64,000 nt of DNA from Asterella californica (Eukaryota; Streptophyta; Marchantiopsida; Marchantiales; Aytoniaceae), in NCBI GenBank assembly GCA_036924285.1, contig JAYKYS010000012.1, positions 9,176,001-9,240,000 on the forward strand, read 5' to 3'. The notes under the pieces were generated by a model that saw nothing but the letters and a program-made list of their open reading frames with translations, searched no databases and had not been told where the DNA came from. The position numbers were made by a program, and so were the translations under genes. Below are positions 1-64,000 of the stretch, piece after piece; positions within the stretch are counted from its first letter, which is position 1; each line of letters begins with the position of its first letter.

Positions 1-207
1 GAAGCGATCCCCTTATGACTTCTTGTGAGACTTGTGGAATCAGAAGGCGGATGTAACCTTCCAACAGCTATTGGATGACAACGCTGGTTACAGGAAGCTG
101 TTACAATCTGTGTCTCGAGGATCGAGGAAGAGAAGGACAGCTAGACTTCCCAAGAGCACCCCGATCCTAAGGATAGAGCATGAGGACTTGAGAACCCCAG
201 AACTGAT

Positions 208-447
208 ATGGAAATCCATGGCTGTCTTCTGAAGAAGGTACCCATTGATTCCAGCTCCGGAGTTAACATCATGACTGAAGAAACGGCGCATGCCCTAGGC
301 TTCACTGAGTTCCAGCCTACTCCGAGAATCCTCAGAATGGCGGATCAGACCAGAAGACGACCTTTGGGGCAACTGAAAGATGTCTTGACGGTAATTGGGG
401 GAGTATCTTTTTTACCTCACTTACATTATTTTGTGACCTGTAGCTAG
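208..447 (+). pseudogene. Retroviral-type aspartic protease remnant
   Basis: The frame reads MEIHGCLLKKVPIDSSSGVN and continues IMTEETAHALGF, the layout of a retropepsin active-site region with a downstream hydrophobic segment. The family active site is Asp-Ser/Thr-Gly. Here it is Asp-Ser-Ser, whereas the homologous copy on the minus strand (38050-38358) keeps Asp-Ser-Gly. The active-site glycine has therefore been replaced. The frame stops at 447 after a small indel and the homologous sequence resumes in another frame (VLIGRPWLYA near 461). The enzyme would cut the Gag-Pol polyprotein. This copy is dead by both the active-site change and the frameshift. Confidence 0.7.
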
Positions 448-460
448 GGTTGGATATCAG

Positions 461-1810
461 GTGTTGATAGGAAGACCATGGCTGTATGCTGCAAATGTAA
501 ATACCGATTGGAGAAGACATAGTTTGAGATTTCTCAATCCTACACCCAAGCCAGGTGAGAAGACTAAGGTCTCGCTTCCTTGGATCAAGATTGGACACCA
601 AGGTGAAACTCCTTCTACGACAAAGGGGTACACCTCAGAAGACTCAGCTGCGTCTTCTGACAATGATGAACGGTATAATGAGTTTGTGGTGAATAACTTG
701 TGTACTACAGAGGTAACAGAGATAGCAGAAGACGTGATCTGTGGATACATTGAGTGCTACGAGATTGCGGAAGAAGAGCTTCCAGAAGACGAGAATACCG
801 TCTTCCCTTCGGAAGACCAGTTAGCTGATCTTCCAGAAGACGAATCGGAACCAGAAGAAGCTCCCAAACCGGAATACTTTGGTGTCAGTGAGTATAGTCA
901 CACTGAAGGAATGATAAACCCGGATGATCTTCAAGAAATGGAGGTTGCTCCCGGGAAGAAGCTGAAGCTTTCCAAGGTGATCGAGAGTCAGCAGTTGGAA
1001 GACTTTCGGGAACTTCTAACGGAGTTCCAGGATGTCTTCGCATAGACCATAGAAGACATGAAGGGCATACCTCGAGAGTTGGGAGAACATCGCATTGACT
1101 TGCTGGAGGGCGTTGTTCCTACATGGCAGAGGCAATATCGGCTCAACCCCAAGTACTCGCTTCTGGTGAAGGACCAGATCGACCAATATCTGAAGGTGGG
1201 AGTCATCTTCCCCGTGCTCAGTAGTGAGTGGGTAGCTCCTATCGTCATCGTGCCGAAGAAGCAGACAGGGAAGATCCGAGTGTGTCAGGACTTCCGGAAG
1301 CTGAACTTGGCCACGAAAAAGGATCATCATCCTTTATCATTCACCGACTCTGTGTTAGACCAGGTAGCAGGACATGAGTTCTATAGCTTCCTGGATGGAT
1401 ATTCTGGGTACAACCAAGTTTCAATCAGAGAAGAAGACAAGTCGAAAACCACTTTCACTACTGATTGGGGCACGTACGCGTACAATCAAATGCCGTTTGG
1501 TTCATGCAACGCACCCGCCACATTCCAGAGATTGATGATTACAATCTTCAAGGAGTATCTTCGCACTTTCATGGAGATTTTCTTAGAGGACTTCTGTGTG
1601 TTTGGATCGAGAGAAGACCACTTGATATTTCTAAGGAAGTGTTTTCTGAAGTGTAGAGAACATCGTTTGGCTCTTCACCCTGAGAAGTGCTTCTTTGGTA
1701 TGTCAGAGGGAATTTTGCTAAGGCATAGGATTTCCGGAAGAGGCATAGAAGTCGACTGTGCTAAGGTGGAAGTCATCATGAAACTTCACCCACCTGCTAA
1801 CCTGACTTAG
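461..1810 (+). pseudogene. Protease-RT linker and reverse transcriptase domain, stop-interrupted
   Basis: One reading frame covers an acidic linker (461-1045) and a gypsy-type reverse transcriptase (about 1190-1800). RT landmarks are visible: APIVIVPKKQTGKIRVCQDF, the first catalytic aspartate in FLDGYSGYNQV (codon 1394), and QMPFGSCNAPATFQRLM. The second catalytic box, normally F/Y-x-D-D, reads FLEDF with Glu (GAG at 1586) in place of the first Asp. The minus-strand relative has FLDDF. Two in-frame stops, TAG at 1043-1045 where the relative has Trp and TAG at 1808-1810 where the relative has Gln, break the protein. It would have copied element RNA to DNA in virus-like particles. Confidence 0.9.
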
Positions 1811-2395
1811 TTGAGAAGCTTCCTGGGTAACGTAGGATACTACAGGAGGTTTATTGACAGGTACGCAGAGGTAGCGGGAAGACTTACCAAGTTGCTGAAG
1901 AAGGACGAACCGTACATTTGGTCTTCTGAGCAGCAAGAAGCATCTGAAGAAATGAAGAGGCTTCTGTCGGAATCCCCTGTCCTAAGACCATCTGATTGGG
2001 AGAGAGTCTTCCACATTTATGTGGATGTTTCTGCTTTCGCCATAGGGGTGGTATTGAGTCAGAAAGATGAGAAGAAGAAGGATTATCCCATCTACTATGC
2101 GGGAAGACAACTGAGTGATGCAGAGAAGAAGTACTCGACGACTGAAAGGGAGTGTCTTGGCATGATTTACTCATGTAGGAAGTTTAGGCACTATCTTCTA
2201 GCCAACCCGTTTGTCTTCTATGTGGATCATTTTTCTTTGAAACATCTTGTAAAGAAAGCAGATTTGTCTGGTAGGATAGCTAGGTGGATTCTTCTACTCC
2301 AGTAATTTACTTACACCGTTGAGTACAGGCCTGGAAGACAGCATGTTAATGCTGACTACCTATCCAGATTAGAGACGGAGCGACGAGAAGATGAA
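1811..2395 (+). pseudogene. RNase H domain of gypsy pol, stop-interrupted
   Basis: The RT thumb end (LRSFLGNVGYYRRFIDRYAE) leads into the RNase H-like domain typical of Ty3/gypsy: YVDVSAFAIGVVLSQ, YYAGRQLSDAEKKYSTTERE, FYVDHFSLKHL, and HVNADYLSRLE at the end. A TAA at 2303-2305 interrupts it where the related minus-strand copy reads Glu. The frame is the same as that of the RT before it and the integrase after it, so the ancestral protein was one polyprotein. RNase H removes the RNA strand during reverse transcription and leaves the polypurine primer. Confidence 0.87.
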
Positions 2396-3787
2396 GTGGA
2401 AGACGAGTTCCCTGACGAGAAGCTGTTTTCAGTTTTCGCAGAGACACTTTCATCTGAAGGGGGGCGTGCCGCCTGCTTCCCAGAAGACGAGACTAGATCT
2501 TCTGATCCAGTCTTTGCGACTTCCAGAGAAGAATCGATCTTCAAGGATTTGAGGAAGTTCTTGGAAGACCAACAGTACCCAGAAGGATTGGATGTGGAGC
2601 AGAAGGTTGTCTTCTTACACAAGGCAGGCCCCTACGCCATCTTCCAGGGTATCCTATTCCGAAAGGGGCATGACGAGAAGCTAAGGAGATGCCTTGAGCC
2701 TTCAGAGATTAAACCAGTGATCACAGGTCTTCACTACGAAGATGCTGGAGGTCACTACGGGCTGAAGACCACAGTGAAGAAGATGTTAGACGCCGGATAC
2801 TGGTGGTCGATCATGTACAGAGACACTTTTCAGGAGATCAAGAAATGCGATGCGTGCCAGAGGGTGGGAAGACCAACAGCTACTACCAAGTGGCCTCTTA
2901 CTCCCATCTTGCCGCTTGCTCCTTTTGAAAAGTGGAGAATCGACTTTGTTGGGCCTATCGCCCCGGTGGCTAGAAGAACACGAGCACGGTATATTCTGAT
3001 AGCTACCGACTATGCTACCAAGATGGTGGAAGGCGAAGCAACAAGGAAGAACGACGCCGCAGTGGTAGCCAGGTTCCTCTGGCACAACATTATCACTCGA
3101 TAAGGATGTCCACTGGAATTGGTATCAGATAGGGGTACTCATTTCTTAAATGAGACTATCTCCCTCCCGACCCAATACTTCAGGATTAAGCATAGGAAGA
3201 CGATGTCATACAACCCGAAAGCCAACGGACTGATGGAGAAGTCAAACGGTCTTCTATGTAACATCCTGAATAAAGTAACTGTTAACCATGCGTATGATTG
3301 GGACACGTAATTACCATCTGTGTTATGGACTTTCAGGATTTCACCTAAAGTCACGACCCAGAAGACACCTTTCTACCTAACTTATGGCATGACACCTATT
3401 GTGCCCATTGAGTTAGAGGTCCCAACTTACAGGTTAGCCGTAACCGAACGCATGGGAGAAGAAGAGAGCCAGGAGCAGCGTCTTCTGAACTTTATAGAGT
3501 TTGAAGAAGACAGGAATGCAGCTTTGGAGAAGACGTACGAAGTACAAGCGCAACGTAAGGAGAACTATGATGGCAAGCTGAAGAAGGTGACCGTCGTAGA
3601 TCGGGACTTGGTTCTTCTCTATGATAACCGACATCTTAAGTTCCCCGGGAAACGTCATCTTCGCTGGATGGGTCCTTACCGCGTTTTGGAAGTCTTCGAC
3701 AACGACTCCTTGCAGTTGGAAGAATTGGACGGTACGTTGATGATCACTTGTGTAAATGGGTGGCGTGTCAAGAAGTACTGGACGTAA
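2396..3787 (+). pseudogene. Integrase domain of gypsy pol, stop-interrupted
   Basis: The zinc-binding region shows His-containing GGHYGLKTTVKKML followed by KKCDACQRVG (HHCC pattern). The catalytic core has WRIDFVGPI (first Asp), LELVSDRGTHF (second Asp) and PKANGLMEKSNG (Glu), the D,D(35)E set. A C-terminal region with RHLRWMGPYRVLEVF is the GPY/F module, and the frame ends at TAA 3785-3787. No chromodomain is visible. TAA codons at 3101-3103 and 3308-3310 break the frame; at the first, the minus-strand relative has Tyr. The family inserts element DNA and makes 5-bp duplications, which matches the duplications seen around family G LTRs here. Confidence 0.9.
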
Positions 3788-3827
3788 ACAGAAGTGCCGA
3801 AACACTGATGTTTGCGGGGACGCAAAC

Positions 3828-3844
3828 ATGTGAGGGTGGGCGTA
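3828..3844 (+). promoter_or_regulatory. Polypurine tract before 3' LTR A
   Basis: The purine-rich stretch GTGAGGGTGGGCGTA lies directly before the LTR start TGTGGTGC. The same arrangement, GTGAGGGTGGG then TGTGGTGCCCAC, occurs on the minus strand at 34898-34912. It would prime plus-strand DNA synthesis. Confidence 0.75.
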
Positions 3845-4838
3845 TGTGGTGCTCACAAATTACAGGATTCACGGATTTTTGAAATTTTTAAGATTAATAA
3901 CTTGTTTGTATAACTGAAGAAGCGTTGTTACTTAAGACTACTGCTTCCTTAGAAGGAAGATGATCTTATGAGCCTTTTGTACTAAGAAGTTGACTTCTTC
4001 GGAAGACGATCGTCTTCCGGGAAGCGTCTTCTCAGTTGCGTCTTCGGAAGACGGGAAGACGGCGGAAGACACCCATCTTCCGGAAGGCAGCGACCGCGAA
4101 GGCCTAACCATGAATTTCCAGGTAAAAGAGTAGGTGTACCTACTAGGTAACACCAAGGTGGTAGGTAGGTCGGGTAAGCCATCTAGGGTTGAAACCCCTA
4201 ATCTGCGAGGAACATGCGCAGGAAGCGCATTAGCGCATTCCAGCTTCCTGCAGCAAGCACGCTTCTTGAGAAGATCGATTTCAGAGGGTGAGCTTCGAGT
4301 GAGGAGGCAGCGAGGTGAAATTGAGTGAGGACAGGATCGATTAGAAGATAGAAGGAAGGCGAGGTCGAATTGCTGAAGCGCAGAAAGCGTACTAAGTGAA
4401 AAGCGTTCCCTGTGAAACTCCCGGAAGCTGACATTGGAAGTAGCTGAGTAGAATCGGAGGTGGACAGCTTAATCGATTGAGGCGTAGACAGGACCTGACA
4501 GCGGAAGCAACTCAGTGGGGTCGCATTGGAGCTGGGACTAGAGCCAGAAGCGCGCAGAAGGTCGAAGACAACTCGGGAAGCAGACAGAAGACTGTAGAGG
4601 TTCTTCCCATGTTCTTTTTCCTTCCCACTGCTTCTCGCCTTTGTTTGGTATCCCCCGCGCTTCCTCGGTTGTTTGCAGGCAGCCTTATCGATTACCCCCC
4701 ATCCCCATTTTTCCTATTGTGACATTGGGTGCGGAAGCGCTGTCCAATTTCCTTCAGACATCTTCCTACTCCTTCCCGAGTTCAATTCGAGCTTCTCTAC
4801 CCATCGTCCTCAAATTGACGATTCCAGCTATCAATTTC
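3845..4838 (+). mobile_element. LTR A (family G), 5' portion; 3' LTR of element 1
   Basis: This begins TGTGGTGCTCACAAATTACA immediately after the polypurine tract. It matches the first kilobase of the complete LTRs D and I. It is interrupted at 4839 by LTR B, which starts with the same LTR terminus. Further parts of A are found inverted at 13372-14148 and direct at 16345-18034. Dense GAAGAC/GTCTTC motifs occur near 4000-4080. Confidence 0.88.
4002..4070. repeat. GAAGAC/GTCTTC motif cluster
   Basis: Seven hexamers, four GAAGAC and three GTCTTC, fall within 69 bases, several as inverted pairs such as GGAAGACGATCGTCTTCC. The same cluster recurs near the start of every LTR copy: about 5000-5095, 18190-18290, 34640-34740, 43970-44080, 57160-57265 and 58605-58710. 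It could be a subterminal binding array in the LTR U3; that role is inference. Confidence 0.75.
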
Positions 4839-6320
4839 TGTGGTGCCCACAAATTACAGGATTCACGAATTTTTAAAATTTTTAAGACTAATAACTTGTT
4901 TGTATAACTGAAGAAGCGTTGTTACTTAAGATTACTGCTTTCTTAGAGGGAAGATGATCTTATGAGCTTTTTAATAAGAAGTTGATTTCTTCGGAAGACG
5001 ACCGTCCTAAGGGAAGCGTTCTCAGTTGCGTCTTCGGAAGACGAGAAGACGGCGGAAGATGAGAAGACGACGGAAGACACTTGTCTTCCGGAAGACAGCG
5101 ACCGCGAAGATCTAACCACGAGTTTGCGGGTAAAACAGTAGGTGTACCTACTAGGTAACACACAGGTGGTAGGTAGGTCAGGAAAGACACCTAGGGTCGA
5201 AACCTCTAATCTGCGGGGAAGATGCGTAGGAAGCGCATTAGCGCATTCCAACTTCCCGCAGCACAGCGCGCTTGAGAAGATCGATTTGAGAGAGTGAGCT
5301 TTGCAAGTGAGCTTTGAGAGAGGAATCGAGTGAGGACATCGAGGTAAGAGAGAACCAGTTGGCAGCTAGGCGAAGGATGAGACCGAATTGCTGGAGCACG
5401 GAAGGCAGAGAGCGAAGGCGTTTCTGTGAGCTCTCGAGAAGCTGGCATTGGAGAGTAGCGAGTAGAATCGAAGATGGAATCGAGACGTGGCCAGAAATTG
5501 ACAGCAGGCGCAGTCGTGAGGAGTCGCATTGGAGCTAGGACCAGAGCCAGAAGCGCACGGGAGGTAGAAGACGTCTTGAGAAGAAGACAGAAGACTGTAG
5601 AGGTTCCTCCCACGTTCTTCTCCCTTCCCACTACTTCTCGCTTCTGTTGCGTATTCCTCGCGCTTCCCCGGTTGGTTGCAGGCAGCCTGATCGATTACCC
5701 CCACTCCCCATTCTTTCTATTGAGACATTGGGCGCGGAAGCGCTGCCCAATTTCTGTCAGACATCTTCCTACTTCTTCCTAAGTCCAATTCGAGCTTCCC
5801 TACACCCCGTCCTCAAATTGACGATCTCATCTATCAATTTCCCTACCCTACTACCCCTCTACAACCGAAACCTCGAACAGAAGACGCTTCGGAAGATGGG
5901 AACATCTTTGGAAGACGCTTCTTAAACTTGACTGTCTTCGGAAGACTGTCTTCGGAAGTCGACTATAACCAATTCGTATCAAGAGTGGATTTGTGTTGCT
6001 TTTGTGTTAAGAGAGACTTGGTACGAATCCTGAGTGGTGTGATGAGTTGTTTTGTTATTTCGAGAAGTTGGAAGTCGGGAACTAGGCCTGTGCCTCCCAG
6101 TCTTCCAAGCTTCTCAACTCCACATCTTCCTAGAAAGACTAGAAGACTGAAAGGCTGGCAAAATGAGCGAGAAGACGTGAGGGTCCATCTCGGGTCTCTT
6201 CTATCCGATCCATAGCAGCCATTCCTTCTTCTTCCCAAACTTAGAAGAGAGTCGTGAGAATACTTGCTGGCAGAATCTGGAGAGAATGGTCGAGGGTCAT
6301 GTCTTCCCATCGAGAATTCA
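4839..6320 (+). mobile_element. LTR B (family G), 5' portion
   Basis: This starts TGTGGTGCCCAC and is preceded by ATTTC (4834-4838). The other end of LTR B, displaced by an inversion, lies at 14149 and is followed on its own strand by ATTTC, so ATTTC is the target duplication. The segment is collinear with the first 1.5 kb of LTRs C, D and I. It is cut at about 6320 by an unrelated gypsy element. Roughly 100 bases of LTR sequence present in LTR C (near 19518-19615) are missing at that insertion site. Confidence 0.88.
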
Positions 6321-7431
6321 CATCAGAATTCTCTCTCTCCGGAGTACACCCCTCTGGATTTTCCTCCATCCTACATAACCTTCAGTGTCACATGGCAGGG
6401 GTAAAAGACGCCCTAAACAGATGGCAGCAGAAAAATAAATCACTGATAATAAATCTACACGTAAGAAGACTATTTCACTAAGCTTCGCAGGTTCATCTGT
6501 ACGGACGGCCACCGAGTCGATCGTACAGTCAGAATTTGACACCTCCATCCGAAGTAACTCCACCACGGCTACCTCTGGCCACCGGAATCACCTCGTTCTG
6601 ACACGTGGAGCCCGAGTTATCATCATTGTCATTTCCCGGCCCCCTTAAACTTCGAAGTGCCGTAAGTATTGCCTCAGGTATCAGTTTCACTTGATTTTTC
6701 GACCCAAGTGAATAATATTTCGAACTCTACATTTTTCTACAAAATAATTGGTACCGACTTGGAGTATCTTTGATGCCATCTGCACTAGTGCAGGGGTAGA
6801 CGGAGGCGTCCCGCATTCACGGTACGTTTAAGGGACATCTAGTGTCCTGCCCCTAGGCAACTTGGTGCCCCTCATATTCTCCCGAAGGGGCCAGCCTACT
6901 CCAAGCCGGTTGTGAGTCTGAAGGGATTTGATCCGGAGACCTCCTCCTTACAAGTTTCTCAGCTACACCACGGAAGCTGATCTCACAACTGGTTTTGAAG
7001 ACCAGTTTCTAAGCTAATATGCTAGAAAGCTGCGGTATTTCGTCTTTCCTTTGCTAACACGAAGTGCCATAACTTTCTCTAGACATGCTCTTTTTGTACA
7101 TTTCGAATTTTAAACAAATACTACATACTACAATCTACATGAGAAAAATCTAAAAAGTATTTTTCGAACTCACTCTGATTTATGGTAAATTTCCCGGTAT
7201 CAGAAATCTTGTAGAAGAACTCCAAGTAACTTTTCGCCTGCAACTCCGTTTGCAACTTTTGAACATACCACGGTGATCAGCGCGACGAGACCTACGCCGT
7301 GGTGTTTTCAGATTTTCGAATGCTCATTTCCTCCAGAATCGACTTCTCTGAGGTCTTAACTTCACTTAGAGAGACTAACTTCTAACTGAGAGGTGAATTA
7401 TTCACTATGTGGAATAATTCACATCACGACA
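6321..7431 (-). mobile_element. 3' LTR of element 2, truncated
   Basis: It begins on the minus strand with TGTCGTGATG at 7431 and aligns with the 5' LTR, but lacks the terminal 490 bases or so of that LTR. It also lacks a segment of about 122 bases present in the 5' LTR (10422-10543), between GATGCCAT and CTGCACTAGTG. Otherwise the two LTRs differ at scattered positions only. Confidence 0.85.
6910..6988 (-). other. tRNA-like segment inside LTR of element 2
   Basis: The minus strand contains GTGGTGTAGCTGAG (resembles a Pol III A box), CTTGTAA (resembles an anticodon loop) and GGATCAAATCC (resembles a B box) at tRNA-like spacing. Stem pairing in the anticodon arm is poor, so a functional tRNA is unlikely. 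A second copy lies at 10670-10748 in the other LTR. A tRNA-derived insertion or an internal Pol III-like promoter are possible readings. Confidence 0.4.
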
Positions 7432-7446
7432 TCCACCCCCTCCAAA
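7432..7446 (-). promoter_or_regulatory. Polypurine tract of element 2
   Basis: The minus strand reads TTTGGAGGGGGTGGA directly before the LTR start TGTCGTGATG. The same tract precedes the 3' LTR of element 3 at 26219-26231. Confidence 0.8.
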
Positions 7447-7477
7447 CCTGCACATCCTCTGGCATGTGCCAACCTCT

Positions 7478-8110
7478 TCATCCTTCTGTCGTTTCATCAT
7501 CATCATCACTCTCTCTCGCCTCAGCCTCTTCAGTAGCCGAGACGTCTTCATCCCTCTTCATCTTCTCAGACTCCAGAAAGTTGAACAAATCTACTGATTC
7601 TCCACGCTGTTTGAACAACTTCACTCGCTTGCCGGCCACAGGTAGTTTGAAAGGAGTACCATCCAGCTCACGTAAACTATAAGTGGCATTCTCATAAACA
7701 TCTAACACAACATAAGGTCCGAACCATCTTCGCGAGAACTTACGAAGTGTAGAATGCTGGTTCTCCAGCGTGCTATCATACACCAGAACCCAATCACCAA
7801 CACGTATTGGCTTTGGTCGTAGTCGGTGAGTCTTGTCGAAATGCTCTTTGTTTCTGACTCGAGCCACCTTCAGTTTCTCTTGCGCCTCAGCAAGATCCTC
7901 CTCCCTTCGCTCCAACTGCCTAGTTCGTAAAGCAAGGAGTGAAGTATGATCTATACTATCTTCCCACGGTAGCGTAGCCCACGTAGGAAAGTCCTCCTCA
8001 GCAAGCATGATTGGCTTCTGCCCCAACATAAGCTCAACTGACATATACCCAGTCGTGGTACAGTGTGTAGTCCTATCAGCCCATAAAGCAAATGGAAGTA
8101 GTCTCGGTCA
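7478..8110 (-). pseudogene. Integrase C-terminal end of element 2
   Basis: The minus-strand frame contains YMSVELMLGQKPIM, a basic helix-rich stretch (KLKVARVRNKEHFDKTHRLR), RVGDWVLVYDSTLE, and RRWFGPYVVLDVYENATYSL, followed by LRELDGTPFKLPVAGKRVKLF. This is the GPY/F C-terminal module of Ty3/gypsy integrase. The frame ends in an acidic tail (RESDDDDETTEG) at 7478. The catalytic core is absent, so the piece cannot integrate DNA. It is joined upstream to gag in another frame by an internal deletion. Confidence 0.85.
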
Positions 8111-9429
8111 TTCTCTGTATGTTCGGCATATACATCAGGATTTATCGGTGGTGCCATCAATGCACGTACAGTTGCAGCAGCTGTAATCTGAGGTAGACTC
8201 CTCATGCCTCCTCGTCCAAACTGTGTGCTTAGCGGCTCTCCAGTAGAAGAAAGGTGCAGCCTACCATTCTGGTAGCGAACCACACCATCTCGCAGAGCAG
8301 CCGTGAGCTCTTGACAGTCCCCTCGGAAATGATCTTGACTGTCACATCAGATACATCTACGAACAGGAGCACCTCCTGGACGTGCAGCAGCAGGCGCCGG
8401 CGGCTGCTCTCTCTGCAGACCAGCTAGCTCCACCTTCAATTCTCTCATCTGCCGAATCAGATCTTCGATCTGGTTCTGCTGTCCATGGTTCTCTGCAAGT
8501 CTCTGAACCGGTGCCCTTTGTGCAGGAACTGGCACAACTGGCATCAAAGGTGCTGCAGCCGGGACAGCAGGTCTGGGAGCAGGAGCCAAAGGTTGCTATA
8601 CTTGAGGAGCAGTGCGAGGTTGAGTGGTCACTTCTGCAGGCGGACGTCCTCCCACAGCCACTCTTCCCCTTCTCTGCCTCGTTAGTACAGCCACAGCATC
8701 CTCAACTCTCCCCCAATCAGTAGTAACTCCTCCTTCAGCCGATCGATCAGCCAACATAAAGCATAACCGATCTGCCGTAGCATCATCGGTAGCTTGCAGA
8801 AAAAGTTCAGTTCTCTTAGCATCTAGAGTTATGCGTTCTAGAGTTGAGAGTTGTCGGTATCTCCGATCAAACTCTCTCAGCATCTCATTCAGACTCATCA
8901 TACGACCAGGTTGCTGCTCAACCCAGTCCAGAAACGTTCTTCTAGACCTCTCTGAATCTTCTTCAAGAAACTCCTCTCGAAGAGATCGCTCAAAACTCAT
9001 CCACACACCTAGATTTCTTCTCTGCACATCCCTAACTTGGTCCCGCAACTCAGGGATTACAGCTAACTCAAAACTGGTTATCATCTCTATATCAGTAACT
9101 CTAACCAGTTCCATCTCTCCTCGGTACTCACGCAGATACCTAGAAATATCTCTCCCTTCAAATCTGCCGCATCTATTCACTACCGCTTGCAAAGCCTTGG
9201 TGGATCTTAACTCACCCCCTCCAACGATCGGATGTTGTTGGACCAGGGCCGCAAGCGTCTTCAGAATCTCAGTTGTGTCGAGGCCAGATGCAGATGTCGT
9301 TGCAGTCACAGGGGCTGCGGTAGGTGCTGCAGCAAACGTAGATGCAGCAGCCGTAGAAGTAGCACCAGCAGCACTTCCGCTCTTCCGATCCATCTTTCTC
9401 TTCGTCTTGGAACTCAACTTCACGGTCAA
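8111..9429 (-). pseudogene. Gag of element 2, stop-interrupted
   Basis: One minus-strand frame starts at MTVKLSSKTKRK (9429) and contains an Ala/Thr-rich N-terminus, then the capsid-like part (RFEGRDISRYLREYRGEMEL, SFELAVIPELRDQVRDVQ, RRTFLDWVEQQPGRMMSL). A Pro/Ala linker with a short coiled-coil (QNQIEDLIRQMRELKVEL) follows, and then a zinc knuckle C-I-stop-C-DSQD-H-FRGD-C. Stops occur at 8596-8598 and inside the knuckle at 8347-8349. Gag would form the virus-like particle and bind RNA through the CCHC motif. The plus-strand frame over the same bases is an antisense shadow. Confidence 0.85.
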
Positions 9430-9442
9430 TCACCCCAAGAAG

Positions 9443-9461
9443 CCTCTCAGTGGAAGCACCA
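9443..9461 (-). promoter_or_regulatory. Primer-binding site of element 2
   Basis: TGGTGCTTCCACTGAGAGG on the minus strand begins seven bases after the LTR end CGACA. It resembles the TGGTGCTTTCATTGAGAG type of site that I recall from plant gypsy elements (recalled, not checked). Its position fixes the 3' end of the 5' LTR at 9469. Confidence 0.65.
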
Positions 9462-9468
9462 GATTGTA

Positions 9469-11191
9469 TGTCGAGGCGAGAGTTTCCTGGGAAGGGCGAA
9501 CCTTCTAGCTGTGATATGATCGTGAAGAAGAGGACGAAAACCTCACAAGGAATACGGATCGTAAGAAAAACACACCACCACGTTCTCGATCTGGCCAAGA
9601 TAAAACACACGGCGTGCAAGTAGATCTTCAACTCCAGATCATTCAGATTGCAAAGCTCACGTTCAGTAACTCAAAATATCAGAAAACTGCTCCTGTGAAG
9701 CACCAGCGCGTTCACCTAGAAGCTTCCCGTTTTCTATTCAGAAAGATACACGTACAAGTTCTTGGTCTCCTCTCTACTCGATTCTGCTCTCTACTCTCAA
9801 TCCCTCGATATCAAAACTCTGATCAGACAGAAGTTCTCTTCGGACGTGACCTCTGTAAAATCTTCTCCTCAGCTCTACTGTTTCTCTCTACTCGATAGCT
9901 CTCGCACGGTAAACTCTACTCTGCTCGATGATCGATAATCTGCGATAATGCGATAATCCCATCAGAATTCTCTCTCTCCGGAGTACACCCCTCTGGATTT
10001 TCCTCCATCCTACGTAACCTTCAGTGTCACCTGGCAGGGGTAAAAGACGCCCTAAACAGATGGCAACAGAAAAATAAATCACTGATAATAAATCTACACG
10101 TAAGAAGACTATTTCACTAAGCTTCGCAGGTTCATCTGTACGGACGGCCACCGAGTCGGTCGTACAGTCAGAATTTGACACCTCCATCCGAAGTAACTCC
10201 ACCACAGCTACCTCTGGCTACCGGAATCACCTCGTTCTGACACGTGGAGCCCGAGTTATCATCATTGTCGTTTCCCGGCCCTCTTAAACTTCGAAGTACC
10301 GTAAGTATTGCCTCAGGTATCAGTTTCACTTGATTTTTCGACCCAAGTGAATAATATTTCGAACTCTACATTTTTCTACAAAAGAATTGGTAAAGACTTG
10401 GAGTATCTTTGATGCCATCTCGCTACCCCATGACTTAGAGGGCCGCAATCGAATTCGTACTAATTACCCCGTCAACTCGAAGGTGAGAGGTCCATTTCGA
10501 AACCCGGTGGTAATCTCCCTCTAGCATCCACACTAGGTGACTGCACTAGTGCAGGGGTAGACGGAGGCGTCCCGCATTCACGGTACGTTTAAGGGACATC
10601 TAGTGTCCCGCCCTTAGGCAACTTGGTGCCCCTCATATTCTCCCGAAGGGCCAGCCTACTCCAAGCCGGTTGTGAGTCTGAAGGGATTTGATCTGGAGAC
10701 CTCCTCCCTACAAGTTTCTCAGCTACACCACGGAAGTTGATCTCACAACTGGTTTTGAAGACCAGTTTCTAAGCTAATATGCTAGAAAGCTGCGGTATTT
10801 CGTCTTTCTTTTGCTAACACGAAGTGCCATAACTTTCTCTAGACATGCTCTTTTTGTACATTTCGAATTTTAAACAAATACTACATACTACAATCTACAT
10901 GAGAAAAATCTAAAAAGTATTTTTCGAACTCACTCTGATTTATGATAAATTTCCCGGTATCAGAAATCTTGTAGAAGAACTCCAAGTAACTTTTCGCCTG
11001 CAACTCCGTTTGCAACTTTTGAACATACCACGGTGATCAGCGCGACGAGACCTATGCCGTGGTGTTTTCAGATTTTCAAATGATCATTTCCTCCAGAATC
11101 GACTTCTCTGAGGTCTTAACTTCACTCAGAGAGACTAACTTCTAACTGAGAGGTGAATTATTCACTATGTGGAATAATTCACATCACGACA
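9469..11191 (-). mobile_element. 5' LTR of element 2
   Basis: It runs on the minus strand from TGTCGTGATG (11191) to CCTCGACA (9469). The ends TGTCG and CGACA are inverted repeats of each other, as in element 3. Length is about 1.72 kb. It holds a tRNA-like segment (10670-10748) and the extra 122-base segment missing from the other LTR. Confidence 0.8.
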
Positions 11192-11453
11192 GCGTAGGAA
11201 GACGAAGACAGGTGAGATCAGTGAAGGGAAGTCTGACTTCGGGAGGTCTTCCGAGAAATACATTGAATCAGAAGCTGTCCCGAGTGTCTTCCCAGAGGCC
11301 ACTGTCACCGTAGGAGCCCGCAACCATCTTCCGAACCTGTTATGCACTTGATGTTTCGCGAATCTTGTATCTTCTGATAGGAAGTAGGATGTAATGCAAG
11401 GTGGGTTGTCTTCTTGGTAATCCATGCGAGGCGTTGCTTAGATAGGATTGTTT

Positions 11454-11482
11454 AGATATAGCTCGGAAGACGAGAGCTATCT
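11454..11482 (+). promoter_or_regulatory. Conserved hairpin with GAAGAC in its loop, upstream of LTR frame
   Basis: AGAT(AT)AGCTC pairs with GAGCTATCT, a nine-base stem with a two-base bulge and loop GGAAGACGA. The sequence TTTAGATATAGCTC also looks TATA-like. The hairpin recurs about 200 bases upstream of the LTR frame at 19870-19898 (+), 33019-33048 (-), 42379-42408 (-), 51119-51148 (-) and 55573-55601 (-). A promoter or RNA-structure role is inference from conservation and position. Confidence 0.5.
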
Positions 11483-11639
11483 AGGAAGTACTGTTAGAAT
11501 CCCGGAAGACGGAGTAGCTGTCTTCTGGAAGACTAGTTTCGTCTTCTGAGGAGTAGAAGCTAGACTGTGGGCACTTGGGAAGGACTGAACCTTCAGCTCA
11601 TAGTAGGTGCTTGTGGTTTAGTGCAACAAATCTTCCAGC

Positions 11640-13371
11640 ATGATGATGCATCCGCGAGGCTTGGTGTTACCAGTGGCAGAATTGACCGAGGCCACTCCTT
11701 TCCTCAAGGAGTTGGGTCTCGACTTCTTCCTGTGGGATTGGAACCTCGCAGACCAGGGACTTCTGGAGGAGGTGTGGGCAGCGTTACCACCTCGCAACCA
11801 TGTACTTGCGAAAGCAGGAGTAGCTCGAGGAAGACCGTCTTTCTGGATTGAAGATTGGTGACGCAGGGCTTTTCACAGGCCAGAATCCGAGAGCCGAGGA
11901 TATTGATTCGAGAAGAAGATCTTGCCCAGGATCGTGAGTTCGTGGCATGTGCCTGGGAGCACCACCTGCCTTTTCGTGGAAGACAGACAGGGGAGGAATG
12001 GTTGGAAGATAGAATCTTACCGGGAGCCGAAGAAGCGACTTCTGACGAAGTTGTTTCTGCATCTTCTTCCCAAGGGGAAAGCGCAGAAGACAAGGTACTT
12101 AGGAGATCAGGACGTGGAGTTCCTGGAATCAGTGTGGGATGACAGAGTGCCCATCTACTGAGGCGCGTACATCCACAACTATGTACAGACGGAGCTAGCG
12201 TACTTGGGTATCCCGGCGGGAGGACACTTGACACCCTTCCTCTGCTACTTGTATGTAGCCATGGGGGATCTTAGGGAAGATCAGCTGGCAGGGTATGGGC
12301 CAACGGAGCGACAGGAGGTGAAGGAGGAGACCTCTGAAGACGATGACTGAGCGGCAGCCGCAACGTCCCCTCCCACTCTGATGCCACAGCTGAGGCCCGG
12401 TTCCCACCAGAAGACGCTTCTGATGAAGGAAGATGAGTCTAGTGGGTCGGAAGACGCCACGTCACCGAGGAAGATGGATCCCAGAAGTGTATCGAGGACA
12501 CCCATCTCTCTCATTCATTCAGGATCGGAGTCCGACTCGGAGGAAGAACTGCTGAGTACCCGATCGGAGCAGAAGACCGCTTCTGCAACACCTTGGAGTC
12601 TTCCGAAGACTCCAGAAGACAAGAGAAGAAGGGATACTCCTACTACGATGCGAGGAAGCGTAGTAAAGAGACCCACTCCTGCCATGAGGGATCTTTCAAC
12701 CCGGAAGATGAGAAGAGTAGCTTCTTCTTGTGCGCAGAAGATGAAGGTCATTGTGATGGAAGAGACTTCCTTGCCTCTGGAAAACAAGGTCGACATCGCG
12801 GAGCGAGTGGTGGGGATGAACTTGTCTTCCGCAGGAAGACGACTGGAGGAATTCAGTGCCTACTTCCAGAAGGAGATCCAGCCAGCTATGGAGTTGCTGG
12901 AGAAGAGAGCGAAGGCTCAGGAGAGGCCCTTGCAACCTGAATTTGGCCTGCGCACCTTGCTGCGACAGGGAGAAGACCAAAAGAAGACGGAGTCGCTGGA
13001 AGCTAGTCTCCGCAGCATGGAGAAGCTTGCAGCCAGGTACAAGGCGGAAGTAGCCGCTTCTGCCAAGGAGCTGGTGCAGCTTCGGAAGAGCAACCAGGAG
13101 TTGCAGGCGCGGTTACAGCAGCGCGATCAGGAAGTCCTCCGAGTGCGGGAGAAGATCACCGCCCTCGCCGAGGAGAAGACCATATGGAAGACGCAGCGAG
13201 AAGCCGCAGAAGCGCGAGTTGCAGTTGAGAAAACGCAGCAGGAAGCAGCGGAGGCTCGTGCGCAGAAGATGCTAGCACAGTCGTTGGAAGCACTTCGGAA
13301 GAAGTTCAACTACACCGCGAGTAGGAAGTTACTTACCTTGGCTAGAGGATGGGACAGCGAGTCCAAGACAA
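11640..13371 (+). pseudogene. LTR-borne coiled-coil protein, copy B (first part)
   Basis: One frame runs from MMMHPRGLVLPVAELTEATP to the inversion breakpoint. Approximate consensus map: residues 1-235 an aromatic-rich region (LGLDFFLWDWNLADQGLLEE, then a GGHLTPFLCYLYVAMGDL-like segment); 236-385 a Ser/Glu linker with SGSESDSEEE and a basic patch RKMRRVASS; 390-555 a long coiled coil; then RKLLTLARGWDSESK. TGA codons break the frame in the EDW, GY and IY contexts (each where other copies have Trp) and once where Arg is expected. All four fit C-to-T or G-to-A changes. I do not recognise the protein. The frame continuing past 13371 reads inverted LTR and is not part of it. Confidence 0.75.
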
Positions 13372-14148
13372 GCAAGGCCTCGCATGGATTACCAAAAAGA
13401 CAACCCACCTTGCATTACATCCTACTTCCTATCAGAAGATACAAGATTCGCAAGGAGTGCATAACAGGTCAGAAGATGGTTGCGGCTCCTGCGGTGACAG
13501 TGGCCTCCGGGAAGACTCCCAGGACAACTTCCGATAAGATATCTTCCGAGAAAGACTTCTCGAAGTCAGGCTTCCCTTCACTGGTCTCACATGTCTTCTT
13601 CTTCCTACGCGCAATCTATCCTCACAACAGACTTAAGACATGTGCACTCTGTTCTTCTGACTTCTCACCTCTCATACACACTCAGAAGAAGCTTGCTGCT
13701 CGGTGGGAAGACATGACCCTCAACCATTCTCTCCAGATTCTGCCAGTAAGTCTTCTCACGACTCTCTCCTAAGTTTGGGAAGAAGAAGGAATGGCCGCTA
13801 TGGGTCGGATAGAAGAGACCCGAAATGGACCCTTACGTCTTCTCGCTCATTTTGCCAGCCTTTCAGTCTTCTAGTCTCTCTAGGAAGATGTGGAGTTGAG
13901 AAGCTTGGAAGACCAGGAGGCACAGGCCTAGTTCCCGACTTCCAACTTCTCGAAATAACAAAAGAACTCAACACACCACTCAGGATTCATACCAAGCCTC
14001 TCTTAACACAAAAGCAAGCAAATCCACTCTTGTTACGAATTGTGTACAGTCGACTTCCGAAGACAGTCTTCCGAAGATGTTCCAATCTTCCGAAGCGTCT
14101 TCTATTCAAGGTTTCGGGAGTAGAGGGAGGGTAGTAGGATAGGGAAAT
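13372..14148 (-). mobile_element. LTR A segment, inverted
   Basis: On the minus strand this matches LTR sequence from ATTTCCCTATCC (just right of the B insertion site in A) to CCATGCGAGGCCTTGCTT. It directly continues, on the opposite strand, the part of LTR A that ends at 4838. It therefore belongs to the same LTR, flipped by an inversion together with the end of LTR B. Confidence 0.8.
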
Positions 14149-16334
14149 TGTAGTGACGTAAGATTACTCCTTTTGCCCATTTAGTATACAAGATATCGTT
14201 CCCACAGAGGATTTGCACAAGTAACGCTGCTCTAAGTTCTAAGATCTGTTCAGACACACAAACACACGGGTTTTGCCTAGAAATCCCGTCTTCTCGCAAA
14301 ACCACACAAAATCCCACGTCTTCCAGACACGCCAAATGGTGCTCTGGAACTAACCAAACAACTGCCAACTAAAATATCACACAATTATTCACAGAGAAGC
14401 TCGAGAAGACGATCTTCCTGCTTCTAGGTTGCTTCTTTCGGTCTTCTCGATACCGTCTTCCCGAAGCGACTCTCGTCTTCTGGGGGTTCAGCTCGTCTTC
14501 TCACACCTCTAGAAGGCTGTCCTGCTGCGCAGAAGTCGACTAGCAATGGTCGTTACACCTTATTCTCACACTCACATTCCAACGGGTTAGATTAATCATA
14601 GGGTGTATGCCCCCTGTAGCCTTCCAAGGCTTCTGTCTACGGAAGAGGTCTTCCTGCAGCACTACAACGACATTCATCTTCACGGAAGCTCAATAGAAGT
14701 CTCGGAAACTCACTAGAAGAAGATAAGAAGATGGGGAAGATGAGAGAAGATGGGGAAGATAAGAAAATCCACACAAGAGAAAACGAGATGAAAAGAGGCA
14801 ATTAAGATTCTGACAGGTTTCTAGTCCGGATCCTGACTAACAAGCCATCCCTGCTTGTAATAGTTTGGGGAGGAAGACAACAAACGTGAGTACTGTTGCA
14901 CCGTCTTCTACTCGAGGATGTCGTCTTCTGTTGCGAGAAGAAGGCTTCTTTCTTCTTCACTTCGTTGCTCTGACTACTCTGTCTTCTGGGATCCCTTACC
15001 CATAAGACCGTTCGTACGCAGATCCCAAGTGCTCTACTGAACGAGTCAAGCTACACTTCCACAACTGTTGACATTCACCGCCACTCAAGAAGAACACTTC
15101 CCATGCACAATTGGGAGCGAATTCAAGGAACCTACCATCCAGAAGACATGAACAAAGTTGCTGGACTCAAATCCACAATCTATTCCCCGAGAAGAAGTCA
15201 CAATGGTATTGGGAAGCTCACTCCCTCTACTTCTTGCGTCTACTCCTCGACACACCAGTCTAGCCAACAGGACTGCACGAGGATGCCGTTCCCTATTCCT
15301 AAACTGTCCACTACTCATCTACATCTCCGAACCACTGGTGATACGGGCATGCAGACCCCTCATGTGTATTCCAAGACTATTCGTATGTTTCCAACGACGG
15401 GTGTAGTGTACCAAGAACTATCTGTCATGTGTCTCTAATGGGTCTAGTCTGTCTGCACCATAGAATCGTGATGGGTGTGCAGCAGCTAGAGAACCCCTTC
15501 TCCTACTCTTCGATCCTACTTATGTCGCTGCCATGAGAACCAGGGGAGACGACCACCAGGGAGAGAGAGGCGCTGACAAGAGGTTGTCACCCCACATGCA
15601 TGCGGTTCCTCTTCCCAATTAGCCCTCCACTGTGTTACTCCTACGCTACCTAGACTGCCATGTGATGTCCTAACTATTTTTACATGGAAAACTGCCACCC
15701 TTAAGATAGCATGTTTTGATCTTACTAAACCTAGAAGTGTGTCACTTCGATTACTGTCTACGCTGATTGCTCCGTGGCAATCCCTACCTGATCTGCTCCT
15801 ATCGGAGCTACTATCTCGGCTCCTGATGGGCTGGGAAGCCCTACACTTACCTCGGGTGTCATTGAGGTAGCTTCCCTCTCCTCGCTCTTCGCTGGCCCTG
15901 CTGTTTCTGCGGCTACGTCTTCCTCGGCTTGGGCTTCGGCTTCGGCTTCGGAAGACGGAATCGTCCTCTGGGAAGCAGAGTCGAGTGGTGCGTCTTCGGT
16001 CTTCTGAGGCACGGGGGCGGTACTAGGGACCATGAGGACCTCATAGAGATCCTGGGAAGTCACTTCCTCCATGCGGAATACTTGGGAAGACGGCTCGTCT
16101 TCCTGTCTTCCGGGGCGTCTTCTGGAGTCTTCTCGGCCTCCAACGCTGTCATCACCAAGTGCACAGCGAGATCGAACTCCTCCTTCTCCATTCCGGATCC
16201 AGTCGATGGTGCTGGAGCGTGGGAAGATGCGGTTGCAGGTGTCGGAAGCGAGGGAAGACCATAAAGTGTCTTCACTCCTTCTATCTGTCGATCTAAGTAC
16301 CTGAACATGCTCTCCCGGCATTCCACCAGGAGGT
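14149..16334 (-). mobile_element. LTR B (family G), 3' portion, inverted
   Basis: This minus-strand segment starts within the frame at TGGTGGAATGCCGGGAGAGC (16334), where the plus-strand part of B stops at 13371 with only about five bases lost. It ends at the LTR terminus ...CACTACA (14149), followed on that strand by ATTTC, the B target duplication. Summed B segments plus the roughly 100 bases lost at 6320 give about 5.9 kb, equal to complete LTRs D and I. The 3' part between the frame stop and the LTR end (about 1.6 kb) has no coding signal that I trust. Confidence 0.82.
15758..16334 (-). pseudogene. LTR-borne coiled-coil protein, copy B (C-terminal part, inverted)
   Basis: The minus-strand frames read the ECRESMFRYLDRQIEGVKTL motif, PSTGSGMEKEEFDLAVHLVM, then an acidic tail with EAEAEAQAEEDVAAETAG, ending GADQVGIATEQSA at a stop at 15758. 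A frame change occurs near 16060-16080. This completes the copy interrupted at 13371. The upstream ATG of the longer 214-codon open frame belongs to another frame and is not the start. Confidence 0.75.
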
Positions 16335-16352
16335 GAATGCCGGGAGTAGCTC
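16316..16352. repeat. Short inverted repeat at inversion junction
   Basis: CTCCCGGCATTCCACC and GGTGAATGCCGGGAG flank AGGA and form a near-perfect palindrome exactly at the breakpoint between inverted LTR B and direct LTR A. The second arm seems to be a templated inverted copy of the first, as produced by fold-back or template switching. That mechanism is inference. Confidence 0.7.
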
Positions 16353-18034
16353 GTGGAAGACCATCTTCTTGGACCGAGGATTGGTGTCGCATGGCCTTCC
16401 ACAGGTCAGAAGAGGAGCACCAAGGTTATTGGTACGAGAAGAAGATCTCACCCATAATCTCAGGGCAGTGGCACGTACCTAGGAGTACCACTTGTCTCTT
16501 CCTGGAAGAACGGCAGGGAAGAAACGGATGGAAGATCGATTCTTACCGGGAGCTGAAGAAGCGACTTCTGGCGAAGCTGTTTCTGCATCTCTTTCCCAAG
16601 GGGAAAGCGCAGAAGATAAGGTATCTTGGAGATCAGGACGTAGCATTCCTGGAAGCAGTGTGTATCGGGGAGAGTGTCAACTGGGGTGCGTACATCCACG
16701 CCTACGTGTAGACAGAGCTGGCGTACTTAGGTACTCCGGCAGGAGGCCATCTCACCCCATTCTTCTGTTACCTATACGTGGCCAAGGGGGATCTCACGGA
16801 AGATCAGCTGGCAAGGTACATGCCAACAGGAAAGTGCGAGGAGAAGGAGGAGAGCTCGGGAGAAGATGACCAAGTAGCAGCAATGACTCCCCCACCTACC
16901 CTGATACCGCAGACAAGGCCCGACACTCATCAGAAGACGCTTCTGGTGCGGGAAGACGACTCTAGTGGGTCGGAAGACGCCACGCCTCCGAGGAAGATGG
17001 GTCCTAGAAGTGTACCTAGGAAGCCCACCTCTCTCATTCATTCGGGATCGGAGTCTGACTCACCAGAGGAGCTCTTAAGTGCCCGACCGGAGAAGAAGAC
17101 CGCTTCTACCACACCAGGGAGTCTTCCGAAGACTCCAGAAGACGAAGGATGGATGGGTACCCCTACTGCGCAACGAGGAAGCGCAGTAAAGAGGACCGCT
17201 TCTACCATAGGGAGAGATCTTCCACCTCGGAAGACAAGAAGAGTAGCTTCTCCCCCTGTGCAGAAGTAGAAGGCGATAGCAGCAGACGAGGCATCCTTGC
17301 CTCTAGGGAAGAAGGAAGGCACCTTCGATCGGATTGTGGAGATGAACTTGTCTTCCGCAGGAAGAAGGCTGGAAGAGTTCAGTGCCTTCTTCCACTCAGA
17401 GATCCAGCCAGCTATGGAGTTGCTGGAGAAGAAGGCGAAGGCTCAAGAGAAGCCCTTGCAACTTGGATTCGGGCTACGCTTCCTGATGCAGCAGGAAGAG
17501 GGCCAGAAGAAGGCAGAAGCACTAGAAGCTGACCTTCACATTACGGAGAAGCTCGCAGCAAAGTTCAAGGAAGAAGCAGCCGCTTCTTCCAAGGAGTTAG
17601 TACAGCTTCGGAAGAGCAACCAGGAGCTGCAGGCGCGCTTACAGCAGCGTGAACAGGAGGTTCTCCGAGTGCGGGAGAAGGTCACCGCCTTCGCAGAAGA
17701 GAAAATGACATGGACGACGCAGCAGGAAGCCGCAGAAGCGCGAGTTGCAGCCGAGAAGACGCAGCGAGAAGCAGCGGAAGCTCGTGCACATGAGATGCTA
17801 GCACAGTCGGTGGAAGCGCTTCGGAAGAAGTTCAACTTCACCGCGGGTAGGAAGTTGCTTACCCTGGCTAAAGGATGGGACAACGAGTCCAAGACGATGT
17901 TGGTGGAATGCCAGGAGAGCATGTTCAGGTATTTGGATCGACAGATAGAGGGAGTGAAGACACTCTATGATCTTCCCTCGCTTCCGACACCTGCAACTGC
18001 ATCTTCTCCAGCTCGAGCACCATCTACTGGATCT
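16345..18034 (+). pseudogene. LTR-borne coiled-coil protein, copy A (N- and C-terminally truncated)
   Basis: The plus strand begins at GVARGRPSSWTEDW and continues through SGQWHVPRSTTCLFLEERQG, RYLGDQDVAFLEAV, a linker with SGSESDSPEE, a coiled coil (RRLEEFSAFFHSEIQPAMEL onward), RKLLTLAKGWDNESKTMLVE, and ends at PAPSTGS-like sequence where LTR C is inserted at 18035. Breaks include TAG after the HAYV motif (Gln in other copies) and TAG at 17266-17269. EDWC replaces the Trp-Trp seen in other intact copies; there is no stop at that site. About 430 bases upstream, including the start, were lost at the inversion breakpoint. It belongs to the same LTR as 3845-4838. Confidence 0.75.
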
Positions 18035-21000
18035 TGTGGTGCCCACAAATTACAGGAGGCACGAATTTTTGAAATTTTTAAGAATAATAACTTGTTTGTA
18101 TAACTGAAGAAGCGTTGTTACTTAAGGTTACGTCTTCCTTAACAGGAAGATGATCTTAAGAGCTGTTTGTAATAAGAAGTTGACTTCTTCGGAAGACGAC
18201 CGTCTTTGGAAGAGCGTCTTCTCAGTTGTGTCTTCAGAAGACGGGAAGACGGCGGAAGATGAGAAGATGACGGAAGACACATGTCTTCCAGAAGACAGCG
18301 ACCACGAAGGACCAACCACGAGTTTTCGGGTAAGAAAGTAGGTGTACCTACTGAGGCGCACCGAATAGGTAGGTAGGTCAGGAAGACACCCAAGGTCGAG
18401 AACCCCTAATCTGCGGAGAAGATGCGTGAGGAAGCACATTAGGCGCATTCCAACTTCCCGCAGCACAGCGTGCTTGAGAAGATCGATTGAGAGAGTGAGC
18501 TTCGCGAGCTAGCATTGAGAGAGGAATCGAGTGAGGACATCGAGGTAGGAGAGAACAAGTTGACAGCTAGGCGAAGGGTGAGACCGAATTGCTGGAGCAC
18601 AAACAGCAGAGAGAGCGAAGATGTTTCTGTGGAGCTTCCGAGAAGCTGACAGTGGAGAGTGGCGAGTAGAAGCGAAGGTGGAATCGAGGTGTGGACCAAA
18701 ATTGACAGCAGGCGCAGTCGAGAGGAGTCGCATTGGAAGCTAGGACAAGAGCCAGAAGCGCGCGGAGGTCGAAGGCAACTCGGGGAGCCGAAGAAGACTA
18801 TAGAGGTTCTTTCCCCTGTTCTTTCCCCTTCCCACTTCTTCTCGCCATTGTCTGTTACTCCCCGCGCTTCCTTGATTGTGTGCAGGCAGCCTGATCGATT
18901 ATCCCCACCCCCCATTCTTTCTATTTGAGACATTGGGCGCGGAAGCGCTGCCCAATTTCTGTCAAGACATCTCCTTGCTTCTTCCCGAGCTCAATTCGAG
19001 CTTCCCTACCCCTAGTCCTCAAATTGGAGATCCCAACTATCAATTTTCCTATCCTACTACCTCTCTATCCCCGAAACTTGGAACAGAAGACGATTCGGAA
19101 GATGGGAACATCTTCGGAAGACGCTTCTTAAACTTGACTGTCTTCGGAAGACTGTCTTCGAAAGTCGACTGAACACAATTCGTATCAAGAGTGGATTTGC
19201 TTTGCTTTTGTGTTTAGAGAGACTTGGTACGAATCCTGAGTGGTGTGGTGAGTTGTTTTGTTATTTCGAGAAGTTGGAAGTCGGGAACTAGGCCTGTGCC
19301 TCCCGGTCTTCCAAGCTTCTCAACTCCCCATCTTCCTAGAGAGACTAGAAGACTGGAAGGCTGGCAAAATGAGCGAGAAGACGCGAGGGTCCATTCGGGT
19401 CTCTTCTGTCCGATCCATAGCAGCCGTTCCTTCTTCTTCCCGAACTTAGAAGAGAGTTGTGAGAAGTCTTGCTGGCAGAATCTGGAGGGAATGGTCGAGG
19501 GTCATGTCTTCCCATCATGCAGCAAGCTTCTTCTGAGTGCGTATGAGAGGTGAGAAGTCAGAAGAACAGAGTGCAGTTGTCTTGAGTCTGTTGTGAGGAT
19601 AGATTGCGCGGAGGAAGACGAAGACAGGTGAGACCAGTAAAGGGAAGTCTAACTTCGGGAAGTCTTTCGAGAAAGACATTTAATCGGAAGCTGTCTCGAG
19701 TGTCTTCCCAGAGGCCACTGTCACCGCAGGAGCCCGCAACCATCTTCTGAACCTTTCTTATACTCTACTTCTCGCATATCTTGTATCTTCTGATAGGAAG
19801 TAGGATGTAATGCAAGGTGGGTTGTCTTCTTGGTAATCCATGCGAGGCCTTGCTTAGATAGGATTGTTTAGATATAGCTCGGAAGACGAGAGCTATCTAG
19901 GAAGTACTGTTAGAATCCCGGAAGACGGAGTAGCTGTCTTCTGGAAGACTAGTTTCGTCTTCTGAGAAGTAGAAGCTAGGCTGTGAGCATTCGGGAAGGA
20001 CTGAGCCTTCAGCTCATAGTAGGTGCTTGTGGTTTAGTGCAACAAATCTTCCACGTATGTCGATGCATCCGCGAGGCTTGGTGTTACCAGCGGTAGAATT
20101 GGCCGAGGCCACTCCTTTCCTCAAGGAGTTGGGTCTCGACTTCTTCCTGTGGGATTGGAACCTCGCAGATCAAGGGCTTCTGGAGGAGGTGTGGGCAGCG
20201 TTACCACCGCGTAACCGTGTACCTGCGAAGGCAGGAGTAGCTCAGGGAAGACCGTCTTCTTGGACTGAAGACTGGTGGCGTAAGGCGTTTCACAGGCCTG
20301 AGTCCGAGAACCGAGGATATTGGTACGAGAAGAAGATCTTGCATAGGATCATGAGTTCGTGGCATGTGCCTGGGAGCACCACCTGTCTTTTCGTGGAAGA
20401 CAGGTAGGGGAGGAACGGTTGGAAGATAGAATCTTACCGGAAGCCGAAGAAGCGCCTCCTGGCGAAGTTATTTCTGCATCTCTTTCCCAAGGGGAAAGCG
20501 CAGAAGACAAAGTTCTTAGGCGATCAGGACGTGGAGTTCCTGGAATCAGTGTGGGATGACAAAGTGTCCATCTACTGGGACGCGTACATCCACAACTACG
20601 TACAGACGGAGCTAGCATACTTGGGTACCCCGGCGGGAGGACACCTGACGCCCTTCCTCTGCTACTTGTATGTAGCCATGGGGGATCTTAGGGAAGATCA
20701 CCTGGTAGTGTATGGGCCAACGGAGCGACAGGAGGTGAAGAAGGAGACCTCGGAAGACGATGACCGAGAGGCAGCAGCAACGCCCCCTCTCACTCTGATG
20801 CCACAGCCGAGGCCCGGCTCTCACCAGAAGACGCTTCTGGTGAGGGAAGATGAGTCTAGTGGGTCGGAAGACGCCACGCCACTGAGGAAGATGGGCTGCT
20901 GAGTACCCGATCGGAGCAGAAGACTGCTTTTGCAACGCTTGGGAGTCTTCTGAAGACTCTAGAAGACGAAGGATGGATGGACGCTCCTGCTGCGATGCGA

Positions 21001-22057
21001 GGAAGCGCAAAGAAGAGAGCCGCTCCTGCCATGAGGAGTCTTCCACCCCGGAAGATGAGAAGAGTATCTTCTTCTCGTGCGCAGAAGATGAAGGCCGTAG
21101 TAGTGGAAGAGGCTTCCTTGCCTCTGGAAGACGAAGTCGACACCATGGAGCGAGTGGTGGAGATGAACTTGTCTTCCGCAGGAAGACGACTGGAGGAGTT
21201 CAGTGCCTACTTCCAGAAGGAGATCCAGCCAGCTATGGAGTTGCTGGAGAAGAGAGCGAGGGCACAGGAGAAGCCCTTACAACCTGGATTCGGCCTGCGC
21301 ACCTTGCTGCGACAGGGGGAAGACCAGAAGAAGACGGAGTCGCTGGAAGCTAGCCTCCGACTACGGAGAAGCTTGCGGCCAGGTACAAGGCTGAAGCAGT
21401 CGCTTCTGCCAAGGAGCTGGTACAGCTTCGGAAGAGCAACCAGGAGTTGCAGGCGCGGGTACAGCAGCGCAATCAGGAAGTCACTCGAGTGCGGGAGAAG
21501 ATCACCGCCCTCGCAGAAGAGCAGACCATATGGAAGACGCAGCGAGAAGCCGCGAAAGCGCGAGCTGCAGCTGAGAAGACGCAGAGGGAAGCAGCAGAGG
21601 CCCGTGCGCAGAAGATGTTGGCACAGTCGATGGAAGCGCTTCGAAAGAAGTTCAACTTCACCGCGGGTAGGAAGTTACTTACCTTAGCTAGAGGATGGGA
21701 CAGCGAGTCCAAAGCGATGTTGGTGGAATGTCGGGAGAGCATGTTCATGTACTTGGATAGACAGATAGAAGGAGTGAAGACACTTTATAGTCTTCCCTCG
21801 CTTCCGACACCTGCAACCGCATCTTCCCACGCTCCAGCACCATCGACTGGATCTGGAATGGAGAAGGAGGAGTTCGATCTCGCTGTGCACTTGGTGGTGA
21901 CAGCGTTGGAAGACGAGAAGACTCCAGAAGACGCCCCGGAAGACAAGATGTCTTCTGGAAGACAGGAAGACGAGACGTCTTCCTAGGTATTCCGCGTAGA
22001 GAAAGCGACTTCCCCGGATCCCCATGAGGTCCCCATGGTCCCTAGTCCCGCACCCGT
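18035..22057 (+). mobile_element. LTR C (family G), 3'-truncated
   Basis: It begins TGTGGTGCCCAC inside copy A of the LTR frame and is collinear with LTRs D and I for about 4 kb: GAAGAC cluster, hairpin at 19870, and the LTR frame from 20057. It ends where element 3 is inserted at 22058. Its last 1.9 kb would lie beyond element 3 but has been lost; the sequence after 26951 is unrelated. Confidence 0.87.
20057..22057 (+). pseudogene. LTR-borne coiled-coil protein, copy C (C-terminally truncated)
   Basis: It starts MSMHPRGLVLPAVELAEATP, a start shared by five copies. It keeps Trp-Trp in SSWTEDWWRKAFHRP, where three other copies have TGA. The frame carries a TAG at 20405-20407, an 80-base deletion near 20895 that removes the Ser/Glu acidic patch and ends the frame at MGC, and a one-base deletion near 21360 that shifts the coiled coil into another frame. 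The coiled coil (QARVQQRNQEVTRVREKITA region) and the MLVECRESMFMYLDRQ motif are clear. It is interrupted at PHEVPMVPSPAPV by element 3. Confidence 0.78.
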
Positions 22058-23762
22058 TGTCGTGTTGTGGACCGGCTCCTACATGAAAATCAAATTTTGA
22101 CTTTTGTCGCTCCAAAGACACTTATGGGTAAGACAAGCTAGGCCCTAGCTTACGAGCTTTTGGCGCAACTTCGGATCTTTACTTTTATCGCATAGATGGA
22201 TAGAGCTCGTTGTCAGCTTTCCATGGGCATCTTGTTTATTTCGTTTGGACATCCAGAGAAGAAGTTATGCGATTCGGAAAAAGGTAAAATCAAGCTAGGC
22301 CCCTAGTTACTTGCTGACTGGGTATTTAGGGCTTCAGGCGTTATATCAAACACGCAAGGGGCCTGCTTCTTATTATTGAGGGTTGAACTTCGTACGTACG
22401 GACTGTAACAAGGGGGCTGCTTAAGGGGCTAGCTTGCGTCTGCGACCTGTCAACGGACGGTTCGGGAGATTTAGGAGTCCAATGCAAGCGCGCAAGGCGT
22501 CGTTGGGTTCAGATCTGTGCAGGCTACGCATTGGTTCAAACGGTTAGGGAAGAGACGGATCGGGGAGTGTGTACTGAGGGAAATTGAGACGCAGGAAGAG
22601 ATTTGAAGTTTTCAGTTACTTGTGAAGGAGAGTTGGACCGTTCGGACCGTTCCGGAGTCCAAACTTGCTGTCCTTGGATCCATCGGGATCAGAACAACGA
22701 GTTCTTCAGGAAATTGAAGACGATACCAGTTTTCATCGGGCGGTTTGGAAGTTCTGAGTGAAATTGGCTCGCAGGGAAGCGCTTACATCAGATTTTCGTT
22801 CACCTGCGACCTGAGGTTGGGCTGTTCTTCGCGATAGGTGAGCCAAGCCTTTCGTTCTTGGTGCCTACGCGATCAGGGAGTCTTCATCTACTCATAGGAG
22901 AAGACTATACGTGGATTGGATTGTTGGTTTGGGTGTGGTGAGCAAGTTTGAGCCGCATGGAGCCGATTTACGTCAGTTTTTTGCAACCTGCGACCAAATT
23001 TCTTGCGTGGTTTTGCAAGGGGAACTCCAAACGACTTGTTTGAAGTCTCGTTGGGTTTAGGGTAGCCAGATCTACCTACCAGCGAAGACGGATATCAGTT
23101 TGGACGATCCGTTTGTGCGGTGTGAGCGGTTTTAAGCCGCAGGGAGGAGTTTTTGAAGGTTCGGTCACCTGCGACCGAAAATCGACGATATCTCGGCTAT
23201 CAGGAGTCGGATCTGAAGGTTTCTTGGGTTAACGGAGTCAGCGGAGGAGACCCTATCGACATCTGAAGTCCGTTCAGCGAAAGGAGGAAGTTCACAGATA
23301 GGCCTTTTTCGGTTTCTTCGCTACGGGTTTTGCTCTTTTGAGTTCGTTAGAGTTCTGGTTGACTGTATACAGCTTGTGGTAGCTAGCTTTAGCTAAGAGC
23401 TTATACATGGATGTGGTTTGGACTTGAGTTTGAATCGCGTGATACTGTTGTGGCTCTATTTGTTAGCAAAGAGAAGTTTCTCTTGCTTTGAGCTACGCTT
23501 CGGTGGTTTTGGGTCAGGGTTGTGATTCAAGGGGTGTTTCTAGGGGCTTTTGGAGCAGGTTACAGACCGCTCTGGTCTGGTTCTCAGTTCTGTGCTCTTA
23601 GGAGAAAGAACCGGCAGTGTACATACATTTGGGAGTGTATATATCGCAGCGTTCGTTTTCGTGGTTGTCTTTCTCTGTCTTGTCTCTGTTTGGCACACAG
23701 CATCTCCACAGCTAGGAACCCCGTGTTTTCCTGGACATCCTTCACGCACAAAATATCCGACA
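22058..23762 (+). mobile_element. 5' LTR of element 3
   Basis: It starts TGTCGTGTTGTGGACCGGC and ends ATATCCGACA. The termini TGTCG and CGACA are mutual inverted repeats. The end is set by the primer-binding site a few bases on. Repeated CACCTGCGACC-like phrases occur inside (near 22455, 22801, 22985 and 23167). Confidence 0.82.
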
Positions 23763-23770
23763 CGATACGG

Positions 23771-23789
23771 TGGTGAACCCGACGTGAAG
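23771..23789 (+). promoter_or_regulatory. Primer-binding site of element 3
   Basis: TGGTGAACCCGACGTGAAG begins eight bases after the LTR end. Its form (TGG then GC-rich complement of a tRNA 3' end) and position fit a primer-binding site. I cannot name the tRNA with confidence. Confidence 0.55.
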
Positions 23790-23915
23790 GTCTGGGGTGG
23801 AGATATTTGTGTGTCAGAACTGGACAGAAAAGATCAACAATCATGAACGATGATGAAGATGGATACTGTTGTTCGGGAGGATGTTGTGGACCTGGGATGA
23901 TGGATTTGTAGACGG

Positions 23916-25538
23916 TTGGGATCATGGGAGGATGGGAGGATGGGACGAGCCATGACTATGGACGGGATGGACGGATCTGAGGGTATACCAGGGATGCAGT
24001 TGGATGCAGCAACTGCACGATTGTTTCAGGCCTTCACTTTGTTTATGCGACAGGAGCAAGAGAACAAACAAAAGGAGGCTTTGGGAAAGAAGGCACTTGG
24101 AAGGGTGATCGACAAGTTCGATCTTTTTGATGGGAGAGACATCTCTGAGTACTTGAGATGTTACAAGATGGATATGGATTTGGATCAGGTATCGGAGAAG
24201 GAGATGATCGAGACATTCGAACTCGCTGCGGTGCCTGAGATAAGGGAGCATGTGAAGGGTCTAGCAAAGCGTTTTGGGAGGAACTGGGATACATTTTCAC
24301 ATGTGCTGATGGAGGAGTATTTCTTGGGGAACTCAGATCGAGTAACCAAGAAATCGTTTCTGGAATGGGTCAACGGATCTAGCAAAGGTTTACAGCCTAC
24401 AGAGCTGTTAAAGGAGTTCGAGAGACAATTCTCTCAACTACCTCGGGTGGAAAAACTAACCTTGGAGAGCTACAAGACAGAGCTGTTTCTTCAAGCTGCG
24501 GATGAACCATGGCAGGAACAGTTGGAGCTACTTCTGGAGGATGGAGAGGAAGAAGAAGGGTTGACAAGAAACTGGGAGGTTGTGCATGAAGCTGTTGAGC
24601 TTCTTGTCCGGAGACAGACAAGGGAAAGGGTTACAAGGTTGACACCTGCAGCGTTGACTACCACACCAGTTCAGGTAGTATTTGAGGTTCAACCTCCAGT
24701 TGTGGTTGTAGAGGAGAAGGATCCAACCATCGAGGACCTGCAGCAAAAGATGCAAGATCTGCGAGCTAAGGTTACTAGATTGGAGGATAAGGGATCATCG
24801 ACTGAGATGGAGCTTGTACCCAAACCAGCTTGGGTACATCAGTGTATGTGGTGTGATGGTACTGTCCATCAACAGGACGATTGCATCGATTTTGCAGAGT
24901 CTTTGCAACGTGGGGTTATTTCTTGGGAGGATGGAAAGGTTGCATTCACAAGTACGGGTACTCTCTTTCAAGCCAACGTTGGTAAAGGAGAGATGAAGAA
25001 GTTTGTGGATGATTACTTTGCGACACATGCAGTTGTAGCTACCGAAGCTACAAGTTATGGTGCTAGGGTGGAGGAGATTGAGCATGATCTCCATAGAGAT
25101 GGTTTGGGTGAGCACGCGGATCTAAACGAGCTCAAGTTGGATACTGCATTCACGATGCAGAGCGAGAAGAAGGGACAAGAAGGGACTTCTTCAGGGAAGC
25201 AAGCTGGGGAGGATAAGGTTCAACAGGAAACTATTCTTCCTATACAGGCAATGGAGGACGATCCTTCACAACCGGAGGAGATGGTTGACGTGCAGATAGT
25301 AGACGTGGGTGATCTGGTTGCAGACAAACAACAACCAGATGCAGAGATTATGATGATGGACGTGAAGGGAGGTTGGGAGGAACGCATTCAAGATGTCAAG
25401 GTTGAATTCATTTCACGGGAGGTCTTGGATGCGACTACAGGGGAAGTCCATGATGCTTGCATCGGCATCATCAAGGACGGACATGCTGAGGGCGAAGGAA
25501 AGTGGACGGATGCTCTCGAGGCTACGGGTATAGGATGA
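23916..25538 (+). CDS. Gag polyprotein of element 3 (intact frame)
   Basis: This is a 540-codon frame without stops, the longest intact frame in the window. An alternative start is the Met at codon 13 (MTMDGMDGSEG), which may be the true one given the low-complexity first codons. Order: capsid-like region about residues 45-240 (KFDLFDGRDISEYLRCYKMD, ETFELAAVPEIREHVKGLAK, KKSFLEWVNGSSKGLQPTEL), a coiled-coil segment about 275-300 (DLQQKMQDLRAKVTRLED), one CCHC zinc knuckle at 310-323 (CMWCDGTVHQQDDC), and an acidic C-terminal tail. It would assemble particles and bind RNA. It is homologous to gag of element 2. The frame being open fits recent activity, using enzymes supplied by a full-length relative. 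Confidence 0.9.
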   Translation: MGSWEDGRMGRAMTMDGMDGSEGIPGMQLDAATARLFQAFTLFMRQEQENKQKEALGKKALGRVIDKFDLFDGRDISEYLRCYKMDMDLDQVSEKEMIETFELAAVPEIREHVKGLAKRFGRNWDTFSHVLMEEYFLGNSDRVTKKSFLEWVNGSSKGLQPTELLKEFERQFSQLPRVEKLTLESYKTELFLQAADEPWQEQLELLLEDGEEEEGLTRNWEVVHEAVELLVRRQTRERVTRLTPAALTTTPVQVVFEVQPPVVVVEEKDPTIEDLQQKMQDLRAKVTRLEDKGSSTEMELVPKPAWVHQCMWCDGTVHQQDDCIDFAESLQRGVISWEDGKVAFTSTGTLFQANVGKGEMKKFVDDYFATHAVVATEATSYGARVEEIEHDLHRDGLGEHADLNELKLDTAFTMQSEKKGQEGTSSGKQAGEDKVQQETILPIQAMEDDPSQPEEMVDVQIVDVGDLVADKQQPDAEIMMMDVKGGWEERIQDVKVEFISREVLDATTGEVHDACIGIIKDGHAEGEGKWTDALEATGIG

Positions 25539-26218
25539 TGGGTAAGGATGGCTTACAGGGGAGAAGCCATTGCTGAGGTGATTTTGTTGGGAGGATGATG
25601 CTTGAGGGATTGTAAATATTTTCAGGAAAAGGTTGAGAGGATGATGCTTGGAAGGTTGCAAGGGTTTTCAGAAGAAGATATCAGGGAGGATGATGGTTGA
25701 GGAAGATACTATTCTACAGCGAGACAATTGAGGATTGAGTTGCAGCAGAGGATTTTGTTGCAGCAGTGTGGTTCTTTTTTTTTCAGAAAAACAAAAAAGA
25801 AGAGTTTTTACGTACAACGACATGTACATGCTTGAGGTTGAAGGTTACAGTCAGGATACGGGTGATGATTGGCAGGATGAGGGATGTCTACTACGACACT
25901 TGGGTTTCACACCTCGACGATGAGGTTCTACAAGACGGATGGAAGACATTTCTATGGTATGATGGGTTATTCTTTCTATGTCTTCGCATATGAAAGATGT
26001 GTAGATTTAGAGGGGGTGATTGGATGGGAGGTTTGAGGAGAAACTCAATGAGCATGGATCTAGGGAGGATCATGGCAGGGTAGCAACTTCAAGATGACGA
26101 TCAGGTTGCAACCTTGAGGATGAGGTTGACTGAGATGGGAGGGAGGATGACAAGATGGTTGAGTGCCGGTCCACTCCTTGGTTGGTATCTCTGGTGCATA
26201 CCGGAGGATGCACAGGTT
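25539..26218 (+). other. Noncoding internal spacer of element 3
   Basis: About 680 bases between gag and the polypurine tract have no credible frame. They contain loosely repeated GAGGATGATGCTTGAGG-like phrases. A pol gene would be expected here in an autonomous element; none is detectable. Confidence 0.6.
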
Positions 26219-26231
26219 TGGAGGGGGTGGA
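26219..26231 (+). promoter_or_regulatory. Polypurine tract of element 3
   Basis: TTTGGAGGGGGTGGA ends directly before the 3' LTR start TGTCGTGTCG. It matches the tract of element 2. Confidence 0.82.
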
Positions 26232-26951
26232 TGTCGTGTCGTGGACCGGCTCCTACATGAAAATCAAATTTTGACTTTTGTCGCTCCAAAGACACTTATG
26301 GGTAAGACAAGCTAGGCCCTAGCTTACGAGCTTTTGGCGCAACTTCGGATCTTTACTTTTATCGCATAGATGGATAGAGCTCGTTGTCAGCTTTCCATGG
26401 GCATCTTGTTTATTTCGTTTGGACATCCAGAGAAGAAGTTATGCGATTCGGAAAAAGGTAAAATCAAGCTAGGCCCCTAGTTACTTGCTGACTGGGTATT
26501 TAGGGCTTCAGGCGTTATATCAAACACGCAAGGGGCCTGCTTCTTATTATTGAGGGTTGAACTTCGTACGTACGGACTGTAACAAGGGGGCTGCTTAAGG
26601 GGCTAGCTTGCGTCTGCGACCTGTCAACGGACGGTTCGGGAGATTTAGGAGTCCAATGCAAGCGCGCAAGGCGTCGTTGGGTTCAGATCTGTGCAGGCTA
26701 CGCATTGGTTCAAACGGTTAGGGAAGAGACGGATCGGGGAGTGTGTACTGAGGGAAATTGAGACGCAGGAAGAGATTTGAAGTTTTCAGTTACTTGTGAA
26801 GGAGAGTTGGACCGTTCGGACCGTTCCGGAGTCCAAACTTGCTGTCCTTGGATCCATCGGGATCAGAACAACGAGTTCTTCAGGAAATTGAAGACGATAC
26901 CAGTTTTCATCGGGCGGTTTGGAAGTTCTGAGTGAAATTGGCTCGCAGGGA
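26232..26951 (+). mobile_element. 3' LTR of element 3, truncated
   Basis: It is nearly identical to the first 720 bases of the 5' LTR and stops at GGCTCGCAGGGA. An AT-rich tandem repeat follows immediately. The missing remainder, and the loss of the rest of LTR C, point to a deletion or rearrangement here. Confidence 0.85.
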
Positions 26952-26952
26952 G

Positions 26953-27375
26953 TTCCCTATGAAGTTGATGTTCCTTAAGATCCATTTAAGGACTGCAGTG
27001 GGGGAATTTTACTTTGAAACATAAAGGTATATTATTTTTAATTTCTAGAATAAATATAAAGAAGTATGTAGGTACAAATGCTCAAAATTGGTTTCCCTAT
27101 GAAGTTGATGTTCCTTAAGATCCATTTAAGGACTGCAGTGGGGGAATTTTACTTTGAAACATAAAAGTATATTATTAATTTCTAGAATATATATAAAGAA
27201 GTATGTAGGTACAGATGCTCAAAATTGGTTTCCCTATGAAGTTGATGTTCCTTAAGATCCATTTAAGGACTGCCGTGGGGGAATTTTACTTTGAAACATA
27301 AAGGCATATTATTTTTAATTTCTAGAATAAATATAAAGAAGTATGTAGGTACAGATGCTCAAAATTGGTTTCCCC
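26953..27375 (+). repeat. Tandem repeat, three units of about 136-140 bases
   Basis: Units start TTCCCTATGAAGTTGATG at about 26953, 27093 and 27229. Each contains TTTAAGGACTGCAGTGGGGG and ends TGCTCAAAATTGG. Single units recur at 28642-28802, 29926-30060 and 62288-62425. Inverted, shorter units are at 63738-64000. Confidence 0.85.
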
Positions 27376-27402
27376 ATGGTCTCCCCCGTCTCAAAAGGTT
27401 TT

Positions 27403-27488
27403 GAGGCGCAGGAGAGACTCGAACTCCCGACCTCCAGTAGCTTCTTAGTTTTTATACTGGCGCGCTAGCCTCTTTCGTCACCGCCCTG
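27403..27488 (-). other. tRNA-like module (resembles elongator tRNA-Met), copy 1
   Basis: The minus strand reads GAGGCTAGCGCGCCAGTAT, then a longer-than-normal anticodon arm, then GGGAGTTCGAGTCTCTCC. The D-arm and T-arm resemble plant elongator tRNA-Met, which carries an intron. I cannot identify a normal CAT anticodon, and the acceptor stem does not close well. A tRNA pseudogene or SINE head is more likely than a working tRNA. Confidence 0.5.
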
Positions 27489-27563
27489 GATGTCTAGATT
27501 ATAGACAGGTCCCATTTTATGAACTAAACCAGCCAAGTACCACATCGTGAGGAAAAAGTTCTA

Positions 27564-27634
27564 GACGGTTCGGCTGGTAGAGCTTAGGATACGAGCCGAG
27601 TCTCTGTACTACAGTCGGGGGTTGAAATCACAAC
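27564..27634 (+). other. tRNA-like module (+), copy 1
   Basis: GGTTCGGCTGGTAGAGC looks like an A box and GGGGGTTGAAATCAC like a B box, about 45 bases apart. Copies lie at 28867-28937 and 31064-31134. It follows the minus-strand tRNA-like module in copies 1 and 3. This could be the head of a tRNA-derived SINE or an insertion in a larger repeat. Confidence 0.4.
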
Positions 27635-27838
27635 TAACCAAAGGCTCCGCAGTGACGAAGAGGTCACTATAGTGAATAGCTTTATTTAGGTACAGCTCGG
27701 AACTGTACTGTACCTGAAGACTGAAGTGTTTTTTAGTGTTACTAAACCCACACACTAAACCTGAAATAAAACAAATAGAAATTAAAAAACCCCAAAATAC
27801 AAGGGTTTCATTAGGCTTGTGCAGTTCTCGCTGCTGCC

Positions 27839-28426
27839 ATGTCAGTACTTGTACTCCAACAAGGATTGTTGACGGTGTCACTAAATTAACTCAAGCGATT
27901 CTGGACAGAATTTGCTTCGGATATTTTATCTGGTAAGTTCAATACCACTTCTAACTGTGCAACCAAATCAGTATTTTTCTTGATATATTTGATGTTGTGT
28001 GTTAAAGTATCCAATTTACTCCCTAATACACATGTAAACAGTGAACTTGGTGTAGTTTAGAGGCATCTTGTATCATAAGTCTTGAACAAGTGAAGGATAT
28101 CAGCTTAAACTCCCAATGAGGTTTTCTTCTATATATCTCTTTCATGCAGGTATTTGTTTGTAGGTTGCATGCGCATGTTTCTTGCTTACTTGTTTTCTTT
28201 CTGCAAATTCCTAACTTTTCGACTTATACATGTTTCTATTTGTTATGCAGGAATTCAAAGCAAACAGATTTCTTGTTAGTACTTTGCACAAAAATTGCAC
28301 TCATGTTTGTTGCAGGCTTGTTACAAGAACCCCAAGCTGGTGAACCGTATAAGCATGCTCCATCAATCACCTTTGGGGAACTTTTGCTCGGTTTCTGTTC
28401 ATAAATCTCATGTAAAAGTTCTATAG
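27839..28426 (+). pseudogene. Unknown two-exon gene fragment, copy X1
   Basis: An ATG-led segment (MSVLVLQQGLLT) ends at a donor-like TCTG|GTAAGTTC (27932/27933). About 320 bases later a pyrimidine-rich TTTGTTATGCAG precedes a second segment at 28251 (EFKANRFLVSTLHK, then a region resembling LVNRISMLHQSPLGNF) and a stop at 28424-28426. A nucleotide missing after LLT relative to copy X4 shifts exon 1 into a stop. An alternative acceptor is CATGCAG near 28149. I do not recognise the protein. Four copies in the window with the same boundaries suggest a duplicated or captured gene piece rather than a host gene in place. Confidence 0.45.
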
Positions 28427-28802
28427 TAAGTTCGAGTGAAAATCTGAATTTATGAGTAATTGTTAAATAACAGTCTAGAATTGCAGAAAAAACGTGGATC
28501 GACGCGTTTACGAAAGTAACAAGAGCGATAGAATTAGTTTAATCAATATATTATTTAAAAAAGTAAATAGAAAATAAACCCAATGTCAAACTGTTTGAAA
28601 AACAGTTTTGTGGTGTTCTTATACATGTTCGTGTTTCTGACTATGAAGTTGATGTTCCTTAAGATCCATTTAAGGACTGCAGTGGGGGAATTTTACTTTG
28701 AAACATAAAGGTATATTATTTTTAATTTTTAGAATAAATATAAAGAAGTATGTAGGTACAGATGCTCAAAATTGGTTTCCCTATGAAGTTGATGTTCCTT
28801 CT
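28427..28802 (+). repeat. Shared tail and one tandem-repeat monomer
   Basis: The tail after the gene fragment (AAACGTGGATCGACGCGTTT onward) is also found after copies X2 and X4. One 136-140-base monomer follows at about 28642. The junction to the next block at 28802 is abrupt (GTTCCTTC then TTATAGACAGG). No gene is seen. Confidence 0.6.
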
Positions 28803-29130
28803 TATAGACAGGTCCCATTTTATGAACTAAACCAGCCAAGTACCACATCGTGAGGAAAACGTTCTAGACGGTTCGGCTGGCAGAGCTTAGGATACGAGCC
28901 GAGTCTCTGTACTACAGTCGGGGGTTGGAATCACAACTAACGAAAGGCTGCGCAGTGACGAAGAGGTCACTATAGTGAATAGCTTTATTTAGGTACAGCT
29001 CGGAACTGTACTGTACCTGAAGACTGAAGTGTTACTAAACCCACACACTAAACCCAAAATAAAATAAAATAAAATAAAAAACCCCAAAATACAAGGGTTT
29101 CATTAGGCTTGTGAAGTTCTCGCTGCTGCC
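28803..29130 (+). repeat. Upstream part of block X2 with plus-strand tRNA-like module
   Basis: This matches 27496-27838. It includes the tRNA-like module at 28867-28937 and the short palindrome around GGTACAGCTCGGAACTGTAC. It lacks the minus-strand tRNA-like module found in blocks X1 and X3. Confidence 0.6.
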
Positions 29131-29680
29131 ATGTCAGTACTTGTACTCCAACAAGGATTATTGACGGTGTCATAAATTAACTCAAGCGATTCTGGACAGA
29201 TTTAGCTTCGGATATTTTTCTGGTAAGTTCAGTACCACTTCTAACTGTGCAACCAAATCAGTATTTTTCTTGATATATTTGATGTTGTGTGTTAAGTATC
29301 CAATTACTCCCTAATACACATGTCAACAGTGAACTTGGTGTAGTTTAGAGGCATCTTGTATCATAAGTCTTGAACAAGTGAAGGATATCAGCTTAAACTC
29401 CTAATGAGGTTTTCTTGTATATATCTCTTTCATGTTTCTTGCTTACTTGTTTCTTTCTGCAAATTCCGAACTTTTCAACTTATACATGTTTCTATTTGTT
29501 ATGCAGGAATTCGAAGCAAACAGATTTCTTGTTAGTACTTTGCACAAAATTGCACTCATGTTGTTGCAGGCTTGTTACAAGAACCCCAAGCTGGTGAACC
29601 GTATAAGCATGTTCCATCAATCACCTTTGGGGAACTTTTGCTCGGTTTCTGTTCATAAATCTCATGTAAAAGTTCTATAG
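29131..29680 (+). pseudogene. Unknown two-exon gene fragment, copy X2
   Basis: It has the same layout as copy X1: ATG at 29131, donor-like GTAAGTTC at 29223, acceptor ATGCAG ending 29506, and stop at 29678-29680. The second segment reads EFEANRFLVSTLHKIALMLL, then QACYKNPKLVNRISMFHQSP and LGNFCSVSVHKSHVKVL. This is the cleanest version of exon 2. Exon 1 is frame-shifted and reaches a stop early (TCATAAATT). Confidence 0.45.
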
Positions 29681-30060
29681 TAAGTTCTAGTGAAAATCTG
29701 AATTTATATAAGTAATTGTCAAATAACAGTCGTGTCTAGAATTGCAGAAAGAACGTGGATCGACGCGTTTACGAAAGTAACAAGAGCGATAGCCTACTAA
29801 CTAAAAGAATTAGTTTAATCAATATATCAATATATTATTTAATAAAGTAAATAGAAAATAAACCCAATGTCAAACTGTTTGAAGAACAGTTTTGTGGTGT
29901 TCTTATACATGTTCGTGTTTCTGACTATGAAGTTGATGTTCCTTAAGATCCATTTAAGGACTGCAGTCCGGGAATTTTTACTTTGAAACATAAAGGTATA
30001 TTATTTTTAATTTCTAGAATAAATATAAAGAAGTATATAGGTACAGATGCTCAAAATTGG
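29681..30060 (+). repeat. Shared tail and tandem-repeat monomer
   Basis: This is the same tail as after copy X1, with an added CCTACTAACTAAAAG stretch that is also found at 58873. A single monomer follows at 29926-30060. It ends GGGCCCCGAG where block Y begins. No gene is seen. Confidence 0.6.
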
Positions 30061-30566
30061 GCCCCGAGATATGTTTTATGTTTTAGAAAGCTTTGTCTTC
30101 TGCCATGTGATGACTAATTTCGAAACCAGTCGGATGCTGAAATGTCAGAGATCTGCCGGAAAGAGAATCAACCTTTAGGATGCGGCAGACGTCCACGACA
30201 CATCTATCGACGGAAACCATAAGGTACCATGACTACGTATGATTATCGTACTTTGGGGTAAGATTTGACAGGAAATAATTAAAAAAAGATCGTTTTCGAA
30301 ATTTTTAGGAAATTACATGAAAGAATACAGAAAAAAATAAAATTACAAAGTGTTAAAGTATATCATATTTGAATGAATAGCAGAATGAAATGTAAACAAG
30401 GTTTCATTCCGAAGATTAAAAGGAAATTTTCAGAATTTTACCGACTTCTTTATATTCTCAATCTTGCGTGCTATTTTTGCTTACTCAATATATAAATTAA
30501 ACTATAATATTGATTTTCTTCCGCTGTCAGGATTAGATCTGTTTCAGTTAATGGGTTTGTTTGATC
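30061..30566. repeat. AT-rich block Y, copy 1
   Basis: Repeated at 58957-59226 (partial) and 62426-62932. It contains GATGCGGCAGACGTCCACGA and an AT-rich stretch. I see no coding or RNA feature in it. Confidence 0.6.
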
Positions 30567-30873
30567 TAAAACTGAGATAAGGGATGTGAACGACAAAAAT
30601 ATTTAAATGTCATTAGCAATGGAGTTGAAGTTACTAAAGTTTTTGGGGTTGGTAACCGTTTTCTTTTCGTGGCTCTTTGTGAAATTTGTTAGGCTGTATT
30701 CGGTAAAGGCTCAACAGAACTAAAACTGAGATAAGGGATGTGAACGAAAAAATATTTAAATGTAATTAACAATGGAGTTGAAGTTACTAAAGTTTTTGAG
30801 GTTGGTAACCGTTTTCTTTTCGTGGTTCTTTGTGAAATTTGTTAGGCTGTATTCGGTAAAGGCTCAACAGAAC
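30567..30873 (+). repeat. Tandem duplication of about 153 bases
   Basis: CTAAAACTGAGATAAGGGAT begins at 30567 and again at 30720. Each unit ends GGTAAAGGCTCAACAGAA. The units differ at a few positions (for example GTCATTAGC and GTAATTAAC). Blocks near 59239 and 62930 carry only one unit. Confidence 0.85.
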
Positions 30874-30903
30874 AACGAGGAGGCTTTCCAAATCAAAAAG
30901 TTT

Positions 30904-30988
30904 TGAGGTGGAGGAGACTCGAACTCCCCACCTCCAGCAGCTTCGTAGCTTTTATACTGGCGCGCTAGCCTCTTCCGCAACCGCCCTG
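30904..30988 (-). other. tRNA-like module (resembles elongator tRNA-Met), copy 2
   Basis: A minus-strand copy of the module at 27403-27488 with GAGGCTAGCGCGCCAGTAT and GGGGAGTTCGAGTCTCC. The same expanded anticodon arm is present (CCAGTATAAAAGCTACGAAG). Sharing of this expansion shows the modules were copied together. Confidence 0.5.
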
Positions 30989-31347
30989 GATGTCTAGATT
31001 ATAGACAGGTCCCATTTTATTAACTAACCAGCCAAGTACCACATGGTGAAGAAAAAGTTCTAGACGGTTCGGCTGGAAGAGCTTAGGATACGAGCCGAGT
31101 CTCTGTACTACAGTCGGGGGTTGGAATCACAACTAGCGAAAGGCTGCGCAGTGACGAAGAGGTCACTATAGTGAATAGCTTTATTTAGGTACAGCTCGGA
31201 ACTGTAGTGTACCTGAAGACTGAAGTGTTTAGTGTTACTAAACCCACACACTAAACCCAAAATAAAATGAATAAAAAATAAAAATAAAAATAAAGAAACC
31301 CCAAAATACAAGGGTTTCATTAGGCTTGTGCAGTTCTCGCTGCTGCC

Positions 31348-31497
31348 ATGTCAGTACTTGTACTCCAACAAGGATTGTGACGGTGTCACTAAATTAACTC
31401 AAGCGATTCTGGACAGATTTAGCTTCAGATATTTTTCTGGTAAGTTCAATACCACTTCTAACTGTGCAACCAAATCAGTATTTTTCTTGATTTTTCT
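31348..31497 (+). pseudogene. Unknown gene fragment, copy X3 (exon 1 only)
   Basis: ATG at 31348, donor-like GTAAGTTC at 31440. The intron is cut after about 45 bases (TTTTTCTTGATTTTTC) where family G LTR E begins. A plus-strand tRNA-like module lies upstream at 31064-31134, as in the other copies. Confidence 0.45.
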
Positions 31498-32881
31498 TGG
31501 TACGGAGGTTGGCTTCCAGCGCTTCTACCTTCTTCTGGCTTTCTTCTTGCCGCATCAGGGTGCGCAGACCGTATCCAGGTTGTAGTGGCTTCTCCTGAGC
31601 CATCGCTCTCTTCTCCACCAACTCTATAGCTGGTTGGATCTCCGAGTGGAAGAAGGCACTGGACTCCTCCAGTCTTCTTCCTGCGGAAGACAAACTCATT
31701 CCCATGATTCGGTTAGAGGTGTCTTCCTTGTCTTCCAGAGGTAGGGATGCCTCTTCCACCACTATGACCTTCTGTTTTTGCGCACGGGAAGAAGCTACTC
31801 TTCTCATCTTCCGGGGTGGAAGATCCCTCTCCATGGCAGAAGCGGTCCTCTTTACTGCGCTTCCTCTCATCGCAGTAGGAGTATCCATCCAACCTTCATC
31901 TTCTGGAGTCTTCAGAAGACTCCCTGGTGTTGCAGAAGCGGTCTTCTGCACAGCTCGGGTACTCAATGGCTCCTCCTGTGAGTCGGACTCCGATCCAGAG
32001 TGAATGATCGGGAAGGAGGTGGTCTTCCTAGGCACGCTCCTAGGACCCATCTTCCTTGGTGGTGTCGCGTCTTCTGACCCATTGGAGTCATCTTTCCTCA
32101 TCAGAAGCGTCTTCTGATGAGTACCCGGTCTCATCTGCGGCATCAGAGTAGGAGGGGGAGTCATTGCTGCTGCTCGGTCGTCTTCTCTCGAGGTCTCCTC
32201 CTTCGTCTCGTGCTGCCCTGTTGGTCCATATCTCACCAACTGATCTTCCGTGAGATCCCCCTTGGCCACGTACAGATAGCAGAAGAACGGAGTAAGATGT
32301 CCTCCTGCCGGGGTACCTAAGTACACCAGCTCTGCTTGTACATAAGCGTGGAAGAACGTGCCCCAGTTGATGGGTAGCCTCTCTCAAATGGCTTCCAGGA
32401 ATTCCACGTCCTGGTCTCCAAGGTACCTCGTCTTCTGCGCTTTCCTCTTGGGAAAGAGGTGAAGGAACAGCTTCGTCAGAAGACGCTTCTGCGGCTCTCT
32501 GTAAGCTTCGACCTTCCACCCGTTTCTTCCATGCCTGTCCTCCAAGAAGAGACAAGTTGTGCTTCCAAACACATGCCACTTCCCTGAGATAATGGGTAAG
32601 ATTTTCTTCTCCAGTTCGTACTCCTTGTTCTCTGCTTCTGACCTGTGGAAAACCCTACACCATCAATCTATTGTCTAGGAAGATGGTCTTCTCCGAGCTA
32701 CTCCTATCTTCGCAGATACACGGTTGCGGGGCGGTAATGCGGCCCAAACCTCTTCCAGAAGGCCCTGGTCGGTGAGGTTCCAATCCCACAGGAAGAAGTC
32801 GAGACCCAACTCCTTGATGAAGGGTTTGGCCTCGGCCAATTCCGCTGCAGGTAATACCAACCCTCGAGGATGCATCGACAT
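31498..32881 (-). pseudogene. LTR-borne coiled-coil protein, copy E (C-terminally truncated)
   Basis: Starts MSMHPRGLVLPAAELAEAKP (32881). The first segment ends at a stop after RRPSS at 32675. A second frame covers SLLGGQAWKKRVEGRS-type shifted sequence. The correct frame is recovered in MYLGTPAGGHLTPFFCYLYV (32326 leftwards), with SSGSEDATPPRKMGPRSVPR-like linker sequence, SGSESDSQEE, basic RKMRRVASSRAQKQK and the start of the coiled coil (MSLSSAGRRLEESSAFFHSE). It ends EALEANLRT at the junction. Several breaks make it non-functional. Confidence 0.75.
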
Positions 32882-34897
32882 ACTTGAATATCTGTTGCAC
32901 TAAGTCACACACGTACTTACTGTGAGCTGAAGGCTCAATCCTTCCCAGGTTCTCACAGTCTAGCTTCCACTTTCAGAAGACAACTACTCCATCTTCCGGG
33001 ATTCTAACAGTGCTTCCTAAGTAGCTCTCGTCTTCCGAGCTATATCTAAACAATCCTAACTAAGCAAGGCCTCGCATGGATTCCTAAGAAAACAACCCAC
33101 CTTGCATTACATCCTACTTCCTAACAGAAGATACAAGATATGCGAGAAGTAGAGTGTATGAAAAGTTCAGAAGATGGTCGCGGGCTCTTGCGATGACAGT
33201 GGCCTCTGGGAAGACTGCCGAGACAGCTTCTGATTCAATAACGTTCTCGGAAGACTTCCCGAAGCCAGGCCTCCCTTCACTGGTCTCATCTGTCTTCTGC
33301 TTCCAACACGCAATCTAACTTCACAACAGACACAAGACATTCGCACTCTGTTCTTCTGACTTCTCATCTCTCATACACACTCAGAAGAAGCTTGCTGCAT
33401 GTCGGGAAGACATGACCCTTGACCATTCTCTCCAGATTCTGCTAGCAAGACTTCTCACAACTCTATTCTAAGTTCGGGAAGAAGAAAGAATAGGCTACTA
33501 TGGGTCGGACAGAAGAGACCCGTAAAGGACCCTCACGTCTTCTCGCACATTCTGCCAGCCTTTCCAATCTTCTAGTCTCTCCAGGAAGATATGGATTTGA
33601 GAAGCTCGGAAGATCGGGAGGCGCAGGCCTGGATCCCAACTTTCAGCTCTCGAAACAACAAACAACTCACCAAGTCACTCAAGATTCATACCAAGCCTCT
33701 CTTAACACAAAAGCAAATCCAATCCACTCTCGATACAAATTACACACAGTAGTCTTCCGAAGACTTCAGACATTCAGAAGCGTCTTTCGAAGATGTTCAG
33801 GATTCAGAAGCGTCTTCGGAAGATGATCAGATCTTCCGAAGCGTCTTCTGTTCAGAGATTCGAGAGTAGACGAGCGGTAGGATAAGGAAATTGATAGATG
33901 CGAGATCGAATTTGAGAAGGACAGTAAGGAAAGCTTGATTGCACCTCGGGAACAAGCTAGAAGATGACTGTCGAAAATTGAGCAGCGCTTCCGTGCCCAA
34001 TTTCACAGAAGGAAAATGCGGATGGGAAATCAATCGATTGATTTTTCTGCAGACAACCGGGGAAGTGCGGGGATACCAAACAAAAGGTGAGAAGCAGAGG
34101 GGAGGGAAGAGAACATGGGAAGAACCTCAAACAATCTTCTGTCTGCTTCTGTAGTGTCTTCAGTCTTCTGCGTGCTTCCGGCTCCGATCCCAACTCTAAT
34201 GCGACTCCACCAAGCTGTTGCTACCATCAATGTCTTGCCACTCTTCAATCAAACAAGACTCCACCTCCGATTCTTCTCAGTCGTCCTTCAATGTCTGCTT
34301 CCGGGAGTCTTCAGAAGACTCCTTTAGCTCGATATGCTTCCTATCGTCAGCAATTCGTCCTCGCCTTCTTTCTAGCTGTGAATCGATCTGGACTCTACTC
34401 AATTTCACTCTACTTGCCCTCCTCGCTCAATTCGATCACCTCTCAATTTGATCTTCTAAGCACAAACGACCTCGATGCGGGAAGCGGTAGTGTTCTTGCG
34501 CTAATGCATCTTTTTCGCATCTTCTCGCGCAGTTTAAGGGTTCTCGACCTACTCGACTTTCCTGATCTACCTACTACCTCGGTGTTACCTGGTAGGTACA
34601 CCTATTTCTTTCCTGGGTAATACGCGGTTAGGCTTCTACGGTCGCTGTCTTCCGGAAGATACGTGTCTTCTGTCTTCCGCCGTCTTCCGTCTTCAGAAGA
34701 TACAATTGAGAAGACATTTCCCGGAAGACGGCTGTCTTCCGAAGAAGTCAACTTCTTGTTACTAAAAAGATCGTAAGATCATCTTCCTTCTAAGGAAGCC
34801 GTAGTCTTAAGTAACAAAGCTTCTTCAGTTATACAAACAAGTTATTAACCTTAAAAATTTCAAAAATTCGTGAATCCTGTAAATTGTGGGCACCACA
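31498..34897 (-). mobile_element. LTR E (family G), 3' LTR, truncated
   Basis: It starts TGTGGTGCCCACAATTTACA at 34897 on the minus strand, directly after a polypurine tract and pol gene, so it is a 3' LTR. It runs leftwards through the GAAGAC cluster, the hairpin at 33019-33048 and the first 60 percent of the LTR frame, and is cut at about 31498. This places the frame within an LTR that is adjacent to a pol gene. Confidence 0.88.
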
Positions 34898-34998
34898 CCC
34901 ACCCTCACATGTTTGCGTCCCCGCAAACATTAGTGTTTCAACACTTCTGTTTACGTCCAGTACTTCTTGACATGCCACCCATTTACACGAGTGGTCAT

Positions 34999-35933
34999 CT
35001 AATCTCTAGGGATCTCTAACTCGATGAGGACAACATGTGTCATGCCATAAGTTAGGTAGAAGGGTGTCTTCTGGGTCGTGACCTTGGGTGAAATCCTGAA
35101 AGTCCATAACACAGATGACAATTTTGTGTCCCAATCATACGCATGGTCAACTGTTATCTTATTCAGGATATTACAAAGAAGACCATTCGACTTCTCTATA
35201 AGTCCATTAGCTTTCGGGTTGTATGGCGTCTTCTTCCGATGCTTTATCCTGAAGTACTGGGTCAAGAGGGAAATAGTCTCATTTAAAAATGAGTACCCTT
35301 ATCTGATACCAGTTCCAGCGGGCATCCGTATCGGGTGATAATGTTGTGTCAGAGAAACCTGACTACCACTGCGGCGTCGTTTTTCCTTGTGGCTTCGCCC
35401 TCCACCATCTTGGTAGCATAGTCGGTAGCTATCAAAATATACCGTGCTCGCGTTCTTCTAGCCACCGGGACGATAGGCCCAACAAAGTCAATTCCCTACT
35501 TTTCAAAAGGAGCAAGCGGAAGAATGGGAGTAAGAGACCACCTAGTAGTAGCTGTTGGTCTTCCCACCCTCTGGCACGCATCACATTTTCTGATCTCCTG
35601 AAAAGTGTCTCTGTATATGGTCGACCACCAGTAACCGGCATCCAACATCTTTTTCACCGTGACCTTCAGCCCGTAGTGACCCCAGCATCTTCATAGTGAA
35701 GACCCGTGATCACTGGCTTAATCTCTGAAGGCTCCAAGCATCTCATGAGTTTCTCGTCATGTCTCTTCCTAAACAGGATACCTTGGAAGATGACGTAGGG
35801 ACCTACCTTGTGTAAGAAGACACTCCTCTGCTCCGCATCCAATCCCTCGGGGTACTGTTGGTCTTCCAAGAACTTCCTCAAGTCCTTGAAGATCGATTCT
35901 TTTGTGGAAGTCGCAAAGACCGGATCAGAAGAC
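34999..35933 (-). pseudogene. Integrase remnant, element E
   Basis: Recognisable minus-strand pieces are the post-RNase H segment with VFATSTKESIFKDLRKFLED (up to 35935 in a shifted frame), the zinc-region neighbourhood, and MTQYFRIKHRKKTPYNPKAN followed by GLIEKSNGLL (35265-34999), the glutamate part of the D,D(35)E core. The frame changes several times. The C-terminal GPY module seen in element 1 is not preserved in a readable frame; only about 100 bases separate the frame end from the polypurine tract, so it has been deleted. Confidence 0.75.
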
Positions 35934-36827
35934 CTAGTCTTGTCTTCTAGCAGGCGGTACGCCCCCCCTAGATGAAAGTGTCTCTGTGAAAACTGAAAAT
36001 AGCTTCTCGTCAAGGAACTCGTCTTCCACTTCATCTTCTCGTCGCTCCGTCTCCAATCTGGATAGGTAGTCAGCATTAACATGTTGTCTTCTAGGCCTGT
36101 ACTCAACTGTGTAAGTAAATTCCTGGAGTAGAAGAATCCACCTAGCTATCCTACCAGACAAATCTGCTTTCTTCACGAGATGTTTCAAAGAAAAATGATC
36201 CACATAGAAGACAAACGGGTTGGCTAGAAGATAGTGCCTAAACTTTCTACAGGAGTAAATCATACCAAGACACTCTCTTTTGATTGTCGAGTACTTCTTC
36301 TCTGCATCACTGAGTTGTCTTCCCGCATAATAGATGGGATAATCCTTCTTCTTCTCATCTTTCTGACTCAATACCACCCCTATGGCAAAAGCAGAGACAT
36401 CCACGTAAATGTAGAAGACTCTCTCTTAATCCGGTGGCCTTAGGACAGGAGATTCTGAGAGAAGTATTTTCATTTCTTCGAATGCTTCCTGCTGCTCAAA
36501 AGACCAAATGTAAGGTTCGTCCTTCTTCAGCAACTTGGTAAGTCTTCTTGCTACCTCTGCGTACCTGTCAATAAACCTCCTGTAGTATCTTACGTTGCCC
36601 AAGAAGCTTCTCAACTGAGTCAGGTTAGCAGGTGGGTGAAGTTTCATGATGACTTCCATCTTAGCACAGTCGACTTCTATACCTCTTCCAGAAATCCTAT
36701 GTCCTAGCAAAATTCCTTCTAACATACCAAAGAAGCACTTCTCAGGATGAAGAGCCAAGCGATGCTCTCTACACTTCAAAAAACACTTCCTTAGAAATAT
36801 CAAGTGATCTTCTTTCGATCCAAACAC
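35934..36827 (-). pseudogene. RT C-terminal part and RNase H, element E
   Basis: The minus strand reads MFGSKEDHLIFLRKCFLKCR, HPEKCFFGMLEGILLGHRIS and LRSFLGNVRYYRRFIDRYAE, then a stop at 36426 where element 1 has Trp. It continues YVDVSAFAIGVVLSQKDEKK, TIKRECLGMIYSCRKFRHYL and QHVNADYLSRLE (RNase H). The catalytic FLDDF lies just upstream at about 36835-36850 but is separated from this frame by a single-base deletion. GPR and acidic tail sequence follow before integrase. Confidence 0.85.
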
Positions 36828-37051
36828 ACAAAATCATCCAAGAAGATCTCCATGAATGTGCGAAGATACTCCTTGAAGATCGTGATCATCAGTCTCTGGA
36901 ATGTGGCGGGCGCGTTGTATAAACCAAACAGCATTTGATTGTTTGCGTACGTGCCCCAATCAGTAGTGAAAATGATTTTCGACTTGTCTTCTTCTCTGAT
37001 TGAAACTTGGTTGTATCCAGAATACTCATCCAGGAAGCTGTAGAACTCATG

Positions 37052-37933
37052 TCATGCTACCTGGTCTAACACAGAGTCGGTGAAGGGTAAAGGATGATGA
37101 TCCTTTTTCGTGGCCAACTTGAGCTTCCGGAAGTCCTGACACACTCGGATCTTACCTGTCTGTTTCTTTGGCACGATGACAATAGGAGCTACCCACTCAC
37201 TACTAAGTACTGGGAAGATGACTCCCGTCTTCAGATATTGATCGATCTGATCCTTCACCAAAAGCGAATACTTGGGATTGAGCCGATATTGCCTCTGCCT
37301 TGTAGGAACAACGCCTTCCAACAAGTCAATGCAATGCTCTCTCAGTTCTTGAGGTTTGCCCTTCATGTCTTCTATGGTCCAAGCGAAGACATCCTGGAAC
37401 TCTGTCAAAAGTTCTCTAAAGTCTTCCAACTGTTGGCCTTCGATCACCTTGGAAAGCTTCAGCTTCTTCCCAGGAGCAACCTCCATTTCTTGAAGATCAT
37501 CAGGGTTTACCATTCCTTCAATGTGTCTGTACTCACTGGCACCAAAGTATTCCGGTTTGGGAGCTTCTTCCTGCTCAGATTCGTCTTCTGGAAGACCAAC
37601 TGTCGGATCTTCCGAAGAGAAGACGGTACTTTCGTCTTCTGGAAGCTCTTTTTCCGCAATTTCGTAGCACTCAATGTATCCACAGATCACTTCTTCTGCT
37701 ATCTCTGCTACTTCTGTAGTACACAAGTTATTCACCACAAACTCATCATATCGTTCATCAATGTCAGAAGATGCAGCTGAGTCTTCTGACGTGTATCTCT
37801 CAATCGTAGAAGGAGTTTCGCCTTGGTGTCCAATCTTCATCCAAGGAAGTGAGACTTTGGTCTTCTCACCTGGCTTGGGTGTAGGATTGGGAAACCTCAA
37901 ACGATGGTATTTACATTTGCAGCATACAGCCAT
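37052..37933 (-). pseudogene. RT N-terminal part and upstream linker, element E
   Basis: A 293-codon stretch reads RLRFPNPTPKPGEKTKVSLP, an acidic linker with repeated ELPEDE phrases, VFAWTIEDMKGKPQELREH (Trp kept where element 1 has a stop), then RT motifs SEWVAPIVIVPKKQTGKIRV and HHPLPFTDSVLDQVA before TGA. It is the best-preserved part of this pol. The plus-strand 228-codon frame over it is an antisense shadow. Confidence 0.85.
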
Positions 37934-38321
37934 GGTCTTCCTATCAACACCTGATATACAACCTTAGCTATCGGTCGTAAAATGATGTAAGTGAGGTAAA
38001 AAGATACTCCTCCAATTACCGTCAAGACATCTTTCAGTTGTCTCAAAGGTCATCTTCTGGTCTGATCTGCCATTCTGAGGATTCTCGGAGTAGGCTGGAA
38101 CTCAATGAAACCTAGGGCGTGCGCAGTTTCTTCAGTCATGATGTTAACTCCGGAGCCGGAATCAATGGGTACCTTCTTCAGAAGACAGCCATGAATCTCC
38201 ATATCAAGTTCTGGGGCTCCCAAGTCTTCATGCTCTATTCTCAGGATCGGGGTGCTCTGAGGAAGCTTAGCTATCCTCTTCTTTCTCGATCCTCGAAGCA
38301 CGGATTGTAACAGCTTCCTGT

Positions 38322-38326
38322 AACCA
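38322..38326. repeat. Target site duplication of solo LTR D (left copy)
   Basis: AACCA at 38322-38326 and again at 44239-44243, directly outside TGTAGTG...CACCACA. Five bases is the usual Ty3/gypsy duplication length. Confidence 0.88.
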
Positions 38327-39901
38327 TGTAGTGTAACAGTATTACTCCTTTTGCCCATTTAGTATACAAGATATCGTTCCCACAAAGGATTTGCACAAGT
38401 AACGCTGCTCTAAGTTCTAAGATCTGTTCAAACACACAAACACACGGGTTTTGTCTAGAAATCCCGTCTTCTCACAAAAACCACGCTTCTTCCAGACACG
38501 TCACAAGGTGCTCTGGACCTAAACAAACAACTACTAACTAAAATATCATACATCTATTCACAGGGAAGCTCGGGAAGACGCGCTTCCTGCTTCCAGGCCG
38601 CTTCTTCTGATCTTCTCAATACCGTCTTCCCGAAGCGATCCTCAGCTTCTGGGGGTTCCACTCGGCTTCTCATACCTCCAGAAGACTGCTCTGCTTCGCA
38701 GAAGTTGAACTAGCAATGTCTGACACACATTGCTCTCTCTCACATTCCAACGGTTTAGATTAATCACAGGGTGTAGGTCCCCTGTAGCCTTCCCAAGCTT
38801 CTGCCTACGGAAATAGTCTTCTTGCAGCACTACAACGACATTCACCTTCACAGAAGCTCAATAGAAGTCTCGGAAGCTCACTAGAAGAAGGTAAGAAGAT
38901 GGGGAAGAAGGGAAAATCCAAACAACAGAAAACAAGATGAAAAGGAGAAATTAAGATTCCGACAGGCTTCTAGTCCGGATCCTGACTAACAAGCCATCCC
39001 TGCTTGTAATAGTTTGGGGAGGAAGACGACAAACGTGCGTACAGTTGCACCGTCTTCTACTTGAGGATGTCATCTTCTGTGGTGGGAAGAAGGCTTCTTT
39101 CTTCTTCTCTTCGCTGCTCCGGCTACTCTGTCATCTGGGATCTCTTACCCATAAGACCATCCATACGCGGATCCTAAGTGCTCCACTGGAAGAGCCAAGC
39201 TACACTTCCATCACTGCTGACAGTCACCGTCACTCAAGAAGAACACTTCTCATGCACAATTGGGAGCGAATTCAAGGAAATCCACCACCCAGAAGACACG
39301 AGCAAAGCTTCTGCACTCAAATCAGTAATCCATTCCCCGAGAAGAAGGTACATAAGTGTTGGGAAGCTCGCTCCCTCTACTGTCTGCTCCTACTCCTCGA
39401 TACACCAGCCTAACCAACAGGACTGCACGAGAATGCCGTTCTCTGTTCTTAAACTGTACACTACCTCTATCTACATCCTCAAATCATTGTTGGTAACAAG
39501 CATGCAGACCCCTCCTGTGTATTCCCAGACTATTCGTATGTTTCTCCCAACAGGTGTAGTGTGCACTGCAATATGTATCATGTGTCTGTGTGTGCTCTAT
39601 GTCTGCACCGTCAAATCGATGTGTGTGTGCAGAACTCTAATTCCCTACTCTTCGATCCTACTTATGCCGTCTACCACGAGAGCAGAGGAGGCGACCACCA
39701 GAGAGAGATGGGGCGCTGTCAGAAGGCTGCCAACCCACATGCAAACCAGTTCTCACTCTTGGTTTAGCCATCCACTTTGTTGTTTCCTACGCTACCTATG
39801 CTGCCACATGGTGTCCTAACTAAATTTACACTGAAAAACTGCCACCTTTAAGATAGCATGTTCGGTCCTACTAAACTGGGATGTCAACCTTCGATTACTG
39901 T
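38327..39901 (-). other. 3' part of LTR D after the frame
   Basis: About 1.57 kb between the frame stop and the LTR end, conserved in LTRs B, F and I. It contains a CCCCTGTAGCCTTCC stretch, an AAGAAGATGGGGAAGA-rich stretch, and the LTR end region with GGGCAAAAGGAGTAAT. Plus-strand open frames here (for example 39178-39819) are not conserved as proteins. R and U5 boundaries cannot be placed from sequence alone. Confidence 0.55.
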
Positions 39902-42220
39902 CTATGCTGATTGCTCGGTGGCAATCTCTACCTGATCTGCTCCTATCGGAGCTCCTAACGCGGCTTCTGATAAGCTAGCAAGCCCTGCGAACACCTCAGG
40001 TAACACTGAGGTGGTTTCCTCCTCCTCGTTCTTCGCTGGCCCTTCTGTCGCTGCTGCTGCTTCCTCCTCGGCTTCTGCTTCGGCTTCGGAAGACAGGAGT
40101 GTCTTCTAGGAAGCGGAGTCGAGTGGTGCTTCCTCGCTCTTCTGGAGCATAGGTTCGGTACTAGGGACCATGGCGACCTCATAGAGGTCCGAGGAAGTCG
40201 CTTCCTCCACACGGAATACCTGAGAAGACGGCTCGTCTTCCAGTCTTCCAAAAGACATCTTGTCTTCCGGACGTCTTCCGAGGTCTTCTCGGCTTCCAAC
40301 GCTATCACTACCAAGTGCACAGCGAGGTCGAACTCCTCCTTCTCCAAGTCTGGTCCTGTCGATGATGCTGGAGCTTGGGAAGATGCAGTTGCGGGTGTCG
40401 GAAGCGAGGGAAGACCATAGTGTGTCTTCACTCTCTCTATCTGCCGATCCAAATATCTGAACATGCTTTCCCTACATTCCACCAACATTGTCTTGGACTC
40501 GCTGTCCCATCCTCTAGCCAGGGTAAGCAACTTCCTACTTCACGGTGAAGTTGAACTTCTTCCGAAGCGCTTCCACCGATTGTGCTAGCATCTCCTGCGC
40601 ACGAGCTTCCGCTGCTTCCCGCTGCGTCTTCTTGGCTGCAACTCGCGCTTCTGCGGCTTCCTGTTGCGTCGTCCATGTCATCTTATCCTCTGCGAGGGCG
40701 GTGATCTTCTCCCGCACTCGAAGAACCTCCTGATCATGCTGCTGCAAGCGCGCCTGCAGCTCCTGGTAGCTCTTCCGAAGCTGCACCAACTCCTTGGTAG
40801 AAGCGGCTACTTCTTCCTTGAACTTTGCTGCGAGCTTCTCCGTAATATGAAGGTCAACTTCTAGTGCTTCTGCCTTCTTCTGGCCCTCTTCCTGCTGCAT
40901 CAGGAAACGTAGCCCGAATCCAGGTTGCAAGGGCTTCTCCTGAGCCTTCGCCTTCTTCTCCAGCAACTCCATAGCTGGCTGGATCTCTGAGTGGAAGAAG
41001 GCACTGAACTCTTCCAGCCTTCTTCCTGCGGAAGACAAGTTCATCTCCACAATCCGATCGGAGGTGCCTTCCTTCTTCCCTAGAGGTAAGGATGCCTCGT
41101 CTGCTGTTTTCGCCTTCTACTTCTGTACAGGGGGAGAAGCTACTCTTCTCGTCTTCCGAGGTGAAAGATCTCTCCCTATGGTAGAAGCGGTCCTCTTCAC
41201 TGCGCTTCCTCGCTTGGCAGTAGGGGTACCCATCCATCCTTTGTCTTCTGGAGTCTTCGGAAGACTCCCTGGTGTGGCAACAGCGGTCTTCTGCTCTGGT
41301 CGGGTACTCAAGAACTCCTCCGGTGAGTCAGACTCCGATCCCGAATGAATGAGGGAGGTGGGCTTCCTAGGTACACTTCTAGGACCCATCTTCCTCGGAA
41401 GCGTGGCGTCTTCCGATCCACTAGAGTCATCTTCCCGCACCAGAAGCGTCTTCTGATGAGTGCCGGACCTTGTCTGCGGCATCAGGGTGGGTGGGGGAGT
41501 CATTGCTGCGGCTCGGTCATCTTCTCCCGAGCTCTCCTCCTTCTCCTCACGCTTTCCTGTTGCTCTGTACCTTGCCAGCTGATCGTCCATCAGATCCCCC
41601 TTGGCTACGTACAAGTAACAGAAGAATTAAGTGAGATGGCCTCCTGCCGGAGTACCTAAGTACGCCAGCTCTGTCTGTACGTATGCGTGGATGTACGCAC
41701 CCGAGTTGACATTCTTCTCGATACACACTGCTTCCAGGAATGCTACGTCCTGATGTCCAAGATACCTTGTCTTCTGCGCTTTCTCCTTGGGAAAGAGATG
41801 CAAAAACAGCTTCGCCAGAAGTCGCTTCTTTGGCTCTCGGTAAGATTCGATCTTCCATCCGTTTCTTCCCTGCCGTTCTTCCAGAAAGAGACAAGTGGTA
41901 CTCCCAGGTACGTGCTACTGCCCTGAGATTATGGGTGAGATCTTCTTCTCGTACCAATAACCTTGGTGCTCCTCTTCTGACCTGTGGAAGGTAATGCGCC
42001 ACCAATCCTCGGTCCAGGAAGATGGTCTTTCACGAGCTACTCCTGCCTTCGCAGGTACACGGTTGCGTGGAGGTAACGCTGCCCAAACCTCCTTCAGCAG
42101 ACCCTGGTCGGCAAGGTTCCAGTTCCATAGGAAGAAGTCGAGACCCAACTCCTCGATGAAGGGTGAGACCTCGGCCAATTCTGCCGCTGGTAACACCAAG
42201 CCTCGCGGATGCATCGACAT
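39902..42220 (-). pseudogene. LTR-borne coiled-coil protein, copy D (full-length span)
   Basis: From ATG (MSMHPRGLVLPAAELAEVSP) to the terminal TAG after ATEQSA is 2319 bases, exactly 773 codons, so indels in it compensate. Stops: TAG at 41915 (Trp elsewhere in GQWHVP), TAA near 41627, TAG at 41117, TAG at 40535 beside a local frameshift. The coiled coil (41050-40535) has long runs of heptad-like Glu/Lys/Ala/Leu, for example RLQQHDQEVLRVREKITALA. The N-terminal SSWTEDWW is intact. Function unknown. No zinc knuckle, protease, RT or integrase motif is present in it. Ser/Glu-rich SGSESDSPEE could be phosphorylated, and the basic patch could act in nuclear import; both are inference. Confidence 0.8.
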
Positions 42221-44238
42221 ACTTGAAAACTCTGTTGCACTAAGCCACACGCGTTTACTGTGAGCTGGAGGCTCAGTCCTTCCCAAGTGCCCACAGTCTA
42301 GCTTCTATTTCTCAGAAGACGAAACTAGTCTTCCAGAAGACAGCTACTCCGTCTTCCGGGATTCTAACAATACTTCCTAAATAGCTCTCGTCTTCCGAGC
42401 TATATCCAAACAATCCTAACTGAGCAAGGCCTCGCATGGATTACCAAGAAGACAACCCACCTTGCATAACATCCTCCTTCCTATCAGAAGATACAAGATT
42501 CACGAAAAGTGCATAACAGGTTCAGAAGATGGTTGCGGGCTCCTACGGTGACAGTGGCCTCCGGGAAGACTCCCAGGACAGCTTCCGATTCAATGTCTTT
42601 CTCGGAAGACTTCCCGAAGTCAGGCTTCCCTTCACTGGTCTCACCTGTCTTCTTCTTCCTACGTGCAATCTATCCTCACAATAGACTTAAGACATGTGCA
42701 CTCTGTTCTTCTGACTTCTCACCTCTCATACACACTCAGAAGAAGCTTGCTGCTTGGTGGGAAGACATGACCCTCGACCATTCTCTCCAGATTCTACCAG
42801 CAAGACTTCTCACAACTCTCTTCTAAGTTCGGGAAGAAGAAAGAATGGGCTGTTATGGGTCGGACAGAAGAGACCCAAAATGGACCCTCATGTCTTCTCG
42901 AGCATTTTGCCAGCTCTTCCAGTCTTCTAATCTCTCTAGGAAGATGTGGATTTGAGAAACTTGGAAGACCGGGAGGCATAGGCCTAGTCCTCGTCTTCCA
43001 ACTTCTCGAAATAACAAAACAACTCACCACGCCACTCAGGATTCGTACCAAGCCTCTCTGAACACCAAAGCAACACAAATCCACTCCACGAATTTTATAC
43101 AGTCGATCTTCCGAAGAGGTCAGGCTTCTGAAGATGTTCCAATCTCAGAAGTGGCTTTCCGAAGATGTTCGGATCCTCTGGAGCGTCTTCTGTTCAAAGT
43201 TTCGAGAGTAGAGGGATGGTGGGGTAGGGAAATTGATAGCTAGGATCTCTAGTTTGAGAGCTAGGGGTAGGGAAGCTCGAATTGAACTCAGGAAGAAGGG
43301 AGAAGATGTCTAATGGAAATTGGGCAGCGCTTCCGTGTCCAATGTCACAATAGGAAAAATAAGGGTGGGGGATTGATCGATCAGGCTGCCTGCAAACAAC
43401 CGGGGAAGCGCGGGGGATACCTAAACAAAGGCGAGAAGCAGCGGGGAAGAGGAGAGAACATGGGAAGAACCTCTACTGTCTTTTGTCGACTTCCCGAGTT
43501 GTCTTCTGCTTTCGCGCGCTTCCGGCTCTGGTCCCAGCTCCAATGCGACCCCACACGGCTGCTTCCGCTGTTAGTTCCTGGCTACGGTTCAATTCCACCT
43601 TCGATTCCACTCTGCTACCCTCCAATGTCAGCTTCTCGGGAGCTCACAGAAAACACCTTCGCTTCCTGCCTTCTACGTTTCAGCAATTCGATCTCACCCT
43701 CCTTCTAGCTTCTGATCGATCCTCATCTCCCTCGATTTCACCTTGCTGTTGTCACTCCACTCAATTCACTCACTGTCTGAATCGATCTTCTCAGTCTCCA
43801 CTCTCTCGCTGCAGGAAGCAGGTAGGTGTCTGTGCTAATGCGCTTCCTGCGCTGTCTTCCCTGCAGTTTAGGGGTTTCGACCCTAGATGACTTACCCGAC
43901 CTACCTAATCTGTTCGGTGCTACCTGGTAGGTGCACCTACTCCTTACGTGGTTAAGCTCCCGCGGTCACCGTCTTCCGGAAGATGCATGTCTTCCGCCGT
44001 CTTCCATCTTCCGCTGTCTTCCGTCTTCCGCTTCCGTAGATACCATCGGGAAGACGCTTCTCAGAAGACGGTCGTCTTCCAAAGAAGTCAACTTCTTATT
44101 GCAACAAAAGATCATAAGAGCATCTTTCTTCTAAGGAAGATGTAATCTTAAGTAACAACGCTTCTTCAGTTATACAAACAAGTTATTAATCTTAAAAATT
44201 TTAAAAATTCGTGAATCCTGTAATTTGTGGGCACCACA

Positions 44239-46829
44239 AACCAGCGTTGTCAACCAAAAGTTGTTGGAAGGTTACATCCGCCTTTTGATTCCACAAGTCT
44301 CGCAAGAAGTCATAGGGGATCGCTTCAGAAGAGTGACAGGTGTTTCCAACAAAGAAGATGTAGTAGCTGCTTCCTTGGGTGGAAGACCAGAATGGTGTCT
44401 TCTCTCGACTGGAAGCTGTTCTCGTGTGACAGGGGCTGCCGTAGTCGATGGAGGAAGTTGTTGTATTATCTTCCGTCGTTTCTCCAGCTCTTCTTGCATG
44501 ATCGTTTCAACTTCTTGCCTAATGTCAGGAGCAAAGTACTTCGGATCTTCTCGGTCGTAAGCAGGAGAAGAATGCCGCTCAGGGAAGATGACCTCTCCTT
44601 ACGCTGCTTCTTCTTCTTTATCTCCTTCTGACGGGATTCTGACTTCCCTTTGCTTCTGTACTTACCTTGAACACTGCTTCATCCAAGACTTCTTCTAGAG
44701 GTCAACTGTCTAAATCCGGGCAAGGGCTCCAAACAGTGCCATCCGTCAAAGTGAAAGAGGAAGCTGCCTCAAGTGACTTCGTCTTCTGAGCTGCAGTCGT
44801 CTTCTACAGCTGAGGTTCCTTTCCTTCGCGCTTCGCGCGGTCTGGTTCGTCTTCCTCGATATGGAGACATTTCGTACAATCCCTAAGATCTTCTTCTTCT
44901 ACCGTGATGTGTTGTACCACTGCTAGCTCGAGTTTAGAAGCTGATGCGGCTTCTGCAGGAGGCGTGGTCTCTGCAAATCTAACCATTTGTCGTGGGTGTA
45001 AGGTCTGAGGACAATTTCCCGTGAAATGTCATGCTTCCTTACAGTTTCCACACAAGGGCACTTGCCCAATCTGTCTTCTCGGATGAGGACAGGTGGACCA
45101 CCAGTGTCTTGTCTCTCCATAATTGTTGCATGCCCCAGGAAGAGAGTTTAGAGGTCGTTGTGATGAAGAAGGTTGCCAGGGCGTCCTCGTCTATACATTA
45201 CTAGTCCTGTCTCTAGGTGTATAACGATTATATTGGGCGGGAGGCGTAGCAGTGAATGGTTGTATCGTCCCGATCTTATAGCAGGATTCCTCACTGGGAT
45301 CGTGTAGATATCTCTCATCGTCTTCTTCCCAGCCTGCCCAATTGACAACTTGGTCCTACGTACACCGATCTCTGGTGTGTCCGGAAGAGTTACAAAGGTT
45401 GCACCAAATGTTTGGCCGAGAAGCCGTAGGTTGCTTCCGCTTGTCCTTCTGGTTCAGATGATGAACTTTCAGGTCGGCAAACTACTTCCGCACTTCATCA
45501 ATCCGGGGATCAGGTGTAGACTGAATGATCTGAGTCTGAGGCATCTTCTGCACAACTTCTTCTCTTCATCGTGTCTTCTCCTTCTTCTTCTTCCGTGTCT
45601 TCTTCTCTTGTTCAGATTCAGATTCTGAACTTTCGACAGTAGACTCTTCAGAAGTAGAGGACACTTCTGAATCACTGTTATCAGTTTCAGTGGACTTGGA
45701 CTTCCTCTTGGACTTCCTAGAAGACTTCTTCAACTTCTTGGACTTCTTCGAGGTCTTCCTTCTGTCTTTCGTCATATTCCAAGTGATGCTCGAGGTTTCA
45801 TACTGCTCGGCATGCTTCTGTACTTCTACTAAATCATCACCCCCTCCTTTTCTGCAGTACAACTCCATATCCTGAGACAATCCTCCCAAGTACCAGTCCA
45901 CGGCTTGCTGGGCACAATAACCAGGTCTTCCTTGGTTCTGAGGGATGTGATCCAGGAGGTCTTCAAACCTCTCGGTGTAATCCCGCAGTGTCGCTTTCTT
46001 CTTCTGTTCGAGCCTTTGAAGTTCTATGAGGTCATCCGATCATAGCCCACTCCTCTGAACCTCTTCAGAAAAGCGGCCTTCAGAGTAGCCCAAGCGGCCA
46101 TTACTAACCCACCATCCAACATTTTACTCATCCATTTCCTTCCCTTCCCTACGATCAAACTAGGAAATACACGGAGTCTGTCGGCATCAGAGTCTTCCTT
46201 GTTGGATCGAGAGATGATCCTCGAACATCGTGATGAAGTTGTCCGCGTCAGCATCATTGTCGTACGGATGGTACTTCTGCCGAGTGTGAGAAGCCATGTC
46301 GACTGCCGGCTGATGCGACTGTCAACTTCTTCCTTCCTCAGGTCTAGGTGGTGGAGATGGTCTTCTCGAAGGTCCAGGTCTGTCTGAATCACGAATGTCA
46401 TCTTCTGAGTCAGAACTACTGTAGTTGTCGCCTTCTGAGACGTCTGGAACGATCTCCTCTAATCTTTCTTCACCTTGAGAAGCCTCTTCCGTACTTGGGA
46501 AGACGTCTTCCGAGTAACCAGTACAAAATCTACTTTATACACGTGATCATCCGGTTGACTTCTGTCTTCTCCAAAGATTATGCTCGAGATGGAAGGCTCT
46601 TCCAACTCTACTGATTGGATCTTCCTGAGCTCTTCTTTCTTTTGGTGTCTCAGGGATACCCGCTGCTCTCTAGAAGCGGTTCGCTGGGGTGAATGTACCC
46701 ACTCAGGGTCTTTACCCGTGCGTCTTCTGCTTCTTCATCTGGTCGGAGATATCAATCAGAGTGCTGAGAAGAGATGTCCCTCTTCTTCTAATACTAGATC
46801 TGGCAGATTGGATGTCTGAACAACCGGTC
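44239..46829 (-). pseudogene. Gag of element E with three zinc knuckles, frame-broken
   Basis: Minus strand, N- to C-terminal: acidic N-terminal region, capsid-like stretch (WMSKMLDGGLVMAAWATLKA, FLKRFRGVGYDRM; 46401-46024), Ser/Lys-rich segment (KKSKKLKKSSRKSKRKSKST; 45901-45566), then three CX2CX4HX4C knuckles in one frame. Knuckle 1 is CNLCNSSGHTRDRC (45403-45362). Knuckle 2 is CNNYGETRHWWSTC (45130-45089) with Tyr for the second Cys. Knuckle 3 is C-GN-C-KEA-stop-H-FTGN-C (45052-45011), with TGA inside. The right end at 46829 abuts LTR F, so the 5' LTR and primer site of this element are lost. The left end meets solo LTR D. Confidence 0.82.
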
Positions 46830-48406
46830 ACATGAAGGAGGGGGCCTCGGGAGAAGACGACCGAGCAGCAGCACTCCCCCTCCCACTCTGATGTCGCAGA
46901 TGAGACCAGGTACTCATCAGAAGACGCTTCTGGTGAGAGAAGATGGGTCCTAGGAGCGTGCCTAGGAAGACCACCTCCTTCCCGATCATTCACTCTGGAT
47001 CGTAGTCCGACTGACAAGAGGAGCCATTGAGTACCCGAGCTATGCAGAAGACCGCTTCTGCAACACCTGGGAGTCTTCTGATGACTCCAAAAGACGAAGG
47101 TTGGATGGATACTCCTACTGCGATGAGAGGAAGCGCAGTAAAGAGGACCGCTTCTGCCATGAGGAGGGATCTTCCACCCCGGAAGATGAGAAGAGTAGCT
47201 TCTTCCCGTGCGCAGAAACAGAAGGTCATAGTGGTGGAAGAGGCATCCTTGCCTCTGGAAGACAAGGAAGACACCTCCGACCGAATCGTGGGGATGAGTC
47301 TGTCTTCCGCGGGAAGAAGACTGGAGGAGTTCAGTGGCTTCTTCCACTCGGAGATCCGACCAGCTATGGAGTTGGTGGAGAAGAGAGCGATGGCTCAAGA
47401 GAAGCCACTACAACCTGGATTCGGTCTGCGCACCCTGATGTGGCAGGAAGAAGACCAGAAGAAGGTAGAAGCGCTGGAAGCCAACCTCCGTACCACGGAG
47501 AAGCTCACAGCGAAGTACAAGGCAGAAGCAGCCGCTTCTGCCAAGGAGTTAGCACAGCTGAAGAAGAGCAACCAGGAGTTGCAAGCACGTTTACAGCAGC
47601 GTGACCAAGAGGTTCTACGAGTGCGAGGTAAGATCACCGTCCTGGCAGAGGAGAAGACGACATAGAAGACACTGCGGGAAGCCGCAGAAGTGCAGACTGC
47701 AGCCGAGAAGACGCAACGGGAAGCAGCGGAGGTGGATGCGCAAGGGATGTTAGCTCAGTCGGTGGAAGCGCTTCGGAAGAAGTTTAACTTCACAGCGGGT
47801 TGGAAGCTTCTTACCTTAGCCAAAGAATGGGACCACGAGTCCAGAGCGATGTTGATAGAGTGCAAGGAGAGCATGTTCCGGTACTTGGATCGGCAGATAG
47901 AGAGAGTGAAGACACTCTACGGTCTTCTCTTGATTCTGCCAACCGCAACTGCATCTTCCCAAGCCCCATCACCACCGATCGGGTCAGACTTGGAGAAGGA
48001 GGAGTTCAACCTCGCTGTCCACTTGGTAGTGACATCATTGGAAGCCGAGAAGACCTCGGAAGAAGCCCCGGAAGACAAGGTGTCTTCTGGAAAACAGGAA
48101 GAAGAGCCGTCTTCTTAGATATTCCGAGTGGAGGAAGCGACTTCCCCGGACCTCTATGAGGTCACCATGGCTCCTAGTGTCAAACTAGTGCCTCAGAAGA
48201 GCGAGGAAGCACAAGTCGACCCAGCTTCCCAGAAGACGCTTCTGTCTTTCAAAGCAGCAGCAGCAGAGCCAGCGACGAATGTTGAGGAGGAAGCCACCTC
48301 AGTGACACCCGAGGTATTCACAGGGCTTTCCTGCTTATCAGAAGCCGAGTTAGGAGTTCAGGTAGGAGCAGATCAAATGGAGATTGCATCCGAGCAATTA
48401 GAGTAG
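46830..48406 (+). pseudogene. LTR-borne coiled-coil protein, copy F (N-terminally truncated)
   Basis: The plus strand reads from the Ser/Glu linker (GSASGEDDR-type sequence) through MQKTASATPGSLLMTPKDEG, RKMRRVASSRAQKQKVIVVE, MSLSSAGRRLEEFSGFFHSE, a coiled coil to 47665 where TAG (Trp elsewhere) interrupts, LLTLAKEWDHESRAMLIECK, and the acidic C-terminus ending VQVGADQMEIASEQLE at 48406. A TAG at 48116-48118 precedes the last segment. N-terminal residues up to about 235 are missing. Confidence 0.78.
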
Positions 48407-49988
48407 GCAGCAAAGCGCAGAAGACAAGTTGACTTGTCCAAACTTAGTAGGAACCGAACATGCTATCTTAGGAGATGGCAGTTCCAGTATAATTTTAGAT
48501 AGGTGATCATGTGGTAGAGTAGGCAGCATAGGAGTAGTGGATGTCTAATTAGGAAGGGGAACCGCTTGCATGTGGGGTGGCAGTCTTTTGACAGCGCTCA
48601 TCTCTCCCTGGTTGTAGTTGAGGATTGGAGGGGATTCTCTCTGCGTCTCAAGCCAGATACATAAGTAGGATCGAAGAGTAGGAAATTCAGTTCTGCACAC
48701 ACACAAATATTTTACGGTGTAGACTCATAGCACCCATGCCTCACTGTGAGTAGACCCGATGTTAGAGACATACGAATAGATTGAGATTACACCGGAGAGG
48801 TCTGCATGCTCGTTGCCAGCATTAGTTCGAAGATGTAGATAGAGGTAGTGGACAGTTTAGGAGCAGAGAACGGCATCCTCGTATAGTCCTGTTGGCTAGA
48901 CTGGTGTGTCGAGGAGTAGTAGCAGAGAGTAGAGGGAGTGAGCTTCCCAATGCCAATGTGCCTTCTTCTCGGGGAATGGATTGCTGATTTGAGTGCAGAA
49001 GCTTTGCCTGTGTCTTCTGGGTGGTTGATTTCCTTGGATTCCTTCCCGATTGTGCATGGGAAATATTCTTCTTGAGTGGCGGTGACTGTCAGCAGTTGTG
49101 CAGATTTGCAGCTTGGCTCGTCCAGTGGAGCACTTCGGATCCACGTACGGACGATCTTATGGATAAGGGATCACAGAAGACAGAGTAGTCAGAGCAGCGA
49201 GAGAAGAAGAAAGAATCCTTCTTCCCACATCAGAAGACGACATCCTCAAGTAGAAGACTATGTAACTGTACGCACGTTTGTTGTCTTCCTCCTCAAACTA
49301 TTACAAGCAGGGATGGCTTGTTAGTCAGGATCCGGACTAGAAGCCTGTCGGAGTCTTCATTTCTCATTTTCATCTTGTTTCTCTTTCGTTTGGATTTTCC
49401 CTTCTACCCCATCTTCCCCATCTTCTTACCTTCTTCTAGTGAGTTTTTGAGACTTCTATTGAGCTTCCCTGAAGGTGAATGTCGTTGTAGTGCTGCAGGA
49501 AGACCGTTTCTGTAAGCAGAAGCCTGGGAAGGCTACAGGGGGCATACACCTTGTGATCTATCTAATCCGTTGAGACTTCGAAGAGCAATGTGCGACAAAC
49601 GTTGCTAGTTCGACTTCTACGAAGCACGAACAATCTTCTGGAAGCGTGAGAAACCGAGTTGAACCCCCAGAAGCCGAGAAGTGCTTCGGAAAGACGGTAC
49701 TGAGAAGACCAGAAGAAGTGACTTGGAAGCAAGAAGTGTCTTCTCAAGCTTCTCTGTAGATAGTTGTGTGATATTTTAGTTAGTAGTTGTTTGTTTAGGT
49801 CCAGAGCACCTTTTGAAGGGTCTAGAGGCGTGTGATTTTGTGAGAAGAAGGATTTTCTAGACAAAACCCGTGTGTTTGTGCGTTTGAACAGAACTTAGAA
49901 CTTAGAATAGCGTTACTTGTGCAAATCCTCTGTGGGAATGATATCTTTTATACTAAATGGACAAAAGGAGTAATCTTGCGATACTACA
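46830..49988 (+). mobile_element. LTR F (family G), 5' LTR, 5'-truncated
   Basis: It begins inside the LTR frame, continues to its stop at 48406, and ends with the LTR terminus ATACTACA at 49988. A primer-binding site follows, so this is a 5' LTR. It shows that the frame's C-terminal half lies inside an LTR directly upstream of a priming site. Confidence 0.88.
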
Positions 49989-50291
49989 TATAGTGAGCAC
50001 CATTTTTGACGTCGCTGCCGGGGATTTCATCTTAGTAATGCATGTTCTAAGCTTCCTGGATCTGTGTGCCAGCAGTTAGTTTCATTTCGAACTAACTTCG
50101 ATTGTAGTTGAATGTGTTGTGGGACTCTATCTTGCTAGAAGACAGGAACCGCAACCAGAAGCTGATGAGATACATCAGGGGGAGCTGGAAGAAGCCGTTT
50201 CCCTGCTTCCAAGAGTTTCTTGGAAGATTCGATCTTGGAAGACTGCAGTGAGTACAACAGGAAGCAGGAGAAGAAGACGTTCCGAAGCTCG
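49989..50291 (+). mobile_element. 5' leader of a family G element, truncated
   Basis: The short leader after LTR F holds the primer-binding site and a purine-rich stretch (GAAGACAGGAACCGCAACC onward). It ends at about 50291, where minus-strand LTR H sequence begins. No gag start is reached. Confidence 0.7.
50007..50023 (+). promoter_or_regulatory. Primer-binding site of family G (tRNA-Asp-like)
   Basis: TGACGTCGCTGCCGGGG lies 18 bases after the LTR end. It differs at three positions from TGGCGCCGTTGCCGGGG, the complement of a plant tRNA-Asp 3' end used by several plant gypsy lineages (recalled). The gap of 18 bases from the LTR is longer than usual. Confidence 0.65.
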
Positions 50292-50956
50292 TGCTGCCCT
50301 GTTGGTCCATATCTCGCCAACTGATCTTCCGTGAGATCCCCCTTGGCCACGTACAGATAGCAGAAGAACGGAGTAAGATGTCCTCCTACCAGGGTACCTA
50401 AGTACACCAGCTCTGCTTGTACATAAGCGTGGAAGAATGCGCCCCAGTTGATGGGTAGCCCCTCCCAAATCGCTTCTAAGAATTCCACGTCCTGGTCTCC
50501 AAAGTACCTCGTCTTCTGCGCTTTCCTCTTGAGAAAGAGATGAAGGAACAGCTTTGCCAGAAGACGCTTCTGCGACTCCCGGTAAGCTTCGACCTTCCAT
50601 CTGTTTCTTCCCTGTCTGTCCTCCAGGAAGAGACAAGTTGTGCTTCCAAGCACATGCCACTTCCCCGAGATCATGGGTAAGATCTTCTTCTCTAGTTCGT
50701 ACCCCTTGTTCTATGCTTCTGACCTGTGGAAAGCCCTACGTCACCAATCTACTGTCCAGGAAGATGGTCTTCCTCGAGCTACTCCTGCCTTCGTAGGTAC
50801 ACGGTTGCGAAGCGGTAATGCGGTCCAAACCTCTTCTAGAAGGCCCTGGTCGGTGAGGTTCCAATTCCACAGGAAGAAGTCGAGACCCAACTCCTTGATG
50901 AAGGGTTTGGTCTCGGCCAATTCCGCTGCAGGTAATACCAACCCTCGAGGACGCAT
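50292..50956 (-). pseudogene. LTR-borne coiled-coil protein, copy H (N-terminal part)
   Basis: The usual start ATG is changed to ACG; the next in-frame Met gives MRPRGLVLPAAELAETKPFI. It reads through LGLDFFLWNWNLTDQGLLEE to SSWTVDW and a TGA at 50741, the same stop position as copies B and I. A further frame covers ISGKWHVLGSTTCLFLEDRQ to FFCYLYVAKGDLTEDQLARY. It ends at the junction with the leader fragment at 50292. Confidence 0.75.
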
Positions 50957-51470
50957 CGACGTACTTGAATATCTGTTGCACTAAGTCACACGTACTTACT
51001 GTGAGCCGAAGGCTCAGTCCTTCTCATGTTCTCACAGTCTAGCTTCCACTTTCAGAAGACGAATCTAATCCTCCAGAAGACAGCTACTCCGTCTTCCAGG
51101 ATTCTAACAGTGCTTTCTAAGTAGCTCTCGTCTTCCGAGCTATATCTAAACAATCCTAACTAAGCAAGGTCTCGCATGGATTCCTAAGAAGACAACCCAC
51201 CTTGCATTACATCCTACTTCCTAACAGAAGATACAAGATATGCGAGAAGTAGAGTGTATGAAAAGTTCAGAAGATGGTCGCGGGCTCCTGCGGTGATGTG
51301 GCCTCTGAGAAGACTCCCAAGACAGCTTCCGATTCAATAACGTTCTCGGAAGACTTCCCAAAGCCAGGCTTTCCTTCACTGGTCTCATCTGTCTTCTGCT
51401 TCCGACACGCAATCTAACTTCACAACAGACACAAGACATTCGCACTCTGTTCTTCTGACTTCTCATCTCT

Positions 51471-51475
51471 CATAC
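51471..51475. repeat. Target site duplication of solo LTR I (left copy)
   Basis: CATAC at 51471-51475 and 57417-57421, directly outside the LTR ends. The uninterrupted host sequence CTCATACACACTCAGAAG is seen at the same LTR position in LTR E (33377-33394). Confidence 0.9.
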
Positions 51476-54400
51476 TGTAGTGACGCAGGATTACTCCTTT
51501 TGCCCATTTAGTATACAAGATATCGTTCCCACAGAGGATTTACGCAAGTAACGCTGCTCTAAGTTCTAGGATCTTTTCAAACACACAAACACACGGGTTT
51601 TGCCTAGAAATCCCGTCTTCTCACACAACCACACAAAACCACACGTCTTCCAGACACGCCAAAAGGTGCTCTGGAACTAAACAAACAACTACCAACTAAA
51701 ATATCACACAACTATTCACAGAGAAGCTCGGGAAGACGATATTCCTGCTTCCAGATCACTTCTTCCGGTCTTCTCGATACCGTCTTCCCGAAGCGATTCT
51801 CGTCTTCTGGGGATGCAGCTCGTCTTCTCACACCTCCAGAAGATTGCCATGCTCCACAAAAGTCGACTAGCAACGGTCGTTACACCTTACTCTTCCATTC
51901 ACATCACAACGGTTTAGATTAATCACAGGGTGTATGCCCCCTGTAGCCTTCCCAGGCTTCTGCCTACGGAAATGGTCTTCCTGCAGCACTACAACGACAT
52001 TCACCTTCACGGAAGCTCAATAGAAGTCTCGGAAGCTCACTAGAAGAAGGTAAGAAGATGGGGAAGATGAGAGAAGATGAGGAAGATGAGAAAATCCAAA
52101 CAAGAGAAAACAAGATGAAAAAGAAGAAATTAAGTTTCCGACAGGCTTCTAGTCCGGATCCTGACTAACAAGCCATCCCTGCTTGTAATAGTTTGGGGAG
52201 GAAGACAACAAACATGAGTACTGTTGCACCGTCTTCTACTCGAGGATGTCGTTTTCTGTTGCAGGAAGAAGGCTTCTTTCTTCTTCACGTCGCTGCTCTG
52301 ACTACTCTGTCTTCTGGGATCCCTTATCCATAAGACCGTCCGTACGCAGATCCCAAGTGCTCAACTAGACGAGCCAAGCTACACTTCCACAACTGTTGAC
52401 ATTCACCGCCGCTCAAGAAGAACACTTCCCATGCACAATTGGGAGCGAATTCAAGAAAACCCACCACCCAGAAGACATGAACAAAGCTTCTGCACTCAAA
52501 TCCACAATCCATTCCCCGAGAAGAAGTCACAATGACACTGGGAAGCTCACTCCCTCTACTTCCTGCGCCTACTCCTCGACACACCAGTCTAGTCAACAGG
52601 ACTGCACGAGGATGCCGTTCCCTGTTCCTAGATTGTCCACCACTTACACCTACATCTCCAAGCCGCTGCTGATAACCAGAGAATGCAGACTTCTTCCTAC
52701 GTGATCCCCTTAGTCTAACATCAAGCGTAGCTAATCTGTCTGCACCGTAGAATCTGTATGTGTGTGCAGATCTCTGTAGTGTGTCATGTGTCTAATGTGC
52801 TCTGAGTCTGCCTGCACCATAAAATCGATGTGTGGGTGCAGTCGCTACAGAACTCTCTCTCCTACTCTTTGATCTTATTTATGTCGCTGCCATGAGAACA
52901 CAGAGGAGGCGACCACCAGGGAGAGAGAGGCGCTGACAAGAGGCTGCCACCTCACATGCAAGCGGTTCTCCTTCCTAATTAGCCATCCACCTTGTTGCTC
53001 CTTCGCTACGTATGCTGCCACATGGTATCCTAACTAATTTTACACTGAAAACTGCCACCTTTAAGATAGCATGTTTTGGTCCTACTAAATCTAGAATAGT
53101 CAATTTGGTTACTATCTACTCTGATTGCTCGGAGGCAACCTCTACCTGATCTGCTCCTATCGGAGCTCCTAACACGGCTTCTGATAAGCTAGAAAGCCCT
53201 GCAGTTATCTCGGGTGTCACTGAGGTGGCTTCCTCCTCATCGTTCTTTGCTGACCCTGCTGTCGCTGCTGCTGCGTCTTCCTCGGCTTCGGCTTCTGCTT
53301 CGGAAGACAGAAGCGTCTTCTGGGAAGCGGCGTCGAGCGGTGCTTCTTCCATCTTCTGAGGCACTAGTGCGGGACTAGGGATCATGGCGGCCTCATAGGG
53401 GTCCGGGGAAGTCGCTTCCTCCACGCGGAATACCTGGGAAGACGGCTCGTCTTCCTGTCTTCCGTGGCGTCTTCTTGAGTCTTCTCGGCTTCCAACGCTG
53501 TCACTACCAAGTGCACAGCGAGATCGAATTCCTCCTTCTCCATCCCGGATCCAGTCGATGGTGCCGGAGCTTGAGAAGATGCAGTTGCAGGTGTCGGAAG
53601 CGAGGGAAGATCATAAAGTGTCTTCACTCCTTTGATTTGTCGATCCAAGTACCTGAACATGCTCTCCCTGCATTCCACCAACATTGTCTTGGACTCGTTG
53701 TCCCATCCTCTAGCCAAGGTAAGTAACTTCCTACCCGCGGTGAAGTTGAACTTCTTCCGAAGCGCTTCCACCGACTGTGCTAGCATCTCTTGTGCACGAG
53801 CCTCCGCTGCTTCCCGCTTCGTCTTCTCAACTGCAACTCGCGCTTCTGCGACCTCCTGCTGTCTCACCCATGTCATCTTCTCCTCTGCGAGGGCGGTGAT
53901 CTTCTCTCGCACTCGGAGGACCTCCTGATCGCGCTGCTGTACACGCGTCTGCAACTCCTGGTTGCTCTTCCCAAGTTGTACCAGCTCCTTGGCAGAAGCG
54001 GCTGCTTCCGTCTTGTACCTGGCTGCGAGCTTCTCCGTGGTGCGGAGACTAGCTTTCAGCGACTCCGTCTTTTTCTGGTCTTCTTCCTGTCACAGCAAGG
54101 TGCGCAGACCGAATCCAGGTTGCAATGGCCTCTCCTGAGCCTTCGCTCTCTTCTCCAGCAACTCCATAGTTGGCTGGATCTCCTTGTGGAAGAAGGCGCT
54201 GAACTCCTCCAGTCGTCTTCCTGCGGAAGACAAGTTCATCTCCACCACTCGCTCTGAGGTGTCGACTTCATCTTCCAGAGGCACAGAAGCCTCTTCCACC
54301 ACAATGGCCTTCATCTTCTGCGCACGAGAAGAAGCTACTCTTCTCATCTTCCAGGGTGGAAGATCCCTCATGGCAGGAGCGGGTCTCTTCACTGCGCTTC

Positions 54401-57400
54401 CTCGCATCGCAGTAGGAGTATATCTTCTTCTCTTGTCTTCTGGAGTCTTCGGAAGACTCCCAGGTGTTGCAGAAGCGGTCTTCTGCTCCGATTGGGTACT
54501 CAGCAGTTCTTCTTCCGAGTCGGACTCCGATCCTGAATGAATGAGGGAGATGGGTGTCCTAGGTACACTTCTAGGACCCATCTTCCTCGGTGGCATGGCA
54601 TCTTCCGACCCACTAGACTCGTCTTCCTTCACCAGAAGCGTCTTCTGGTGAGAGTCGGGCCTCAGCTGTGGCATCAGAGTGGGAGGGGGCGTTGCGGCTG
54701 TTGCTCGGTCATCGTCTTCCGAGGTCTCCTCCTTCACCTCTTATTGCCCTGTTGGTCCATACTCTGCCAGCTGATCTTCCCTAAGATCCCCCATGGCTAC
54801 ATACAAGTAGCAGAGGAAAGGTGTCAAGTGTCCTCCCGCCGGCGTACCCAAGTACGCTAGCTCCGTCTGTACATAGTTGTGGATGTATGCGTCCCAGTAG
54901 ATGGGCATTCTGTCATCCCACACTGATTCCAGGAACTCCACGTCCTGATCTCCCAAGTACCTCGTCTTCTGCACTTTCCCCTTGGGAAAGAGATGCAGAA
55001 ACAGCTTCGTCAGAAGTCGCTTCTTCGACTCTCGGTAAGATTCGATCTTCCACCCATTCCTGCTCTGCCTGTCTTCCACAAAAAGACAGGTGGTGCTCCC
55101 AGGCACATGCCACGAACTCACGATCCTGGGCAAAATCTTCTTCTCAAACCAATACCCTCGGTTCTCAGATTCTGGCCTGTGGAAAGCCCTGCGTCACCAA
55201 TCTTCAGTCCAGGAAGATGGTCTTCCTCGAGCTACTCCTGCCTTCGCAGGTACACGGTTGCGAGGTGGCAACGCTGCCCACACCTCCTCCAGAAGTCCCT
55301 GGTCTGCGGGGTTCCAATCCCATAGGAAGAAATCGAGACCCAATTCCTTGAGGAAGGGCGTGGCCTCTGCCAACTCCGCTGCTGGTAACACCAACCCTCG
55401 AGGATGCATCGACATACTGGAAGATCTGTTGCACTAAGCCACAAGCACCTACTATGAGCTGAAGGCTCAGTCCTTCCTAAGTGCCCACAGTCTAGCTTCT
55501 ACTTATCAGAAGACGAAACTAATCTTCCAGAAGACAGCTACTCCGTCTTCCGGGATTCTAACAGTACTTCCTAGATAGCTCTCGTCTTCCGAGCTATATC
55601 TAAACAATCCTATCTAAGCAAGGCCTTGCATGGATTACCCAGAAGACAACCCACCTTGCATTACATCCTACTTCCTATCAGAAGATACAAGATTCGTGAA
55701 ACATGAAGTGCATAACAGGTTCGGAAGATGGTTGCGGGCTCCTGCGGTGACAGTGGCCTCTGGGAAGACACTCGGGACAGTTTCCGATTCAATGTCTTTC
55801 TCGGAAGACCTCCCGGAGTCAGACTTCCCTTCACTGGTCTCACCTGTCTTCGTCTTCCTACGCGTAATATATCCTCACAACAGACTCAAGACAATTGCAC
55901 TCTGTTCTTCTGACTTCTCATCTCTCATACGCACTCAGAAGAAGCTTGCTGCTCGATGGGAAGACATGACCCTCGACCATTCTCTCCAGATTCTGCCAGC
56001 AAGTCTTCTCACAAATCTCTTCTAAGTTTGGGAAAAAGAAGGAATGGCTACTATGGGTCGGACAGATGAGACCCGAAATGGACCCTCACGTCTTCTCGCT
56101 CATTTTGCCAACCTTTCAGTCTTCTAGTCTCTCTAGGAAGATGTGGAGTTGAGAAGCTTGGAAGACCGGGAGGCACAGGCCTAGTTCCCGACTTCCAACT
56201 TCTCGAAATAACAAAATAACTCACCACACCACTCAGGATTCGTACCAAGCCTCTCTTAACACAAAAGCAACACAAATCCACTCTTGATACGAATTGGTTA
56301 TAGTCGACTTCCGAAGACAGTCAAGTTTAAGAAGCGTCTTCCGAAGATGTTCCCATCTTCCGAAGCGTCTTCTGTTCAGAGTTTCGGGTGTAGAGGGATA
56401 GTAGGATAGGGAAATTGATGGCTGGGATCGTAAATTTGGGGACGAGGTGTAGAGAAGCTCGAATTGAACTTAGGAAGAAGTAGGAAGATGTCTGACAGAA
56501 ATTGGGCAGCGCTTCCGCACCCAATGTCACAATAAGAAAAATAGGGATGGGGGTAATCGATCAGGCTGCCTGCAACCAACCAGGGAAGCGCGGGGGACAC
56601 AAAACAGATGCGAGAAGCAGTGGGAAGGGAGAAGAACATGGGAAGAACCTCTACAGTCTTCTGTCTTCTTCCCGAGGTGTCTTCGACCTTCTGCACGCTT
56701 CTGGCTCTGGTTCTAGCTCCAATGCGACTCCACACGGCTGATTCCGCTGTCAGGTTCTGGCCACGCCTCAATTCCATCTTCGATTCTACTCAGCTACTCT
56801 CCAATGTCAGCTTCCCGGGAGCTCACAAAAACGCCTTCGCTCCCTGCCTTCCGTGCTTCAGCAATTCGGTCTCGTCCTTCGCCTAGCTGCCAACTGGTCC
56901 TCACCTCGCTCGCTTTCCTCACTCAATTTCCTCACTCGATTTCCTCTCACGAAGCTCACTCTCCTGAAATCGATCTTCTCAAGCGCGCTTGCTGCGGGAA
57001 GTTGGAATGCGCTAATGCGCTTCCTGCGCATCTTCCCCGCAGATTAGGGGTTTCGGCCTTAGGTGTCTTTCCCGACCTACCTACCACCTGGGTGTTACCT
57101 AGTAGATACACCTACTCTTTTACCTAGAAACTCGTGGTTAGGCCTTCGCGGTCGCTGTCTTCCGGAAGATAGGTGTCTTCTGCCGTCTTCTCGTCTTCCG
57201 CCGTCTTCCCGTCTTCCGAAGACGCAACTGAGAAGACGCTTCCCGGAAGACGGTCGTCTTCCGAAGAAGTCAACTTCTTATTAAAAAGCTCATAAGATCA
57301 TCTTCTCTCTAAGGAAGCAGTAATCTTAAGTAACAACGCTTCTTCAGATATACAAACAAGTTATTTAATCTTAAAAATTTAAAAATTCGTGAATCCTGTA

Positions 57401-57416
57401 ATTTGTGGGCACCACA
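51476..57416 (-). mobile_element. Solo LTR I (family G), complete, 5941 bases
   Basis: This is a complete LTR on the minus strand from TGTGGTGCCCAC (57416) to CACTACA (51476), with CATAC duplicated at both sides, inserted in LTR H. Contents are collinear with solo LTR D: GAAGAC cluster (57160-57265), hairpin (55573-55601), frame (55415-53116), 3' part (53115-51476). It is the best-preserved LTR copy. It has no internal retroviral genes. Confidence 0.92.
53116..55415 (-). pseudogene. LTR-borne coiled-coil protein, copy I (best preserved)
   Basis: Starts MSMHPRGLVLPAAELAEATP and ends VEVASEQSE at 53116, about 767 codons. It stays in one frame down to about 53470. Stops are TGA after SSWTEDW (55194), TAA at 54741 (Arg/Gln elsewhere) and TGA at 54090 (Arg elsewhere). 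One frameshift near 53470 precedes the acidic tail (SSEAEAEAEEDAAAATAG). Segments: aromatic N-terminal region, SGSESDSEEE linker, basic RKMRRVASSRAQKMK-like patch (here WKMRRVASSRAQK), coiled coil with RVQQRDQEVLRVREKITALA, RKLLTLARGWDNESKTMLVE, ECRESMFRYLDRQIKGVKTL. I do not recognise the family. A relation to plant mobile-domain-type proteins is possible but unsupported here. Confidence 0.8.
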
Positions 57417-58868
57417 CATACACACTCAGAAGAAGCTTGCTGCATGACAGGAAGACAGGACCCTTGACCTTTCTCTCCAGATTCTGCCAGCAAGACTTCT
57501 CACAACTCTCTTCTTAGTTCGGGAAGAAGAAGGAATAGGTTGTGGGTCGGACAGAAGAGATCCGTAAAAGACCCTCACGTCTTCTCGCGCATTCTGCCAG
57601 CCTTTCCAATCTTCTAATCTCTCCATGAACATGTGGATTTGAGAAGCTCAGAAGATCGGGAGGCGCAGGCCTGGATCCCAACTTTCAGCTTCTCGAAACA
57701 ACAAACAACTCACCAAGTCACTCAAGATTCGTACCAAACCTCTCTTAACACAAAAGCACATTCAGAAGCGTCTTCCGAAGATGTTCAGATCTTCCGAAGC
57801 GTCTTCTGTTTAGAGATTCGAGAGTAGAGGGACGGTAGGGTAGGAAAATTGATAGCTGCTGGATCGAATTTGAGAACGACAGTCATGGAAGCTTGATTGC
57901 AGCTCGAGAAGAAGCTAGAAGATGACTGGCGAAAATTGGGCAGCGCTTCCGCGCTCAATTTCACAGAAGGAAAATGCGGGATGAGAAATCGATCGATTGG
58001 TTTACCTGTAGATAACCGGGGAAGCGTAGGAGATACCAAACAAGAAGTGAGAAGCAGAGGGGAAGGGAAGAGAACATGGGAAGAACCTCAAACAATCTTC
58101 TGTCTGCTTCCGTAGTGTCTTCAATCTTCTGCGTGCTTCCGGCTCCGATCCCAGCTCTAATGCGACTCCACCAAGCTGTTGCTGCCGTCAATGTCTTGCC
58201 ACTCATCAATCGAACAAGACTCCACCTCCGATTCTTCTCAATCGTCCTTCAATGTCTGCTTCTGGGAGTCTTCAGAAGACTCCTTCAGCTCGATGTGCTT
58301 CCTACCCTCAGCAATTCGTCCTCGTCTTCTTTCTAGCTGTGAATCGATCTAGGCTCTACTCAATTTCCCTCTGCTTGCCCTCCTCGCTCAATTCGATCAC
58401 TTCTCAATTTGATCTTCTAAGCACAAACAACCTCGATGCGGGAAGCGGTAGTATTCCTGCGCTAATGCATCTCCTTCGCATCTTCTCGCGCAGTTTAGAG
58501 GTTCTCGACCTACCCGACTTTCCTGACCTACCTACTACCTCGGTGCTACCTGGTAGGTACACCTACTTCTTTCTTGGGTAATACGCGGTTAGGCTTTTGC
58601 AGTCGCTGTCTTCCGGAAGATACGTGTCTTCCGCCGTCTTCCGTCGTTTGTCGTCTTCCGTCTTTGGAAGATACAACTGAGAAGACGCTTCCCGAAAGAT
58701 GGCCGTCTTCCGAAGAAATCAACTTCTTGTTGCTAAAAAGATCGTAAGATCATCTTCCTTCTAAGGAAGCAGTAGTCTTAAGTAACAAAGCTTCTTCAGT
58801 TATACAAACAAGTTATTAACCTTAAAAATTTCAAAAATTCGTGAATCCTGTAAATTGTAGGCACCACA
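57417..58868 (-). mobile_element. LTR H (family G), 5' portion
   Basis: It starts TGTGGTGCCTACAATTTACA at 58868 on the minus strand and runs to the LTR I insertion site. The GAAGAC cluster is at 58605-58710. The right flank (GATAGCCTACTAACTAAAA) matches the tail sequence of block X2 at 29789, so LTR H inserted into that kind of repeat. Confidence 0.87.
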
Positions 58869-59399
58869 GATAGCCTACTAACTAAAATAATTAGTTTAAT
58901 CAATATATTAATATATTATTTAATAAAGTAAATAGAAAATAAACCCAATGTCAAAAAGATCGTATTCTAAATTTTTAGGAAATTACATGAAAGAATACAG
59001 AAAAAAAACAAAAAATTACAAAGGGTTAAAGTATATCATATTTGAATGAATAGCAGAATGAAATGTAAACAAGGTTTCATTCCGAAGATTAAAAGGAAAT
59101 TTTCAGAATTTTACCGATTTCTTTATATTCCCAATCTTGCGTGCTACTTTTGCTTACTCAATATATAAATTAAACTATAATATTAATTTTCTTTCGCTGT
59201 CAGGATTAGATCTGTTTCAGTTAATGGGTTTGTTTGATCTAAAACTGAGATAAGGGATGTGAACCAAAAAAATATTTAAATGTCATTAGCAATGGAGTTG
59301 TAGTTACTAAAGTTTTTGGGGTTGGTAACCGTTTTCTTTTCGTGGCTCTTTGTGAAATTTGTCGAACTGAATTTTCTAATTGATTTAATAGATAAATTT
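58869..59399. repeat. AT-rich block Y, copy 2 (partial)
   Basis: Matches the tail of block X2, then jumps to block Y sequence (GTATTCTAAATTTTTAGGAA onward) and the single unit of the 153-base repeat. The jump at about 58957 is a deletion relative to 29875-30290. No gene is seen. Confidence 0.6.
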
Positions 59400-59648
59400 T
59401 TTCAAGGATTCAGAAGTAAGAAAGTGTATTACATAGCTAATTTTTACTTTTTAATTTATGAGTAGAAAATTATTTTATAAAAATAAAAGTGTAACTTATG
59501 TATTAATGAAATATTATTTAGAGAATTTTACAATTAATTCTATTTGAAAGAAAAATTCGATAAAATTATTAATAAATGAAAATGTAAAATTTGGAAAAAA
59601 CTAATGCATACTAACTTTATATTTTTCTATTGTTAATTATGGATCGAG
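59400..59648. other. AT-rich segment Z, copy 1
   Basis: Very AT-rich; repeated at about 63070-63394. It precedes the rpl14 relic in both copies. It could be further plastid-derived or organelle-like DNA, but I cannot identify a gene in it. Confidence 0.4.
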
Positions 59649-59777
59649 TTGGATTCGAATCAGCTTATTAATCAATAAGGAAATCCGAAAGGAACTCGTG
59701 TTTTTGGTCCGATTACTCGGGAATTAAGAGAATCTAATTTTACAAAATTAGTTTCATTAGCTCCAGAACTTTTATAA
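59649..59777 (+). pseudogene. rpl14: Plastid rpl14 3'-end relic, copy 1 (nuclear plastid DNA)
   Basis: The plus strand reads [29 protein letters not shown] and then [16 protein letters not shown] before a terminal TAA. This is the characteristic C-terminus of plastid ribosomal protein uL14 (family pattern DQEGNPKGTR...REL...NFTK.VSLAPE.L). The TAA replaces the expected Glu codon of DQEGNP, and upstream residues do not match. The fragment covers about 40 of roughly 122 residues. With nuclear retrotransposons around it, a nuclear copy of plastid DNA is the natural explanation. Confidence 0.8.
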
Positions 59778-60712
59778 ATAGAATCATTTATATGAAAAAG
59801 AAAAAACTTTTGACAAACAAGTGCCGAATATGACCTCGAGGTACGGTGTTCTCAAACTAGAAATAGGACATGTATGCTTCTCTGCAAAAGATCAAGCCTG
59901 TGATTATAAGCGCTCATGGTTACATCAGTAGAAGTTCCACACTTGTCTACGACCACATCGAACATCACCACTGTGAATAATATGCATGTTCGATCACTTT
60001 TTGAGAAACAGAAAGAAAAGGAAGAGCGGAGAAGTAATCAAAAAATTTTAGAATTCGGTTGGTTGGAGACGGGTGAGAAGTGACTGGTTTTAAAACATAC
60101 TTAAATAAAAAATCTATATAAGTATTGATACCAAGAGATAGTAAAATGTATAGCAAGATAGAAAGCAAAAAGAACAAACATGTCAGATCTTAGAACAAAC
60201 TAAATATGCAAGTAATCTAAGAAATATTTCAAAATAAACTGAAAATAAAATTAAAAATAAAGTGTTTGAGTTTACAAAATATATAAAAATGAAGGGTCTA
60301 AAATAATTCTCTGTTACTAGCAGTATTACACATGTTACACGAAAAAAAGCCCATAAGTGCAGGACTTACAAACACGTTCATGTTATCATAAAAAGTTCAG
60401 TCGAGGAGTCATTAATTTCATTTAAACATCTTTAATTTATGACCTAATTTCTTCACGAAAAAAGATTAAGACATAAATTAAACTGTATGTATATGCACCC
60501 TCTTCAAACTTGGAAGAGGTGAATAATTTGCATGTTAGTTGAGGTAGTTAACTAACCAATAAAAATAATATGATACTGTATTCTCAATAGAAGATAATTA
60601 AATAAGTGGAAATCAAAATGCTTTCCCGACATAAGAAAGAGATGACGGCTACACAAAATGCATCCTTCTCTTTGAGAGAGTACATTCTCAAGGAAGAAAT
60701 ATGGCTTCATAT
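59778..60712. other. AT-rich sequence without identified gene
   Basis: The first 200 bases (to about 59981) recur at 63524-63712, including ACATGTATGCTTCTCTGC and a 100-base stretch open on both strands. The rest appears only once in the window. I see poly-A/T runs and no convincing coding or RNA feature. Confidence 0.4.
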
Positions 60713-60892
60713 CTAATCCATATTGACGATACAGAAGCTTTGGTAATCTTTGGATCTTAGTGGCATATGAACAGATATGCCATTTGGCTTGCCCAGGGTC
60801 ACGATTATGCTAGCAAACACAATCCGGTCAAGGTAAGTTTTAGGTAAATGCTTCTTCCTCAGTACCATCTCAAACTGAGAATATAAGCTTAC
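60713..60892 (-). pseudogene. Possible terminal exon of an unrecognised gene
   Basis: On the minus strand a long pyrimidine tract ending TTTTTTTTTTTGCAG (about 60893-60920) is followed by a 60-codon open stretch: SLYSQFEMVLRKKHLPKTYL, DRIVFASIIVTLGKPNGISV, HMPLRSKDYQSFCIVNMD and a stop at 60713. The strong 3' splice-site look and the non-repetitive sequence make it a candidate last exon. Upstream on that strand a TATATATGTA is seen at about 61086. I recognise no family, and no first exon can be defined. It may equally be a relic. Confidence 0.25.
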
Positions 60893-61503
60893 TGCAAAAA
60901 AAAAAAGAAAAAAGAGAGGATGTAAATTATACTCTTCAGCTCTCGTCACACCAGCATTGTGACTGCAATCTCTTGACTACCCGGTGTTGACAAGTAAATG
61001 AATGTGCTCGTGCTGGTTCAAGTAATGGCAGACGATTAAAACCAACGTAATTAATGGGTACGTTGAATGTGCATCCAAACTGTACATATATAGTGGAGGG
61101 CAGGAAGAAGACAAACATAGATATAGTAGTAAAACTTGCAAGTGGTTGGTTAGTTTCTAATTTGGAAAAATTATATATGTGTGATTTATCACAGAGGAGA
61201 GAAGCGAAGAGATCTCCTTTAGAAAAGTTACTTTATCATTGAGGAGATGAACTGACTTACTAAATTTATACTTTTAATTTTAAATGTGAAAAATCAAAAT
61301 TTAAAAAATTTTCTAGAATTTATTTTAAATTTTTAACCTCATTACTTTTTCTACACTTGGTCCAGCTAAACTCATTACCTTATTCACACTTGGCCACTAA
61401 GAGAACACGTTACTAAACTCACACACTAAACCCAAAATAAATAAATAAATAAAACCCCAAAATACAAGGGTTTCATTAGGCTTGTGCAGTTCTCGCTGCT
61501 GCC
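60893..61503. other. Mixed AT-rich sequence before block X4
   Basis: Unique sequence to about 61395, then block X (CACACACTAAACCCAAAATA onward) begins without its tRNA-like modules. Short open frames on both strands (60-62 codons) overlap each other and have no recognisable motif. Confidence 0.35.
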
Positions 61504-62081
61504 ATGTCAGTACTTGTACTCCAGCAAGAATTATTGACAGGTGTCACTAAATTAACTCAAGCGATTCTGATTTAGCTTCGGATATTTTTCTGGTAAGTTC
61601 AATACCACTTCTAACTGTGCAACCAAATCAGTATTTTTCTTGATATATTTGATGTTGTGTGTTAAGTTTCCAATTACTCCCTAATACACATGTAAACAGT
61701 GAACTTGGTGTAGTTTAGAGACATCTTGTATCATAAGTCTTGAACAAGTGAAGGATATCAGCTTAAACTCCTAATGAGGTTTTCTTCTATATATTTCATG
61801 CAGGTATTTGTTTGTAGGTTGCATGCGCATGTTTCTTGCTTACTTGTTTTCTTTCTGCAAATTCCGAACTTTTCGACTTATACATGTTTCTATTTGTTAT
61901 GCAGTAATTCAAAGCAAACAGATTTATTGTTAGTACTTTGCACAAAAAATTGCACTCATGTTTGTTGCAGGCTTGTTACAAGAACCCCAAGCTGGTGAAC
62001 CGTATAAGCATGCTCCATCAATCACCTTTGGGGAACTTTTGCTCGGTTTCTGTTCATAAATCTCATGTAAAAGTTCTATAG
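61504..62081 (+). pseudogene. Unknown two-exon gene fragment, copy X4
   Basis: ATG at 61504 reads MSVLVLQQELLTGVTKLTQA then ILI-stop. This copy keeps the extra base that opens LLTGVTKLTQAIL, lost in the other three. Donor-like GTAAGTTC at 61593, acceptor ATGCAG ending 61904, stop at 62079-62081. Exon 2 starts TAATTC instead of GAATTC, a stop in one frame. It has no tRNA-like modules upstream. Confidence 0.45.
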
Positions 62082-62425
62082 TAAGTTCTAGTGAAAATCT
62101 GAATTTATGAGTAATTGTTAAATAACAGTCGTGTCTAGAATTACAGAAAAAACGTGGATCGACGTGTTTACGAAAGTAACAAGAGCGATAGAATTAGTTT
62201 AATCAATATATTATTTAATAAAGTAAATAGAAAATAAACCCAATGTCAAACTGTTTGAAGAACAGTTTTGTGGTGTTCTTATACATGACTATGAAGTTGA
62301 TGTTCCTTAAGATCCATTTAAGGACTGCAGTGGGGGAATTTTACTTTCAAACATAAAGGTATATTATTTTTAATTTTTAGAATAAATATAAAGAAGTATA
62401 TAGGTACAGATGCTCAAAATTGGGC
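62082..62425 (+). repeat. Shared tail and tandem-repeat monomer, copy after X4
   Basis: The same tail as after X1 and X2 and one monomer (about 62288-62425), then block Y as at 30061. Order X, monomer, Y is therefore conserved between the two AT-rich regions. Confidence 0.65.
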
Positions 62426-63394
62426 CCCGAGATATGTTTTATGTTTTAGAAAGCTTTTTCTTCTGCCATGTGATGACTAATTTCGAAACCAGTCGGATGC
62501 TGAAATGTCAGAGATCTGCCGGAAAGAGAATCAACCTTTAGGATGCGGCAGACGTCCACGACACATCTATCGACGGATACCATAAGGTACCATGACTACG
62601 TATGATTATCGTACTTTGGGGTCAGATTTGACAGGAAATAATTAAAAAAGATCGTTTTCGAAATTTTTAGGAAATTACATGAAAGAATACAGAAAAGATT
62701 AAATTACAAAGTGTTAAAGTATATCATATTTGAATGAATAGCAGAATGAAATGTAAACAAGGTTTCATTCCGAAGATTAAAAGGAAATTTTCAGAATTTT
62801 ACTGATTTCTTTATATTCCCAATCTTGCGTGCTACTTTTGCTTACTCAATATATAAATTAAACTATAATATTGATTTTTTTCCGCTGTCAGGATTAGATC
62901 TGTTTCAGTTAATGGGTTTGTTTGATCTAAAACTGAGATAAGGGATGTGAACCAAAAAAATATTTAAATGTCATTAGCAATGGAGTTGAAGTTACTAAAG
63001 TTTTTGGGGTTTGTAACCGTTTTCTTTTCGTGGCTCTTTGTAAATTTTTTCTAACTGAATTTTCTAAGTGATTTAATAGATTGATTTAATTGATTTAATA
63101 GATAAAATTAATTATTAATTATTAATTGATTTAATAGATAAAAATTTTCAAGGATTCAGAAGTAAGAAATTGTATTACATAACTAATTTTTACTTTTTAA
63201 TTTATGAGTAGAAAATTATTTTATAAAAATAAAAGAGTGACTTATGTATTAATGAAATATTATTTAGAGAATATTACAATAAATTCTATTTGAAAGAAAA
63301 ATTCGATAAAATTATTAATAAATGAAAATGTAAAATTTGGAAAAAACTAATGCATACTAACTTTCTATTTTTCTATTGTTAATTACGGATCGAG
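62426..63394. repeat. AT-rich blocks Y (copy 3) and Z (copy 2)
   Basis: Matches 30061-30719, then 59366-59648. Around 63070-63140 there is an expanded simple stretch of TGATTTAATAGAT and ATTAATT repeats. No gene is seen. Confidence 0.6.
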
Positions 63395-63523
63395 CTGGAT
63401 TTGAATCAGCTTATCAATCAATAAGGAGATCCGGAAGGAACTCGTGTTTTTCGTCCGATTACTCGAGAATTAAGAGAATCTAATTTTACAAAATTAGTTT
63501 CATTAGCTCCAGAACTTTTATAA
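63395..63523 (+). pseudogene. rpl14: Plastid rpl14 3'-end relic, copy 2
   Basis: Reads [29 protein letters not shown] then [20 protein letters not shown]. It shares the TAA and upstream disruption of copy 1, so both descend from one nuclear relic that was duplicated later. Differences such as GNPKG to GDPEG are recent. Confidence 0.8.
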
Positions 63524-63617
63524 ATAGAATCATTTATATGAAAAAGAAAAAACTTTCGACAAACAAGTGCCGAATCTGACCTCGAGGTACGGTATTCTCA
63601 AACTAGAAATAGGACAT

Positions 63618-63712
63618 GTATGCTTCTCTGCGAAAGATCAAGCCTGTGATTATAAGCGCTCATGGTTACATCAGTAGAAGTTCCACACTTGTCTACGACC
63701 GCATCGAACATG
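63618..63712 (+). repeat. Segment shared with 59872-59966
   Basis: ATGTATGCTTCTCTGC to GACCGCATCGAACAT is open on both strands and differs little between copies. It could be a short exon-like piece; no family is recognised. In the first copy it is followed by unique sequence, here by the inverted tandem repeat. Confidence 0.4.
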
Positions 63713-63715
63713 GAG

Positions 63716-63755
63716 TTTTTACTTTGAAACATACCTTTATGTTTCAAAGTAAAAA
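63716..63755. repeat. Perfect hairpin at inverted repeat junction
   Basis: TTTTTACTTTGAAACATA and TATGTTTCAAAGTAAAAA are perfect 18-base arms around CCTT. It forms where a plus-oriented end of the monomer meets inverted monomers. Confidence 0.85.
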
Positions 63756-64000
63756 TTCCCCCACTGCAGTCCTTAAATGGATCTTATGGAACATCAACTT
63801 CTCTATATTTATTTTAGAAATTAAAAATAATATACCTTTATGTTTCAAAGTAAAATCCTCCCACTGCAGTCCTTAAATGGATCTTAAGGAACATCAACTT
63901 CTTTATATTTATTCTAGAAATTAAAAATAATATACCTTTATGTTTCAAAGTAAAATTCCCCCACTGCAGTCCTTAAATGGATCTTAAGGAACATCAACTT
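63738..64000 (-). repeat. Inverted tandem repeat, units of about 100 bases (continues past window)
   Basis: TGTTTCAAAGTAAAA recurs at 63740, 63841 and 63941. Units are the monomer seen at 26953 in reverse orientation, lacking the TGTAGGTACAGATGCTC part. The array runs off the window end. Confidence 0.8.

Follow-up and report, generated by a model that had tools for sequence, protein, structure and literature searches.

Most of the window, by which we mean the whole 64,000-nucleotide stretch of Asterella californica DNA analysed here, consists of copies, nested in one another, of a Ty3/gypsy family whose LTRs measure about 5.9 kb, and these LTRs carry a sense-oriented gene of about 770 codons whose protein is under purifying selection. 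Our confidence in this anatomy and in the selection on the frame is high, and it excludes the function of the protein. The first-pass annotation had proposed a sense gene inside a 5.9-kb LTR, and full-length elements in the 516.7 Mb of genome that was searched confirm it. The frame occupies approximately positions 2021–4339 of a 5948-bp LTR, stopping 1.6 kb short of the LTR 3′ end, and the intact natural ORF from its ATG encodes 772 aa.

The check set beforehand was to find elements with two such LTRs around gag-pol and to see if both carry the frame. The element at C21:14698315-14716785 has a match over the full frame length in each LTR. Its 5′ LTR (5931 bp) is followed by a primer-binding site (PBS) and its 3′ LTR (5897 bp) follows a polypurine tract (PPT); the two LTRs are 96.79% identical, and the target duplication is imperfect (GGTTG/TGTTG, 4/5 bases). 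A second element, on C1, also has the frame in both LTRs, which are 96.3% identical, with the 3′ LTR degraded. Coding sequence is thus found within both LTRs of one insertion in the pairs L039/L041 and L042/L044. Units of a pair lie on either side of gag-pol, together with PBS and PPT; they share 95.6–97.7% identity, compared with 87.9–94.8% for units of different insertions. The internal region is about 6.6 kb and encodes gag, RT, RNase H, and integrase, with a weak protease match. In another copy's internal region, Pfam gave Retrotrans_gag (1.5e-7), zf-CCHC (2.9e-6), RVT_1 (3.1e-12), RT_RNaseH (1.3e-31), and Integrase_H2C2 (2.5e-9), while the protease match was weak (0.042); RVT_1, RT_RNaseH, and Integrase_H2C2 follow one another in this order in a single 489-aa piece. 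With gag and pol between LTRs and RT/RNase H ahead of integrase, the elements are Ty3/gypsy, and they have the paired TG...CA LTRs, PBS, PPT, and target duplications (imperfect at the C21 element, perfect in seven solo LTRs) of LTR retrotransposons. The nearest named proteins to the RT are from Marchantia (73% over 98%) and Riccia (73% over 80%). Genome-wide there are 3556 exact matches to the 12-mer TGTGGTGCCCAC, against 20 for the reversed control, and LTR-PBS junctions number 1012 at ≤3 mismatches, against 0; these counts differ in stringency, and no solo-to-full ratio is derivable from them.

In the window, an internal region with RT and integrase (85–3844, plus strand; RVT_1 5.4e-22, Integrase_H2C2 5.7e-9) ends at a PPT, where its 3′ LTR starts (3845–4838, plus). 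This LTR, 80% identical to 4839–5841, is broken at 4839 by another LTR, the 5′ part of which (4839–6314, plus) resumes, beyond an insertion, as 11192–13371 (plus), with the frame from about 11640 and a 340-aa stop-free stretch at 12351–13370. There follow an LTR piece within the frame (16343–18034, plus; stop-free pieces of 122, 185, and 255 aa) and an LTR copy that begins with TGTGGTGCCCAC (18035–22057, plus; frame from about 20057). The in-window element is read on the minus strand. Its 3′ LTR, X (31498–34897, minus), is truncated at 31498 and has frame sequence at about 31498–32876. Its pol part (34898–38326, minus), 90% identical to 85–3423, ends in a PPT and gave RT_RNaseH at 3.9e-32 in 35937–36425 and a weak protease match (0.24) in 38053–38325 in Pfam; 37055–37963, searched alone, had no Pfam match. 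On the gag side of the internal region (44239–46833, minus), there is a weak Retrotrans_gag match (0.0021, below cut-off) in 45569–46039, and the same region elsewhere reaches 1.5e-7. The 5′ LTR, Y, consists of an inverted segment (46834–50287, plus) that holds the 3′ half of the LTR with the frame end, the LTR end at 49988, and a PBS at about 50007–50025, which we take to be tRNA-Asp-like; a middle part (50288–51475, minus; 92% identity to X); and the start (57417–58868, minus; 91–93% identity to X).

Two further LTRs, U1 (38327–44238, minus; 5912 bp) and U2 (51476–57416, minus; 5941 bp), lie inside the internal region and inside LTR Y, respectively. They have TG...CA ends, duplications of AACCA/AACCA and CATAC/CATAC, and broken frames at about 39957–42220 and 53116–55415. 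Because both align end to end with LTR L039 of a full-length element, we conclude that they are solo LTRs, and with L045–L049 from elsewhere they make seven frame-carrying solo LTRs with perfect 5-bp duplications. The earlier description of these two units as having TG...CA ends, 5-bp duplications, and the frame was correct, as was that of the succession of frame end, LTR terminus, and PBS in the segment that starts at 46834. The LTR starts that it placed after pol and a PPT at 34897 (minus) and 3845 (plus) were also found; the latter reads TGTGGTGCTCAC, one base off the word noted.

The frame had been described as 770 codons long. This length is real, since open copies exist elsewhere, but the window copies are all broken: none stays open for about 770 codons, stop-free LTR pieces reach no more than 340 and 295 aa, and U1 and U2 have four and three in-frame stops, plus non-triplet indels in both. 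The open copies, which were fetched for their long frames, comprise six distinct ones with 769–802 codons from MHPRG and a seventh with 736. In solo LTRs, too, the frame persists and is in some cases open. When one piece of the frame was used as the query against the genome, 7 of the 119 best copies scored lacked stops within the match and were open for 740 aa or more. Most sampled copies are broken, and frame deletions among 39 copies are more often non-triplet (29) than triplet (9). We considered frame-preserving indels as evidence for the gene and rejected them; U1 versus U2 is mostly clean, but 29 against 9 over 39 copies fits decay. The claim that every full-length insertion has the frame twice holds for the paired elements but is too strong as a rule. 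At the expected offsets from 10 pol copies, frame sequence was present on at least one side in all 10 and on both sides in five. Of nine LTR-PBS junctions, viewed in narrow 301-bp windows, five had the frame where expected on one side or both, and one of them had it on both; the expected 5′ place had frame sequence in only two. Many sampled LTRs are interrupted or deleted, some with internal deletions, and two frames are not in every element.

Upstream of the frame, a donor-like site at LTR position 1783 (mostly AAG/GTGGGT) has an invariant GT in the 10 copies compared, and the ATG is closely preceded by an acceptor-like AG. These sites suggest a candidate, as yet unproven, intron ahead of the ATG. 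A spliced-out genomic copy was not seen, as 47 of 58 alignment matches (overlapping loci counted twice) ran from the donor through to the acceptor without any gap >30, and the putative spliced junction pattern had no genome-wide match at ≤2 mismatches. In the reference copy L045, none of the TATA-type words or AATAAA signals is shared by as many as 5 of 10 copies, and the promoter, the R region, and the poly(A) site could not be placed.

Selection on the frame was estimated from NG86 omega. For 10 LTRs (45 pairs), the median is 0.26 in the frame, compared with 0.98 and 1.13 in the wrong frames and 0.62–0.81 in the LTR flanks. Between the two LTRs of one insertion, however, omega is 0.70 and 0.65. 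The low omega across LTRs, together with these higher values within one insertion, therefore shows that the protein was selected during the spread of the family. The window copies, chosen without regard to protein similarity, gave omega values of 0.13–0.47 over 32 comparisons. Furthermore, substitutions between U1 and U2 over LTR positions 2019–3630 number 83, 73, and 160 at codon positions 1, 2, and 3, and the flanks have no such bias.

The hexamer GAAGAC is conserved and is spread over the element in either orientation at a density of about 10 per kb. Over 85–58868, counted on both strands as GAAGAC/GTCTTC, it has densities of 7.3–12.1 per kb throughout the 11 family segments, compared with 0.19–1.43 per kb in four other window segments. 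There are 455 copies in 44.2 kb of family sequence and 18 in the 19.4 kb of non-family DNA from the window (0.93 per kb), which served as the background. One LTR has 71 copies in both orientations, against 6.4 ± 2.7 in simulations. The frame has 27, distributed over all three codon phases, whereas shuffling of its synonymous codons gives 11.2 ± 2.2, and 0 of 2000 shuffles reach 27; the RT piece from the window shows no excess over codon usage. In the noncoding LTR, retention in other copies is 0.78 for the motif and 0.60 for other hexamers. The abundance of the motif mostly exceeds what protein and codon usage explain, and within the window it has the density of a family-specific short motif, as in a VANC-type system.

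What is the function of the 772-aa protein? Because it has NLS-like stretches and a coiled-coil-like region, it is probably a nuclear protein. Pfam, searched with window pieces of the frame and with the whole natural protein, gave nothing at cut-off; the seven weak matches of the 772-aa protein include none named for a superantigen, and no homology to Sag was seen in this search. In a 5.8-billion-protein database, there was no relative among the 7999 candidates scored for a 340-aa piece or the 7989 for the whole protein, by short-word matching of limited sensitivity; liverwort proteins are present in this database, as the RT piece matched some. A PDB sequence search with one 150-aa piece gave three weak matches to designed proteins, which we take as chance. 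An AlphaFold2 model of that piece, part of the N-terminal region, run with six further window pieces, had a mean pLDDT of 44 and was unusable for a fold search. Thus, no homologue of any kind was found in Pfam or among the candidates scored, and a functional role has no homology support at the Pfam cut-off or among these candidates.

We suggest that the LTR location would yield two gene copies in each reverse-transcription cycle, and that LTR-LTR recombination would leave one in the solo LTR. The product would be a nuclear protein that helps copies of its own element, with GAAGAC binding as the most likely means. Judged from the sequence, some motif-binding role of the accessory protein is a tentative proposal with a sizeable minority of the probability. 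By analogy with VANC, the nuclear protein might bind the element-wide hexamer (some hundred or more copies, coding ones included) and counter host silencing in cis and in trans, although we regard this fuller version as rather unlikely.

LTRs are ordinarily non-coding, and the sag gene of MMTV is similar to the present one in being a protein gene inside the LTR that persists in solo LTRs, with purifying selection reported (accessible part of PMC4667437). However, MMTV is an animal retrovirus, whereas here about 770 codons are in a plant gypsy element, and the searches show no sequence relationship. Most of sag has been mapped to U3, whereas the frame here is placed by its LTR coordinates. The rice gypsy elements Retrosat2, RIRE3, and RIRE8 also have long LTRs (about 3 kb) and an extra ORF of unknown function, ORF0; in the accessible part of PMC3485330, it is upstream of the gag-pol ORF, is not described as LTR-encoded, and is not found outside grasses. 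Our frame differs from a Retrosat2-type ORF0 in being within the LTR and present at both element ends. The anti-silencing VANC system of the Arabidopsis VANDAL elements similarly combines an element protein with a short motif that is dense in the family concerned and in part tandemly repeated over short distances, and the VANDAL motifs are mainly in noncoding DNA and in a single orientation (accessible part of PMC5735166). Here, the motif is also in coding regions and in both orientations. VANDALs are DNA transposons, and the present element, being Ty3/gypsy, does not belong to them. For the liverwort Lunularia cruciata, the accessible part of PMC9985172 reports Ty3/Gypsy bursts and has no mention of an LTR-borne gene. 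In the literature searched, mostly outside subscription journals, no plant LTR retrotransposon was described as having a gene within its LTR; one grass match proved to be a host gene within a retrotransposon.

The LTR gene could instead be a structural or transposition helper, such as an extra Gag, a chaperone, or a targeting factor, with the motif unrelated. The ORF0 precedent in plant gypsy elements and the purifying selection on the frame give this reading an appreciable, though minor, chance. The frame is, however, inside the LTR, and it does not replace gag, because a gag with a zinc knuckle is present in the internal region, which leaves room for a helper role. It is also conceivable, although doubtful, that the motif acts in RNA as a purine-rich splicing, export, or packaging signal of the genomic RNA, with the LTR protein as a helper that binds RNA or resembles Gag. 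Sense copies do exceed antisense copies by about 2–3:1 (35–52 and 16–25 per LTR), and the neighbouring words GAAGAA and GAAGAT are also common (54 each). But the antisense word alone is far over the expectation of 6.4 for both orientations, GAAGAG is rare (19 vs 120) despite being as purine-rich, and no genomic copy with the putative intron before the ATG spliced out was seen in the searches made.

A recent entry of a host gene into the LTR, with passive carriage thereafter, is a very improbable account of the frame. The candidates scored include no homologue among retroelement proteins, which would suit such an origin, but they include no host homologue either, and purifying selection over copies at dS of about 0.5–1.0, near-neutral within one insertion's LTRs, requires selection during amplification. 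Finally, many 5.9-kb units are found alone with 5-bp duplications, as if they were a separate non-autonomous transposon with its own gene and not LTRs. This reading is refuted by the pairs that enclose gag-pol, PBS and PPT included, with members more alike within than between insertions, and the LTR-PBS junctions also oppose it, so that it retains almost no probability.

A selected gene of about 770 codons in an abundant plant gypsy LTR shows that an entire accessory gene can be housed in the repeat, double with each insertion, and persist in solo LTRs after the rest of the element is gone. Together, the gene and the element-wide motif provide a directly testable case of how recognition and favouring of its own copies by a retrotransposon might work. 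If such self-recognition is true, solo LTRs would be sources of the factor dispersed throughout the genome.

A self-comparison of the window (C21:9176001-9240000, in an assembly of 516.7 Mb) showed that one repeat family, with its copies nested in each other, makes up most of 85-22057 and 31498-58868. The first-pass annotation had described 38327-44238 (U1) and 51476-57416 (U2) as units with TG...CA ends and 5-bp duplications. Both have the ends TGTGGTGCC...CACTACA, with the duplications AACCA for U1 and CATAC for U2, and both align end to end with one LTR of a full-length element. These features bear out the description and identify both units as solo LTRs.

The element into which they are nested lies on the minus strand. 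Its 5' LTR (Y) occupies 58868-57417 and 51475-50288, split by U2, and is continued by a block at 46834-50287 containing the LTR end (49988), the primer-binding site (PBS) and the first internal bases. From the coordinates, this block appears to be an inversion that flipped the end of the 5' LTR together with the PBS. Next come a gag-like frame (46833-44239, minus strand) and, beyond U1, pol and the polypurine tract (PPT; 38326-34898, minus strand), followed by the 3' LTR (X; 34897-31498, minus strand), which is cut off at 31498. The identity of X to Y is 91-93% in three blocks and 88% in a fourth, well above the 78-79% of X to U1 and U2, and X and Y are therefore taken as a pair. The frame sequence is present in both.

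Other repeats are also seen in the window. A different LTR element at 22058-26951 has direct terminal repeats of 720 bp that are 99.86% identical; its long frame looks gag-like by eye, with a CCHC-like stretch, and gave no Pfam match at the cut-off. It is probably a young non-autonomous insertion. Within an LTR copy, an insertion at 6318-11191 is bounded by direct repeats of about 1.1-1.2 kb that share 97-98% identity, and no protein family match was found for its longest frame. The segments 26953-31491 and 58953-64000 have long direct duplications in common (about 87-96%), plus related short tandem arrays, and contain few GAAGAC motifs.

Full-length elements with the frame in both LTRs, as the LTR-gene proposal predicts, were found elsewhere in the assembly. 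At C21:14698315-14716785, TATAGTGAGCATTATTTTTGGCACCGCTGCCGGGGAT comes after the 5' LTR (L039 816-6746) and the PPT before the 3' LTR (L041 390-6286), and the flanks are GGTTG and TGTTG. The two LTRs are 96.79% identical (5697 bases the same and 189 different, 147 of these being transitions), and each contains a full-length match to the frame, with one in-frame stop in each copy and, additionally, a 4-base gap in the 5' copy. The LTRs of a second element, on C1 (L044/L042), are 96.3% identical, the 3' LTR being without its ends, and a third 5' LTR with a PBS (L050) has an open frame. The frame is open in all five of the solo LTRs L045-L049, which have perfect duplications and were picked for their long frames in the genome list. 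In the partial LTRs L051 and L053, picked likewise, the frame is cut or broken, while in L052, also partial, it is open for 736 codons.

Insertions were also sampled independently of the frame. Ten loci, spaced through 149 listed RT matches and including the two matches with the longest open frames, were examined in 1.5-kb windows at the expected frame sites, with the frame called at ≥160 bp. The frame was found downstream in 9/10, upstream in 6/10, on both sides in 5/10 and on at least one side in all ten; the upstream and downstream windows matched each other in four of the ten pairs, with identities of 95.6, 96.8, 97.5 and 97.7%. At 9 of 100 listed exact LTR-PBS junctions, 301-bp windows (frame called at ≥100 bp) contained the frame upstream in two, downstream in four, on at least one side in five and on both sides in one. 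Of the remaining upstream windows, two had LTR sequence in a shifted register and five had none; downstream, LTR-like sequence ran the opposite way in three of the remaining windows and was absent from two. The junction test gives weaker support than the pol-based test, its short windows being sensitive to indels; nested insertions and LTR deletions also occur. Two 3' LTRs (L058 and L066) lack 1.7-2.5 kb, some of it frame sequence, and are possible deletion derivatives of the family. From both locus tests, therefore, the frame belongs to the full LTR of the family, though it has been lost or broken in many single LTRs. The claim that it is doubled in every full-length insertion is too strong.

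A natural ORF of 772 aa starting at ATG is found at L010:787-3105. Among the copies fetched, six distinct ones keep the frame open from MHPRG for 769-802 codons, and one more does so for 736; three copies carry two names (L010/L045, L012/L046 and L021/L047). Of 119 scored genome copies, 7 lack any stop within the match and are open for 740 aa or more. These 119 had the highest protein similarity among 10518 first-look candidates, so the share does not stand for the whole genome. The median NG86 omega for 39 copies (739 pairs) was 0.31. Protein similarity was the criterion by which most of these copies had been picked, so the copies in the window were used as a check; 32 comparisons, each over 150 codons or more, gave 0.13-0.47. 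The highest values were 0.47 for B-X, which are two LTRs of one insertion, and 0.44 for D2-F2, with 0.42 for X-Y. For ten LTRs (45 pairs), omega was 0.26 in the frame, 0.98 and 1.13 in the wrong frames, 0.64-0.73 in the 5' flank and 0.62-0.81 in the 3' flank. Judged by the flanks, neutrality in this simple method corresponds to about 0.65-0.7, and the two LTRs of a single insertion gave 0.70 and 0.65 (two pairs). The frame is thus neutral after insertion and constrained between insertions.

The 772-aa protein gave no Pfam match at the cut-off and no homologue among the scored candidates of a protein database search. By eye and composition, it has a W/Y-rich N-terminal part of about 225 residues, an acidic stretch rich in S and P, basic NLS-like stretches (328-358), a charged, coiled-coil-like region rich in A/E/K/Q/R (about 400-560) and an acidic tail.

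The top hexamer of the family sequence in the window is GAAGAC/GTCTTC, with 455 occurrences in 44.2 kb of family DNA versus 18 in 19.4 kb of the window outside the family. Each of 11 LTR and internal segments of the window has 7.3-12.1 motifs per kb. One LTR contains 71, compared with 6.4 ± 2.7 in first-order simulations (maximum 15 in 200). Purines are favoured on both sides of the motif, and several local tandem repeats of family DNA include it. Counted over one LTR together with an internal stretch, GAAGAC occurs 120 times, GAAGAA and GAAGAT 54 times each and GAAGAG 19 times; because GAAGAG is far rarer than GAAGAC, the motif is not plain purine richness. When protein and codon usage were held fixed in 2000 shuffles per piece, the observed count was 27 versus 11.2 ± 2.2 for the frame (reached in 0/2000), 12 versus 3.9 for the RT-RH-INT piece (0/2000), 8 versus 2.2 for a further pol piece (0/2000), 9 versus 3.4 for the gag/NC piece (1/2000), 8 versus 2.8 for the window INT piece (1/2000) and 5 versus 2.2 for the gag piece (45/2000). 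The window RT piece (3 versus 1.9; 546/2000) and two control frames were not enriched. Between copies, motif sites are retained at a higher rate than the remaining hexamers, 0.783 versus 0.596 in the noncoding LTR (p ~1e-4) and 0.823 versus 0.625 in the frame (p ~2e-4), where the p values are from random draws and ignore the relatedness of the copies. U1 and U2 have 44 sites in common, with 9 private to U1 and 21 to U2.

Conservation across copies is 0.91-0.96 at LTR 1200-2000, 0.91-0.95 at 4800-5948 and 0.78-0.86 at 300-1050; the two better conserved stretches are candidate promoter or leader regions. In L045, LTR 1200-2000 is noncoding, lies 5' of the frame and is conserved about as well as the coding region or better. 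LTR 1783-2020 in this copy runs from a conserved site resembling a splice donor to an acceptor-like AG immediately 5' of the start codon of the frame, and no spliced-out copies of this putative intron were found among the genomic copies.

The location in the LTR, the duplication, the selection and the motif are established. We propose that the LTR-frame protein would enter the nucleus and would act on its own element via the GAAGAC motif. There are two main rivals. The motif could be an RNA signal, a reading favoured by the excess of sense copies (35-52 sense and 16-25 antisense per LTR in 11 LTRs), or the product of the frame could be a helper protein with no connection to the motif. By analogy, the VANC system of the VANDALs is the nearest working model for a protein that acts via the motif. 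VANDALs are DNA transposons, whereas the gene described here lies in the LTR of a gypsy element. In the VANC study (PMC5735166), the element protein binds a short motif dense in its own family and brings about loss of DNA methylation there. The VANC motifs are mainly noncoding and in the same orientation, whereas GAAGAC is found in coding and noncoding DNA and on both strands.

Among the named proteins matched in a database search, the one nearest to the RT piece is from Marchantia polymorpha (73% over 98%), and further matches include Riccia fluitans, Calypogeia fissa and the fern Adiantum, in keeping with a liverwort host. Ty3/Gypsy bursts are reported for Lunularia cruciata (PMC9985172). 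Among known LTR genes, the MMTV gene sag lies mostly in U3 and also persists in solo LTRs (PMC4667437). The extra ORFs of Retrosat2 and related plant gypsy elements are placed upstream of the gag-pol ORF (PMC3485330), whereas the Asterella californica frame is within the LTR. No report of a gene inside the LTR of a plant element was found among the open-licence papers searched. If the motif and the LTR protein belong together, this family may represent something beyond the known kinds.
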